Assembly: GCF_963675165.1 (NCBI RefSeq)
Contig: NC_087379.1
Coordinates: 5,659,442-5,723,441 of the forward strand
Length of the DNA: 64,000 nucleotides
Source of the DNA: Halichondria panicea
Lineage: Eukaryota; Porifera; Demospongiae; Suberitida; Halichondriidae
Direction of reading: 5' to 3'
Positions within the stretch are counted from its first letter, which is position 1, and each line of letters starts with the position of its first letter. The translations under genes were made by a program, and so were the position numbers. The notes beneath the pieces are model-generated. The model saw only the letters and a program-made list of their open reading frames with translations, was not told the origin of the DNA and made no database searches. Below are positions 1-64,000 of the stretch, in pieces.

Positions 1-719
1 ACTGGACATCTTGGGTATTATTGAATAGCATAAATAGGACAAGAATTGATTTGAATATAATGTTCAATGGTTCAATCCTCCATTTTGTTTCCCAAAAGGG
101 CCAGGTCTTGTTTGGGTGATTGCTGATTATACTCTCTACTCTTCAACTTATAATACTTGAAAATGGCACACGACAAACTGATCGTTTCCTCTGAGTCGAT
201 TTATGATGCACTTCAGTGATAATTCTTCTCCTTGGATATTGAGCTTCTCACTTGCTGGCAAACAGGCTTTTAGGGATCCACCATTAATTTACCACAAGAC
301 AGGAAAAAGATGTAATCAGTACTTACAAATAACTGCCCAATCAAATTGTTCCATGCAGTCATGTGCACAAAACATTAAAGACCACACCTTTTGTGGTTTC
401 CATGTGTGCAATTTCCTAACCACAAGAATGAATATTTGACACAAGTTTAATTATTGTAGCTAAATTTTTGTTTATGATTAATATTCGTTAACCACAATTT
501 TAATCATGGACGATGAACAATATTCAATTTTTTCCCTGAATTTATTTCGTACAATGACCCGACGGCAAAGTTAAATTGCCGGAACAGGGCAAAATTATAA
601 TGAAATTCAGAAATACTAATATATGTATCATACAGTCGGGGAAATTAGACATGGAAACTATCGTCATCAATAAACATCTCTCCTAGATTCAAGCTGATCT
701 GATAAACTGTCCTAAATGT
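1..719. other. Intergenic, downstream of SSR3; no gene seen
   Basis: No reading frame here resembles a known protein and I see no clear inverted repeat. The only long open frame is 78 codons with low-complexity, non-conserved content. The sequence is AT-rich and probably holds the SSR3 3' UTR and polyadenylation signal, which I did not pin down. Confidence 0.5.
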
Positions 720-2197
720 TCATACACCTGTTGAGAGGAGAGCACACAATCCACCAGCTCCTGCCGTGGCAACAACGTAGTTTCTGAGACAAAGAGTCAA
801 GGAGAACACACAAGCAGACAGCGCGTAGTTACACGAAGAATCATCCATACAAATACATACTGTAGGGATGGCTGGCTAACTGTAAACTATAAGGTCCACT
901 AGTAATTTAGTGCAATTAAGGTTTGAAAAGGCTTGTAATGCTAGCTACCAAGCATGTAGCTAGTAAGTTCACACGCAGCTCAGCCTAGAGCTTACATTAT
1001 ATTCAACACTACACGGCGGAGTTGTGCTAGGCCAAACACCAGCATCCACCATTAGTACATACAGAAACAGCTAGAAAGTGAGAGTACACCACAACAATGG
1101 GGCCAAAGCAAGGCTGTGTGTGTGTGTTTAGACTACAGGTGAATTGTCCCCCAGAAACACAGGGTAGTCACAACAACAGTGTGGGAGGATACACGACAGG
1201 TGCAAACTGCCTGAGGAAGTAGAACAGTCCCAGGACGAGGAGCAGGTAGAGAGTGTTGTTGTAGAATATGGAGAAAGTCGTGGCCTCACTGTCAGCTACC
1301 TCATTCTTCTTCCATGAGATCCTGCAAAGTACGAGAAAAGTCTAATATGAATGCATGCCATTATACGATAACAAATACACCCTGCAACTGCAATTCTAGA
1401 CTAAACATAAAGGCTAGGGAGATAATCCTTTTGTACAGATCAAAAATAGTGGAAATCGACACCATTGTTGCCATCTCAAGCATTGTGTACCTTAAGATAG
1501 GTACATGTAGAATCAGAGTGTATAGAGCACTACAAAAGTTAATCGCCAATTCACTTTATACTGTAGTTTTTTACCTCTCATCCTTCTCAGCTTTGGTGAG
1601 TTTCTTTCCACTTCCGGAGTTCATGTCGGCCGAGATCTCTTTCGAGATGGCAGCTTCACGCTTCATTGCAATCCTAGGAAATAAATATCAATGACAAAGT
1701 AAACTTAGTATCGTATGTCACACTTGTAACTAGTACGTCTTAGGAGCTGGGTACAACCTTACTTGTGCTTCATGTTGACTTTGGTCTTCTTGTAAGCATG
1801 GGCCAGGAGCATTGTGCTGATGATGGTGAAGGCAACGAACACTATTCCGTAAGTGATGAGGTCCATCATCTGAACTCGCCAGTACAACCCTGCATGGAAA
1901 GAGCACCTACATACATCACATATTGAAACAAAGCTTACAATACTTGTAAATTTTTACATTGTGTTTGAATAATTATAGCAATTAGGTATGCGTTTATTTT
2001 TGACACATCGTATGGGCAATTGTAAGCTAGTATCCCTGCTCACATAGTGGTAGGGCTGACACAATGAAGGCATTTCCATAGAAGAGAGCAGAAGCAGTGC
2101 CTGAGACTTGTCTGCTGCTCTCCAGCAGTAATCTCTCTTCCTCCTTGGTCATCTTGCCACCACCGGTGGAGCCATTCTTCTGAGTTTTTCCAGGCAT
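720..2197 (-). CDS. SSR3: Translocon-associated protein subunit gamma (TRAP-gamma)
   Basis: Five exons on the minus strand: 2197-2044, 1889-1763, 1673-1575, 1321-1193, 783-720. All junctions are GT-AG and phases agree, giving 190 codons plus stop (human protein about 185 aa). Visible hallmarks are [15 protein letters not shown] then [11 protein letters not shown] in the first membrane pair, the basic cytoplasmic stretch [10 protein letters not shown], the block [21 protein letters not shown], and the C-terminal end [11 protein letters not shown]. The family has four membrane segments and belongs to the TRAP complex beside the Sec61 channel in the ER, where it helps translocation of nascent chains. 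The ATG at 2197 was chosen because it heads a short charged N-terminus typical of the family and no in-frame ATG precedes it in the exon. The next gene (LSG1) ends only about 240 bases upstream on the same strand. Intact as read. Confidence 0.93.
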
Positions 2198-2435
2198 GTT
2201 CGATCCTGATCTGAGCAGTAAAGGAGCTAGGTTTATGGTTGTAGTACGGTGCTAAAAGACTTCCCTTTTGTGTTAGGAACAACGTGGTTCAACACTTGTC
2301 ATGTGAAAATTGGCTTTGTGCACATGATACAAATTATATTGGTCACCTTGAATTGGAATGGAGGTTGACAAAAAAGAAGATTTAATTATCCATAACTATT
2401 TACACAACACACATAAACACAATACATTATTATTG

Positions 2436-5400
2436 TTAGTATACTATAGTTCTTCTTGTCTTTTCTTTCTTGTTCCGATTATTATGCTTCCTCCAAGGCT
2501 TTCCCTCAGAGTCAGTGAGTGGGCCTGGTCCCTGTCGAACTACACTTTTCGTGATGACACGAACTTGAGCCTGCATAACAAACATTTTGAGAACATTAAA
2601 ACTTAGCCACTAGTATCCCTTGATTTTACACAGCCTCCAACATTACATGTTATACGCATCAATAGTTATTAAAATCATGCATGGGAGCTTACTTGTCTGA
2701 AATATTCCTTGTCGAATTCACTCTTTGTTCGTGGTACCTGCAAAAGACATTAATATATCAGTAAGGCAGTCTCACAGTACACATCAGCACCTACGAACCT
2801 TGTCTGTACCAGCGGCTTCTTGTGTCACAGGCCCAACGGAGTCATCATCATCACACTGAGACGACTCGACAGAGGTGAACTGGTTGAACAGGGCAAGGTC
2901 GACACCAGGGGGAGGGTGAGAGTAGAGGAGACGGCCGTTCACATAGTCCTTTAGAATGTACCTGGCACTTCTGGGGCCGTCCGGTTGACCGTGGCTCGTC
3001 ATAAACCCTCTGACATCTGCAGAGGAAAATAATACAATATGGAATGCTACATAATATACAGTAGACTCTCGTTAATCCAGTCACCCTTGGGACCATGCAG
3101 CTTGGCCGGAATAGCGAGGTGGCTGTAGCTCAGGAAATAGCCGCGGCTTAAAAACGACCTTACCTCGAATCAAATGACTACTTTTGCGGTTCTTGTCTCG
3201 AGGATAATGTAGGATAATGAATCATTCTGTTCTCTATTTAAGTGTAATCCAATTTTATTTGCTAAACCACACCCAAAACGTCATATCCGGCCGTAAATAT
3301 ACGTATAAAATTACATTGAAAACCTTGTTTGGGACAGCCAGCACTGGCCGGTAAACGGAATAGCGAGTGGCCGTACTTCAGGGTGAGTTTTGTGCAGTAA
3401 ACATATAGCTAGCATTCCGTGCCAAGCCAAATGGCCGGTATATCGAGGTGGCCGTACTTCAGAGAGCCAGAATAGCGAGAGTCTACTGTAATTATGATGC
3501 AACGATCAAAAAGTACCCGGCTATTTGGCATCTAAAGAAACACTTAAAACTCCGAGTATGTATTCCCTAAGAGCTACACTAATGAGACGTAACGCTGTAA
3601 AATTAATGGTTTACAGAGTATACATTTATAGTGACATAATAATTATTATACTTACAGCCATAAGCTCCACATAGCTCCTCAGCATAAGGTGGTCGATCGG
3701 GATCCTCTCCTTCCTGGGGGTGTGGTAGTCTGATTCCGTAGGTCTCCTCGAGGATAGGCCGTGGGATTCGTGAGGCCACAAGGGACACTGGGGGAATATG
3801 GTCCCTCATCTGGTCTATGGGTAGGATCCCGCTCACAACCATCTCCGCTTTGGAGGTTACAAAGGTGGGGAAGACGAGGCCAGGACAATCACACAGGAGG
3901 AGGTTCTCGCTCAGGAACAGGGTCTTAAGTAAGGTGTGTAAGTGTTATGTGTAGTATTGGGTCATAGATGCTCATGTAAAAAAAACTGATAGTGTATCAA
4001 AAAGGATATACCGTATATCTTCTAATTTATCGGACACTTCTAATTACCCCGGACACCCTTTTGGGCTTTGAGTAGCTAGTTTTAGATAGCTAGTGCAACT
4101 ATTCAGTCGCACACTGTTCTATTAAACTTAGCTAGCTCGCATGCAGCTGCTTGCTTGTTCTAGACACTTCCATGCTCTATAAAAATCTGTTCCAATTATA
4201 CCCAGACAATTTCCAAAATAATTAAATTTTGCTGTCCGATAAATTAGAAGATATACGGTAAACACACCACATTGAGTTCACTACAATAACTCACCTGAAA
4301 GTGTTTCGTCCTCCCAGGAGTGGCAGACACTGGGACCTTCTTGCACTGAATGAGGGCATTGATGGTGGAGCTCTTTCCAACATTGGGGTACCCCACCTGT
4401 AGACAATGGAATTATAATTATAGCTTAATATAGACTAGCTTTTATTGTTACTTGAAACCTGTAATTTAAGTACTGCCAAAGAAATTAAACAACCGTGGGT
4501 GCTGATGCCTCAGTGGAGGTGCCAAAGCTGCATCATAAAGCTAATACCGTATAGCGCGAAATTTTTGAGGCACTTCTAAAAGCATTTCGTTGCACAATGT
4601 TCGTGGGATGACTGCTTACCGGAAGCCACGCCTTAATCTTTGTACGTTATAGAAGATAATTCTAATTAAAAAACAATTTTTGTGGACTTAATTTTCATGT
4701 AGGATTGCTAACGAAAACAGCGTGCTATACGGTAATACACATAAATTATATATGATGAACATTTTTGGTTTGCTGCATGCAGGCAGAATCCAGAATCACA
4801 GGGAAACTCAAAGAGTCGGAATCATCGACCATGATTGTTGTTAAAAACTATCGATGCAAAAAGTCCAAGTCTAAAATGAATGGCTGCATCAGCAGAGCCT
4901 TGCAGCTCTCTTCTCACTCTTACAGCTACCAATAGCTAGCGTTTTAGTACAGAGCTAACTACTAAGTAGAGTAGCAACACTCCAGGGACAATTTTTTCTA
5001 TGCACTCTTCTGAAAACGAAAACCTGACTAGAAGCCTATAGAAACTCTTACTTGCACTTCATTGATCCTTGAGCAGCTGTAACGGTCTACACGACAGACA
5101 TACACCTGCACATGCGCACCGAGGCATAATAATTATACTATGCATAGAGCAAAAAAGAATTGGGACAGCAATTTGCTGTCCTTTTGAGCAACTGAAATTG
5201 TCCAAAAAGGAGAGTTCGTAACGATACGAAGATCTACAGTGTTAATACAACGGTCTATCTACAATCACACTTAGTAATAATTATAGGTAACTAACTATAT
5301 CTACATCAACAGTCTACTAACACTCAGTCTCTGAATCAGGACCACTCTCAAAGTGAACGTCTAGATCTTCGAAATCAACATTGTGACAAACATCCTTTTC

Positions 5401-8400
5401 GTAAACCTCTTCAATATACTTTCTTACATTGCAATCTTCCTCACGCTGACGATACTGATATCTCTTTGCTGCTACTATGAAAGCCACAACACCTGCGACT
5501 GAAATAACAATGTTCACCAGGAAATAAACCAGTCCAGCTCGAGGGGAGTCCCACCAGAAACGAAACGGTAAAAGAATTCCAAGAACACCAATCAACTGAA
5601 AAAGTCCTTTAATAGCAAAAAAAATTCCAATGAGAAATCCTTTCATAGAGTGAGGGCTTTGAGCACAGATGAATTCAAACACTCCACCATAGATAAATAC
5701 ATAGGCCACAGCAACAAGGACTTGCTGAATAATGAGAATGAAGGGGCAGAGATGAAGGGTAATATCAACAAGAGTTCCATTATTAGTTGTATAGTTAAAA
5801 TCATAATAAAACTGAGGACCAAACACTGAGCCAGTATTATGGCTGTTAGCGAGAAGGTGACCAATGGTGTCGATAAACAGTGAGCAAAACAGACTAACAG
5901 AGATCAGACAAAGACCAATTCCAATTCGTCTCAAAATACCAGGGAGATACTTGTGGAACAGAGGATAAATAAACTTGAGAAAAATGGGGACAAAAAGAAG
6001 AAGGAACACAGGATACAGAGTGCTACCATTAGTGAACATGGAGTAAACAACGGTGCTAAAACTAATATCATATATCCTAATTAAGCCATTCTCTGCCTCC
6101 ATGTGATTCCTCAGTATATCAAGAAAAGGTGATGCAGCAATATCAGCCGTAAAGAATGGTCCAATTGATAGTAAAATGACAACAATTCCAAAAAACGATT
6201 TCACATTCTCCACTTGCTCGGTAGTGAATGGTCCTCCATACTTGTCCTTGCCTAGATCCAGTCCAGTGGGTATGTCATCCTCCCAGAATGTAAAGGCACT
6301 GCGTTGAATAGGAATCTTGTTTCTTCTTGCAAAGTCGACAACTCTTGCAACCTCTTTGTAAGGATTACCAATGCCAGTGTCAATAACAAACCACCTGCGC
6401 TTAGCAACACAGAAAGTTACTGGTACACAAACTAGCACAACTAACAGGACAAGTCCATATATAGAAAAGCTTAGGAAACCAGTGGCAATAGCTGAACTCC
6501 ATACCAGTTTCCCAAAACATATTCCAATATAGAGTGTGAAGAGAAACCAATGAATGAAAAGAAAGCTGTCTCTAGAAGGAGAATCAGTTAATTGGTCAAC
6601 TCCAAACTGAATAACGTTGGCTAAAAATCCAGCAAATGCAATCCATAAGGATAAAAAATAAATAAATCCAAGAACACCATCAATTACTCCAAGCGAAATG
6701 GCTAAAGACCAGTACAGAGGGTCTACGCTTCTAGTTAACATAATTGGTCCAATAACAGCGTTCACAATACCACCGACAACAATAAAAGTCGTGACTCCAC
6801 ACCACATGGTGCACATACTACATCTCACAACTTTATATCTGCCATACCGAACATCTGCTAAGTATCCGGCTAGAGGATAGAAGAGGAGCCAGATAGCAAA
6901 CACAGCATACACACCACAAGCTAATACTGTATTTTCTGTTAGGCCGAATAAATTCATTACATTGATCATAACTTCAGGATTCAAAAAACCACCATAGATG
7001 AAAGACATTAATGCAGTCCAAAAGAGAATCATTAATCCAGCCTTTGACTTGATTAGCACACTTTCCTTGTTGCCATATTTCCCGTGATTACTTATCACGA
7101 GTGGTGTGGCTTCAGTGGCATCTCTGCTGGCATCTGGTGCAGGAGTTTCATGAAGGGAAGCTTGCTCTATAGTTCCTTGCTCAAAACTTGCCATTGGTCT
7201 TACATGTACGTGAGTGTAGCTACTTGACTAAGTAAAGAAATGCTCACTACATTATGCAGAGTTACACCCATTATAAAAGCAACAATACAATATTAGCCAT
7301 AGCTAATCAGAGAAATCATGAATTCATACGTATGAGTATAGAACTACGGAGGCAACTTTAAACAATGTTAATTACTACTACTACAACGGTTTGCGAGTAT
7401 CACCACCATCTCATTCATGTATGCCTTGACATGGCTACCCCAACAGGAGCTCAACTGTGTCTCCATTATTATTCTATTATATCAAGAGTATGCTTATGAA
7501 AGCAACTACGTAGTTTCCTTAATGGGACCCGCCACTACTGTGGACTCCTTTTGGTAACACCCAACTTATGGGTATTTTCTTAGTTTTGGGAGTATTGCCT
7601 ATTTCTATTCCTTGGAGCTGAATGAGGGCCACCAACACTTACGTGCCGTACTCCCCCAAACCTAATCGCAGTCACGTGACAGAGATGAATGTGTACGTGA
7701 CATCTGCTTAGACAGTACTACTGAGGAGGAAATCTTTCGCTACCTGAAGAATTAAGAGCTGAAATAAACGTTCACCCCTTTCCCTACTTACTTTAGACGA
7801 CTATAGTCGGCATGGCTACCGATAATGTTCAAAAATCATTGTGCATGCCGTGTTGGAGCTATGCGCACGCTGCAGGTACCAGCACATGCGCATTGAGCTG
7901 CTCTTTCACATAGTATTCCTAATATTTTGCTTCGAGGTACAGTTCGATCAAAATCGTCGAAAGAAAAGTGACCGTTTGACAATATCTTCGTAGTGTAACC
8001 TCAGGGAGGTTCTAGGGAAGCTAGACAGTGAGAATATCGATGCCTACGGCCTTGAAGAGTGGGAGGACAGTGACTGGGATCATAGCTAGGTAGGAAGCTT
8101 CCTTTCAAAAGGTCAAGCTAAAAAGAAAGCTGAGCCTGAGAATCCTGAGGACGCATTTGAGGTGGACCATATGTTCTTGGACCTGGTGTAAGTAAGTATC
8201 ATGAGCGACCACTGAACTTGTAAACCTGTGTGTAGGTGAAGAAAATATTTCCCGGGAAAAGGGCGTCTGCTGATAGGACCTCACAGACAAGTTTCTCCTG
8301 ATTGAGCCATGTCACCGTGAGAACATTCTAAATACCTATATCATGTGTTCAGTCACTTCGTAACATCATATAATATTGTTTGTGTTTGTGTGCATAATTG

Positions 8401-11234
8401 TGAATTATTGCTAACAAATGTTAATTGCGAGGTGGTTGGTTGCTAGACAACGATGATGAATCCTTGCGCTGCAACAGGTCCGGTTCTACCTGTGGAACTT
8501 TGTTTAAATACATAGTTTTATGAGTTAAGGATTTTTTAAGCACTTTTAATTAAAGCAAGGAAAGCGGTAGCGGTTAACCGTTTTTAGAACTAAAAAATAA
8601 GTAAATTTTTACACACAAAACAGATTAAAAAATGTGGGCGGGGCTGTGTATTAACTGATTCAGCAATAATTGAAGGTTCCAGTCCTTAATTTGTTACGCA
8701 GTAGCAATACGGTATCAAGATTGATTTACATGCATGCACATAGAAAAAACATCCTGCAATCACTTTTGTACACCAGTATATTTATAGCAGGACATAATAA
8801 TCCAGCCACCCACCATTCCCACTGTAGTGAGCCCCCCGTCTTGTACTGGACTGACAGACAGCAGTAGTTCAACCAACTCCTCTCCAGTTAACAGTCGAGT
8901 GTCTCCTTCTCTGTCATCATCATCACTCACTACGTGGGAACAAAACACTAAATTAGTCAGCGTACAGTGACTGATAAAGTCCTCCAGCGAGGCTATACCT
9001 CGAGAGGTACGTAAAAAATGTATTTTTGTATCCCTAGTGTATGACATAATTATATATGTAACCAGTGGCTTATTAAGTGGACATAGCTAGGGATACATAT
9101 ATATATATTATGTTTACTTTTTGAATCAGAATGGTTTTCCTCTTCAATCGCAGGTTTAGTACTTTTGACTAAAAGCTTCTTGTCATTAGTTTCAATTTCA
9201 TCAAGTGCTGGCTCTACTGCAAAGTTAGTGTCTTGGGTTTCGATTGTTGTAGTCTTTACATCATCAACGGTATCAGTATCTATGGTGTCATTGACAGTGA
9301 TTGTCTGGTCATCCATTGCACATTCATCAGAGGAGGTGGAGTCATGGCGACTAGATGACTCGGAGTCAGGTTCTGATCCTGATTCCAGCATGGGACTCAG
9401 ACTTGGTGAATTCAACAGCTCGAGTTGTTGCAGCCGCTCAGTTTCCATGGTAGCAGACCAGAATGCTACAGTAAGGGACGGACAGTCTTCAGTGAAGTAC
9501 TTGAGCCATTCTTGCCTGCATTATAGATAACGAGCATTAGGTAATAATTATATACCGTATAGAGCACATTGAGGGTATAAGTGTTCGTGGTTTTCGCTGA
9601 TTAAGCATGTATCGCTAACACATTAATTATTTTTATAACCACACATTTAATACTGCAGCTATTCCTCAAAAATTAAATCCGAGAAAACATTTGTAACGGT
9701 TATTCCGCGAAAGTTGTGATACCAATCAGTCAAAATGATATTATTGTTAATTCTCACCGTTGCTTGAGTGTTAATAGGTCGGACTTGCTGATGAGCACTA
9801 CATTCACTTTCTCAGACTTTATTTCCTTCACATACTTCTCCTGGAGAAATGGTACAAAACAATAAGAGATCACAAAACAACTTGTTGAGCTTACCAAATC
9901 TTCACATCGGAAGAGAAGAGGATTTCGTGCATCAACGATCTGCACCACCACATCACTGAGCAAAATACAGCACTCAATCATGTGACAATCCACATCTACC
10001 GTAACACCAAAGGAGGTACGACACGAGTACCTCTATTAGGCTTGGTCACATGTGACTAATCGAGGTACTCGTGTCGGACCTCCTCTGACATAACACTCCA
10101 TCTATCCTAAACGTAATACAAGCATTATAATTATTATTGAATTACCATAATTTTGACGTAACTTTCAGCACTGAACACGCAATAGCTAAACACACTCTAT
10201 CTCGATCATTCTCACCTTCTCTCGATGACCCTCCACAGTTGTCTCCAGAACTCGAGGTTCCTCTCAAATGGAGTGAGGACCAACTTCTCGTTCTCCTCCA
10301 GTACCACGAGGCCCCTCCTCCACTCCAGGAATGAGTCCCTCTCCAACTGGTCCAGCTCTTTTCCTGTTGTCGTGGAGTCCCAGTGAGGCCTGGAGGGGAA
10401 CAAAAACAGAACTTAGTGGCACAACGTGTTACTCTATTCTCTCATTCAAAGGTAGCTAGCAACACCCCATCCCACATTAGGTCTTTTGATAAGTTATAAT
10501 AATGGGCCAAAAACAAGTCTCTCTGTTTATTGCTATAGATTGTGTGTTCGAGGCATAATTATTGTGTGTTCTGATACTATACCTTACCTTCTGGGGATGC
10601 ATAGGAACTCTTGATGATCTTTCTGAGCTTGCTCGATCTCTGCATACTCTGATGCACTGGGCAGACCCGTGTAAACACTAAAGTCCACCACCCGTATATT
10701 CAGCTTCTCTGCAATGACAAAGAATGAGACACAAACCTCCAAACTATATAAACTACTAAGATCGAGTGTAGGCATTAAAATCATTGTGTAGTTTTGCTAA
10801 ATACAAAAATTATGTGCTCTGCACAGCGTACCTGCTGTGAATTCAGTTCCTGCCAGTTTAGCGGTGTTGAGGAACTCGTCCAACCTACTCTCCTCAGTCA
10901 CAGAGCGGAGGTTCAGGCGACCCCACTCGTACCCATCCTCCAACTCACTGCTATGCAACTACAGGGAATTGAATACTCTTTGGTAAGCTAGCTATGTGCG
11001 TCAGACAGAATAGACATTGGTTTGATGATGATAATTGATACATTCTAGCTGGTATTAAAAGTGTAGATATATCTACTATATGCAGTTAGCTATCTCTTGG
11101 ACTTGATATCATAGACAAAGTCTCACCCAACTGTCTGCTTGTGCTTTTCCAGCACCTCTTCTCCTTCTGTTTTTGTCCTTGATGATGGCCTTCCCCAGAC
11201 CAGTCTTCCCACCTTTCTTTCCAGGTTGGCTCAT
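2436..11234 (-). CDS. LSG1: Large subunit GTPase 1 (60S export/maturation GTPase), intact copy A
   Basis: Thirteen exons, minus strand: 11234-11127, 10958-10832, 10708-10588, 10389-10216, 9955-9895, 9840-9758, 9515-9118, 8929-8814, 4396-4295, 3923-3656, 3016-2799, 2737-2693, 2570-2436. Phases agree throughout and give 651 aa (human about 658). It starts MSQPGKKGG at 11234. The GTPase motifs occur in the circularly permuted order typical of this family: DARNPLLFRCEDL near the start of the domain, then ISKSDLL (G4-like), later [10 protein letters not shown] (P-loop) in exon 9 and DCPGL (G3) in exon 10. The C-terminus ends in a basic KPWRKHNNRNKKEKTRR tail. The family releases the export adaptor NMD3 from cytoplasmic pre-60S particles. 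The acidic, Ser-rich insert in exon 7 is poorly conserved, as in other animals. Intron 8 (4397-8813) contains a complete transporter gene on the same strand. A 54-base intron (9841-9894) splits exons 5 and 6. Confidence 0.95.
3059..3488. mobile_element. Tigger/pogo-like MITE in LSG1 intron 10
   Basis: About 430 bases bounded by inverted CAGTAGACTCTCG-type ends, with a TA on each side as expected for Tc1/mariner-superfamily insertion. The interior repeats the motif GGCCGTACTTCAG. Two other copies lie at 50417-50835 and 62823-63224. No coding capacity. It is absent from the matching intron of the second LSG1 copy (56012-56187), so it inserted after that duplication or was lost there. Confidence 0.8.
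4009..4260. mobile_element. MITE, TACCGTATATCTTC ends, in LSG1 intron 9
   Basis: Inverted ends of about 28 bases (TACCGTATATCTTCTAAT at the left, its complement at the right end 4260) enclose 250 bases of AT-rich non-coding sequence. It belongs to a wider set of elements in this window whose termini begin TACCGTA. Confidence 0.75.
4545..4734. mobile_element. Short TACCGTATAGC-type MITE in LSG1 intron 8
   Basis: About 190 bases starting TACCGTATAGCGCG and ending GTGCTATACGGTA, so the ends are inverted repeats. No open frame. It lies between LSG1 exon 9 and the nested transporter gene. Confidence 0.65.
5317..7194 (-). CDS. POT/PTR2 (SLC15)-like transporter, copy 1, nested in LSG1 intron 8
   Basis: Single exon, 625 aa, starting MASFEQGTIEQ; all six paralogues share this start. 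Roughly 12 hydrophobic segments. Family evidence: GYLADVRYGRYK (about residues 110-121) after the second to third membrane segment matches the MFS/POT loop motif, FGVDQLTDSPSRDSF (197-211) matches the PTR2 signature FGADQF...SFF, and the cytosolic stretch DLGKDKYGGPFTTEQVE (313-329) resembles the central loop of plant and animal POT proteins. The ExxER proton-coupling motif normally in helix 1 is not visible, so the substrate and coupling ion are unknown. The N-terminus has an acidic EATPLV segment reminiscent of endolysosomal sorting signals, and the C-tail is acidic (DLDVHFESGPDSETEC). The gene lies wholly inside an intron of LSG1 on the same strand. Oligopeptide or histidine transport is the family role; for this protein it is inference. 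Confidence 0.85.
   Translation of the reverse strand: MASFEQGTIEQASLHETPAPDASRDATEATPLVISNHGKYGNKESVLIKSKAGLMILFWTALMSFIYGGFLNPEVMINVMNLFGLTENTVLACGVYAVFAIWLLFYPLAGYLADVRYGRYKVVRCSMCTMWCGVTTFIVVGGIVNAVIGPIMLTRSVDPLYWSLAISLGVIDGVLGFIYFLSLWIAFAGFLANVIQFGVDQLTDSPSRDSFLFIHWFLFTLYIGICFGKLVWSSAIATGFLSFSIYGLVLLVVLVCVPVTFCVAKRRWFVIDTGIGNPYKEVARVVDFARRNKIPIQRSAFTFWEDDIPTGLDLGKDKYGGPFTTEQVENVKSFFGIVVILLSIGPFFTADIAASPFLDILRNHMEAENGLIRIYDISFSTVVYSMFTNGSTLYPVFLLLFVPIFLKFIYPLFHKYLPGILRRIGIGLCLISVSLFCSLFIDTIGHLLANSHNTGSVFGPQFYYDFNYTTNNGTLVDITLHLCPFILIIQQVLVAVAYVFIYGGVFEFICAQSPHSMKGFLIGIFFAIKGLFQLIGVLGILLPFRFWWDSPRAGLVYFLVNIVISVAGVVAFIVAAKRYQYRQREEDCNVRKYIEEVYEKDVCHNVDFEDLDVHFESGPDSETEC
7195..8813. other. 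Rest of LSG1 intron 8, 5' flank of transporter copy 1
   Basis: Presumably holds the transporter promoter: the first 100 bases upstream of its ATG (AAAGAAATGCTCACTA, then GCAGAGTTACACCCATT) are shared with the flank of copy 6 at 58654-58740, and the GTTACACC motif with copies 4 and 5. Beyond that I see no gene. A short plus-strand open stretch near 8000-8070 (LEEWEDSDWDH) is not supported by splice context. Confidence 0.5.
10011..10084. repeat. Perfectly placed hairpin in LSG1 intron 4
   Basis: Arms AGGAGGTACGACACGAGTA and TACTCGTGTCGGACCTCCT flank a loop around GGCTTGGTCACATGTGAC, with about 27 paired bases per arm and one or two mismatches. It lies between the exons ending at 10216 and starting at 9955. 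It may be a small foldback element. Confidence 0.8.
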
Positions 11235-11461
11235 GTCTCTCAAGAAATACTGTACATGTACGTGTTTGTTTTGCTGAGTTGACTACACGAGGGTGAAGCA
11301 ACGCCCATGCGCAGCCACACCCTTCTTTGCCTAGAAGAGAAGCGTCTGGAATCGAGGCTAGCCATCATTCGCTCTTATTTGGTAACACAAGGATGCACTT
11401 ACTCTAACATACACTCCTGGTAACACCCAAAGCATATTGATTAATTTATATACTCCATAAC

Positions 11462-11759
11462 TACCGTATAGCGGGTATATTTCGAGGGTACGGGTATAAA
11501 TTTTCGCGGAAATGCCTTTAGAAAGGTTTTTGCAGATAATTATAATTATAATGTTCGTAGAATAGTGCCTTTTTGCTGCATGCATGCATGCATGCAATAT
11601 TAAATTTGCGGTTCATGCCTAATCCGCGAAAACCACGAACATTTATACCCTTAAAATATACCCGCTATACGGTATCATGCAATATTAAATTTGCGGTTCA
11701 TGCCTAATCCGCGAAAACCACAAACATTTATACCCTTAAAATATACCCGCTATACGGTA
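11462..11759. mobile_element. TACCGTATAGCGGG MITE with duplicated right half
   Basis: Ends TACCGTATAGCGGGTATATT (11462) and its complement at 11674 define a 213-base element 230 bases upstream of LSG1. The right 85 bases are then repeated in tandem (11675-11759) with one or two differences, so a second copy of the right terminus follows directly. No coding sequence. Confidence 0.75.
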
Positions 11760-11864
11760 TTATGCCATCCATGTTCCATGTTCATGACTGCATGTGTTAT
11801 CACTTCACACCGATAATCTTCTAATAACACAATGTTGCAATAATGGCAAAAGACAAAAGACAGA

Positions 11865-12115
11865 ACTGATTCTAGAGATGTACACAGCGCACATGTACTA
11901 ACAATGAACTCTAATAAGTTGAGCAATGGCTACTTTGAGAGAGTTCAGCAGTAGTTTCTTGACTGATAGTCTAGAGAGAACAAGAGTGGGACTAGCATAG
12001 TATCTCGTATCCTATAGCAAATATAGCCTGTGGTTGTTCGTTGACGAAGTTGAGAGGAATGGCAGGATGGTAGGGAGGAGCCCTGTCCTCCCTACAAGGA
12101 GGGAGAAAGAGAACA
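11865..12115 (-). pseudogene. EMC1: Eroded 3' end of an EMC1 gene
   Basis: Sequence similar to the two last exons of the EMC1-like gene at 51249-51737: here CTTGACTGATAGTCTAGAGA matches the segment encoding the last membrane helix, and GTTGACGAAGTTGAGAGGAATGG plus the GGATGGTAGGGAGGAG block match the exon encoding YHPEIPFN. The intron between them has mostly gone and the frame is broken. It shows that EMC1 sequence was part of the duplicated segment next to LSG1. Confidence 0.7.
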
Positions 12116-12171
12116 GATATAGAGCATAATACTGCATGTAACAGTAATACAATGGACAAATTCATGCACCG

Positions 12172-12293
12172 TGATCGCCAATTGCATTGCTAAGCTCCTT
12201 GGATCCTTGCACTGAATGAGGAGATTGATGGTGGAGCTCTTATGTGATCGCCGATTGCATTGCTAAGCTCCTTGGATTCTTGCACTGAATGAG
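12172..12293 (-). pseudogene. LSG1: Two scraps of the LSG1 P-loop exon
   Basis: A 60-base unit (GATCGCCAATTGCATTGCTA ... TTGCACTGAATGAG) occurs twice in tandem; the first copy continues into GATTGATGGTGGAGCTCTT. TTGCACTGAATGAGG...TTGATGGTGGAGCTCTT is the complement of the LSG1 exon encoding [12 protein letters not shown]. No frame survives. Confidence 0.65.
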
Positions 12294-12471
12294 CAGTGGC
12301 GTGTACAATGGGGGGCTTTGGGGGCTTGAGCACCCCCCTGTCCTCCCAGACAACCATGAAACTAATCGTATCACTCAGTAGCCTCGATTCAAGGCCGCTT
12401 TAGAAGCGGCCTGGTATAATACCTTGTATGCGCATGCGCTTACATTACCCCAAAAAGGGGGTAATCCGTGT

Positions 12472-14653
12472 ATTTTTTTTTTTTTTTTTTTTTTTCTTTA
12501 TAATGTTTGATGCAGAGGAAGCATACAGGATATGACAAGGTAGCTAAATGAAGCTAATAATGAAGTCAGTCCATAACCAAAAAGTAAAGGTGCAGGTGCA
12601 GGTATACTTAAGTGAAAAAAAGAAAAAAGGAAAAAAAATTTTAACTTATTGCTATAATTTTGACAGGGATAATTTAAAAGCAGATGGGCTAGGGCTACTG
12701 ATAACATTTAGGGGAAGGGAATTCCAAATGGGGATTACGCTTACAAAAAAGGAATGTCTATGGGCTAGGGTTTTAACATATGGTTTAAAAATAATTTGAT
12801 TATGAGGGTGACGGGGGGAAGGGCGAGGATGGAGGGTGAAAACATTGGGAGATATTATAGATAAATTATTAAGTATATTAAAGCAGACTTTCAGTTTTTG
12901 GTTTTTCCTTCGAGATGACAGAGGTTTCCAGTTTAAGGAGGCAAGCAGGTCAGGGTATTCTGCCCTCCACTGCTTCGTTACAATTTTCCCTGCAAATTTT
13001 TGGACGCTTTCCAGTTTTTTTATATCTGTGTGGTGATGAGGGTCCCAGACTGCACCGCAATAGTCTAACTTAGGCAGAACAGCCGTGCGGTAGATCTGGT
13101 TCCTGATCTGAGGTGGTGATTTATGGAACTTGCGATGGATGAAGCCAAGATGTTGTTTGGCCTTCTTGCAGGTGTTGTGTATGTGACATGCCCATTTTAG
13201 ATCATTATTGATAGTAACACCAAGGTACTTTACAGTATCACATGGGGAGATCCTATGGTTGTTTATATCTATATTCATTGGGATAGTGCGTGTAGAGCGA
13301 GTTATTGTAAGCAGTTTGGTCTTGGAGTGGTTTGCTGTGAGGCCGTGAGATTGCATCCAGGAGTTTATTTCATTGACGTCTCCCTGTAGGTCCTGAGTTT
13401 CAATTGTCGAGTTTATGGGCTTGTAGAGAAGGATATCGTCTGCGTATAGAATGAGTTTGGCATTGGTGGACAGGTTGATGTTAGCAATTGAGTTCATGAA
13501 AATGTTGAATAATAGCGGTCCTAAGATTGACCCTTGTGGGACACCTGAGGTCACTGCAACAGGGTCTGACATAGTTCCCTCCAGGACTACCCTTTGCTCT
13601 CTGTTGGTAAGATAGTCTTTTATCCAATGCAGTAGGTTGCCACAAATGCCTACGACTTGGAGAGAGGATATGATCTGTGGGTGGGGTACTGAGTCAAATG
13701 CTTTCTTGACGTCAAAGAACACAGTTGCCACTTGGTGATCATTTTCTAGAAGTTTGTGCCAGCCGTTAGTGACAGATAGGAGGGCTTCTTGAGTTGAGGA
13801 TTTTGGTCTGAAGCCAAACTGGCAGTTTGACAGGAGCTTGTTTGAGTATAAGAACTTTGAGATTCTCTTGTGTACAATCCTTTCCAGAGCTTTTGAGATT
13901 AATGATAGGAGAGATATCGGTCGGTAGTTGCTAGGAGAAGTTGGATCCCCATCCTTCGGAATAGGAGTAACATTGGAGACTTTCCACAGGTCAGGGACTC
14001 TGCTTTGCTTGAGCGATCTATTGAATATCTTGGTGATTGTTGGGGAAATGGCAGTAGCAGTCCCTCGGATCATCTGGCTAGAAATGCCATCCGGACCGGA
14101 GGCAGTATTTGGTTTGCAAGAAGATAAGAGATGGTGGACTTCCTCTTGGGTGCACTCAATGTCACTGAGTGAGCAGTTAGGTGTTGACATTTCCTCAGGA
14201 GTACTGCAGGATGCAGTTGGTGAGGTAAAGAATGAGGCAAATGCACTGTTCCAGCATGTCAGCTTTTTCGAGCGAGGTTGTTGCTGTAGAATTATTGTTT
14301 TTCAGTTCAGCTGGTGTCCTGTTTTTTGACGGAGAGAGTTTGTTGTATGCTGACCAGAAATCTCTCGGGGAATTCAGTTTTCCTGCTAGGCACTTAAAGA
14401 ATTTGGATTTTGCAGATCTCAGGGCAGCCAACGTTTTGTTCCGAGCACTGGTGTACTTGGACCATGCTAGCTCTGATTTGAGTAGCTTAGCTTGTTTGAA
14501 GAGTTTGAGTTTTCTTTTAACAGCATTCATGAGGTTGTTTGTAAGATAAGGTAGACGATGCCTGTGTTTGATGGTTTTGGATGGGATTGTTTTATTTGTG
14601 GATACTGTCAGTAAAATAAACACGTATACTATTTTGTATTCTAATTTTAGTGG
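12472..14653 (-). mobile_element. 5'-truncated non-LTR retrotransposon (LINE), minus orientation
   Basis: A run of about 23 T at 12473-12495 is the poly(A) tail of a minus-strand insertion, and TCCGTGT on both sides (12465-12471, 14654-14660) looks like a short target-site duplication. The element encodes only the region linking endonuclease and reverse transcriptase plus the reverse transcriptase; the endonuclease is absent, as is usual for 5'-truncated copies. It sits inside the left part of the larger DNA transposon. Confidence 0.85.
12652..14190 (-). CDS. LINE reverse transcriptase (partial ORF2)
   Basis: 512-codon open frame. Reverse transcriptase blocks are easy to see: SGPDGIS, PIPKDGDP followed by NYRPISLLS, FGFRPKSST, the catalytic VFFDVKKAFDSVPH, SGVPQGSILGPLLFNIF and LYADDILLY with the YADD catalytic core, then KYLGVTI. 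The order and spacing fit the Jockey/CR1/L2-like branches of non-LTR elements; I cannot place the clade. Upstream sequence to about 14623 (with LNSPRDFWSAYNKL, the usual linker before the RT) is in another frame, and the frame changes near 14255, so a small indel has broken the ORF. Not a host gene. Confidence 0.88.
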   Translation of the reverse strand: MSTPNCSLSDIECTQEEVHHLLSSCKPNTASGPDGISSQMIRGTATAISPTITKIFNRSLKQSRVPDLWKVSNVTPIPKDGDPTSPSNYRPISLLSLISKALERIVHKRISKFLYSNKLLSNCQFGFRPKSSTQEALLSVTNGWHKLLENDHQVATVFFDVKKAFDSVPHPQIISSLQVVGICGNLLHWIKDYLTNREQRVVLEGTMSDPVAVTSGVPQGSILGPLLFNIFMNSIANINLSTNAKLILYADDILLYKPINSTIETQDLQGDVNEINSWMQSHGLTANHSKTKLLTITRSTRTIPMNIDINNHRISPCDTVKYLGVTINNDLKWACHIHNTCKKAKQHLGFIHRKFHKSPPQIRNQIYRTAVLPKLDYCGAVWDPHHHTDIKKLESVQKFAGKIVTKQWRAEYPDLLASLNWKPLSSRRKNQKLKVCFNILNNLSIISPNVFTLHPRPSPRHPHNQIIFKPYVKTLAHRHSFFVSVIPIWNSLPLNVISSPSPSAFKLSLSKL

Positions 14654-14683
14654 TCCGTGTTACACACTTTACATATAGCAAAG

Positions 14684-15029
14684 ATGACTAGCTCGACTGA
14701 CACTGAGTTCTCTTCCGCTCTGGCTTATGCCCTTTCTTGTGTGAAGAGAAGTCATTTAGTTCTGAGGGATAAACAGCTTGACACTCTATGGATGCTGTAC
14801 GAAGGGAATGATGTTTTCCTGTGGGTTCCTACTGGATATGAAAGTCTATCTGCTACCAAACTTTGCCTTTTTTATTCGACAAGAAGCTGGATAGAATTAG
14901 TTCTCCTCCTAGTGAGCGTAGTATTGTCCCCTAGTGTCTCTAATGGTAGATCAAGTGACTAGTCTACATGATCGTGGTGTTCCTGCTGGTATACTCAGTG
15001 GAAACAACGGGGTCGATAAGAAGTCCAAG
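14684..15029 (+). pseudogene. RecQ-like helicase remnant of the DNA transposon
   Basis: Begins MTSSTDTEFSSALAYAL and reaches WMLYEGNDVFLWVPTGY, the start of a Walker A motif. The expected GKS after PTGY is out of frame: the following bases encode KS.CYQTLPF in a second frame, and further on LVSLMVDQV and GVPAGILSGNN, typical of RecQ-family transposon helicases, appear in a third. So at least two indels interrupt it. It starts just right of the LINE insertion and points away from the transposase gene. Helicase motifs beyond Ia are not found, so it is also truncated or disrupted. Confidence 0.7.
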
Positions 15030-15089
15030 TGAGTGCTTCACCTACCCCCAGAATACTCATAAGGCAGTGCCAGTCCTCTATACAAGGCT

Positions 15090-17487
15090 CTAACTGCTCC
15101 AATCGTCCATATGTTTTTTGCTACATCGCTGTCTTTCACAAGTCATCTGATCGCCACCTGACATAACAGTAAGTTCAATAGAATCTTTCAAGTATGAATG
15201 TTTCTCGATCATTATGTCTATCATGTCTGCGGCCTTTGCCTCATTCTTGTGTAGAACATCAAGGACTACAACCTCAGGTTTTTTGGCCATCTCTGTACTG
15301 TGGGGGTGCTTAATGTGACTGACAACACACCGTTTGTACCGCTGGAGGGGCTTGATGTACTCGCACAGTATTCGACCGACTAGAACGACCAAATTTTCTT
15401 GGATGCCCTCAATGTCGGCCTTTGTAGGAAGGAAGTGAGTTATTTTTAGGGAACCCAGGTTAGGGGGGAAAAGGTTGAGACTGGAGATGGTCCTTTGCCA
15501 ACAAACTGTACATTTGCACTAGCTCACCATGATGGTCACTATACGTATGTCTCTAACGCCCTTTGTTTTAGCAACGTTATCCCCCACGAACTTGAAACAT
15601 GCACCCTCATCAATCCAGGCATCGATAGGACGTTGGTACAGCTTGCTGATTTTCGTGACCAACTTCAACACGGCACAGTAACTGATAGTGACACTAAGAT
15701 GATTCAGCCTGGAGTATACCTGTGAGTAATTCAATGTAATCATAATTATATAAGAGGAGATGGATTGGAAACGGAGGTAGCATCGCGTTACATTAATTTT
15801 TAAATCTGTGTACGGTTGTGCAGCACTTGGGGAAACGATGTTTCTGGAATTAAGACCACTGCAATTAATGCATTCAAAGCCCCCCTAAAACAACATGCAT
15901 TCTCATGCCCTCTATAATGGTGAGCATCCTTTGGAAAAAATACGTTTTTCAAAATAGCTACAAAGAGTGTCATGCTCTGAGATCTTTATGAGTATGCTTC
16001 TAGCTAATGGTAATGCTTAATTATCAGTGTACTGCATGTGTCAATCCATACGTTCCTCAGGTGACAGTTGGGAGTATACTGCAGGCACTATCTAGTCTAG
16101 ATTTTACTAACGTTACAATCATACATACATTTTGTAGCCTCGATTAAACCCTGGCCTAACGTGGCAAGGTAACTTCCGTTTCCAATCCCTCTCTGTGATA
16201 TAATAATTATACCTGTATCTGAAAATACGTAGTGGACACACATCATACATGTACATGTACATGTACAAACCTTTTTGTTTACTCTACAGTTGAAGAGTAC
16301 GAGAGACAGAAACGACTGAATACCACACATTCTTGTGTTACGCTCTTTCAAGAGAATTGCTGTGGCCATACACATCCCAGGGTAGTGACTCTCTCTGCGT
16401 TTATGCAAGTTCCTATGATCTGAACGTCCTACGATCGTCTGGATAAGCCTAAATAGAATCGGACACTTTCGCTGTAGTTCAGACACAGCCTGTTTCCACG
16501 ATAACGCTTCCACATTGTCAATTGGAACCCGGTGAAATAGAGAGACAAACTCCCCAGAGTTACGACATAGAGTGGAACATTCGTCGTCAAGAATTTTCAC
16601 CACACCCTCTACCAATTGGTCCTTCAGTGAAGGGCAAGAAAATGCTGCCTTGGCAATAGACTGAATGTTGCCACTATTCAGTGCCTGGCGTAATTTCTGG
16701 AGACTTTCATCTACTTCCGCAGTCACTGTACTGGGTGAGCTCACTGTGATCTGTATATTGTTTAATTAATTAGTGTGATTTTGGTGTGTTTACAGTATCA
16801 GATCTGTTATCCTCACCATAACTGTTTCAGTCGAACCAGGCTTGGAAATATCTCTTGCAACACCTTCTGAACCTTTAAGTTAATGGCTATATATTAATTT
16901 ACGTTCATTTCGTTTGTAGGTGGTTTAACATACCGTCAACAGAAGAAAACTGCTCGAGATTGGTCAACTCTAACAGCGGTGGCTGACGAGGACAGTCTGT
17001 GTGCGCTATGAAAAAGAGATGATTCCTGTCATCTACATATATGATTTGTTGCAATCAACCTACGTTCCTCCCTGGTTGAGAAAGCAAGCCTTCTTCCAGG
17101 TGCTCCTACTGTCAGACGTTTTGCTAGAGGTCTAGCATGGACTGTGTGAGGTGATGCTTCAAGCCCACTGGTGTCTTTAGTTCTCTTCCTACCTGATACC
17201 ATAGGACTACAGATGGAAGCCTTATTTCGACCCTGCTCAAAACCACACTTAGCCATACTTCTAAAGGCTTTAAGTTTAGACTCCAGAGACTGGAATTTGT
17301 TTGTGCAAGCTCTACAAATGTATGAAGATAGCCCATCACACTCACTAACTGGCAGCTCTAGCAGTTTGCCAAGTCTGTCTGGAAGGCATCTTTGAACAGA
17401 CTCTTTGCTAAACAGAGCTGAGCAGCGAGTAGAAGTAACAATGTTGCACAATCTGCATATTCTGGTGGCTGCCATTGTCTTGAACAT
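15090..17487 (-). pseudogene. DUF6589-like transposase with N-terminal zinc finger, decayed
   Basis: First exon (17487-17064): MFKTMAATRICRLCNIV with Cys pairs CRLC and CRAC spaced about 45 residues apart, a ZAD-like zinc finger. Small exons follow near 17008-16934 and 16873-16820. A longer coding stretch (about 16744-16400) contains KRRESHYPGMCMATAILLKERN and then a segment typical of DUF6589 proteins. After a MITE insertion (15747-16202) come FKFVGDNVAKTKGVRDIR (to 15600), SDHHGELVQMYSLLAKDH in another frame, NLGSLKITHFLPTKADIEG in a third, and finally VVLVGRILCEYIKP ... SGGDQMTCERQR (15392-15110). At least two frameshifts separate these blocks. The name DUF6589 rests on memory of family motifs and should be searched. 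Role in the element: presumed transposase. Confidence 0.65.
15747..16202. mobile_element. P-type MITE inside the larger transposon
   Basis: Subterminal inverted sequence GATTGGAAACGG (left) and CCGTTTCCAATC (right) matches the ends of the P-like element at 32567-37222. A 7-base repeat ATAATTA flanks it (15740-15746, 16203-16209). It interrupts the DUF6589-like gene region. No coding sequence of its own. Confidence 0.6.
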
Positions 17488-17648
17488 TCTACCACCAACC
17501 ACGCAGTCTTAAGTATTTTTCCTTTGTGTACTTTGTCCGATTTTATCACTTGTGTAATACTGATAAATATATAAATTATTTCGCGCATGCGTATACAAGG
17601 TATACCAGGCCGCTGTAAAGCGGACTTGAGTCGAGGCTAATCACTCAG

Positions 17649-18366
17649 TAGCTAGCTAGCTAACTGTGCAGCTCTATCTCATTGACACGATTACAAGTCA
17701 TGACCACGCCCAATTGAGCATGTGCAATCAGTATTGCCATTCCAATGTTGTTATGTAATGCTAATTGCATGCATAATAGATCCTCTGCACTATCCCAGTC
17801 ACCTCTTGCTCCACTGAGAGATACTGAGAAGCAATGACTAACACTAGAATGACTGGACATCCCCACATTGTGATTGACCAGTTTGCTAGGATGTACCCCA
17901 GAAGAATAGTGCATGGAGATCCTACAAGATGACTGACTCATAATTATGTCTTATTATCACGCTATGCATGCATTAGATCCCATTTGAGTGTATTTAGCAG
18001 GGAACTATGAGCTATAGTACCGGTACTATAGATTACTCTGGGCTACAAACTACAACATTATACATTATATTGTCATTTACAAGAAGATACACAGAAAAAT
18101 TATTGTAGCTAGATGCTTTGTCTAGTAACATAGTAACAGAACTAGAATGGAAGAGAGAAGCTCTAGAGGAGAATAGTAGGAGCCACTCTTTTCTTGGGCA
18201 GTGTGCTGTACTTTTTTGCTGCAAGGCTGCATGGGGGAGGAGCTGGATGTATGAAAGATACGCCGCAATAAATGCGGGGGCGTAAAATCGCGCGCGCTAT
18301 GCGTGCGGCTCCATTTTTTTTCTGTACTTTTGAGCACCCTCCTGCTTCAATCTCTAGAAACGCCCC
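17649..18366. other. Intergenic, no gene recognised
   Basis: AT-rich sequence right of the transposon. Several short overlapping frames of 60-90 codons with no recognisable content. A CG-rich patch (GGGGGCGTAAAATCGCGCGC, near 18279) is unusual for the region but I cannot assign it. Confidence 0.4.
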
Positions 18367-18416
18367 TGATGAGGGCATTGATGGTGGAGCTCTTGCCAAC
18401 ATTGGGGTACCCCACC
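18367..18416 (-). pseudogene. LSG1: Fragment of the LSG1 P-loop exon
   Basis: Complement encodes [15 protein letters not shown], nearly identical to exon 9 of LSG1 (4396 downward), preceded by its CAG acceptor. The rest of the exon is missing: the sequence changes at 18366. It marks the left edge of a duplicated unit whose transporter remnant starts at 18803. Confidence 0.85.
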
Positions 18417-18802
18417 TGTAGACAATGGAATAGTATTTTAGTTATTGTTGCTATACTAAAACTACCTTGTCTAAAATTGTTTCACTACAATATTGTCCCA
18501 TGGGAGAAGTCATACAAAAGGTCACAACTATTGGTGTTAGTTTGACCTTCATAAAGTTGTCATAACTTTGTCATATTTCACTGAAATTCAAAGTTTCATA
18601 TACCATTGGATTCCTTGTTAAAAAGCGCTTCTATTGATATGCTGTAGAGCTGGTAAGCTCCAACCAGCTAAGAGATAACATTTTCCATGCAGAAGTCCCA
18701 GGAATACTTGTCCACCACATAAAGCATAAATGAAGCCATAATTGACCACATAACTTCTGGGGCTGAACACAATGCAAATAGATTATTTCAACAAATTTAC
18801 CA

Positions 18803-19588
18803 GATCTTCAAATTCCGATTGTGATTAACATCCTTCTCATAAACTTCTTCAATGTATCTTCTTACATTGCAATCTCTTCATCAAGTTGACAATACTCTTC
18901 GCTGCTATACTATGAAAACTACAACACCTGCAACTGAAATAAGAATGTTCACCAGGAAATAAACCAGTCCAACATAACAGGATCCTTGCCAGAAACTAAA
19001 CGGTATAAAACACGAAATACCCGGCAAAGAAAACTCTAACGAGAAATCCTTTCATAGAGTGAGGGCTTAATTTGAGCACAGATGTAATCAAACATTCCAC
19101 CATAGATAAACTGGCAACAGCAATAATTAAGGGCTTGCTGAATGAATTAAGGGCCTATAATAAGATGAAGGGATTACTTATTGTATTCCTGTCCAGCGGT
19201 GACTATGTCTGCCAGAGTACAACTCCAATGAAGTCATGCAGTGAGGCATTTTCCACATGGTGCTTCATCAACAAGAATTCTATTAAGAGTTCTAAGGAGC
19301 AAACACAGAAGTGGCATTATGACCACTAGGGAGAATGTGACCAATCATGTTGACAAAAAGTGAGCAAAACAGACAACAAAAACCAATTCCGATTCGCCTC
19401 AGAATACCAGCTATAATTATATATATAATTATAGGGAAGCACTTTTGGAATAGGATGAATAAACTTGAGGAACAAAAACAACAAGGTACAAAGTGTAGAA
19501 TGTCTTCTGAATCACTAAAAGTCTCCGCTTTCAGTGTACTAAGAAAAGGTGCTGCATATACCTCGCTGGGCATGCGCAACTGACACAT
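18803..19588 (-). pseudogene. Transporter remnant (C-terminal half)
   Basis: Pieces of the paralogue family in order but with many indels and changed frames: AAPFLSTLKAETF near 19560, FILFQKCFP, AGILRRIGIGF, CSLFVNMIGH and GHNATSVFAP down to 19292, then sequence matching the last membrane helices (LVYFLVNILISVAGVVV) near 18900-18970 and the acidic tail near 18803-18860. The N-terminal half is absent. An AT-rich insertion (ATATATAATTAT) interrupts the helix region near 19420. Not translatable. Confidence 0.85.
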
Positions 19589-19706
19589 AATTATAGCTAA
19601 TTCAAGTTCTCACTCAAATACAAACAAACTTGACTACCTTACCTAACTATCTGCATAATAGTTCTATATCACAGTACATGTGTACATCACTGCACACATA
19701 CAGTCG

Positions 19707-21524
19707 TTATTGGGTCTCCGAGTCAGAATCATACTCAAAGTGAACATCTAGATCTTCAAATTCACGGTTGTGATGATACTGATATCTCTTTGCTGCTACT
19801 ATGAAAACCACAACACCTGCGACTGAAATAAGAATGTTCACCAGGAAATAAACCAGTCCAACAAAAGGGGAGCCATGCCAGATACTAAAAGGTAGAAGAA
19901 TTCCAAGAACACCGATCAATTGAAATAGTCCTTTAATGGCAAAGAAAATTCCAATCAGAAATCCTTTCATAGAGTGGGGGCTTTGAATACAGATAAATTC
20001 AAATACTCCACCATAGATAAAGACATAGGCCACAGCAACAAGGACTTGCTGAATAATGAGAATGTAAGGGCTGAGATTAAGGGAGGGAGCACCAATAAAA
20101 TAAAAAACAAAAGAGTTATTATTATCAACTACAAAATGTCCATGATCAAACATTGAAATAGTAGCATTATAGTGGCTAGGGAGGTGACCAAACATCTCAA
20201 CAAATAGTGAGCAAAACAGACTAACAGTGACAAGACAAAGACCAATTCCAATTCGCCTCAGAATACCAGGGGAAAACTTTTGAAACAGAGGATGAATAAA
20301 CTTGAGAAAAATAGGAACAAAAACAACAAGAAAGACGGGATACAGAGTGCCACCATTAGTGAACATAGAGTCCACTATGTAATTGCTGCCTGAAAAAGTA
20401 TTAAACAATAAAATGTTCTCAGCCTTCATGTGATCTTTAAGTATACTGAGAAAAGGTGCTGCAGCAATATCAGCCGTAAAAAATGGTCCTACTGAAAATA
20501 AAAGGATAAAGATTCCAAAAAATGATTTCACATTCTCCACCTGCTCGGTAGTGAATGGTCCTCCATACTTGTCCTTGCCTAGATCCAGTCCAGTGGGTAT
20601 GTCATCCTCCCAGAATGTGAAGGCACTGCGTTGAATAGGTATCTTGTTTCTTCTTGCAAAGTTGACAACTCCTGCAACCTCTTTGTAAGGATTACCAATG
20701 ACAATGCCAATAACAAACCACCTTCTCTTAGCAACACAGAAAGTTACAGGTATACAAATCAGCTCAACTAAGACGACAAGTCCAAATATAGAAAGGCTTA
20801 AGAAACCAGTGGCATTAGCTGCACTCCATACCAGTTTCCCAAAGCTTATTCCAACATAGAGTGTGAAGAGAAACCAATGAATGAAAAGAAAGCTGTCTCT
20901 AGAAGGAGATTCATTTAATTGGTCAACCCCAAACTGAATAACATTAGCTAAAAATCCAGCAAATGCAATCAAGAAGGAGATAATTAGAAAAAGTCCAAGT
21001 ATACCAATCACTACTACAAATGATAAAAATATGGAATCGAAGGAATCAATAGTTGTAGTAAACATAATTGGTAAAATAATGGCGTTCACAATACCACCGA
21101 TAAGAACAAAAGTCAAGAGTCCACACCACGTGGTACACACACCACACCTCACAACTTTATATCTGCCATATCGAACATCTGCCAAGTATCCAGCTAGAGG
21201 ATAGAAGAGAAGCCAGAAAGCAAATACAGCATATATGCAACTATCTATTATTTCACTGTTAAATACTGATGAGAATATACTAGGTTCTCCCATCAATAGG
21301 TAAGTCATTAAGAAGTAATTTTCAGGGTTCAGAAAACCACCATAGATGAAAGACATTAAGGCAGTCCAAAACAAAATCATTATTGCAGCTTTTGACTTGA
21401 ACAGCACACTTTTATTTTTGACGTGATTACTTGTCACGAGTGGTGTGGCTTCAGTGGTGGCATCTGGTGCAGGAGTTTCATGAAGGGAAGCTTGCTCTAT
21501 AGTTCCTTGTTCACAACTAGCCAT
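19707..21524 (-). CDS. POT/PTR2 (SLC15)-like transporter, copy 2
   Basis: Single exon, 605 aa from the ATG at 21524 (MASCEQGTIEQ). The frame is open for 32 more codons upstream, but this ATG matches the start in all paralogues. Contains GYLADVRYGRYK, FGVDQLNESPSRDSF and FWEDDIPTGLDLGKDKYGG as in copy 1, and about 12 hydrophobic segments. Distinctive: the C-terminal tail lacks about 25 residues, because KRYQYHHNREFEDLD joins directly where other copies carry RQRDELCNVRKYIEEVYEKD; the deletion keeps the frame. The lumenal loop near the middle carries the sequon NATIS. Directly left lies the transporter remnant at 18803-19588, so two copies once stood in tandem here. Function inferred from family only. 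Confidence 0.85.
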   Translation of the reverse strand: MASCEQGTIEQASLHETPAPDATTEATPLVTSNHVKNKSVLFKSKAAIMILFWTALMSFIYGGFLNPENYFLMTYLLMGEPSIFSSVFNSEIIDSCIYAVFAFWLLFYPLAGYLADVRYGRYKVVRCGVCTTWCGLLTFVLIGGIVNAIILPIMFTTTIDSFDSIFLSFVVVIGILGLFLIISFLIAFAGFLANVIQFGVDQLNESPSRDSFLFIHWFLFTLYVGISFGKLVWSAANATGFLSLSIFGLVVLVELICIPVTFCVAKRRWFVIGIVIGNPYKEVAGVVNFARRNKIPIQRSAFTFWEDDIPTGLDLGKDKYGGPFTTEQVENVKSFFGIFILLFSVGPFFTADIAAAPFLSILKDHMKAENILLFNTFSGSNYIVDSMFTNGGTLYPVFLVVFVPIFLKFIHPLFQKFSPGILRRIGIGLCLVTVSLFCSLFVEMFGHLPSHYNATISMFDHGHFVVDNNNSFVFYFIGAPSLNLSPYILIIQQVLVAVAYVFIYGGVFEFICIQSPHSMKGFLIGIFFAIKGLFQLIGVLGILLPFSIWHGSPFVGLVYFLVNILISVAGVVVFIVAAKRYQYHHNREFEDLDVHFEYDSDSETQ

Positions 21525-22018
21525 TGGTACATGGTCTTCTTTAATACAGTTCCTAAACAATAGTCCAAACTTTGACCTTTGAATTTTATTCCTCAAAGAT
21601 GGCTTCCTGTGCATGATCAATTATCAAGCTCTGTATCAAGCTCATCAAGCTCATGAAAGCTCTGCTTCTTCTGGCTCTTGTCTAGTCATCCCATGGTGGA
21701 TACCTATAACTACTCAGTGTTTGACAAGTTTTATGAAGAACGGTGGGGCTGATGACATCTGGTATTGAATGGAATGGAGTTTTTAGGATCGACCGAATCA
21801 AACTGTACTGATAAAATAATATTCCATCATCTTATATCAGTCATGCCTTCAGACTGCACTGTGCAGATCAATTTTTTTCGTCTCTAAAAAAAGGAAATTT
21901 TTTAAGATATAAGCCTACTCGTTACTATTTAGTTTTGACTTTACCATAGATCTGCAATTTTCAACTATAACTAGCCTATCCTTTTTCAACTACTGTCGAT
22001 GAAGTTAAAGCAGCCTAT
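21525..22018. other. 5' flank of transporter copy 2; no gene seen
   Basis: Unlike copies 1 and 6, the conserved flank with AAATGCTCACTA and GTTACACCC is not found here, which suggests that a rearrangement replaced the promoter-proximal sequence. No reading frame of note. Confidence 0.4.
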
Positions 22019-22196
22019 TAGCCTCGACTCCAGGCCGCTCTCAAAGGAGAAAAACAGCCTGGTATACACTGTCTGTGCATACGTCAATCGCCCCAAGAAT
22101 CTTGGTCAGTATACTGTATGTTTTACAATTATCCACCCACGCGCAAACAATGGATATCAGGCCCTCTTTTCACTAAAGAGCCTGGGATCGAGGCTA
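22019..22196. mobile_element. 178-base MITE with TAGCCTCGACTCCAGG ends
   Basis: Left end TAGCCTCGACTCCAGGCCGC and right end GAGCCTGGGATCGAGGCTA are imperfect inverted repeats, related to the termini of the 5.3-kb transposon at 12379. I found no convincing target duplication. Confidence 0.65.
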
Positions 22197-22689
22197 TATA
22201 GCAGTCTATGAAAGAATCTAGTTCGCTCAACAGCTCATTTTTGTGTCCCCACCAACACACACACACACCGATCATTCTACCCCCCTGCTGCGTTCTGCCG
22301 CATGAATGGGGTAACATTCCCATACAGGGTTTCAAAGACAGTGGGGGTGCCCTGGGATTTCCCTTTCAGCCCAAGAGTCCCCCCTCTATATAGAAATTTG
22401 GGAATTCATATCAAAATATGTTATTATCCAAGAAACATAGCTTTGATTCCTTGCTAACTCTGCTGTGATAGTGTCAGTGCATGACCTATATACCACTGCA
22501 GATGCCATTCTCAAGGGATTTATTGATTTTTCTCCCTTTAAAAGAATTAGTTTAATGGTTTGAAGCACATAATCAACCTAAAATACACCTCAGAAAGTCC
22601 TCACGACTATTTCTGGGAGAGGACTCCTCATTTTTCTTGTATTAAACCCTATGGCACAGTTACACAATAATATTATAAATATTAAGCTT

Positions 22690-22783
22690 ACTTGAAAGTG
22701 TTTGGAGTGGCAGACCGACCTCCTTGCACTGAATGAGGGCATTGAAGGTGGAGCTCTTGCCAACAACATTGAGGTACCCCACC
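22690..22783 (-). pseudogene. LSG1: Eroded LSG1 P-loop exon
   Basis: Complement of LSG1 exon 9 with both ends recognisable (GGTGGGGTACC, then GCAAGAGCTCCACCTTCAATG, ending near CAAACACTTTCAAG). It has small insertions (an extra AAC in the P-loop, AACAACATTGAGG) and deletions, and the acceptor CAG became CTG. It sits about 170 bases left of transporter copy 3, the spacing seen for the other units. Confidence 0.85.
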
Positions 22784-22958
22784 AGTAGACAATGGAATAG
22801 TATTTTAGACAATAATTATTGTTGACTACCTTGCTATCACTACTGAAGTTGTCTCAAGGGAGGAGTAATTTAAAAGGTCACTACTAAATTATAACAATCG
22901 TATTTCAACAACAATAATTTATTCACTAAACCTAAATATCTCGCTACTACACATGCAG

Positions 22959-24828
22959 TCATTGGGTCTCTGAGTCAGAATCGCTAAAGTGAACATCTAG
23001 ATCTTCAAATTCCCGATTGTGATTAACATCCTTCTCGTAAATTTCTTCAATGTACTTTCTTACATTACAAAGTTCATCACGTTGCCGATACTGATACCTC
23101 TTCGCTGCTATTATGAAAACCACAACACCTGCGACTGAAATAAAAATGTTCACCAGGAAATAAACCAGTCCAGCTTTAGGGGAGGTCTGCCAGAAACTAA
23201 ACGGTAAAAGAACTCCAAGAACACCAATCAACTGAAAAAGTCCTTTAATAGCAAACAAAATTCCAATGAGAAATCCTTTCATAGAGTGAGGGCTTTGAGC
23301 ACAGATGAATTCAAACACTCCACCATAGATAAATACGTAGGCCACAGCAACAAGGACTTGCTGAATAATGAGAATGAAGGGGCTGAGATGAAGTGTTGGA
23401 GCCGTTTCGTTATTAGTTGTATAGTTAAAAGGATCAAACATTGAGCTAGCATTATGGCCACTAGGGAGAAGGTGACCAATGGTGTCGACAAACAGTGAGC
23501 AAAATAGACTAACAGTGATAAGACAAAGATCAATTCCAATTCGCCTCAGAATACCAGGGAGATATTTTTGAAACAGAGGATGAATAAACTTGAGAAAAAT
23601 AGGAATAAAAACAACGAGAAAGAGGGGATACAGATTGCAACCATTAGCAAAGATAGAGTAAAAAATGATTTGCACCAAAATAATAGGTGTATATAAGGAA
23701 TCATATTCCAGCTCCATGTGATTCCTCAGTATCCTTAGAAACGGGGCTGCAGCAATATCAACCATAAAGAATGGCCCAAGTGAAAGTAAAATGATAACAA
23801 TTCCAAAAAATGATTTCACATTCTCCACTTGCTCAGTAGTAAACAGTCCTCCATACTTATCTTTGCCTAGATCCAGTCCAGTGGGTATGTCATCCTCCCA
23901 GAATGTAAAGGCACTGCGTTGAATAGGAATCTTGTTTTTTCTTGCAAAATCGACAACTCTTGCAACCTCTTTGTAAGGGTTGCCAATGCCAGTGTTGATA
24001 ACAAACCACCTGCGCTTAGCAACACAGAATGTTACTGATATACAAAATAGCTCAACTAACAAAACGAGTCCAAAGATAGAAAGGCTTAAGAAACCAGTGA
24101 CTATAGCTGAGCTCCATACCAGTTTTCCAAAGCTTATTCCAATATACAGTGTGAAAAGAAACCAGTGAACGAAAAGAAAGCTGTCTCTAGAAGGAGAATC
24201 ATTTAATTGGTCAACCCCAAACTGAATAACATTGGCTAAAAATGCAGCAAATGAAATCCACAAGGAGATAAGAAGAAAAAATGCTAGTCCACCATCCATT
24301 GCATATAGTGAAATGGCTAAAGGCCCTCCGTAAGAATCATATGGATCTTTATTACTTAACATAATTGGTAGAATAATAGCATTCACAATACCACCGATAA
24401 CAACCACAGTCAAGAGTCCACACCACGCAGTACATACACTACATTTCACAACTTTATATCTGCCGTATCGAACATCTGCCAAGTATCCGGCTAGAAGATA
24501 GAAGAGAAGCCAGAAAGCAAATACAGCATATATGCAACTCCCTATTATTATTTCGTCGGTTGCAAGACCGAATGGGGTGTAACCGATAAAGAATATGTAA
24601 ACTTCAGGGTTCAGAAAAATACCATAGATCAAAGACATTAATACTGTCCATGCAACACAGAATCATTATTGGAGCCTTTGACTTGATTAGTACACTTTTC
24701 TTGTTGCCATATTTTCTGCGATTACTTGTCACGGGTGGTGTAGCTTCAGTGGTATCTCTGCTGGCATCGAGTGCAGGAGTTTCATGAAGGGAAGCTTGCT
24801 CTATAGTTCTTTGCTCACAACTAGCCAT
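22959..24828 (-). pseudogene. POT/PTR2-like transporter, copy 3, with 4-base insertion
   Basis: The N-terminus (MASCEQRTIEQASLHET to KAPIMIL) is read from 24828 in one frame; the remaining 559 codons (MSLIYGIFLNPEVY ... DSDSETQ) are read from 24638 in another. Against the paralogues, the sequence encoding MILFWTALMS carries four extra bases around TTGCATGGACAG (about 24645-24660). Everything downstream is intact: GYLADVRYGRYK, FGVDQLNDSPSRDSF, FWEDDIPTGLDLGKDKYGG and the acidic tail. Downstream initiation at 24638 would lose the first membrane helix. So this is either a very young pseudogene, a segregating null allele or an assembly error. Family role as for copy 1. Confidence 0.85.
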
Positions 24829-25753
24829 TGATCTTACAATAAGTACATAGCTACCTAAAGAAATGCCCAGTCTCCCAAAACAAACAATATAGCTCTTGTT
24901 TATCTAATCAGTAGATCAATTTAATTGTGTAATTATTATTATAGAGGAGCCCACAACGCGACAAACATGCACGCAGAAAAACACCATCACTTTTATTGAA
25001 GGCGAGCGAAGCTTCACTCGCATAGATTGATGTACGTAGATCCATTAACTTCCTTGAGTGAGGTATAAATCGTAAGTTTTGTTTGAATCAATCGAGCGAC
25101 GTACGACACATACGTACGACACATACATACAAACATCGCACAAACATACATACACTAGACTTGTTCCCACACTTTTGTGTTTCCCCTGGCCAATCCTAGC
25201 AATTTTTCACATTGCAAATGTTTTCTATATAGTCAGATTCCCTTTCTTTTTCAGTACAGAAGCATATTTACGTATCATGACATGCATAAGTGGAACGTCA
25301 CTCAGGAAGCAGTACAGAAGTTCCAGAAGAGAAGACAGGAATATTATTGCTGTATAATAATTATTGAATTTGTGAGTCAAGCAGTAATTAAAATGGCTGT
25401 CATTTAGTAAATCTACTGTATTTCAAGAGCATGGAGGCCTATTTGCCTATGATATCTAGCCAGTGCATATAATTTATAGTATATACCTGAGAATGGGATC
25501 AAGAGAGCTGAGCTCACTCACAGTTTCTCAGCCACGCCTATAGCTATTATTGCTGAGTCATTAAAGATGGTGAAGTTTTCTAGGTAAGAAGTAGAGCCTG
25601 AGAGGTCATCTGCCTCGAGAAAATCTGAAGAACTGCTTTTTAATAGGTTGTTCGTTTGGAAACACTATATTAAGAATGTCCTGGAGATGGCTGTACTTGG
25701 AGCAAATGCTGGGCAATAAACTTACTTACTTACTTACTTACTTATTTACCTAG
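24829..25753. other. No gene; contains TTAC microsatellite
   Basis: AT-rich. A short tandem array of CTTA/TTAC units runs at about 25717-25747. Overlapping plus-strand frames of 76-92 codons (25079-25407) have no recognisable content. The ACATACGTACGACACATACATAC stretch near 25107 is simple-sequence-like. Confidence 0.5.
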
Positions 25754-26004
25754 TAAACATTGAAATAGTAGCATTATATATCTGCTATGGAGGTAACCAA
25801 ACATCTCAACAAACAGCGAGCATAACAGTGAGGACCAATTCCAATTCGCCTCAGAATACCAGGGAAGTACTTTTGAAACAGAGGATGAATAAACTTGAGG
25901 AAAAAAAACAACAAGAAAGACGGGGTACAGAGTCCCACCATTAGGGTGAAAAATGCTGCTTATAATAATCACTATATATAATCAGGTGGCCAAACAGAAG
26001 TCTT
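25754..26004 (-). pseudogene. Transporter remnant (middle segment only)
   Basis: Matches the paralogue region NGGTLYPVFLVVF ... CSLFVEMFGYLHS, closest by eye to copy 2 (VEMFGHLPS). Several small deletions break the frame between FLVVF and LLCSLF. Left and right limits are abrupt; no N- or C-terminal parts are found beside it. Confidence 0.85.
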
Positions 26005-26088
26005 CTTATGCAAATCACTTTACTAAAAACGTTGAGCAACATACATACGATACATACATGATATAAAATTATAGCAAACATGCAAAAA

Positions 26089-26483
26089 TACCGTACATGT
26101 TCGAACAGCAAAAAATAAAAATTGTCCGGGAACATATAGAGCATGAGCAGTGTTCAGAATAGTTAGTAAACATGCAGCTGCATGCGGCTAATAGAACAGT
26201 GTGTAACTGAATAGTTGCACAAGCTATCTAATCCTTAAAATATCTATCTGCAGCACTCAGTCTCTTACTGGCCGGCTATAAAAAGCTACATTGCTCATTT
26301 TTTCTTACTAAACGTGCCTTAATGGAACTGTGTTGGCTGTATTCAGTGAGGTGTAGGTTAGTGTGGTTCAACTTTTAAATATTGTCCAGATATTTATATA
26401 TAGGAGTGTCCGTTGTATTAGAACAACGAAAATTGCCTAAAAGAGTGTCCGGTGTAATTAGAAGTGTCCGAAGATATACGGTA
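26089..26483. mobile_element. MITE with TACCGTA ends, TGTCCG subterminal repeats
   Basis: Left TACCGTACATGTTCGAACAG and right GTGTCCGAAGATATACGGTA form imperfect inverted ends. Related by its TGTCCG-rich subterminal sequence to the MITE at 4009-4260. No coding sequence. Confidence 0.6.
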
Positions 26484-26493
26484 CATGCATACA

Positions 26494-26710
26494 TACCGTA
26501 TAGCAGGTATCGAGGGTATAAACTTCGCGGAATGCATGACCGTTAGAAAAGTTTTTGCAGATTTAATTTTTGCAGAATTAGCAGCCTTTCTGCAGCATGC
26601 ATGCATGAGACATTACATTCGTGGGACTGGGTATATAAACGTTCGCAGTAGATGCTTAATCAGCGAAAACCACAAACATTTATATCCTCGAAAATACCAG
26701 CTATACGGTA
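26494..26710. mobile_element. TACCGTATAGCAGG MITE
   Basis: 217 bases starting TACCGTATAGCAGGTATCGA and ending with its approximate complement at 26710. Internal motif CGCGGAATGC and the AACCACAAACATTTATA block are shared with the MITE at 11462, so same family. Confidence 0.7.
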
Positions 26711-26799
26711 CATACAAACATAAATCGAAAAATGTATGTACATGTAAGTCGCTATAGTGTGTATATAGGGCTCGCTTTGCTTTTCCAATCGGCAGGCAA

Positions 26800-27150
26800 G
26801 TACATAATTATACATATACACAACAATAGCAGGACATAATAATCCAGCCACCCACCCCACTTTTGTATGCATCAAACAAAAGCAACTTTGCGAGTGTTAA
26901 TGGGTTGAAACGCAAAAACCTGCACCAAGCTTTGTATATTAAGCTGAAACACTAATTGTAACAAAGTCAAGGAGATTCCACCCACAAGCACTCCGCCAAG
27001 GGTATACCTGTCAATATGGTTGATTCTATTCCTCACCAATGGTAAGGCGTCATGCAGGTATTCTGCTACGTAACGATTATGACATGCTCCTAGGTTAGGT
27101 GTTTTAGTGAGCTCACTATTAGTCCTACAGCCATAAGCTACACACAGCTT
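26800..27150. repeat. Segmental-duplication block (matches 37365-37760)
   Basis: Starts AATAGCAGGACATAATAATC (the 3' edge of LSG1 intron 8 next to exon 8) and runs through AGCTGAAACAC, GGAGATTCCACCCACAAGCA and GTCATGCAGG to the LSG1 exon 10 edge TACAGCCATAAGCT. The same order with about 85-90% identity by eye appears at 37365-37760. It joins sequence flanking exon 8 directly to the end of exon 10, so it is a rearranged junction copied at least once. Confidence 0.75.
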
Positions 27151-27151
27151 C

Positions 27152-27231
27152 TCCGGTTTATTTCCTGGTGAACATTGTGATCTCAGTCGCAGGTGTTGTG
27201 GTGTTCATAGTAGCAGCAAAGAGGTATACCA
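27152..27231 (+). pseudogene. Transporter fragment in inverted orientation
   Basis: Plus-strand reading gives LVNIVISVAGVVVFIVAAKR, the last membrane helix of the transporter family, whose other copies are all on the minus strand. It begins directly after the damaged LSG1 exon 10 edge at about 27150 and ends at KRYTN, where the similarity stops. Best explained by an inversion or template switch at this junction. Confidence 0.85.
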
Positions 27232-27393
27232 ATAGTAGAAAGTGAAAACTAAATAAATGTGTGCGTGCATGGGGCATGTGATGCATAGATAAGGGTATAC
27301 ATTTTAACTATATTATACTAATGAACATGATGCAAAAGATATAGAAAGTAGACACATTGAATCCACATAGTTTCAGGTTCAGCTCACACAAGT

Positions 27394-27492
27394 CACCTGA
27401 AAGTGTTTAGTCTCCATGGAGTGGCAACCTTCTTGCACTGAATGAGGGCATTGATGGTGGAGCTCTTGCCAACATTGGGGTACCATGCACCT
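27394..27492 (-). pseudogene. LSG1: Eroded LSG1 P-loop exon
   Basis: Complement retains [16 protein letters not shown] and the end KHFQ with a GTGAC donor, but a ten-base-scale gap removes the middle (VPVSATP) and the acceptor side reads GTGCATGGTACC instead of GTGGGGTACC. No transporter of its own follows on the right before the next unit at 28911. Confidence 0.85.
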
Positions 27493-27645
27493 GTAACAAT
27501 GGAACTAGAGCACTGAAGTGCTTGCTAATTAACCCCTGGCTGTTTTACGTCTCACAACCGGCGCCAAGCAGGTAATAATACGGTGAAAGCTATGAGAAGG
27601 CTTTGAAAACGGTAGTGGTGCATGGTCAGACATACACTAGAATCA

Positions 27646-27778
27646 TACACTGTAAAAAATGATTGAAAAAAAGTGCGGTGGACACACTAAAACCGTCGCA
27701 TATAGCACGCTTTTTTGAAAAAGTGTGCTATATGCGACGGTTTTAGTGTGCTCACCGCACTTTTTTTTTTACAGTGTA
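27646..27778. repeat. Foldback element with 60-base arms
   Basis: TACACTGTAAAAAA at the left and TTTTTTACAGTGTA at the right bound two arms containing AGTGCGGTG and AAACCGTCGCATATAGCAC and their complements, separated by only a few bases (TTTTTTGAAAAA). Would fold into an almost perfect hairpin. Probably a MITE. Confidence 0.85.
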
Positions 27779-28910
27779 GGATCACAGCAGAAAGAAGTTA
27801 ACAAATAAGGCACCTGAAATGCACTCTGAGAGTCCTAGACCGTTATTTGGATCACAGCAGCTAGAGCAGGCCTGAAGTGTTAAAAAGTAGGACACCATGC
27901 AAGCTGACATGCAGCTAGTGGGGATCAGCAAAGAAACCTGGAGTCCTTTCCCATGAAAATAAATAATTACGTATCCACGTGGCTGTAATAGTGCCTCGAA
28001 TAAATTACAAACAGACAGACAAACAAACAAACAAACCAACGGACTACTATATATACCCGTGACTGTCCACGCACTCCTCGGGTAACCAACAGACAGACTA
28101 CTATACCCCTGACCGCCCACGTGCTTCATATTAGATCTGCATAGTGGTAGGTGGCCGCAAAGTTTCTGAATGATAGCATGCCTGCATGGCATTACAAGTA
28201 TATCTGCACCACTCCTGGCAGTGCTATACACTTTGTATAATTATGCTTTAAAAATTGTGGATTGGGCTAGCCTCAGGCCAATTTTTCTCCAGAACAACTG
28301 GGGTAGTGTAATGAGGCTATATAAGGATTGAATGTGCCATGCAGTACAGCCTGTGGTGACAGGTGGTATTGTGGTCATATGGAACCTGTCTTCAATGTGA
28401 CCACAAAGCCAATATTGCTAATACGAACATGTACACACAGATATCATTATGTTCTTATGGTAATCACAGGGAAACTCAAAAAGTGGACTAAAAGCTAACA
28501 TTAATGGCTGCTGCATCAGTAAAAAGCTTACAGCTCTTTTTCTCACTGTTGCAGCTACGTATATACCAATAGCTATAGTGTTCTTGTGCAAAGCTAACTA
28601 CTAAGAACACTCCATAGACAAGTTTTGTTACGCACTCTTCTGCAATAACATTTATAGGCATAACTCGAGAACAAAGTATTCTTTTGCAAATCCACGAATT
28701 AAAATCCAAGAAAACATGACAGAAGCCTATAGAAACTCTTATACTTTATATTTGCACTTTATTGATCCTTGAGTAGCTGTTACAGTAGCAGTCTACATGC
28801 ACATGCAGCAGACACACACACAGGCACAAAGGAAAACATGCAAACACACTACCGTATACCGTATCCACATTCCTATGTTATGAATGTATACATTATTTTA
28901 ATGATGTGCT
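27779..28910. other. Duplicated intron-type sequence, no gene
   Basis: Contains CA-rich simple sequence (CAAACAAACAAACAAACC near 28023) with an ACTACTATATATACCCGTGAC motif that recurs near 55590. A block at 28455-28815 (GGGAAACTCAAAAAGTGG ... ATTGATCCTTGAGTAGCTG) matches LSG1 intron 8 at 4799-5085, so this is part of a duplicated unit. No coding sequence beyond that. Confidence 0.5.
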
Positions 28911-29407
28911 TACAGCCATAAGCTCCACATAGCTCCTCAGCATATAAGGTGGTCGATCAGGGTCCTCTCCTTCCTGGGGGTGTGGTATAGTCTGATTCGA
29001 TAGGTAGCCTCGAGGACAAGCCGTGGGATCCGTGAGGCCACAAGGGACACTGGGGGAATGTGATCTCTCATTTGGGTAAGAGTCATTTTGGAGGTTACAA
29101 AGGTGGGGGAGAGGACACACGTGGGGGAAACCTCTCACTCATTAAGGGGTCGAATTTGATTATGTGTGTGTATACGTGTGGAGTAGGGAGTATATTATAG
29201 GGGATGGTAATTAATATACACAATAGAATGTAAAAGGATAAAACACAAAAAGCACAACCGTACACATAATTAATTCATAATTTCACTCAGCTCACCTAAA
29301 AGTGTTTCGTCCTCCCTCGGAGTGGCATGCAGACATTGGGACCTTCTTGCACTGAATGAGGGCATTGATGGTGGAGCTCTTTCCAACATTGGGGAACCCC
29401 ACGGCCT
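28911..29407 (-). pseudogene. LSG1: LSG1 exons 10 and 9, decayed
   Basis: 28911-29110 is exon 10 (complement reads GAGGAGCTATGTGGAGCTTATGG at its end and DPTAYPRG-like sequence inside) with several indels and a large deletion where SKAEMVVSGILPID should be. 29293-29407 is exon 9 with [16 protein letters not shown] intact, but GNPTVG-side changes (GGGGTTCCCC for GGGGTACCCC) and insertions. Spacing to transporter copy 4 (29868) matches the intact gene. Confidence 0.88.
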
Positions 29408-29971
29408 GTATAGACAATACATTTTAGATGTGCAGAGTGCACGTCAAAATGACAGTATATAGCGGTTAATTATCGGTCCAAGAAATTCCTGGACTTCTAA
29501 CATGAGTTTCACATAGGACCTTGACTCTGTGACCAGACTATCTCCCCTAAGGAGGCCTCCAGACTAGGTGGCATTGTGGTCCTAATTATAGAACCTGGCC
29601 ATCAGGCTTCAATGTGACCACAATGCCAACAATTCCCACACATGGTAGAACCCAATGAAAGCATGCAATTATTAAGTACATACCAAAGTACTTTCACTAG
29701 AATCACTACTGAATGTTTGCCTTAAGGTAGAGGGTAAATCACTACTATACTATAGACACAACATAAATATACGTTATACACGTAATACAAACTAACGCAA
29801 CTATACATATAATTCATTTATAACTATTTGCATAATGTTATTTTCACTACACTTGATATACATGCATTCATTGGGTCTCTGAGTCAGAATCACTCTCAAA
29901 GTGAACATCTAAATCTTCGAAGTCACGATTATGACTCACATCTTTCTCGTAAAAATCTTCAATGTATTTTC

Positions 29972-31738
29972 TTACATTACAAAGTTCATCACGTTGTCGA
30001 TATACTGATACCTCTTTGCTGCTACTACAAAAACCACAACACCTGCGACTGAGATTACAATGTTCACCAGGAAATAAACCAGTCCAGCTCGAGGGGAGTC
30101 TTGCCAGATACTAAACGGTAGAAGAATTCCAAGATTCCCAATCAACTGAAATAGTCCTTTAATGGCAAAAAAAATTCCAATGAGAAATCCTTTCATAGAG
30201 TGAGGGCTTTGAGCACAGATGAATTCAAACACTCCACCATAGATAAATACATAGGCCACAGCAACAAGGACTTGCTGAAAAATGAGAAAGTATGGGGAGA
30301 CATGAAGGGAGGGAGCACCAACAAAAAGTAATCTATTATAATCTTGTATAACATGTCCAGGAGCAAACACTGAAGTAGCATTGCGGCCGTTAGGGAGAAA
30401 GTGACCAATTGTATCAACAAACAGTGAACAAAACAGACTGACAGTGACAAGACAAAGACCAATTCCAATTCGCCTCAGAATACCAGGGAAATATTTTTGA
30501 AACAGAGGATGAACAAACTTGAGAAAAATAGGAACAAAAAGAATAATAAAGACGGGGTATAGAGTGCCACCATTAGTAAATATAGAGTCAACAATGTTGT
30601 TTACACTAATATCAGGTGGCCAAATGTAAGTCTCTGCTTTCATGTGATATTTCAGTATGCTGAGAAATGGCGCTGCAGCAATATCAACCGTAAAGAATGG
30701 TCCAATTGAAAATAAAAGGACAACGATTCCAAAAAATGATTTCACATTCTCCACCTGCTCAGTAATGAATGGTCCTCCATACTTGTCCTTCCCTAGATCC
30801 AGTCCAGTGGGTATGTCATCCTCCCAGAATGTAAAGGCACTGCGTTGAATAGGAATCTTGTTTCTTCTTGCAAAGCCAACAACTCTTGCAACCTCTTTGT
30901 AAGGGTTACCAATGCCAGTGTCAATAACAAACCACCTGCGCTTAGCAACACAGAAAGTTACTGGTACACAAATAAGCTCAACTAATAGGACAAGTCCCAA
31001 TAAGGAAAGGCTTACGTAAAGAGTTGCATTAGCTGCACTCCATACCAGTTTTCCAAAGCTTATTCCAATATAGAGTGTGAAGAGAAACCAATGAGTGAAA
31101 AGAAAGCTGTCTCTAGAAGGAGACTCATTTAATTGGTCAACCCCAAACTGAAGAACGTTGGCTAAAAATGCAGCAAATGCAATCAACAAAGAGATAAGAA
31201 GAAAAAGTGCAAGTGCACAATTCACCACTAAAAGCAAAATAAATACTAGAGCATAGTAATGAGGGTAAAAAATAAAAATTGGCACAATAATGGCGTTGAC
31301 AACGACACCGAGAATAACCACTGTCAAAAGTCCACACCACATGGTACACACACCACATCTCACAACTTTATATCTGCCATATCGAACATCTGCCAAGTAT
31401 CCGGCTAGAGGATAAAAGAGAAGCCAGAAAGCAAATACAGCATATATGCAACCATCTACCATCTCACTGGTAAATACTTGGGAGAAAAATATAGGTGTTT
31501 TCATCAATAGGTTAGTGAATAAGAAATAATTGTCAGGGTTCAGAAAGGCACCATATATGAAAGACATTAAGGCAGTCCAAAAGAGAATCATTATTGCAGC
31601 CTTTGACTTGATTAGCACACTTTTTTTGCCATGTTTCCTGTGATTATTTGTCACAAGTGGTGTGGCTTCAGTGGCATCTCTGCTGGCATCTGGTGCAGGA
31701 GTTTCTTGCTCTATAGTTCCTTGCTCAAAAGTAGCCAT
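29972..31738 (-). CDS. POT/PTR2-like transporter, copy 4, C-terminal tail frameshifted
   Basis: 588 codons from MATFEQGTIEQETPAPD at 31738. All membrane segments and the motifs GYLADVRYGRYK, FGVDQLNESPSRDSF and FWEDDIPTGLDLGKDKYGG are present. The frame ends IDNVMNFVM because the sequence after KRYQY reads CGATATACTG where the paralogues have CGATACTG: two extra bases (TA) at about 30001-30004. The original tail (ELCNVRKYIEDFYEKD ... SDSDSETQ) is still legible in another frame down to the old stop at 29868. The protein would lack only the acidic cytoplasmic tail, so it may still fold. It also lacks the ASLH segment near the N-terminus by an in-frame deletion. Confidence 0.82.
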   Translation of the reverse strand: MATFEQGTIEQETPAPDASRDATEATPLVTNNHRKHGKKSVLIKSKAAIMILFWTALMSFIYGAFLNPDNYFLFTNLLMKTPIFFSQVFTSEMVDGCIYAVFAFWLLFYPLAGYLADVRYGRYKVVRCGVCTMWCGLLTVVILGVVVNAIIVPIFIFYPHYYALVFILLLVVNCALALFLLISLLIAFAAFLANVLQFGVDQLNESPSRDSFLFTHWFLFTLYIGISFGKLVWSAANATLYVSLSLLGLVLLVELICVPVTFCVAKRRWFVIDTGIGNPYKEVARVVGFARRNKIPIQRSAFTFWEDDIPTGLDLGKDKYGGPFITEQVENVKSFFGIVVLLFSIGPFFTVDIAAAPFLSILKYHMKAETYIWPPDISVNNIVDSIFTNGGTLYPVFIILFVPIFLKFVHPLFQKYFPGILRRIGIGLCLVTVSLFCSLFVDTIGHFLPNGRNATSVFAPGHVIQDYNRLLFVGAPSLHVSPYFLIFQQVLVAVAYVFIYGGVFEFICAQSPHSMKGFLIGIFFAIKGLFQLIGNLGILLPFSIWQDSPRAGLVYFLVNIVISVAGVVVFVVAAKRYQYIDNVMNFVM

Positions 31739-31784
31739 TGGTTTTTAATGTATACTACATAAAACAAATACCCAAAGTTACACC

Positions 31785-32558
31785 TAGCCTCGTTCCCAGG
31801 CCTTACTTTTTCTTGCTGTTGTCACTGTTCATCCATAAATCACAAGAAAGACATAGTGAGGCAGCAAAGAAAGAAATGGGCGTACAGTTAAGAAAAGTAA
31901 GGCCTGGTTTGGGAAATCGCGTGATCCACAAGGATTTTTATGAACGTGGGCGATATGTAGCCCACAATCATGACGTAAGGTATTCTCCCACGCATTCAGA
32001 GTTAATAAAACTGTACTGAGACAACCACCGGCACCCAAGCTGTGCTGCAAGTCAGATCAGAGAACCAGCGTGGCCAGCTCTGGTGGCAGTAGCTACCTGC
32101 TATATGATAATGATGACTAAGCTATTCTTGATCTATACTAGCATGTAGAAAGACACAAGAAAAGGTAATAGTCTGATAGAATCTAAACACACAATCTAGA
32201 CTAGTAGATCATCTAGCTAAGCCTAAGGTATATAGCTAGCTATAGTGCTTGCAAACTTCCAGTTCCAAGTCCATGTCCAGCTTGCTGCAGGCAAAGTTTT
32301 ATTAGTCATAGATATCTGCGTGGGCAGTCCAACATCTCTAGCTCAGCATGCCCACGCTCATTTTCACCCTTCTACCACCCTTCTACCCTCACGCGACTTC
32401 CCGATACAGGCTCTCCTTTTTCCTAACTCTACGTCTATTTCTTTCTTTATTCCTCCAATTAATACCGTATTTTATCTCATTGAACGATTAAGACAGTATT
32501 TTATCTTATTGAACGATTGTGATAAAGAACAGAAAAAGGAGAGCCTGTGTAGAGGCTA
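31785..32558. mobile_element. Non-autonomous element, TAGCCTCG ends, 9-bp target duplication
   Basis: Left end TAGCCTCGTTCCCAGGCC, right end GCCTGTGTAGAGGCTA. The 9-base repeat AGTTACACC lies on both sides (31776-31784 and 32559-32567). Internal inverted segments (GGCCTTACTTTTTC with AAAAGTAAGGCC; GGCTCTCCTTTTTC with AAAAAGGAGAGCC) suggest it is a composite of two smaller ones. Inserted about 40 bases upstream of transporter copy 4. A weak frame inside has no family match. Confidence 0.7.
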
Positions 32559-32659
32559 AGTTACACCATAGATAAACGAGATAGAGGGATTGGAAACGAC
32601 AAAACTCCTCGAATACTATCCGCGTTTCGCTGCGGTTTAATCGAGGCTTATGTTTGATT

Positions 32660-33715
32660 ATGGCTGAGGCTCAGGCTAGGACAAAGACACCTTCAAACAA
32701 ACCATCTATGAAGAAGCCATCGAACAAGAAAATAGAAGACGAGTTGGAAATTGTGTTGAATGCTATTGGATGTGTGTTAAAGACGGAAGAAGAAATTGAT
32801 GTTAAAGTAGAAAGTAAAAGATCTATACAACAAGTTGTGGAATTGTCACAGTCAGCTGAAAAGAAGGCCATACTTCAAACATTTTGTCTGGAACTAGTAG
32901 CTGTGATAAACAAAACACTGAAGCACTTTGGGAGAGTCAGAGAACACACAGCAAAAGAGCGAGCTCAAACATTATTCTTCACGTCATCACAGCAGGAACT
33001 ACCTGGTGTATGGAAACATGGTTGTGCCCAGCTAGGAATATCAGTTGTCAGTGTACATCAACAGCAGTCAGTAAATCGAGTTTTGTTCGAAAAAGTTTTG
33101 GCTAGGAGTCTAAGTCACTGTGAAGATAATTCAAGTAAGCTTACCCGTAAACGAGAAGATCTTTCATGTGACGAATGTAATGCTGTTAGATATGCAGCCG
33201 GCTATACAACAAAAAAGCTATTAGAAGTGTATAAAAAAGTTAATTCATGTACTGCTGCTAACTTTGTTGAATGTCTCTCTCAAATGAAAATGGTGGGTCA
33301 TCGACATGGAAGTATTGAAGACTGCTCTTTTTACGACTTTTCAATGGAATGGATGGCAAACATTGACAGAGGTGGACTGTTCTACGTAGATGACAAAAGT
33401 TTTATGCTGTTTAAAGCTATTGAAATAAAAACACAAGAATTGCTCCCACAGCACTTACGAACACAACAAACGAGCAGTAAGGAGTTGATTGCTGAAGTAG
33501 TAGCCGATGATGATGTACAATTTTGGTGGTCTATGATATCCATTGACATTGATTTAGAGATTGAACAATCACAATTGCTGGAGGAGATAATTGAAAAGTG
33601 GATAACTATGAGAGGTTTTTCAATGGTGTCTTCTTGGCTTGAGCAGTACAAGCTAGCCAAGCAAAAGAATGTCAAAAGATCAAAAAGTCTCAGAAAAGAT
33701 CTCAGTACTGACTAG
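32660..33715 (+). CDS. Transposon accessory protein, function unknown
   Basis: Single open frame, 351 aa from the ATG at 32660 (MAEAQARTKTPSN). It is inside the P-like element and convergent with the transposase gene. Visible features: a Lys-rich N-terminus, SCDECNAVRYAAGYTTKKL in the middle (a Cys pair followed by a conserved-looking AAGY core), WMANIDRGGLFYVDD, and a C-terminus QFWWSMISIDI ... WITMRGFSMVSSWLEQYK followed by a basic tail KNVKRSKSLRKDL. I recall similar uncharacterised proteins accompanying P-like elements of sponges and cnidarians, with the same MRGFS and KSLRK segments; that is memory, not a search. No catalytic motif recognised. Intact. Confidence 0.7.
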   Translation: MAEAQARTKTPSNKPSMKKPSNKKIEDELEIVLNAIGCVLKTEEEIDVKVESKRSIQQVVELSQSAEKKAILQTFCLELVAVINKTLKHFGRVREHTAKERAQTLFFTSSQQELPGVWKHGCAQLGISVVSVHQQQSVNRVLFEKVLARSLSHCEDNSSKLTRKREDLSCDECNAVRYAAGYTTKKLLEVYKKVNSCTAANFVECLSQMKMVGHRHGSIEDCSFYDFSMEWMANIDRGGLFYVDDKSFMLFKAIEIKTQELLPQHLRTQQTSSKELIAEVVADDDVQFWWSMISIDIDLEIEQSQLLEEIIEKWITMRGFSMVSSWLEQYKLAKQKNVKRSKSLRKDLSTD

Positions 33716-33886
33716 CTGTAGCTGTGTACATGTATTAATACTTTGGTGCAATATTATGTTTCTCTCGTTTTAGGGATATTACTTATCTAATTACAAGTAT
33801 GTATTGAAGTTACGATAGTAATTAATACAGTCATGGAATTATAGAGTTAAAAACAACATGAAACACAATAATACATACAACACACC

Positions 33887-36649
33887 CTACTTATGTCTAG
33901 GTCTCTTCTTAAGGGGAGTGTCATCAACTACTTCCTCTTCATTAAATAGCCTTCTCTTTTTAGACGAATTTCCCCTTACTGGTAGCATGGAAAGACTGCC
34001 TTGAACTCGAATTGATTGGGAAGATTGCAAGCAAGATTGTAGAGTAGGGTTAGTACAAAATCCTCCTCTACTACGCAACTGTCCAAAATAGTTTTCTAAT
34101 GGATCTTGAGAGAAACATTCGCTGAGTAAGTATCGACCAGACACACATGGTAGACTAAACAAGTATCGAATGACAGCCACAAATGATTTCACTGCAAAAA
34201 TAGATATGCACATACCTATACATGTATGTATATGCTATATGTAATTACCAGTAATCCTTAATCCTTCCCTAGTTGCCCTGCTCAGAAGCATTGTTGGTTT
34301 TTCTGCCTTCGGTACATCAGTTCTTGTTTCCACACTATCCTCCCATTCTTTGAGGTATCCTAGGAAATCTTTTTCCAACCACTGCAATAGAAGTGTGTGT
34401 ACAGTGTGTTATAAATGGTATGTTGCCATTTTAATCTTACATTTAGGCGTGCATCGTCAGCATCTTCATATGGCTTCAAGTTGTGTTTTCTCCGTTTTAA
34501 GTATACTTTTGGGTGACGTACATTAAGACAGTCGAACAACTTATCCATCATGCGCACGAATCTTTGCGTTTCAAATGTGTCCACAGACCCTTGCATACAC
34601 AATCCTTCAGCGACTGATTCACTTAATACCTGTGCATAACGATGTATTAATTTAATAACAAGGCATTTCCTTACCTCGGCTGCAAGGCTCACTTTCATTC
34701 TTGAATACGAATTTAGATCAACATGTTCTTTCGAAAGTTTTTTAAGAAGAAATAGTCCCTCTGACCTCTTTCCCATTGATACTTTGCCATTGTAGAGGGA
34801 GCGCAAATGATCCCAGCTAATATGTTTGCCATTGATCTGTGAACAGATTCATAATTTGAAAGAGCAAACAACCACATGATTTATACTCACCCACAGTTTT
34901 CTTGTCCATCCATGCCCAAAGGAATGTGACCAACAATTACGCGTTGTTTTAATAAGGTGAGGGATGTCTGAAAAGAAGTGAATGTATCGTTCTTCAGTAG
35001 TATATGGATTTTTAACTCGGTGACAAACATCATCCTTACTAACAGAGTGTATATTAAATAGCTTTCGATTTGTTGAAGCGCCATCTCCGGTTACTGCTAT
35101 TACTTTAAAACCAAGTCTCTCTAATCGTTCTATTGCCTCCCAGACCATGAAAAATAGCGATGATCCTGTTACTTCAGCTGTAGCAAAATGAGCATACGGA
35201 AAATGCAATCCAGTAAAAACACCTCTTACCATAAGGCAAAGCAAATGTGTTGCAACGCTATTATCGGAAATGTTGCTCTCGCTTAGTTGATTTTCTACAT
35301 CACTCAAATGAACGAAACCAATCACATTATGATGATGCTTATCATAGACCAAACTCTCTCGCAACTTCATTTCATCTATTAAAATTACAATGAACTTTTT
35401 CCACTCCAATAGTCCATGTTTACTAGCTTCTTCCAGCAACATTTTATCAACTTCGGATTGGAAACCACACTTAACTTTGAATACATGAGAATAATCTCTA
35501 AGTGTTCTTTCTGATGGTAGTCTTATAAAGCCAGAAGAACGCAAGGAATGATAAGCAGCTGAGGAGAGATACTTTAGATTTAAACACCACCTTATCATTG
35601 TGGGATGCCACCTCATTTGTGCAGCGTTCATCACTGTTGCTGCTTTCAGTTGTTGATCCCAGAAGAGCCTTTTAAAAGAACCTTCAGGATAAGCTTTCAA
35701 AATTGAATCACTTCTTTGTACCATTATACCACGTAGCTCTTGATGTAGAGGCTCATCTACACTAACTCCTTTTGAATCAGATGATTCCTGTATTTTAGTT
35801 TTTAACCGTTTCACTTCAATCTCCATAAATTTACAACGACTTCGTAGACTTTTTAGCTTCTCTGTTCTTTGAGGAGTCTTTAAATACCGATCGTTAGTAT
35901 GCATGCTTGCATCCTAATTTGCACTTGAATATCGGCTATGCAACGAACGTAAAGTACATCTGTACTTAGAGCAATTAATACATTTTTCACCATTCACTAA
36001 CAGTTCGCAATTAATTGTTCGTACAGTTTTTGAGTACGTTTGCTTGCCATTTGCAACAGGGAATCCACTGTCTAACTGAGCTTTTATTTCTCCATTAGGA
36101 CTCAATAATTTTCCTTTGCGTGACACAATCATACCCACAAAATGCGGATCAGGGTTACCAGTACACACAGTACTTGATTGAATTACATCCAAAAGCTGTC
36201 TGAAACTCGAAAAACTTATTAGCGTAAATGGAATTGATGACAGTACTTTGGTATTTCCTGCGTCAACTTTGTGACCGTGAACAAACAATTCCCAAGATAA
36301 ATCAACATTTACTAACAATGTATGTGTTATAACCAGAGGTTGACTTGAAGTAGAAGCTTCAGATGATATCTTACAGAGTTTGATTGCTGTTATTGGCCTT
36401 TCAGGTGATGTTTGATTACTCCATGTCATATCAAGGGTAGGCACTACGCGATCATGAAAATCTTCCAGAGTATTAACCTCAACATTTTGTTCTTTATTAG
36501 ATGTCGATGGAACAGCGGATATGCTTTCCTGTAGCAAGTTATTGACATTATCATTGTGTTTTTATACTTATATACTTGCAACATACTTTCTTTTTCTGTT
36601 TTTCACTTTCCCAATTTTTGGCTTGGTAGAATCTCAACTTTCGCGGCAT
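33887..36649 (-). pseudogene. P-element/THAP9-like transposase, one in-frame stop
   Basis: Six exons: 36649-36587, 36528-34891, 34836-34675, 34629-34441, 34381-34249, 34191-33887; phases agree and give 829 aa if the single TAG at 35914-35916 is ignored. It starts MPRKLRFYQ. Family marks: LFWDQQLKAAT ... MRWHPTMIRWCLNLK, RLPSERTLRDYSHVF, the DDE-type region with IVILIDEMKLRE and VIAVTGDGASTN, SDIPHLIKTTRNCWS and, near the C-terminus, SQDPLENYFGQLRSRGG with LKKRPRHK at the end. No N-terminal THAP zinc finger is seen in exon 1. Apart from the TAG the gene looks complete and recent. The stop separates a Cys-containing N-terminal third from the RNase H-like catalytic part. Confidence 0.85.
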
Positions 36650-37364
36650 TTTACTTCTCTGATTTTCTAAGAAACGGATTATAACAAAACACAGTCATTC
36701 TCATTCAACAAATCCACAGCTTTTAAATTGCCCAATATCATAGTAATAACTATTGGAGCACTTTAATAATAGGTACGGAAACATTACACACTTTTTATAC
36801 AAAAAGTAACTGACACAGGCAAGTACATTTCTTACTATAATTGGCTAACACAATATTCTTGTTCATTCAAGTGTAAATTAGTGCCAGATATATTTTCAGC
36901 CCATTTTACAAACTACTTTATAAGTTATAGGAACAGAAACATGAAATTTACTGAAAAAACTGCTGTTACTCACCTATACTTGCAAAAATTTTACAGCTGC
37001 ACTATACCAACTTTATGACAGTGTATGCCACGTGGGTGAACACATTTTACCACTGTAAACGTCACTGATGAGACTTCCTAGCTTTGGTTAAACGATTTTT
37101 CACATAGCACAAAGCTATTTCGAGGGCGAAACGCGGTTGTTATTTGGGGGTGTTACGTCACATAAGCAAATTGTGTAGCATCACGTGATCCGTTTCCAAT
37201 CCCTCTCTCTCTTTTATCTATGGTTACACCCATTAATTTGTCTTCATACAATTACCACCCACTAGACCAGAGTTACACCCATTCTAAAGCACTTCTAAAG
37301 TATAGCAGCCCTTGTTTATCTACATGTAACTGTTAATAGATACTAATAAGTACGCAAGTACATA

Positions 37365-37760
37365 ATTATACATACACACCAATAGCAGGACATAATAATC
37401 CAGCCACCCACCATGATTCAGTAAATTTTGCAAGTGCTAATGGTTGGAAAAAACAAGATCACAAAAACCTACACCAAGCTTTGTATTAAGCTGAAACACA
37501 CTTTTTTAATCGAACGGATACCAAAGTTAAGGAGATTCCACCCACAAGCACTCCGCCAAAAGTACACCTGTCAATACGGTTGATTCCATTCCTTACTGAT
37601 AATAAGGTGTCATGCAGGGTACTCTGACAGTATTGTGATAGCACTGAAATCTATAGGCATATACCTATTAGAGCTACGTTAATGATTACGACGTATTCCT
37701 ACGTAGGTTATGTGTTTTAGTGAGCACATTATTATTCCACTTACAGCCATTATAGCTCAT
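37365..37760. repeat. Segmental-duplication block (matches 26800-27150)
   Basis: CAATAGCAGGACATAATAATC through AAGGAGATTCCACCCACAAG and TGTCATGCAGG to CTTACAGCCATTATAGCTC. Same order of segments as at 26800-27150. It connects the 3' flank of LSG1 exon 8 to the 3' edge of exon 10, so both copies share one rearranged junction. Confidence 0.75.
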
Positions 37761-38233
37761 GCAGCATGATGGATCAGGGTCCTCCTCTTCCTAGGGGTGT
37801 GGTAGTCTGATTCCGTAGGTCTCCTCGAGGACAAGCCGTGAGATTCTTGAGGCCACGAGGGACACTGAGGGAATGTGGTCCCTCATGCATCTGGTCTATG
37901 GTAGGATCCAATTTAGAGGTGGGGGAGCGATGGGCTACATGATCGAGGATTGAGCCTCTCACTCAAGTAGAAAACGTGAACTAAATGAGTGTGTGCGTGG
38001 AGTAAGGGATGGTAATATATATATACAGGGTACAGTGTAGTTATACATTCGAACAATGAACAGCTAGGATATAAGAGGATATAATTTATTTCTAAACAAA
38101 GAAAGTACACAAATTGAATTCACATAGTTTCAGGTTCAGCTTACACAAGTCACTTGAAAGTGTTTACTCCTTCCTGGACTATAGGACCTTCGTGCACTCA
38201 TTGATAGTGGAGCTCTTGGGATACTCTCACCTG
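37742..38233 (-). pseudogene. LSG1: LSG1 exons 10 and 9, heavily decayed
   Basis: 37742-37935 aligns with exon 10 (complement contains GGACCACATTCCCTCAGTGTC and CTACGGAATCAGACTACC), with deletions at both the catalytic start and the ELCGAYG end. 38152-38233 aligns with exon 9 but has lost the P-loop: GAGCTCCACTATCAATGAGTG is followed by a deletion. It pairs with transporter copy 5. Confidence 0.85.
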
Positions 38234-38780
38234 TATAGACAATGAAGGACATTTTAGATCTTCCGCACAGTGGTGGGTGGCCGCAAAGTTTCTGAGTTAC
38301 AGTATACTGTATGGCATAATTATAGCAGGCCACTACTGAAAGTGCTATAAGTAATTATCCTGTGGCTTTATATCTAGCTGTGCTTTTAGTCTCATTCCCA
38401 AGCCAATTTTCTTTAGAGAAGAGAAAAACCGGTTTAGTGATGAGGCTATAGAGGATTGGATATGATTTGGAGTGCCACAGCAACTATTGAGCCTGCATTG
38501 TGGTCATATGGAACCTGTGGCCACCAGGCTTCAATGTGACCACAACACCCACAACACCAATAATTCCCACCAATGCAAGTACAGTACATATATTTGTTGC
38601 ATTTTGAGTGGGCAGATCAAAGGAAACACTGTGCCAATATCTGCCATATGGCACAGGTCAAGCCTTGAACTGTGCCACTATCTAGATACTGGCACAGTAT
38701 GGCTGAAGTTACCTAAAGCCCACCCTCCACCCAGTAACCCTCCACCCAGTAACCTGAAACGGTCCCTTTTATAGTATAAC

Positions 38781-40320
38781 CATAGATAGGAGAGGAAGGG
38801 GATTGTGAACGAGATCACGTGCGCTATAGATCATACATGAGAGCTGAGGTCTATCCGCGTTAGACCGCGAATTGACTAATTTTGAGCGGGCTAAAGACTT
38901 TTCAGAGTTTTACTCGGTTCTAAAGGTAAGAAACGACTATGTAAGAGCTTTAATGTCAGTAGTAATCTATACTAACAATATTTTGAGCGTTTTAAGTAAT
39001 AAGATATACCTGTTGAGCTACAAGTTAGCTATGACTCACCATTTACCTGTTTTTAGCACTGTTTGGGGAGAATCTAGTTTCTGATACACTTTTAGAAGCT
39101 AGTAAGCATATTGGCTGTTTCCTTGACTTGAGCTTTAACAGGATAGCCCCTTTTTTTGATATGTAAGCTTTTTGTTGTTCTCCAGTGTTGTGAAATAAGT
39201 CGAATGGGGTGCCTTCTTTGTGTGGGGTGTCCTGATCTGACTGTTCACAATTGAAAGTTTTAGTGTGAATTTTCTGATTCTTTTAGCTTTACTCTATGAG
39301 AATAGCTATTACATAGTAGCTGTACTAACTCGAAAGAAGAATTTTTTCTCAATGAAAAAGTGTGAAAATGTCATGTTGCTCTTTTCCCACACAGGTGTGA
39401 TTGTAAACAATGGGCATGGGAAGTCAGAAATTGCGTTTTTTTCAGCAAAAGAAAAGCAAGAAGCAGCAGACATCCCCCGTCTGCTCTCATCAGCCTTTAC
39501 CTGAGTCGACCAGCAACTCTTGAATCTCTCCACTTCTTGGTTGCCAAGTCAGTGTTGAACTAATTGCCGTCAAGAACGTGCTCACCATTGTCAAGCTGCC
39601 AAGAGTTGATGTCATCGTCACCTCGTGTGTTCAGTGCCAGCTCATTTGGAATTTGTCAGTACGTTCTGAATATACCCTTACACCCCCTCTCTCTTCATCA
39701 CTCCAGTTCTTTCAACCTAAGTTACCAGCGTGCTGTGCTATTTTGATTGAGATACATCGATTCCCTGAACTTTTGTGATGAAAATCCTGGCCTTAAATGT
39801 TTAATTAGATTTGTGAAAGCATTACTCTTCTACACTTATTATATAGTTGATCAGGTAAGTTCTGTCAAAAAATTGTTCACGAACCGTTACCCAAACGCAG
39901 AAGACCGGACTCTGACAACACATTCTGACTCATATCGTTCATAATGTACGTGTATCTTTACAATGTCATGGCTTGTCTGCAGTTCATAATAATGTTATAT
40001 AGATGATGAGTTGTCATGGATATTTTATATTGTATAATTGTAGAGCATGGACACATTTCCAGAGTAGAAAGAACCTACAAAAAAAAGAATTTCAAAACTA
40101 AAAGCTTGCATATACACATAGCTCAGAGTCCCTACTTCCTTGATACGTCTTCACTAGCAGGAGGGCCCACAGAGGAGGCTGCAACCATACCCAGCAACAC
40201 AGATCTATATACTTCCTGTCTACTTCCGGCCATTCTGCTAATGCTTCCGTCTAACACGGACAGTCCATGAAATTGAGTTCACGTGATCTCGTTCACAATC
40301 CCCTTCCTCTACTATCTATG
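38781..40320. mobile_element. 1.5-kb non-autonomous P-type element
   Basis: Ends CATAGATAGGAGAGGAAGGG and the complement of CCCTTCCTCTACTATCTATG; the inverted repeat runs about 42 bases (to GAGATCACGTG). GTATAAC flanks both sides (38774-38780, 40321-40327). The interior has several short open frames (60-100 codons) but nothing I recognise as transposase; it may be a deletion derivative or carry captured sequence. Confidence 0.8.
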
Positions 40321-40487
40321 GTATAACACTGTTAAACAGATTCAGTGGTAGGCAGAAAACGTTTTTCATGCGTATGGTGCATTCCACAGCCACCACAAGT
40401 AGTTGAAACTAGTTGTCCTATAAAAGGAGTGATGTGTACACGGAAAGGAATGCACAAGGAATGCAACAAATCAGTTGTTACACAGCT

Positions 40488-40596
40488 CACGAGTGCCACA
40501 TGGGATATATTGGCTCAGTAGTGCTTTTGCCCTCGAGGCCTGCGGCCCTCGGGCCTAAGTCACTACTGAGCCAATATATCCCATGTGGCACTCGTG
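40488..40596. repeat. Perfect 36-base inverted repeat with GC-rich loop
   Basis: CACGAGTGCCACATGGGATA ... CTCAGTAGTG (40488-40523) is repeated exactly in reverse complement at 40561-40596. The 37-base loop contains GCCCTCGAGGCCTGCGGCCC, itself partly palindromic. No coding sequence. It lies 170 bases left of (3' to) transporter copy 5. Confidence 0.9.
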
Positions 40597-40765
40597 CATG
40601 TGTCACAACTATAACATATACCACCAAAAGTATTTTCGCTATACTAAATTTTCCTGAGTGGATTAATTACTACTACTATAGACAATTCTCCACTTAAATA
40701 TATACATTACACGTATAACAAACCAACGCAAGTTTAGAACTATTCGCATAAGAGTATGTTATTAT

Positions 40766-42643
40766 CTACGCATGGGTCTCTGAGTCAGAATCACTCTCAA
40801 AGTGAATATCTAGATCTTCAAATTCACGATTGTGACGAACATCCTTTTCGTAAACTTCTTCAATATATTTTCTTACATTACAAAGCTCATCACGTTGTCG
40901 ATACTGATATCTCTTTGCTGCTACTATGAAAACCACAACACCTGCGACTGAAATCACAATGTTCACCAGGAAATAAACCAGTCCAGCTTTAGGGGAGGTC
41001 TGCCAGAAACTAAACGGTAAAAGAATTCCAATAACACCAATCAACTGAAAAAGTCCTTTAATGGCAAAGAAAATTCCAATGAGAAATCCTTTCATAGAGT
41101 GAGGGCTTTGAGCACAGATGAATTCAAACACTCCACCATAGATAAATACATAGGCCACAGCAACAAGGACTTGCTGAATAATGAGAATGAAGGGGCTGAG
41201 ATGAAGGGAGGGAGGAGCAACAAAATAACCATAATCATTATTAAAATATACAGGAGCAAACACTGAAGTAGCATTCTGGCCACCAGGAAGACAGTGACCA
41301 ATTGTGTCAACAAAAAGTGAACAAAACAGACTAACAGTGACAAGACAAAGACCAATTCCAATTCGCCTCAGAATACCAGGGAAGTATTTTTGAAACAGAG
41401 GATGAAGAAATTTGAGAAAAATAGGAACAAAAAGAATAATAAAGGTGGGGTACAGAGTGCCACCATTAATGAACATAGAGTAAACAATGTTGCTTAAACT
41501 AAAACTATCAAGCCAAATGTTCTCTGCCTGCATGTGATCTTTAAGTATACTGAGAAAAGGTGCTGCAGCAATATCAGCCGTAAAAAATGGTCCAATTGAA
41601 AATAAAAGGACAACGATTCCAAAAAATGATTTCACATTCTCCACCTGCTCGGTAGTGAATGGTCCTCCATACTTGTCCTTGCCTAGATCCAGTCCAGTGG
41701 GTATGTCATCCTCCCAGAATGTAAAGGCACTGCGTTGAATAGGAATCTTGTTTCTTCTTGCAAAGCTGACAACTCTTGCAACCTCTTTGTAAGGGTTACC
41801 AACGCCAGTGTCAATAACAAACCACCTGCGCTTAGCAACACAGAAAGTTACTGGTATACAAATAAGCTCAACTAATAGGACGAGCCCAAATAAGGAAAGG
41901 CTTAAGTAATTCGAGGCATTAGCTGTACTCCATACCAGTTTTCCAAAGCTTATTCCAATATACAGCGCAAAGATAAACCAATGAATGAAAAGAAAGCTGT
42001 CTCTAGAAGGAGACTCATTTAATTGGTCAACCCCAAACTGAAGAACGTTGGCTAAAAATGCAGCAAATGCAATCAACAAGCAGGAAAGTAGAAAAAATCC
42101 AAGTACACAATTCATCACTAGTATCGAAATATTTAGAGCCAGGAATGTAGAGGAACTCTGACCTATAGATCTATTCCTAATTGGTACAATGATGGCGTTC
42201 ACAATACCACCGATAACAACCACTGTCAAGAGTCCACACCACATGGTGCACACACCACATCTCACAACTTTATATCTGCCATATCGAATATCTGCACAGT
42301 ATCCGGCTAGAGGATAGAAAATGAGCCCGAAAGCAAACACAGCATATATGCCACTATCTATCATCTCACTGTTAAATACTGGGACTACTCTCGTCAATAG
42401 GTAAGTGAATAAGAAATAATTTTCCGGGTTCAGAAAACCACCATAGATCAACGACATTAAGGCAGTCCAAAAGAGAATCATTATTGCAGCCTTTGACTTG
42501 ATCAGCACACTTTTCTTCTTGCCATATTTCCCGTGATTACTTGTCACGAGTGGTGTGGTTTCAGTGGCATCTCTGCTGGCATCTGGTGCAGGAGTTTCAT
42601 GAAGGGAAGCTTGCTCTATAGTTCCTTGCTCACAACTAGCCAT
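40766..42643 (-). CDS. POT/PTR2 (SLC15)-like transporter, copy 5
   Basis: Single exon, 625 aa, MASCEQGTIEQASLHET to SDSDSETHA. Full set of about 12 hydrophobic segments. GYCADIRYGRYK replaces the usual GYLADVRYGRYK (two conservative changes in the MFS loop motif). FGVDQLNESPSRDSF and FWEDDIPTGLDLGKDKYGG are unchanged. The variable lumenal loops differ from the other copies (NYFLFTYLLTRVVPVF after helix 1; GQNATSVFAPVYFNNDYG before the last third), and NATSV is a potential N-glycosylation site also seen in copies 4 and 6. The 5' flank retains GTTACACCCATT as in copy 1. LSG1 remnants lie on both sides (37742-38233 and 45985-46695), so this gene too once stood inside LSG1 intron 8. Confidence 0.85.
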   Translation of the reverse strand: MASCEQGTIEQASLHETPAPDASRDATETTPLVTSNHGKYGKKKSVLIKSKAAIMILFWTALMSLIYGGFLNPENYFLFTYLLTRVVPVFNSEMIDSGIYAVFAFGLIFYPLAGYCADIRYGRYKVVRCGVCTMWCGLLTVVVIGGIVNAIIVPIRNRSIGQSSSTFLALNISILVMNCVLGFFLLSCLLIAFAAFLANVLQFGVDQLNESPSRDSFLFIHWFIFALYIGISFGKLVWSTANASNYLSLSLFGLVLLVELICIPVTFCVAKRRWFVIDTGVGNPYKEVARVVSFARRNKIPIQRSAFTFWEDDIPTGLDLGKDKYGGPFTTEQVENVKSFFGIVVLLFSIGPFFTADIAAAPFLSILKDHMQAENIWLDSFSLSNIVYSMFINGGTLYPTFIILFVPIFLKFLHPLFQKYFPGILRRIGIGLCLVTVSLFCSLFVDTIGHCLPGGQNATSVFAPVYFNNDYGYFVAPPSLHLSPFILIIQQVLVAVAYVFIYGGVFEFICAQSPHSMKGFLIGIFFAIKGLFQLIGVIGILLPFSFWQTSPKAGLVYFLVNIVISVAGVVVFIVAAKRYQYRQRDELCNVRKYIEEVYEKDVRHNREFEDLDIHFESDSDSETHA

Positions 42644-43309
42644 TGGTCTTTAATGCATGTATACTACATAAAAGTACTGACTATACGTTATGCAGAGTCG
42701 GTTACACCCATTGGTTTTCACACAAGTACACAAATAAATGCCCACTAGACCAGAGTTACACCCATTTTAAAGTACATCCATTCTAAAGTACATGTAGCAG
42801 CCTTGCATGTTTATCTGTTTATCTGTTTATCAGAAGATCAATTAAATGAAGATACTAATAGAACGAAAGCACCCCGCGGGTGCTGATGCCTCGCCTCAGT
42901 GGATGTGTCAAATCTACATAATTATAACACTAGCCTCGAAAGTTTCACGACCAACATCCATCAGATAAACGGTGTTCTACAACAACACTTAATTCGAATC
43001 CAACAAAACCAGGTGATGTTTCAAGCTCACGCTCAGCACACAAGCATGCATATTGTTGACAAATCATAAATTACGTCAAAATCAGTAGTATACAGAGGAG
43101 GTACAACATGGGTTGATCTTTCTCATTAGGTCGATAATGAGTTACTCCCGTATTATATTTCTGTAGCATGACAGAATTTCACGCCCACATTTACCCATGT
43201 GACCTCCTGTCATAATTTATTGTGGAGGAATATGTGTGTGTACGGAGAAAGAAAGACTGAATATACGGAAGCATCACCACAACTTGCTCTCCTATAACTA
43301 AGTTGTGAC
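42644..43309. other. Transporter copy 5 flank and former LSG1 intron; no gene
   Basis: Begins with the shared upstream motif (TTACACCCATT, repeated at 42750-42765). GGGTGCTGATGCCTCG at 42878 matches 4499-4515 and 45087, an intron-derived repeat. No reading frame of interest. Confidence 0.5.
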
Positions 43310-43930
43310 TAGTCTCGAATACCCGCCTCAACCTAAAAGCTTGAGTCTGGTCAAACTCACATTGTGGTTTGGTTCAAGTGTGTCCAGGAATTTCTTGGAC
43401 ATTTAATTGGCCACAAGTGGGTGTGGAACATGAATAAAATTATAGTCTACATGAATATCATTATAGCTAACCGCCACAGCAGCATGGATTGTTACTAGTA
43501 GAAAGAATTAGCCCCAGACATGCAGAAGGCGACGTAGGAAAATTCATGGAGAGAGTTGTAAGGATATGATACTAGAACTCTCCAGACTAGCAACAGGACC
43601 TTTGGAACACCTTGTCGAAATTAACAGCCTAAATGCTCATTTATGTGAATGTGACCGTCGACCATGGTTTCATGCCCCTCTAGCTCTGTGCAATGATGGC
43701 TTCAAGCTCAGTGTTTTTCTCGTAGGCTTTCAACTCCTAGCCTTAATTGATACACTGTCTGATATAGCCCTCTGTGTATGTTCTGTCCCTAACATGCGGT
43801 GGCTTGTGGCTTTATCACTATGCGCTTGTGGGCGTGTAGTCCACTTGACTTTGCTGACTGTGCAGAACAAAGTTCATATGTGAGTTTGACCAGACTCAAG
43901 CTTTTAGGTTGAGGCGGGTATTCGAGACTA
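43310..43930. mobile_element. 621-base element with perfect 53-base inverted ends
   Basis: TAGTCTCGAATACCCGCCTC continues for 53 bases and is matched without mismatch at the right end. AGTTGTGAC (9 bases) is duplicated at 43301-43309 and 43931-43939. Long ends plus a 9-base duplication are Mutator-like; the TAGTCTCGA terminus also resembles TAGCCTCGA of the 5.3-kb element. No protein recognised inside. The perfect ends suggest a recent insertion. Confidence 0.88.
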
Positions 43931-43963
43931 AGTTGTGACTTAAGAAAATGAATAGCATGCATA

Positions 43964-44916
43964 TACCGTATAATCTGGTTAATAAGCGCACATCAACTAA
44001 TAGGCGCATACTGGTTAGCAGACCAAGAGCCTTGATAGAAGGCACATGGTTTCTGCACAGTTCTCTGCCCAACAACTGGTCTCCACACTTCTTTATAGAT
44101 GTTAAGTCTCTTTCACTATCGGTAGCTGTGTTACTGCTGTCATGCAGATATGACAATAGACCTCTTGCAGACAAACGATCGAGCTAGCTAATGGAGATTT
44201 GAAACGTCATAGGCGTGGTTAATTTCTATAACCCTTTCCCGTTCAGCCACACACAATCTCGACACAATCTGGAACAGTTCCATCACTTTAGTTTGCATCT
44301 GAGCCCAACCCACCAAATTAGCTTGATGTTATCTCCGCCCCCAATGAAGTTGCTATGGCTTGTAGAGATGGGCGTGGGTCAATGGCTGTGCACAAACTAA
44401 CCATCGATTTTATGCCTTGCTGCTGCCTCGATGGAAGTATGTGTAGCCTTTAAAAGCTGCACTCTGGTCAACTAAGCTGCTTAGCAAGCATGTAGACTAT
44501 TGTAGAGCTTGTGTCCACTTGTGAAGTGCCTGTGTACACAAATTAATGGCTTGCTGCTTCCTCTTCGAAAATATTCTATGGCTACCAAGATAGTCCAGAG
44601 GGTCTACCAATGGATACTACTCAGTCCTACATGCTGTATAGCTTGTTTTAAACTTCTTTTTTTTTTTTTAAGTGTCCTAATTGAACAGCTCAGCAGAACT
44701 TCAAAGGATAATGGCATTCATGATACTATCCAATCTGCCACAGAATCCAATATCATGCAATATTCACAAGTTGATAGCACGCTCCCTCCCAGATTGTTGT
44801 TGTAAAATTTACAACAATTTGACCGGTAAAGGGATAAGCGCACCTGGATAATAGGCGCATAGAGGTCTGCTCTTTTCCCTATAGGCGCATGTGCTTACTA
44901 ACCAGATTATACGGTA
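43964..44916. mobile_element. Element with TACCGTATAATCTGG ends
   Basis: Left TACCGTATAATCTGGTTAAT and right TAACCAGATTATACGGTA are inverted; subterminal AATAAGCGCA / ATAGGCGCAT motifs repeat near both ends. 953 bases, no recognisable protein. It belongs to the TACCGTA-type group. Confidence 0.75.
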
Positions 44917-45984
44917 GTCATAGTCCCAAGTAACAAACTGGTCAAAAACTTATACATGTAGTGTAAAGGTTTGTTGCGCTTCTACCATGTTTTGGTATAA
45001 GTATGTGATACTACATTGTACGTCACTCCTGAACCAAATTTAAGTGGATGCGTATATTTAGTAGTTAATTAGTTAATGAAAGCACCACGGGTGCTGATGC
45101 CTCGGTGGAGGTGTCAAAGCTACATTAGACGTCACTGTTGTACTGTTCACCGTGCAACAGTGACAGCTTGTGATTCTAAAGCTACATAACATAAATTAGC
45201 AATAGTTTTACACATTATATATCACGATAAACATTAATTTTTTGCATTAATTAATTTTGCTGCAATGCAGGCAGAGAAACTCAAAGAGTGCTTTTATACA
45301 CACATTATATGCAGAGCCGTAGATAGTCTAGGTTTACAGGGGTGGCAAAATACAGCTGAAATGAAAAACTGTTTTGATATAATTATATCCTCTAAGTATA
45401 GCAGTTCATGGCAACTTGTAACTTGCTGTGGCACCAACTTAGCTATTATTCATGAAGCAACTAAAAAGAGGTAGCTTGAGCTAATAAGGTGCTCCTGCTG
45501 CCCAGTGGCGTAGTAGAGCTCTGAATTGTACCTAAAAAAAAGGTAATCACACGGGAAGGAGGCAACACCCCCGCAAAATGTTTAACCGGAAACCACACCC
45601 AATAATTATCACGTAGAAGGCAGGTAATTGGCTAGTTGGGCGGAGTATCAGTTTTTGACATCAGGGGGGCTTAGAAAGGTCTGTATCGAATTTGCAATGT
45701 ATCATTGTTTATAAAGTCGCCATGATAGTCTTACCCATTGTTGTTTTATATGCATGTAACTGTAGTAGACACGGTTTTGTAGATATACATACCAGGTTTC
45801 GAATGCTCAATTGCAAAGGACAAACAAGACTGATTGCGTTTCCAACTATTACCAAATTGCTGCGCATGCTTTCCACTTTGTGAGTCGTTGTTTGCGATGT
45901 ATGCAAAGGAAAACTGGCAATTTGCAATTGAAAGAGTATCGAATTTGAAACTCGGTATCTGTACTAAATTTTAAGAATCAAATT
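44917..45984. other. Former LSG1 intron sequence; no gene
   Basis: AAAGCACCACGGGTGCTGATG at 45078 and GCAGAGAAACTCAAAGAGTG at 45269 match LSG1 intron 8 (4498 and 4800). Reading frames of up to 72 codons near 45700-45930 lack any family resemblance. Confidence 0.45.
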
Positions 45985-46695
45985 CCAAACAATAGCAGGT
46001 CATAATAATTCAGCCACTCACCATGCATTCCCCCATTGTGGTGAGTGTATCTGACTGACAGACAGCAGTAGTTCAACCAGATATTCGTGGTTGAGCAATA
46101 TTAATTTTAGTTGCTAAAGGTGGTCAATGATCGCTGGTAATATTCGTACTCTGGGATTCAACCACGAAATATTTGCCCCCCCCCCCGAAATTAACCCGCT
46201 ATACGGTACAGAAAGCACTGCATGGTTACATGTAGTTAGTACAATACGTACAAAATGCTTTTGGTTTCATGCTGCTCTATATACGTTGCAAGATTTGTTT
46301 TCATCTACAGCCGCATATTCTCGATTCGGATTCCAGCAATGGCACTGGGACTTAAACAGTTCGTTTAGATGCTCGGTTTCCATAGTGACCCAAGCTTGCC
46401 TGCATGCATTGGATAATATTTTATCAATGTAGCATAAATACTGAGTCAAACATTCATTACAGAGTTTTAAAAAATGATGTAGGTGCGTTGAACAAATTGC
46501 GTAGAGTTAGAGGTACTTTTGATTTATGCTAGACGGTATAACAGTGTACATGCAGCTAGCTTGAACTTATTTACAACGCAAATTGGGAGCTTCCAGCACC
46601 TTTTCAGGCTTTTCTTCGATTTCTGTTTTTGCCCAGACTAGGCTTCCACCTCTCTCTCAGTCTCTTCCACACTGGCTCATGACCACAGAGCTCAG
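45985..46695 (-). pseudogene. LSG1: LSG1 5' exons (8, 7 and 1), decayed
   Basis: 45985-46080 matches exon 8 and its donor flank (AATAGCAGGTCATAATAATTC, then GACTGACAGACAGCAGTAGTT). About 46330-46405 matches part of exon 7 (complement includes ATGGAAACCGAGC and TAAACAGTTCG-type sequence). About 46595-46690 matches exon 1 and its start: the complement has the ATGAGCCAGTG start and a KKTEIEEK-like basic segment instead of GKKGG. Exons 2-6 are gone, and 46700-46810 still resembles the LSG1 upstream region. Together with 37742-38233 this frames transporter copy 5. Confidence 0.8.
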
Positions 46696-46889
46696 CAAAC
46701 TGACAGAATGCTAGCTAGCTAGATCTACTTAGCCAGCTTTACAGGCTAAGCAGAGATACATGTATACAAACACTACACATGGGTGAAGGTAATGCCCATG
46801 TGCAGTCCTAGTCTCGCGAGCCATTAGTGATTTTGCAGGTATGGCCCACGAGACTATTGCAGTCTCTCTTTTACCCACGCAGCCACTTG

Positions 46890-47966
46890 GCCGGTGTCAT
46901 AAAATTTTAGGCCCCCCCATGAGATTGGGCCCCCCCGGGCCTAGAATTTTAACATTTTAGGCCCCCTCTTAAAATTTTAGGCCCCCCATTAACAACGCAA
47001 CAGCGGTAACATTATATGACAGTGCATTCTCAAAATACACCAATACAGTCTTCTATGGTCTTCACAGTCTATGCAGTGCCAGTTACTGAATGCAGCTCTC
47101 CTCACACACACACATTTCATGCATGTACAGTAGTATACCACTGGTCTCACAGCCATCAGATTCACACTGCACCATGTCATTCTATGAATCAGGCCTCATG
47201 CAGCACAAAGCACATAGGTGCCAACTGTCCCGAATTGGTCAGGACTGTCCAAGATTACCCTTGTCCCGAAAGGAAACTGCTATTGTGATTCCACCATGAT
47301 ACAACAGTTTCTCTTGACTTCTATCTGTGATTCCACATTACTTGAGAGCTCAGCCAGTGATGCTATTGGAGCATCCCCACAACAATTTACATCTTCTATG
47401 TATAGGAAAACATGGAGGAAGATATGAATTGTTGTCTTTGCACTGAAATTGTGTGTTTTATACTTTTTTGTCCTGAAATTTGGCTGAGAAAGTAAGCACG
47501 AAGTTGCAAATAATTATTATGGCGATAGCTATGCAACAACATCGATTGTCTTACAGGCAGATCCAACATTGCAGAGCTGCATCAAAGCATTTAACTCTTA
47601 TAGGTAAAGCATAAGTAACTTGAAAGGTAAATTTTCCTTCACTTTGAATTCCATGATAGAATAATAATGCAAACATTTTTGCTACTTTGATACAGAGTCT
47701 TTGCATGCAGTCTCTTTGATGCTTTGTCAACTAATAGAGCTAACCTTACCATATTATTATATCTCTTTGACTTCGTTCTATCTTGCAGAAAAGGATAGCA
47801 GAAGAGGGGGGCCTAATCTCACAGTGGGGGGCCTAGAATGTTAACAGTTTGGACCCCCTGGGGGGCCTAAACTGTTAACATTCTAGGCCCGGGGGCCCCA
47901 AAATTTTAAAATTCTAGGCCCGGGGGGGCCTAAACATGGGGGGGCCCAAAATTTTATGACACCGGC
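46890..47966. mobile_element. Element with GCCGGTGTCATAAAATTTT ends and G/C-run repeats
   Basis: Inverted ends GCCGGTGTCATAAAATTTT at 46890 and its complement ending 47966. Both subterminal regions are arrays of GGCCCCCC / CTAGAATTTTAACA motifs, in inverse order left and right. The interior (about 47000-47770) has no recognised protein. I found no clear target duplication. It stops about 40 bases before the PTCD1-like coding exon. Confidence 0.75.
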
Positions 47967-48004
47967 TACAAAAAAGTAGAAGATGTTATTCCTTTGCTCG
48001 CTCC

Positions 48005-51000
48005 TTGTTAAAAATATTGGCAGCAGTCTTGAGGACATTATCACTTTGCAATAAACTCAGTAGCAAGTCATTCACTGCTGAAGACAGATCAACTGATCCA
48101 AACACATACAAAAGAGGAAGGAATGATGAGGATCGTGAAAATCATAAGTGGACCAAAAGCCCATACAAAATCAAGCAGCTCCGTTTTTCAAGACACATAG
48201 TTAACCTGGTGCACAAGGGGAAGGTTTCCGAGGCCGCTGAAGTGTTTGAGTCGATGAGAGGCAACAAAGTGAAGGCAGATGCCGTCGTATACAACTCTCT
48301 CATTGCAGGCTACGGGAGATCGGGGAACGTCGAGGCTAGCTTCAGAGTCTTCAACCAGGTAAGTAAATAGTATTTATAGATACGACATTGCATTTATAGC
48401 TGCTACTGTTTTACTGTTTGAATGAAAACTTTCTCTCATTCACAGATGAAGAAGCATGGACTAGTGCCGACTGACCACACCTACACCAGCATGTTGTCAG
48501 CCTGTGCAGAGGCCGGTACAAAGGCAAACGAAATCCTCACTAAGGTTGAGAGTGAAATAGAGAGAAGAGGAGTTCGTCTAAACACCATCGCAACCAACGC
48601 CCACATTAATGCATTGGCCTCGTGCCGGCAACAAGAACACGCCCTCAAGGCTTATCTGGACACGATAAAGACAGGCACCACACCAGACCTGCACACCTAT
48701 AGTAGTCTACTGCAGGCCAGCGCTAAGGACAGAGTGGAAGGTATGGTCATAGCACAAAGAGTGTGGGAGGAAATGATAGCCACTGGACATCAACTGGACC
48801 TGTACAATTTCAACCTCCTCCTACAGTGTTTGAGAGATGCTGGTTTAGAAGGCACTCGATCAAACGATTGTGAAGAGCTGATATGTGTACCTGCAGTTAA
48901 AATACCATCAGATTTGCAACGAAGTTCGACCGTTATTGCAGACTCTTCTTCTCAGGACGAAGTTCGTTTATCCTCACCGTCAATCAATGTCAAACAAACA
49001 GGAAGTTTTGAAGTGTTCCTTTCTAAGACTGAATCACTCACTGTAAGTCTTGGCTCAGTAGCAACTAAAGGAGTCAGTAGCAGCTCAATAAGATGGCTGG
49101 ATCGATTTGGAATTGAAATCCTGTTTGAAAGTTTGAAGACTTTGAATCTAAAGCCAGATATTCGAATGTTTCACCTTCTCCTACAATTAATGCTATCTCC
49201 AAATGACGTGCTGAGTCGATCACAGGAGTGTGGAGTGAAGCCTGATGCAAGGGCTCTGGTGGCGGCCATTCGAGTACAGGCGAAGCTGGGGAACATGACC
49301 GGAGCTAAGGTGAGTGGGTAACACAATGTGTGTAGATTGTGTTAGTTTTGTGCATGATGGTGATGGAAGCTTAATACATAAACTTGAGACGTCATTACAT
49401 CTACGTGTGTGTAGCAATTTTACTGCTCAATGTCCACAGGCTATTTTGAGCTACTCTCATTCCATGGGTGTGGACATGGGTCAGTTTGGCTACCAGGCTG
49501 TGGCCAACTCCTGTGTGAGACAAGAGGAAGGCCTAGAACTACTGGCAGAAATGAAGGTGACCCGCTATAGACTAATAGAGCTATCCAACAGCTTCACCCT
49601 AGGTTATCCTGTAGTTATGACACTTGGTAGCTATAATTATAGAGCTATCCATTACAGAGTTAGGTGGCTAATTATAACTATGCTGCTTTGCTATAATTAT
49701 TAGCTATAACATTGTTTTTGTTTTGGGTCTTTTGCAGGCCGTTGATTTGGTACCAAACGAGCATGTATTCGAGACACTGATTGGGAATGCAGCGAGAAGC
49801 AGGAACTTTGTATACCTCACCGCACTGATCAAGAAGATGAGGCACTTTGAGGTGTTGCCTAGATCGAAACACTGGACGCTGCCGCAAATCAGAAACCAAA
49901 GGTACACTGGGACAATGGTAGTGTGTACATATCACAGGGGAGAAGTGAATAGAAGCATGATACAATAATGCTTGTGAAGGCCCTTTTTCCTCGGGAGTTA
50001 TACAGGATTTTAATAGAGGGGGTAAATAATGCGCACTGAGTGTGTCGCCAGTTAGGGGGACCCAGGGGCATGCCCCCCTAGCTGGAAGTTAATTAGGTGA
50101 TCTCTGTGGGGTTTGGGGTTGCCTCAGTTAGTACCTGAATAATTGTAGGGGCGAGGGGGGTTTTGTGGACTTTTCTTTTTAGCAACGATAATGGTCAATT
50201 GTTTGCACCAATGCAATGTAAATTTAATACCGTATAGCGGGAAGTGCAAAATTTGGCGTTTTGAGGGCAGAGCAGTTAACGTGACTTTCACATGCAACAT
50301 TTTTGGGGTGTGTGGTTTCCTGGCATTGAACTATGATTATTACAATCACAAAACATTTCTTCTGAGGGGTCTTGAGCCAAATAGCAAAAAGTCGCACCCA
50401 CAAACATTTCCTACTACAGTAGACTCTCGTTAATCCGGCCACCCTTGGGACCATGCAGCTTGGCCGGAATAGCGAGGTGGCCGTACTTCAGATAATTAGC
50501 CTCGGCTTAAAAAAGACCTTACCTCGAATCTAATCACTGATTTGCAGTTCTTGTCTCGAGGATAATGAATCATTCTGCTCTCTATTTAAGTGTAATCCAA
50601 TTTTATTTACTAAACCACACCCAAAACATCATATCCGGCCGTAATACACATATAAAATTACATTGAAAACGTTATTTGGGACAGCCAGCACTGGCCGGTA
50701 AACGGAATAGCGAGTGGCCGTACTTCAGGGTGAGTTTTGTGCAGTAAACATAGAGGTAGCATTCCGTGCCAAACCAAATGGCCGGTATATCGAGGTGGCC
50801 GTACTTCAGAGAGCCGGAATAGCGAGAGTCTACTGTATACGGTATTTTAAAGAGATCTTGGGTATAGTTGTACATGTATAACATACGTATTCCCCATTCC
50901 CTGCATGCAGAGTGTGTACGTGTTGAGACAACTAAATGGGTTCAAAGGTTACTACAGTATCTGGAAGGAGATGATGGTCGGCTCCAAAGTAATGATGAAA

Positions 51001-51018
51001 CGTACTGATTATCATTAA
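48005..51018 (+). CDS. PTCD1: Pentatricopeptide repeat protein, PTCD1-like
   Basis: Exons 48005-48358, 48446-49309, 49440-49556, 49738-49917 and probably 50911-51018; all GT-AG and phase 0, about 540 aa. PPR repeats are clear: ADAVVYNSLIAGYGRSGNVE, PTDHTYTSMLSACAEAG, LDLYNFNLLLQCLRDAGLEG, and later VPNEHVFETLIGNAARS. The family binds mitochondrial RNA and affects leucine tRNAs and 16S rRNA/ribosome assembly. The 5' end is uncertain: the frame is open upstream of 48005, where the first codon used is TTG, and there is no in-frame ATG between the transposon end at 47966 and residue 80 or so. KILAAVLRTLSLCNKLSSKS looks like part of a mitochondrial presequence. The last exon (RQLNGFKGYYSIWKEMM) is assigned from phase and splice signals only, across an intron containing a MITE. 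Confidence 0.75.
50417..50835. mobile_element. Tigger/pogo-like MITE in the last PTCD1 intron
   Basis: CAGTAGACTCTCGTTAATCC at the left, its complement GAGAGTCTACTG at the right, TA on both sides. About 90% identical by eye to 3059-3488. Confidence 0.85.
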
Positions 51019-52732
51019 ATGAACTCGTTATGTCTCATCATGTATTGTCAATTCAGTTTCATTCAAGCATATGTGTATCAATTTTGACATTGGAGCAAAG
51101 TTTGCCAATAATGAGCACAAATTAATGATATTATATAAATCGGTGGTGATCGAAGGACTGATTCTAGAGATGCATAACACACACACATGCATAACACACA
51201 CACAGCTGCACAACACTAACAATGAACTCCTAACAAGTTGAGCACTGGCTACTTCCAGAGAGATTTTAGCATTTTCTTGGCTGATAGTCTTGAGAGAACG
51301 AGAGTGGCTACGAACATGCCCACCACCACTGCACTGATGAGAGTGTAGTCAAAGTCCTCGGCTAGGAGATCAAATTGATTGGACGGAGTCACTCGAGTGT
51401 AGTAGAGATCTGTACAGTGTGGGTGTGGGTGTGGGGAGGTTAGGTGAAAGTATAAGTTTCACTATTATATTATATACGTAAGAGTACTGAACGTTTTATT
51501 GCAGTGTATAACAGTAGGATATTGTTTTGCTATACAATTATAGCATAGTGCTTGTCTAAGCAGTTTTCTGTAACAGTGTTTCGCTCACCAAGTCCACAGA
51601 CAAACAGTAGACAGGTGGACTCAAGCCCACTGGGTGTAGCGTAAATTTCTCGTATCCTCGCAACGGTGCGGTTGTAGTTGACGAAGCTAAGAGGGTTGAA
51701 TGGAATCTCGGGATGGTAGGGAGGAGTCCCGTCCTCCCTGCATGGAGGGAGAATAAGAATAGATAATAGAGCGCATACTGTAACTAGAAGCCTACAGAAG
51801 CTCTTAGTTACACTGTTAAGCAGTTACACCCACACAATGCACCATGTAACACCACCGAGGCATAATTAAAGGCTTCACACACAGAGTCAACCAGCAAGTC
51901 ACTCACTTCATTTGGTCAGTGATCTCCAGTTCTCTGCGATGGTTCAGTAGAGACTTGGGCATGATCACCACTCGACCAGACGCAAGACCAACTGCAGAGG
52001 AGGGAGAGAAGCACCAGTTATTAGCACTAGATAACACTTAGCAACAGAAAGCTTTATGCACTCTTTCAGCAAATGCTCCACAAAAAGCTTTGCATGATGA
52101 TAATGCATTAGTTTTGTGCATGTATTGTACAGCTATGTTAGTATTATAACTATACAGACACGGCATGTACATGTAGTACTGACAGTACAGTGTACTAAAG
52201 TCTATACGGGATTAGGTAGGTACTCACAAATAACTCCCTTGTAAGTGATTCCCCTGAGAGTTTGTGTGGTTGTGAGGGTGGTAATGGTGGTGGGAAGAGT
52301 GTAGGCCTGTGACATGACAGCGGGAGTGGGGGGAGGGGCCAGCGACGACCAAACAGTGCTATAGGGAAGAGAAATTGTAGTCAACACATTGATAGCACTT
52401 CACAAATAAGTCGGTGCATACTGCTATGAGTGACGAACATGCAGCATCATGTGACGTACTGTGATTGGTTGGTGTGTATTTCGTAGAGCTCTAGAACCAC
52501 TAATTCATGGCGACGCTGCTTGCTGTTGAAGAACTCATACTGTAAGAGGAGGCAACAAAGATAACTATAGAATGCAGCTAACAATGAATGTAATAACAAT
52601 ACTACACTGTAAAATATGCATACTAAAGTCTTGTATTGAGTTTGACCTTCATAAATGTTGTCATAACTCGGTCATACTTCGCTGAAATTTAAAGTTCACC
52701 TATCTATAATTATGCTTTAGAGTAGCCTCGAT

Positions 52733-53337
52733 TCCAGGCCAATCTTCCTCAAAGAGAAGGCCTGGTATCAACTGTTTGCGCATGCGCTATCTATTACCCA
52801 GAAACTGGGTAATTTGGATAACATCGTATAATGATGTAATAACATAACAGTAAAACAATGACGTCACAACGAACAGAAGTGGATTGAAGAAAGTAGATAG
52901 AAGTTCGATTGTGAAGGTTTTTAGCCTATCTGATAGCATTTCTAATAGCTAGCCTTAGCCTGTTATGTTAACAAAAGACTCACAGCCTGCAACAGTGTGG
53001 ATGACAATCGTCTGAACAGAGTGAAGGCTGACAATAGCCTATACGGACAGGCCACGCCCATCTGCTACTAACCTTGGTGAAAGTCTACATGTAGAATCTA
53101 TCAGAAAGAAATAGCTGCTGTAACCAAACGTACTACAGCTCTGTCTCTAGCTAGCTAGCTATGTAGCTCTGTGTATGACTTTAATATTATGAATTTGTAT
53201 TCTTTGTCTGTACACTTATTCAGGATATTTTTTCTGGTAAAATTTATGAAACTTTACGGGGAAATTGTCCAATAATTTTGCGCATGCGCTAGCAGTCAGT
53301 AGCAGGCCTCCTTGTTGAGGCCTTGTGAAGGAGGCTA
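52733..53337. mobile_element. Non-autonomous element, TAGCCTCG ends, in EMC1 intron
   Basis: TAGCCTCGATTCCAGGCC at the left and CCTTGTGAAGGAGGCTA at the right. The 9-base repeat GCTTTAGAG flanks it (52724-52732 and 53338-53346). It retains GCGCATGCGC near both ends like the 5.3-kb element. Non-coding. Confidence 0.75.
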
Positions 53338-53643
53338 GCTTTAGAGCTGATAAGCGAGTGAAAATGAAAAACATTTGAAGCACCTGTTGCAAAGATAACA
53401 GAAACGGTACAAAAAGATAACTCACAACAACCCAGTTCTCGGAGTGAGCCATGTGCACCGGGGCCCCAGGGCATTCTTGTGAGAGGTGTGGTAGATGATG
53501 GCCCCAGTGATACTGTCTATCAGGTACACTGTCACTAGAGGTTTGGTCCAGTCTGTGGACTCTGTGACCACACCCACCAGATTAGGGTTGAGATACTTGT
53601 ACTGTACGTTGCTGACGTGCTCTGCAGAACAGCGACGTTACAT

Positions 53644-53681
53644 CATAGATAATAGAGCACAGAAATTCTCTATTATCTATG
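53644..53681. mobile_element. 38-base minimal P-type element
   Basis: CATAGATAATAGAG, ten unpaired bases, then CTCTATTATCTATG: two 14-base inverted ends and almost nothing between. GTTACAT flanks it on both sides (53637-53643, 53682-53688). End sequence and 7-base duplication match the larger P-type elements at 32567 and 38781. Confidence 0.8.
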
Positions 53682-54411
53682 GTTACATGTATACTTGTAT
53701 ATACACACACAGCTAATGAGAAATACGTACATAGTACAGGTGTGTAGACAATGAACAGTTTTCGTATATACTTTTCGTACACCATACAATGTAGGCATAC
53801 TGTACCAATACTTAATGTGCATGCAAAGAATTGCCAGAACCAAAAATAAAAAATGTTAAGTATTGTAAAAACTAGAACCACAGACACACATACAAACCAG
53901 CTCACCATACGCCTTCTTTCCCATCACAGCTGCTATCTGCTCATTCAGAAATAAATTCAATCAATCACACACTCTGCAAGTTTTTTACTTACCTTTCCGT
54001 TTGCTGTGGTAACTAAGATAAGCTTGCGAGCGATCTCTGACAAGTGAGGTCCGTCATATTGTAGTAAGCTGGCTACCTCCTTGTTCAGGTTCATCAGAAA
54101 CTTCTTCAGCGACACAGGGGGGAGGGGGGGAGAGGGGTAATTACTAAGGTAAGGGCCACACACACACCTACAGTAACACCACCCCCTCACATTGGCAAGA
54201 GCCACAAGCACACACACGCCTACACCACCCCCTCACCTTGGAAAGGGTGAATTGAACCTGCGATCTGAGGGTGGCCACTTTGAGAGGGTTGACTTTAGAT
54301 TTGGTCATCTCTACAAAGCTCTCGATCTTCTCTGACTGGCCAGCTGGTAAGTCTAACATCTCCACAGCAACTGCGGCTCCCAGGGCATCTTCCGAGCCCA
54401 CATTACACCAT

Positions 54412-55685
54412 CTGAAGAAGCACACACTCATCACCAATCACATACTCATCAATAGAGGACGGGGGCGTAGCCAGGATTTTAGGGAAGATATATACATGTA
54501 TACTGTATTTAATTGATTAAACGCCTGGGCGTTTATTTCCTAGCATCAATCTTAAGTCGTAGGAGTGGTGTTTCTCCTTCTATGTCCTCTCTGCCATCAT
54601 AAATAGTATCTATGCTGCCATTGTTTCAGCTGGTTCCACATGCTAATTCAGCTCAACCCACAGTGCCACACCCCATACATGGGCGATTATTTAAGAGGGA
54701 CGTTTATTGACAAAGACAGCTTTTATTATGGACGTTTAAACGAGATGGGCGTTTAACCAAGTAAATATGGTAGATGAAAGAGGGCGTGAAGCGCCGGATT
54801 TTTAGCCGCACAGTGCCGAAATTTTGTTGACTAGAAACTATGCATGTCTCTTATTAATGACGTCATAATTAACTTATGCCAAGCTGGCTTCAAATCGCTA
54901 GCATTTTATAGGTCCCGGGGGTCCCAAAATAAGGGGGGGCCTATAATCGCTTCTACACCAGTAAAGGATCACTTCAGGTGCAAATAATTATGTAGATATA
55001 CCTCGAAAAAAGTCGCGTGTAGCCAATGTGTGAGTTTAAGCTTCTTGTCCTAAACTTAAGGCATTCTAATTCCAGCGAAAAAGAGAAGTCTAAAGATGTT
55101 GCCTCTACATGTCTTAGCTTTTATACAACAACGAAGCTTTAACTCGAAATCTGCCACAATTAAAACTAATAACTTGTTGTGTGAAGGCTATCCATGCTGT
55201 AAACGCAGTGCTATGGCATCCGGGTAAGTAGACTCACATGTCACACACAGACAAACAAACAAACCAAAGTACTACCAGAAGCCCATAAATATGAGAAGGA
55301 GCGGCTGACTACGGGGATCACATTTCGTAAGTGGCTACGACCGCATTTCTATAATACAATGTAATTTATGAAGAGTCACTAAGTGGTTGAATCCCTACAT
55401 GTCTTATATGCAATACAGGGCTGTGGTTCGCAAGCACTTAGTCGCTTCCATAAAAGGAAACCAGCAATTACGAAACATGATCCCCGAATGTACGTTGAAG
55501 ACAGCCGCTCCTTCTCATATTTATGGGCTCCTGGTACTACTATACTCGTGGCCGCCCATGCACACCTCGGGTAACAAACAAACCAAACGACTACTATACC
55601 CGCTGGCCGCAGGTAATGAATTTATGCCATTGACTTTACATATAGCCTCAACATTACATGTTATGTATTAAAATTATGGGAGCTT
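54412..55685. other. No gene; inverted repeat at 55269-55540
   Basis: Between the EMC1-like and LSG1 copies. GTACTACCAGAAGCCCATAA ... GGAGCGGCTG (from 55269) is repeated in reverse complement ending 55540, arms of about 38 bases around a 195-base interior. Similarity to the first LSG1 copy begins at about 55645 (CCTCAACATTACATG), so the terminal LSG1 exon is not present here. Confidence 0.55.
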
Positions 55686-56802
55686 ACTTGTCTGAAATAT
55701 TCCTTGTCGAATTCACTCTTTGTTGGTAGTACCTGCAAAAGACATTAAGATATCAGTAAGGCAGTCTCACAGTACACATCAGTATCTGCGAACCTTGTCT
55801 GTACCAGCTGCTTCTTGCGTCACAGGCCCAATGGAGTCGTCATCATCACACTGAGATGACTCGACAGAGGTGAATTGGTTGAACAGGGCGAGGTCGACAC
55901 CAGGGGGAGGGCGAGAGTAGAGGAGACGGCCGTTCACATAGTCCTTCAGAATGTACCTGGCACTCCTGGGGCCGTCCGGTTGACCGTGGCTCGTCATAAA
56001 CCCTCTCACATCTGCAGAGGAAACAAATATAATATAAATGCTACATAATACATAGAAAGTACACAACACTTCCCTATCTGGCATATCCAAAAAGACCATT
56101 TAAGTATGAATTCCCTAAGAGCTACACTAATGAGACGAAACACTTTAAAATGGTTTACAAATTGTACATTTATAGTGACATACTTACAGCCATAAGCTCC
56201 ACACAGCTCCTCAGCATAAGGTGGTCGATCAGGGTCCTCTCCTTCCTGGGGGTGTGGTAGTCTGATTCCATAGGTCTCCTCGAGGATAGGCCGTGGGATC
56301 TGTGAGGCCACGAGGGATACTGGGGGAATGTGGTCCCAAAGGTGGGAAAGACGAGGCCAGGACAGCCACACAGGAGGAGGTTCTCAATCAGGAAGAGGGT
56401 CTTAAGTGAGTGTGTGTGTTGTGTGAAGTGTTGGGTAATGTACAGCATAGATGATCATGTGTGATACAAAAAGACAGAAAATATATACACACATTGAACT
56501 ATAATAGCTCCACCTGAAAGTGTTTTGTCCTCCCTGGAGTGGCAGACACTGGGACCTTCTTGCACTGAATGAGGGCATTGATGGTGGAGCTCTTGCCGAC
56601 ATTGGGGTACCCCACCTGTAGACAATGGAATTAGAGTATCTAGACAATTGCCTTTATTGTTGGTGCTTATGTACATACCCAAAATTGGAGCAATTATATT
56701 ATCCAATGTCCTAAAGCAAAAAGTTTATCATCAATACAAACATACAGTGGATAGCAATCGATATAATAATTACACAAAAAATGGCTTAGACAGCTTAAAC
56801 TA

Positions 56803-58653
56803 TTAACACTCAGTCTCTGTATCAGGACCACTCTGAAAGTGAACGTCCAAATCTTCAAAATCAACATTGTGACGAACATCCTTCTCGTAAACTTCTTCAA
56901 TATATTTTCTTACATTACAAAGTTCATGATACCTCTTTGCTGCCACTATGAAAGCCACAACACCTGCGACTGAGATCACAATGTTCACCAGGAAATAAAC
57001 CAGTCCAGCTTTAGGGGAGGTCTGCCAGAAACTAAACGGTAAAAGAATTCCAAGAACACCAATCAACTGAAAAAGTCCTTTAATGGCAAAAAAAATTCCG
57101 ATGAGAAATCCTTTCATAGAGTGAGGGCTTTGAGCACAGATGAATTCAAACACTCCACCATAGATAAATACATAGGCCACAGCAACAAGGACTTGCTGAA
57201 TAAAGAGAAAGTAAGGGCTGAGATGAAGGGTTTGATCAAATACAAATCGGCCACGTTCATAGATAATCTTGACAGGAGCAAACACTGAAGTAGCATTCTG
57301 GCCACCAGGAAGACAGTGACCAATTGTATCAACAAAAAGTGAGCAAAACAGACTAACAGTGATAAGACAAAGACCAATTCCAATTCGCCTCAGAATACCA
57401 GGGAAGCACTTTTGTAACAGAGGATGAATAAACTTGAGAAAAATGGGAACAAAAACAACGAGAAACACAGGGTAAAGAGTGGTACCATTAGCGAATATGG
57501 AGTAAAAATTAGCCTCCGTCTCTGTATCCATGTGATCTTTCAGTATATTAAGAAAGGGTTCTGCAGCAATATCGGCCATAAAAAATAGTCCTAGTGCAAG
57601 AAAAATAAAAACAATTCCAAAAAATGATTTCACATTCTCCACCTGCTCAGTAGTGAATGGTCCTCCATACTTGTCCTTGCCTAGATCCAGTCCAGTGGGT
57701 ATGTCATCCTCCCAGAATGTAAAGGCACTGCGTTGAATAGGAATCTTGTTTCTTCTTGCAAAGCCGACAACTCGTGCAACCTCTTTGTAAGGGTTACCAA
57801 TGCCAGTGTCAGTAACAAACCACCTACGCTTAGCAACACAGAAAGTTACTGGTACACAAATCAGCTCAACTAACAGGATAAGTCCAAATATAAAAAGGCT
57901 TAAGAAACCAGTAGCACTAACTGCACTCCATATCAGTTTTCCAAAGCTTATTCCAATATAGAGTGTGAAGAGAAACCAGTGAATGAAGAGAAAGCTGTCT
58001 TTAGAAGGAGAATCATTTAATTGGTCAACCCCAAACTGAATAACATTGGCTAAAAATCCAGCAAATGCAATCCATAAGAGTATAAAAAAAAGAAGTCCAA
58101 GAGCACCATTCACTACTCCCACTGAAATGATGAAATTGGGGTAAGGTAAATGTATCAAAATTGGTACCATAATAGCATTTACAATGACACCGATAACAGC
58201 CACAGTCAAGAGTCCACACCACATGGTACACACACTACATCTCACAACTTTATATCTTCCATATCGAACATCTGCCAAGTATCCAGCTAGAGGATAGAAG
58301 AGGAGCCCGAAAGCAAATACAGCATATATACAACTACCTGTCACCCCATTGGTGAGATAGCTAACTTTTAATGGTGACGTTACAGTAATAATGTTATAAT
58401 TTCTCAAGAGGAAATCGAGTAAGAAATAGTTTTCAGGAATCAGAAAGGTGCCGTACACAATAGACATTAAAGCAGTCCAAATAAAGATCATTACTGCAGC
58501 CTTTGACTTGATCAGCACACTTTTTTTCTTGCCATATTTCTTGTGATTACTTGTCACGAGTGGTATGGCTTCAGCGGCATCTCTGCTGGCATCTGGTGCA
58601 GGAGTTTCATGAAGGGAAGATTGCTCTATAGTTCCTTGCTCAAAAGTAGCCAT
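56803..58653 (-). CDS. POT/PTR2 (SLC15)-like transporter, copy 6, nested in LSG1 copy B
   Basis: Single exon, 616 aa, MATFEQGTIEQSSLHET to SGPDTETEC. About 12 hydrophobic segments; GYLADVRYGRYK, FGVDQLNDSPSKDSF and FWEDDIPTGLDLGKDKYGG are present. The loop after helix 1 is longer and different (NYNIITVTSPLKVSYLTNG) and the RQRD segment before ELCNVRKY is deleted in frame. It lies in intron 8 of LSG1 copy B, exactly as copy 1 does in LSG1 copy A. The 5' flank to about 58750 is shared with copy 1 (AAAGAAATGCTCACTA, GCAGAGTTACACCCATTnTAAAAGCAA) and is then cut by the palindrome at 58761. Family role: proton-coupled oligopeptide transport; substrate here unknown. Confidence 0.85.
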   Translation of the reverse strand: MATFEQGTIEQSSLHETPAPDASRDAAEAIPLVTSNHKKYGKKKSVLIKSKAAVMIFIWTALMSIVYGTFLIPENYFLLDFLLRNYNIITVTSPLKVSYLTNGVTGSCIYAVFAFGLLFYPLAGYLADVRYGRYKVVRCSVCTMWCGLLTVAVIGVIVNAIMVPILIHLPYPNFIISVGVVNGALGLLFFILLWIAFAGFLANVIQFGVDQLNDSPSKDSFLFIHWFLFTLYIGISFGKLIWSAVSATGFLSLFIFGLILLVELICVPVTFCVAKRRWFVTDTGIGNPYKEVARVVGFARRNKIPIQRSAFTFWEDDIPTGLDLGKDKYGGPFTTEQVENVKSFFGIVFIFLALGLFFMADIAAEPFLNILKDHMDTETEANFYSIFANGTTLYPVFLVVFVPIFLKFIHPLLQKCFPGILRRIGIGLCLITVSLFCSLFVDTIGHCLPGGQNATSVFAPVKIIYERGRFVFDQTLHLSPYFLFIQQVLVAVAYVFIYGGVFEFICAQSPHSMKGFLIGIFFAIKGLFQLIGVLGILLPFSFWQTSPKAGLVYFLVNIVISVAGVVAFIVAAKRYHELCNVRKYIEEVYEKDVRHNVDFEDLDVHFQSGPDTETEC

Positions 58654-58760
58654 TAATGTCTTACATGTACATGCAGTGAGTGACTAATAAAGAAATGCTC
58701 ACTAAATGATGCAGAGTTACACCCATTTTAAAAGCAATTCAGATCAATACAGCATTTAAG

Positions 58761-59584
58761 AGCATGATGAATTTAATTATGATCTGTGACATCATAATTA
58801 CTACCTGTTTTACTTCCGTAGTAAAAATGTGCTGAGCTGGCATGCTGTTTACTATGAAGTCAATGTAAAATCATTGCGTTTTTGCAGCCTCTGCATTCTG
58901 CAATATAAGCGCTGTTATTCTAAATAAAGGAAGTTTGTGAAATATTGAAATAAGAGCTACACAATGGTTTTTGTCCCAGAGAGTGATTGTCAACTGTCAG
59001 TGAGCTCGCTAGCCTTGAAGATACCTACTACATACACAGTAAGTGCAGTATAGAGCAGCAGTAGTAGATCTAGAAGACAAACTACTGCTCAAGGGTGATG
59101 GAACGCAACAACTACATTGTAGGCATCTGCAGAATTAGGCAGATGTGGTGTTCCATCATGTCCATCTTGAGCATTTATAGTTTGCAGATCTAAGAGGCAA
59201 CTAATGCTCAAGGATGATGGAACAACACATCTATTCTGCAGATACCTACCGTGTAGCAGTGGTGGTCCACCATCCTTGAGCAGTAGTTTACCTTCTAGAT
59301 CTACTACTGCTGCTCTATACTGCACTTACTGTGTATATAGTAGGTATCTTCAAGGCTAGCGAGCTCACTGACAGTTGACAATCACTCTCTGGGACAAAAA
59401 CCATTGTGTAGCTCTTATTTCAATATTTCATAAACTTCCTTTATTTAGAATAACAGCGATTATATTGCAAAAACGCAATGATTGACTTCATAGTAAACAG
59501 CATGCCAGCTCAGCACATTTTTACTACGGAAGTAAAACAGGTAGTAATTATGATGTCACAGACCCTAATTAAATTCCTCATGCT
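58761..59584. repeat. 0.8-kb palindrome upstream of transporter copy 6
   Basis: Left arm 58761-59100 and right arm about 59270-59584 are inverted copies over more than 300 bases with few differences (ACTACCTGTTTTACTTCCGT, GTCCCAGAGAGTGATTGTCA and AGTAGTAGATCTAGAAG occur in both). The central 170 bases contain a second, direct repeat (GATCTA.GA.G.CAACTA.TGCTCAAGG.TGATGGAAC). No protein. The left edge is only about 110 bases upstream of the transporter start codon. Confidence 0.9.
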
Positions 59585-59779
59585 CACGAGCATGCTGACT
59601 ATAAAAGGGCGTGCCGTGGGCAGCTCAGACCGGAAGCAACCAAAAAATGACAAAATGGCAACAATGAATATTCTTGAGTCTTGCAAAAAGACGCCCTTGA
59701 CAGTTATAATGCACATTCTTTACATTTTTACATTCTTCTTTTGATATGCCTTCTTCCGCTCTCTCACGAGATAGTAGAC

Positions 59780-60533
59780 TAGACTAGCAAGCCACTCCCT
59801 TTTCTCTGATTGGACGGGGGCGGGAGAAAAGGGACTGGTGACTCTGGGACACATTTTGTGTCTCTACCAGAATTTGGGTAGAGATTATTCATTGATTTTT
59901 CCACGTGATCCAAAAATTGCGTGAGGTTAAGTAGAATTGCGTAGCCTGCAAAAGTGATCGCGGGCTTCTTAGCTACAGTTTAAGAATGGATGCTAGTGCT
60001 AGAAAAGAGAAGATGATGGAGTAATAACATCATCAGGCATTCAGCTAGGATATAGTCATCTAAGACACCAGCAGAGATTAGCTTGTTTTAGTTTTACGTG
60101 ATGAGAACTGGCAGCCGAAAGTCATTGGTTGCCTAAAGCTTTTAATAACCTGTACAATACAAGACAGATAATGGCAGAGGGCAGCAGTTGAATTGAGAGT
60201 AGTCAGACTTGTACAAGCTGTCTTAAATCGCTGCCACTCCTCGGTTCAAAGAAGGACTGCCAAGATTTCTACGTTCATCAGCTGTTCCATGCTAATCCAC
60301 AAGTTGTGGCACAACAGACACTGGTACAAGGATCTATAAAATCAAAAGGCTGGCTAGATAGATCTGTATACTTGTGTCTTTAGCTTTTGACGCATCAGAA
60401 TAAATTGGATAATTTGCACGTGACATTAATATTTAATAGCATTCCTGATTTACACAAGCTGTAGCCCAGAGTCACCAGTCCCTTTTCTCCCGCCCCCGTC
60501 CAATCAGAGAAAAGGGAGTGGCTTGCGAGTCTA
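59780..60533. mobile_element. 754-base element with 65-base inverted ends, 9-bp target duplication
   Basis: TAGACTAGCAAGCCACTCCC runs on through GATTGGACGGGGGCGGGAG to GACTCTGGG and is matched almost exactly at the right end (one or two differences). ATAGTAGAC is duplicated at 59771-59779 and 60534-60542. Mutator-like by these criteria. No recognised protein in the interior. Confidence 0.88.
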
Positions 60534-60580
60534 ATAGTAGACACAACAAAAATGGCTGTCAAAAGTTTATTTCAAGAAGC

Positions 60581-61711
60581 ATGAAGAAGTCTGTTCTCAA
60601 CCTCCTACTGGGGGTTCCACAGGAGCTAAAGTTCGAGACTGAAGATACCAAGCAAGTCTTTGTAGGTTTAATTGACAGTGCTAAGCGTTGTCTTGCTGCC
60701 AGACATTCATTGGCCCAGCATGAGGATCTGACAAACTGATGCTGATGTGGACATAAATAACTCAAGTAAGTAGTCCATAGGTCTATAGTAAAGTTAGTAG
60801 TCTAGTATAAAGTAATGTGACTTCATCAACCTGCGAACGCTTTTTCGCTTTTTAACATTTGCATTTCATTTTACGGATAAAGTAGTACGAACAGGAGAGT
60901 TGAAAGTCTGTAGGGAAGGACCTTTGTATAATATCTATTTGCAGTTTGTTCGTTCATATATACAGTCATTATGCCTCAGTTGGGCATGCGCAAGATATAT
61001 GGTAGTGTGTCTGTGTGTGTGTAGATCGACTGTTACAGCTGCTCGATGATAATGAAGAGTTTCTGTATAATTATTGTAGGCTGCTAATCATAATTATTAA
61101 TTTTCTTGAATTCCAATTAGTTGGGTTTGCAAAATAATGCTTATGATTATGTTTGCTTACTTTGAAAGCTAGTACAACTTGTGTGTAACAAAATAGGGGA
61201 ACAACGAGAGAATAAAGTAAAATAAAAAGAATTATGCATTATCCGCCATGGCCGATGAATCCATCTAAAATGTAAATTATATGTACAGTGTTCATTAATA
61301 ATGGTACTGCATGTAGCTTCATTGCCTACACCGAGACACCGAGGCATCATCACCCTTTCAGTAACATTCATTTTTTTCTCAGGTCGCGTTGAAGACGCTT
61401 TGAAGGACTGCGACTGCCTTTGCTTGTTGACAGTCTCCCTGGGTACACCATCAACCTATGTAGAAAATGTAAGTATTAAGTATTACTTATCAGTGTATCT
61501 AGCAATTATCCTATTATATCCCTAGCTCTTTGCTGGGGAGAGGAGAGCCTCACTGTCTGGTGGCATGCACTCCACTTGCCCTATTAAAATGGTAGTAAAG
61601 AGTGATATAGATGTACTGATATTCATATAAATTCTTTTTCAGAATCGAACTTTCGATGAATTTCCACAATGGCATATTTTCAATGCCGTCTATTATGCAA
61701 GAAAGCAAGCT
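60581..61711 (+). CDS. Possible small multi-exon gene, unrecognised
   Basis: Pieces that look coding: MKKSVLNLLLGVPQELKFE ... IDSAKRCLAARHSLAQHEDL (60581-60739), RLLQLLDDNEEFL (about 61026-61062, after a TGTGTAG acceptor), VEDALKDCDCLCLLTVSLG ... TYVEN (61384-61470, AG before and GTAAGT after), LFAGERRASLSGGMHSTCP (about 61529-61590), and RTFDEFPQWHIFNAVYYARK (from 61643, after TTTTTCAG, to a stop near 61711). The first piece ends in a stop before the nearest donor, so the frames do not join cleanly. I recognise no family. It lies inside what should be intron 8 of LSG1 copy B, on the opposite strand. May be a decayed captured gene. Confidence 0.3.
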
Positions 61712-62822
61712 TCCTAACTCTTCCACAACGTTCCCTGGACTGTAGCTGACCTGGAGCTGAAAAGATTCCTTTATTGTGCATAGCCTTTTGCTGTATCTAT
61801 TCATAAAGTATTTTGTCAGCCATTATGATAATCATTTATTTTTTTGTTTTTTGTTTCTGCTTCTGGTAAAAAAGAAAAACTACCAAGAATGTATTTCCTT
61901 TCCCTTTGTGTATATTTTTGAGTGTTCACAGTGTGTAGCGAATGGGTTCTGAGCGCTTTTGCGCAAGAGAAAAAAAGAGCTCGTTACTAAGGCTTGAATG
62001 GAAATTTTGGGGTCAAAGGTCGCGCCCACGGCAGCTCTTTTTATACTCAAAACTCGCTCCGAGTTCCGGAAGTTGCTAATCCGGTAATTAAAGCCAACAT
62101 GCTCGTTTAAATGAAAAGGCCTATTAGAGTTGTTCACGCTCAATGTACCTTACTTTAAATTAACATTTATTAGAACCTTATTAACACCTTACGTTATGTA
62201 ATATTTACTACTACCTTAACCATGATTTGATGTTGATGTTGATATCATACTCTTCTCTCATGGTTAGTGCTCCACTTCCTCCCTTTGTTGTTGTGCGAGC
62301 CTCTGGGGCCCTGCTCCACGTATTTAAGGTTTTGTTTACCTTTTTTGCCTCACTTCACTTTAACTTCACTTTAAGTTCGTTTTACTCTCATTTTACCCTG
62401 TATTGTCAGTTGATGTTTTGCTCCTCGATCTAAGAATTTGGTTAAGCTACACTGTGAAGTCAATTTGTCTATAACTAGTTGTTGTTACTTATAGCTAGGA
62501 GCCTGTCTCTAGCTACTTTGTCTAGCCTGTCTAGAATCCCTCTACACCAAGATAAGAGCTCAACAAGAGTAGAGAGGCAATTTTAAACAATGTTAATTAC
62601 TATTTATGTTTTCTGCTGATTTGGCTCATTACACCTCGGGCATGCGCAAGCAAGGTATACGATAGTGTGTTTGTGGACTGCTCTCTAGGCTTCTAGCCAT
62701 GTTTTCTTGGATTTGCAAAATAATTGTTGCTTCTCGAGTTATGCATTGTTTTGCTTACTTGGAATGCCATTGCAGCCTTTTTAGAAGAGTGCGTATTAGC
62801 AAGTTAGTAGCTTTATGTATAT
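61712..62822. other. Rest of LSG1 copy B intron; no gene seen
   Basis: AGAGGCAATTTTAAACAATG near 62572 matches 7347-7370 in the intron of copy A, so this is duplicated intron sequence. Some CACTTTAA repeats (62350-62375). Nothing else recognised. Confidence 0.45.
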
Positions 62823-63224
62823 AGTAGACTCTCGTTAATCCTGTCACCCTTGGGACAGTGCAGCTTGGCCAGAATAGCGAGGTGACTGTATTCAGGAAAT
62901 AGCCGCGGCTTAAAACCGACCTTACCTCGAATCTAATAACTAATTTTGCAGTTCTTGTCTCGAGGATAATGAAGGAAAACGAATCATTATGCTCTCTATT
63001 TAAGTGTATCCAATTTTATCTGCCAAACCACACCTAAAACGTCATATTCGGCCGTAATAAACGTATAAAATTACATCGAAAACCTAGTTTGGGGCAGCCA
63101 GCACTGGCCAGTATACGGAAGAGCGAGTGGCCGTACTTCAGGGTGACTTTTGTGCAATCTATGCCAAACCAACTGACTGGTATATCGAGGTGGCCGTACT
63201 TCAGAGAGCCGAAAGAGTCTACTG
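62823..63224. mobile_element. Tigger/pogo-like MITE, third copy
   Basis: TAGACTCTCGTTAATCCTGT at the left, GAGTCTACTGTA at the right. The most diverged of three (end base changed, internal deletions). Lies in intron 8 of LSG1 copy B. Confidence 0.8.
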
Positions 63225-63343
63225 TATAGCTTTGACACATCCACAGAATCCATTAGCACAAATGCCATTCGCAAAAGTTTTTCACCCATAAAACACTGTT
63301 ACGTAGTTAGGAATACGTGTAACCACGCGTGTATTAAGATTGA

Positions 63344-63585
63344 TACCGTATAGCGGAAATGTTTGTGGGTGTAAATTCTCACTATTTGGCTCCAGAGCCC
63401 TCAGCAGAAATGTTGTGTGGCTCTAACATTCGCATTTTAATGCCAAGAAACCACACCCACCAATAGCTTTGAATGTGAAATACCGGTGCGTGGGAATTCA
63501 TTCCAGTTTTAATTTTCACATTAACTGCTCTGCCCTCGACAAATGTAAAATTTTGCACCTCACGAAAAGTTCCCGCTATACAGTA
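63344..63585. mobile_element. TACCGTATAGCGGA MITE
   Basis: TACCGTATAGCGGAAATG at the left and TTCCCGCTATACAGTA at the right are inverted repeats. A partial relative starts at 50229 (TACCGTATAGCGGGAAG, GGGCAGAGCAGTTAACGTGA). Confidence 0.7.
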
Positions 63586-64000
63586 TACATACATACAGAA
63601 ATTGCAATCACTTTTATCACACAAGTATAGCGGAACATAATAATCCAGCCACCCACCATTCCCACTGTAGTGAGCCCCCCGTCTTGTACTGGACTGACAG
63701 ACAGCAGTAATTCAACCAACTCCTCTCCAGTTAACAGTCTAGTGTCTCCTTCTTCATCGTCATCACTCACTACATGGAAAAAAAACTAATGTAACCATGC
63801 AGCTTACAGTGATAATGAATGTATCTCTAGAGTACATGCAAAATGCATTTTTGGGTCCCTAGCTCCACTCAATAAGCAACTGGTTATGTACAAAATGTAT
63901 GACATAATTTATAAGTATTTATATATAAGTTCCTTTTTGAATCAGAATGGTCTTGATCTTCAACTGAAGGTCTAACACTTTCAACTGGAGGCTTCTTAGC

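Follow-up and report, generated by a model that had tools for sequence, protein, structure and literature searches.

A transporter nested in an LSG1 intron and probably duplicated with host exons into a tandem array in the sponge Halichondria panicea

Genes that reside within the introns of other genes can be duplicated together with their hosts, as several described systems illustrate. In vertebrates, an LRRTM guest entered an intron of an alpha-catenin host, after which the pairs of host and guest underwent duplication; frogs have lost the host ctnna3 but retain its guest, and the authors suggest that a since-lost catenin gene may once have housed lrrtm4 (PMC3933685). A nested guest, duplication of the pair, and loss of the host with the guest kept all recur in the LSG1 array described here, but the vertebrate pairs, as presented in that account, number three, occupy separate loci and have guests on the opposite strand, whereas the sponge guest shares its host's strand, forms a local tandem array and is accompanied by host remnants that can still be read (PMC3933685). 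The insect TipE genes, a small family in a host intron that has escaped nesting in some species, offer a second intron-nested gene family, although one clustered within a single host, and the abstract of the study makes no mention of host-exon co-duplication (PMC3240667). In fish, omp, nested in capn5, was duplicated jointly with its host neighborhood, as in the sponge array, and the nested copies were later non- or sub-functionalized; as that report describes it, the fish case differs in its origin by whole-genome duplication, its two sets and its reverse-orientation guest (PMC13378369). Co-duplicated nested genes are a known kind of arrangement, of which the LSG1-transporter array is a fresh variant; among the part of the open-licence PMC matches that was viewed, neither this locus nor any LSG1-nested transporter is described.

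The window analyzed here is a 64,000-nt stretch of the H. panicea assembly GCF_963675165.1 (NC_087379.1, 5,659,442-5,723,441, forward strand); coordinates are those of the window, or of the array where so labeled, and features lie on the minus strand unless stated. LSG1 is a housekeeping gene, essential in yeast, and its copy A (2436-11234) is intact by frame, splice sites and match to human LSG1. By-eye splicing at consensus sites yields 13 exons: E13 2436-2570, E12 2693-2737, E11 2799-3016, E10 3656-3923, E9 (encoding the P-loop) 4295-4396, E8 8814-8929, E7 9118-9515, E6 9758-9840, E5 9895-9955, E4 10216-10389, E3 10588-10708, E2 10832-10958 and E1 11127-11234. The spliced frame of 651 aa has no internal stops and intact splice sites, and its residues 12-648 align to human LSG1 (PDB 6lsr) with E 2.7e-191; a 44-residue exon-7 piece found no match in the PDB. 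Among the 50 matches of an LSG1 protein search, copy A provides the only full exon set in the genome. Because the single-exon POT/PTR2 ORF at 5317-7194 (transporter A, 625 aa) falls between exons 9 and 8, it lies inside intron 8, wholly within one host intron and on the host's strand. A sequence-only reading of this DNA had placed a transporter in LSG1 intron 8 twice, and both placements hold: transporter B (56803-58653; open ORF, 616 aa) lies between exon 9 and exon 8 of LSG1 copy B.

All six transporters of the window match the Pfam PTR2 model (PF00854) at 39-64 bits, against a gathering cut-off of 27; transporter A does so with E 5e-14, and matches SLC15A4 with E 2e-17. A predicted model of transporter A, modest in quality (mean pLDDT 58.8, pTM 0.62), adopts a 12-helix MFS fold whose top 16 PDB matches are all SLC15 members, SLC15A4 being the best. 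The best matches by sequence and by fold come from the SLC15A4/SLC15A3 (PHT) branch of POT transporters, although the modeled protein shares 17-20% identity with the SLC15A4 chains among the listed fold alignments, and the gene has been copied many times over in the sponge. ExxER is the proton-coupling motif of helix 1 in POT/SLC15 transporters; it was not seen on inspection by eye of the helix-1 region of 15 aligned transporters, and we therefore make no claim of proton-coupled peptide transport. The proteins most probably act as SLC15A4-like transporters with varying exposed or substrate-facing surfaces. Single-exon structure was considered as proof of retroposition and set aside, since distant family members on C8 and C13 likewise comprise one long frame.

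Four further transporters lie within the window: transporter 2 (19707-21524; open ORF, 605 aa), transporter 3 (22959-24845), whose long frame begins at copy A residue 59 and whose DNA similarity goes on upstream, outside that frame, transporter 4 (29972-31738), whose ORF follows copy A to residue 581 and has an altered C-terminus, and transporter 5 (40766-42643; open ORF, 625 aa). The array continues past the window to about C3:5,855,745, for a total of some 194 kb, and contains 29 counted transporter loci, 11 of them with near-complete ORFs, and 22 exon-9 places, in addition to exon-10 and exon-8 remnants. Outside the 29 are an inverted partial copy (array 114627-115414), with an exon-9 remnant to its left, and small fragments at 25833, 27155, 92381 and 120885.

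The P-loop remnants previously listed beside the transporters were all recovered: at 18369-18425 (98% over 57 bp), at 22704-22792 (86%), at 29291-29402 and at 38147-38217, the last being weak (68%, E 3e-5) and lying at a distance of 2.5 kb from its transporter. The window also holds remnants beyond that list. Exon-10 pieces at 28909-29115 (with an internal gap) and 37752-37909 accompany the latter two exon-9 remnants, forming blocks at 28909-29402 and 37752-38217. An exon-9 remnant (12206-12241; 94% over 36 bp) sits right of copy A exon 1, adjoining a spacer common to B and C, such that right of A, B and C alike a similar spacer links exon 1 to an exon-9 copy. A rearranged block at 27126-27499 comprises an exon-10 fragment (27126-27153, 28 bp), an inverted transporter fragment (27155-27227, plus strand) and an exon-9 remnant (27390-27499), and resembles blocks at array 92352 and 120856. 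Exon-8 donor-edge remnants lie at 26826-26855 (intron 8 side) and 37382-37411, and one including part of exon 8 at 45992-46079; a degraded transporter occupies 18802-19450.

Where they flank transporters, these pieces largely follow the arrangement of the intact gene. Exon 9 lies within 1.1 kb to the left of 14 of the 29 transporters and to the right of none; random shifts of the loci, from lists compiled by hand, gave a mean of 3.6, and none of 20,000 reached 14. Several transporters have exon-8 pieces on their right, in the orientation and order of intact LSG1, and several units retain two LSG1 exons in order. Beyond A and B, the nearest LSG1 remnant to the left of six loci is exon 9, and each of the six also has an exon-8 piece to its right, although two of these loci sit in blocks 98.9% alike. 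Fifteen transporters lack an exon 9 in the 1.1 kb to their left, and some are unaccompanied by LSG1 pieces; some remnants retain exon 10, others have a common unrelated sequence immediately left of exon 9, and units differ in gaps and insertions. The proposal that the duplicated unit was host plus guest is thus borne out by LSG1 exons on both sides in one orientation, but no single unit emerges.

Searches of the remaining genome bear on when the nesting arose. Across 131 Mb, the DNA matches listed (16 exon-9, 11 exon-10 and 6 exon-8-edge) all fall within the array, and a reversed-pattern control for the exon-8-edge search gave none. Three weak matches outside the array among the 50 of the LSG1 protein search, two on C7 (the best 65% over 40 aa, E 4e-10) and one on C13 (E 4e-4), are taken as putative further GTPases of that family. 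In a midpoint-rooted transporter tree covering 23 of the 29 array loci, with six fragments omitted, the POT clusters of C5 and C2 branch outside the clade of array copies, on branches that are flagged as long. Neither the exon-8-edge, exon-9 and exon-10 DNA searches nor the LSG1 protein search gave a match near these clusters, which argues that the transporter family is older than the nesting. Given exons 9 and 10 on the left, exon 8 on the right, one orientation, and DNA matches to these exons in the array alone, nesting of the guest in intron 8 most likely preceded growth of the array. One might instead suppose that the transporter array came first, and that LSG1 exon pieces were inserted or shuffled in later, for example with the help of a mobile element or through exchange between transporter repeats. 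Roughly half of the transporters do lack a nearby exon 9, transporters recombine, and exon-9 and transporter trees match in part only; yet the one-sided placement of exon 9, the exon-8 pieces on the right, the exons still in order, and POT clusters elsewhere without adjoining DNA matches to the exon-8 edge, exon 9 or exon 10 make such a history very unlikely. Two candidate markers were discarded. Intron sequence from exon 9 to the transporter is in part not diagnostic of common origin, since 4811-5129 is a genome-wide repeat (with 40 of 2780 candidates scored, at least 76 matches were listed), which also explains an intron-8 match near transporters at C3:5.37 Mb. Nor do those transporters serve as an outgroup, as each falls among array copies, one being sister to the array 187465 copy (100/100) and the other placed more weakly (87/85).

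Two additional LSG1 copies show how unevenly the host has decayed. The 3' exons of copy B (55678-56625, with 10-base flanks) comprise E12 from 55678, E11 from 55786, E10 (56180-56410), with a frame-breaking 55-bp deletion, and E9 within 56503-56625; DNA searches with LSG1 exons did not find exon 13. Its 5' half starts at 63603-64000 (E8 within 63647-63777, E7 from 63930), and exons through E1 extend to array 65914, beyond the window. The exon-7 donor GT is lost, every other checked splice dinucleotide being kept, and its DxxG motif is missing an aspartate. Copy C (exons 1-8) keeps all checked splice dinucleotides but has lost 10 bp from exon 2, and exons 9-13 do not occur as a series beside it. 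That host copies are fossils therefore holds insofar as B and C are broken and the rest are fragments, but exons 1-6 of B and C differ from A by only 0-4 substitutions per exon, the C exon-2 gap apart, leaving two 5' halves little eroded. Conceivably, B and C were kept for a function of their own, as a truncated protein or regulatory transcript, such that the host diversified too: A and B differ across exons 1-6 by seven synonymous and no amino-acid changes, despite introns up to 35% different, and all but one of the checked splice sites of B and C are preserved. The lesions listed above weigh against this, and patchy A/B intron identity indicates gene conversion, which would likewise hold the exons alike; we regard such a function as unlikely. 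The broader claim, that guests were retained as hosts decayed, fits the 11 near-complete guest ORFs and the broken B and C, if not the unevenness of the decay.

The histories of host and guest pieces agree only in part. From the 22 exon-9 places, trees were compared for 11 pairs and distances for 8 to 15. Exon-9 and transporter trees have three of eight splits in common (P 0.0028), but Mantel tests give no significant correlation of distances (11 pairs, r 0.07, P 0.32; 15 pairs, r 0.11, P 0.32; 9 pairs, r -0.31, P 0.92; 8 pairs, r -0.38, P 0.96), and the exon-9 pair p66699 and p181694 (91/93) is at odds with the transporter tree. The sequence-only reading had named conflict between such trees as grounds for refutation, and that conflict is present in part. 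Transporters A and B are 15% apart even though their surrounding LSG1 exons differ by just 0-9%, the exon-10 gap uncounted. Among 13 transporters, incompatibility within 100 bp is 0.312 versus 0.379 when permuted (0 of 500 as low), a sign of recombination, and mosaic similarity shows exchange among copies. Very close repeats also occur: a pair of 11.6-kb blocks separated by 31 kb is 98.9% identical, and array 43927-46894 aligns in two pieces to 162667-165744, with 99.4-99.5% identity. Such repeats could hint that much of the array is an assembly artefact, of uncollapsed haplotypes or mis-joined repeats. We give this almost no credence, however, as the 11 compared transporters are 3-20% apart (most pairs 14-18%), gaps and insertions are unit-specific, and copy A and most window units are independent of the 99% blocks.

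Very probably, then, a nested POT/SLC15 guest and LSG1 exons were duplicated into an array in which host copies decayed and guests were kept more often. A single-exon transporter would have arrived in LSG1 intron 8, after which unequal exchange or local replication errors may have copied intron 8, the transporter and at least one flanking LSG1 exon. The copies are arranged mostly head to tail, as shown by exon-9/10 remnants left and exon-8 remnants right of same-strand transporters, with one partial copy and three short fragments inverted. Subsequent rounds would have copied larger sub-blocks, or just the transporters, and sequence passed between copies. Copy A alone kept its 13 exons, the other LSG1 copies decayed by deletion, frameshift and splice-site loss, and guests were retained more often (11 of 29 near-complete). 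Across 78 pairs of 13 array copies, median dN/dS is 0.49 (about 0.5 overall), and amino-acid change is concentrated in loops predicted to lie on the non-cytosolic side. A simple duplication history is too simple, given the partial tree agreement, transporter recombination, transporters without LSG1 pieces and little-eroded 5' halves.

Gene family growth by tandem host-plus-guest copying is legible here, because leftover host exons mark positions; with such markers, unit boundaries, exchange and decay become traceable, which is seldom possible in ordinary tandem arrays. The locus also illustrates the cost, or chance, of nesting, in that a housekeeping-gene locus can seed a 190-kb unstable array. 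It is possible, if doubtful, that nesting drove the expansion, with host-guest repeats in an essential gene creating a recombination-prone locus that goes on yielding transporter variants through conversion and unequal exchange, and that is selected as a generator of diversity while one LSG1 is kept intact. The exposed loops at aa 450-506, where dN/dS is about 1.27, would then be under diversifying selection, and transporter variants might handle, for example, varied microbial or dietary substrates.

LSG1 copy A, on the minus strand at 2436-11234, is intact: its 13 exons join into a 651-amino-acid frame, of which residues 12-648 align with human LSG1 (E 2.7e-191). The window is positions 5659442-5723441 of contig C3 in a genome of 131 Mb and 39 contigs; when this genome was searched with the LSG1 protein, no second complete exon set was seen among the matches listed. 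Intron 8 of this host gene, between exon 8 (8814-8929, minus) and the P-loop exon 9 (4295-4396, minus), accommodates a guest, a single-exon transporter ORF at 5317-7194 on the same strand as LSG1. All six long transporter ORFs in the window match Pfam PTR2/POT above cut-off, and the nearest solved relatives of the copy A transporter are SLC15A4, then SLC15A3, by sequence, and SLC15A4 by fold (predicted model of modest confidence, mean pLDDT 58.8). POT transporters usually carry an ExxER motif in helix 1; none was seen in the transporter alignment. A repeat element at 3055-3490, in copy A intron 10, recurs at 50415, 62818, 75373 and 177293.

Genome searches revealed that the array extends past the window; the next 137 kb were added, with coordinates continued rightward, and every LSG1 segment was mapped over the resulting 201 kb. 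Copies A and B included, the array holds 29 loci with a transporter and 22 places with exon 9, along with 12 exon-10 matches (three of them recurring 28-bp fragments) and nine places with exon 8 or its edge; 11 transporter ORFs span residue 1 to at least residue 604 of 625. Exon 9 lies within 1.1 kb to the left of 14 of the 29 transporters, and within 1.1 kb to the right of none. Across 20,000 random shifts the mean was 3.6 and none reached 14, giving a P of 5e-5 that is only a guide, as the null treats copies as unrelated by block duplication. The nearest transporter leftward of an exon-8 place is 0.4-5.6 kb away in eight of nine cases; copy C has its nearest one at 16 kb. Exon 10, exon 9, transporter and exon 8 follow one another as in the intact gene. 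The sequence-only reading, which set eroded LSG1 exons beside four further transporters of the window with the P-loop exon always on the left, is borne out as to side, but in the array as a whole the other 15 loci have no exon 9 within 1.1 kb on their left. All listed genome-wide DNA matches fall inside the array: 16 for exon 9, 11 for exon 10 and, at up to two mismatches, six for the exon-8 edge (reversed control, 0). Outside it, the protein search listed two weak matches on contig C7 and one on C13, which are probably other GTPases of the family.

The two further host copies are broken. Copy B retains exons 1-9, 11 and 12 but has lost the exon-7 donor GT; its exon 10 carries a frame-breaking deletion of 55 bp, and the Asp of CDCPG there is replaced by Gly. 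No exon 13 was found for it in the 201-kb map. In copy C, exons 1-8 remain, and exon 2 has lost 10 bp. These lesions suit the proposal that hosts decayed to fossils while guests were retained, but exons 1-6 of B (64558-65914) and C (179495-180910) have hardly changed, standing near-identical amid patchwork introns. Over these exons A and B differ by seven synonymous and no amino-acid changes, and A and C by seven and two; exon 7 carries 20 (A-B) and 19 (A-C) amino-acid changes. Intron divergence runs from about 1 to 36%, and which pair is closest changes from intron to intron. The likeness may stem from gene conversion, from recent loss or from lasting function. A long inverted repeat in copy B intron 8 (58760-59585), possibly a mobile element, has arms of 240 and 105 nt that are 93-97% complementary.

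If unit duplication were the whole history, exon-9 remnants and adjacent transporters should share a phylogeny, and they do so in part. Across 11 pairs, in two of which over 5 kb separates exon 9 from its transporter, the trees of the transporters and of the short exon 9 have three of eight splits in common (P 0.0028). Yet distances are uncorrelated in all four sets compared (r 0.07, P 0.32 for 11 pairs; 0.11, 0.32 for 15; -0.31, 0.92 for nine; -0.38, 0.96 for eight), and the grouping of the exon-9 copies p66699 and p181694 (support 91/93) conflicts with the transporter tree. Among transporters, the share of incompatible site pairs increases with distance, from 0.287 (within 30 bp) to 0.431 (beyond 800 bp), and for pairs within 100 bp it is lower than in all 500 permutations; judged from these site patterns, the figures show recombination among the transporters. 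Given this, the only partial agreement of the trees and the uncorrelated distances, host remnants and neighboring transporters probably lost their linkage on more than one occasion.

The transporter family is most likely older than its nesting, because the transporter clusters on contigs C5 and C2 (best hits, about 55-61% identical) fall outside the array clade in a midpoint-rooted tree with long branches, and searches of the genome with LSG1 exon DNA and protein gave no LSG1 match near them. Two transporters at 5.37 Mb on C3, the array's own contig, cluster in the tree with copies from the array (support 100/100 and 87/85), and no LSG1 exon was found there by blastn at E 0.01, tblastn giving only chance-level matches (E >5); these two have most likely escaped from the array. 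Copies A, B and C resemble one another in a spacer to the right of exon 1 that runs to a copy of exon 9 (B-C 94% identical over 813 bp; A-B 76-85% in two pieces). Directly left of exon 9, six units (22565, 66543, 110923, 134756, 141972 and 181535) have in common a sequence unrelated to copy A intron 9; unlike them, other array units keep exon 10. Larger blocks were copied in later rounds: identity is 97.5% between 98363-107930 and 123797-133407, and 98.9% between 158022-169548 and 189419-201000.

Across 78 transporter pairs, the median pairwise dN/dS is 0.49 (0.32-0.85). A scan by 40-codon windows puts the highest mean dN at residues 73-97, 138-174 and 450-486; it rises again at 351-389. On the predicted model, with helices numbered by us, these stretches coincide with or adjoin the helix 1-2, 3-4, 9-10 and 7-8 loops, which by POT topology would face away from the cytosol. 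Residues 450-506 reach a dN/dS near 1.27, other windows staying below 1. Since dS along the gene ranges between 0.07 and 0.8, a spread that conversion would be expected to give, the codon comparison hints at, rather than proves, diversifying selection at residues 450-506.

Nested-pair duplication is already known. LRRTM/alpha-catenin resembles the present case in its duplicated nested pairs and later host loss (PMC3933685), omp/capn5 in nested copies that duplicate, then diverge or die (PMC13378369), and TipE in a nested family that sometimes escapes the host intron (PMC3240667). Among the open-licence papers that our searches listed, we found no local array of such size with host exon remnants described.

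Mobile elements and other genes accompany the array. A reverse transcriptase ORF at 12652-14659 (minus; PF00078, E 4e-45), adjoining a long frame, is a retroelement between array units. Remains of a DNA transposon at 34360-35913 (minus), identified by TNP-like RNase H and GTP-binding insertion domains, occupy part of the interval that separates transporter 4 from the exon-8 remnant at 37382; the long ORFs flanking them (32585-33715 and 35914-36561) match no Pfam family. The left neighbor of the array is a TRAP-gamma (SSR3-like) gene at 600-2230 (minus; PF07074, E 2.7e-52; exons joined by eye). Within 43927-53643 lies a pentatricopeptide-repeat ORF (PF13041; 48422-49321, plus), and beside it, reaching 54430, are minus-strand exons in three pieces that look EMC1-like but have no Pfam match. 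Parts of 43927-53643 recur at 162667-171220 and 194101-199606 at 93.7-99.5% identity, and therefore passenger genes were copied too.
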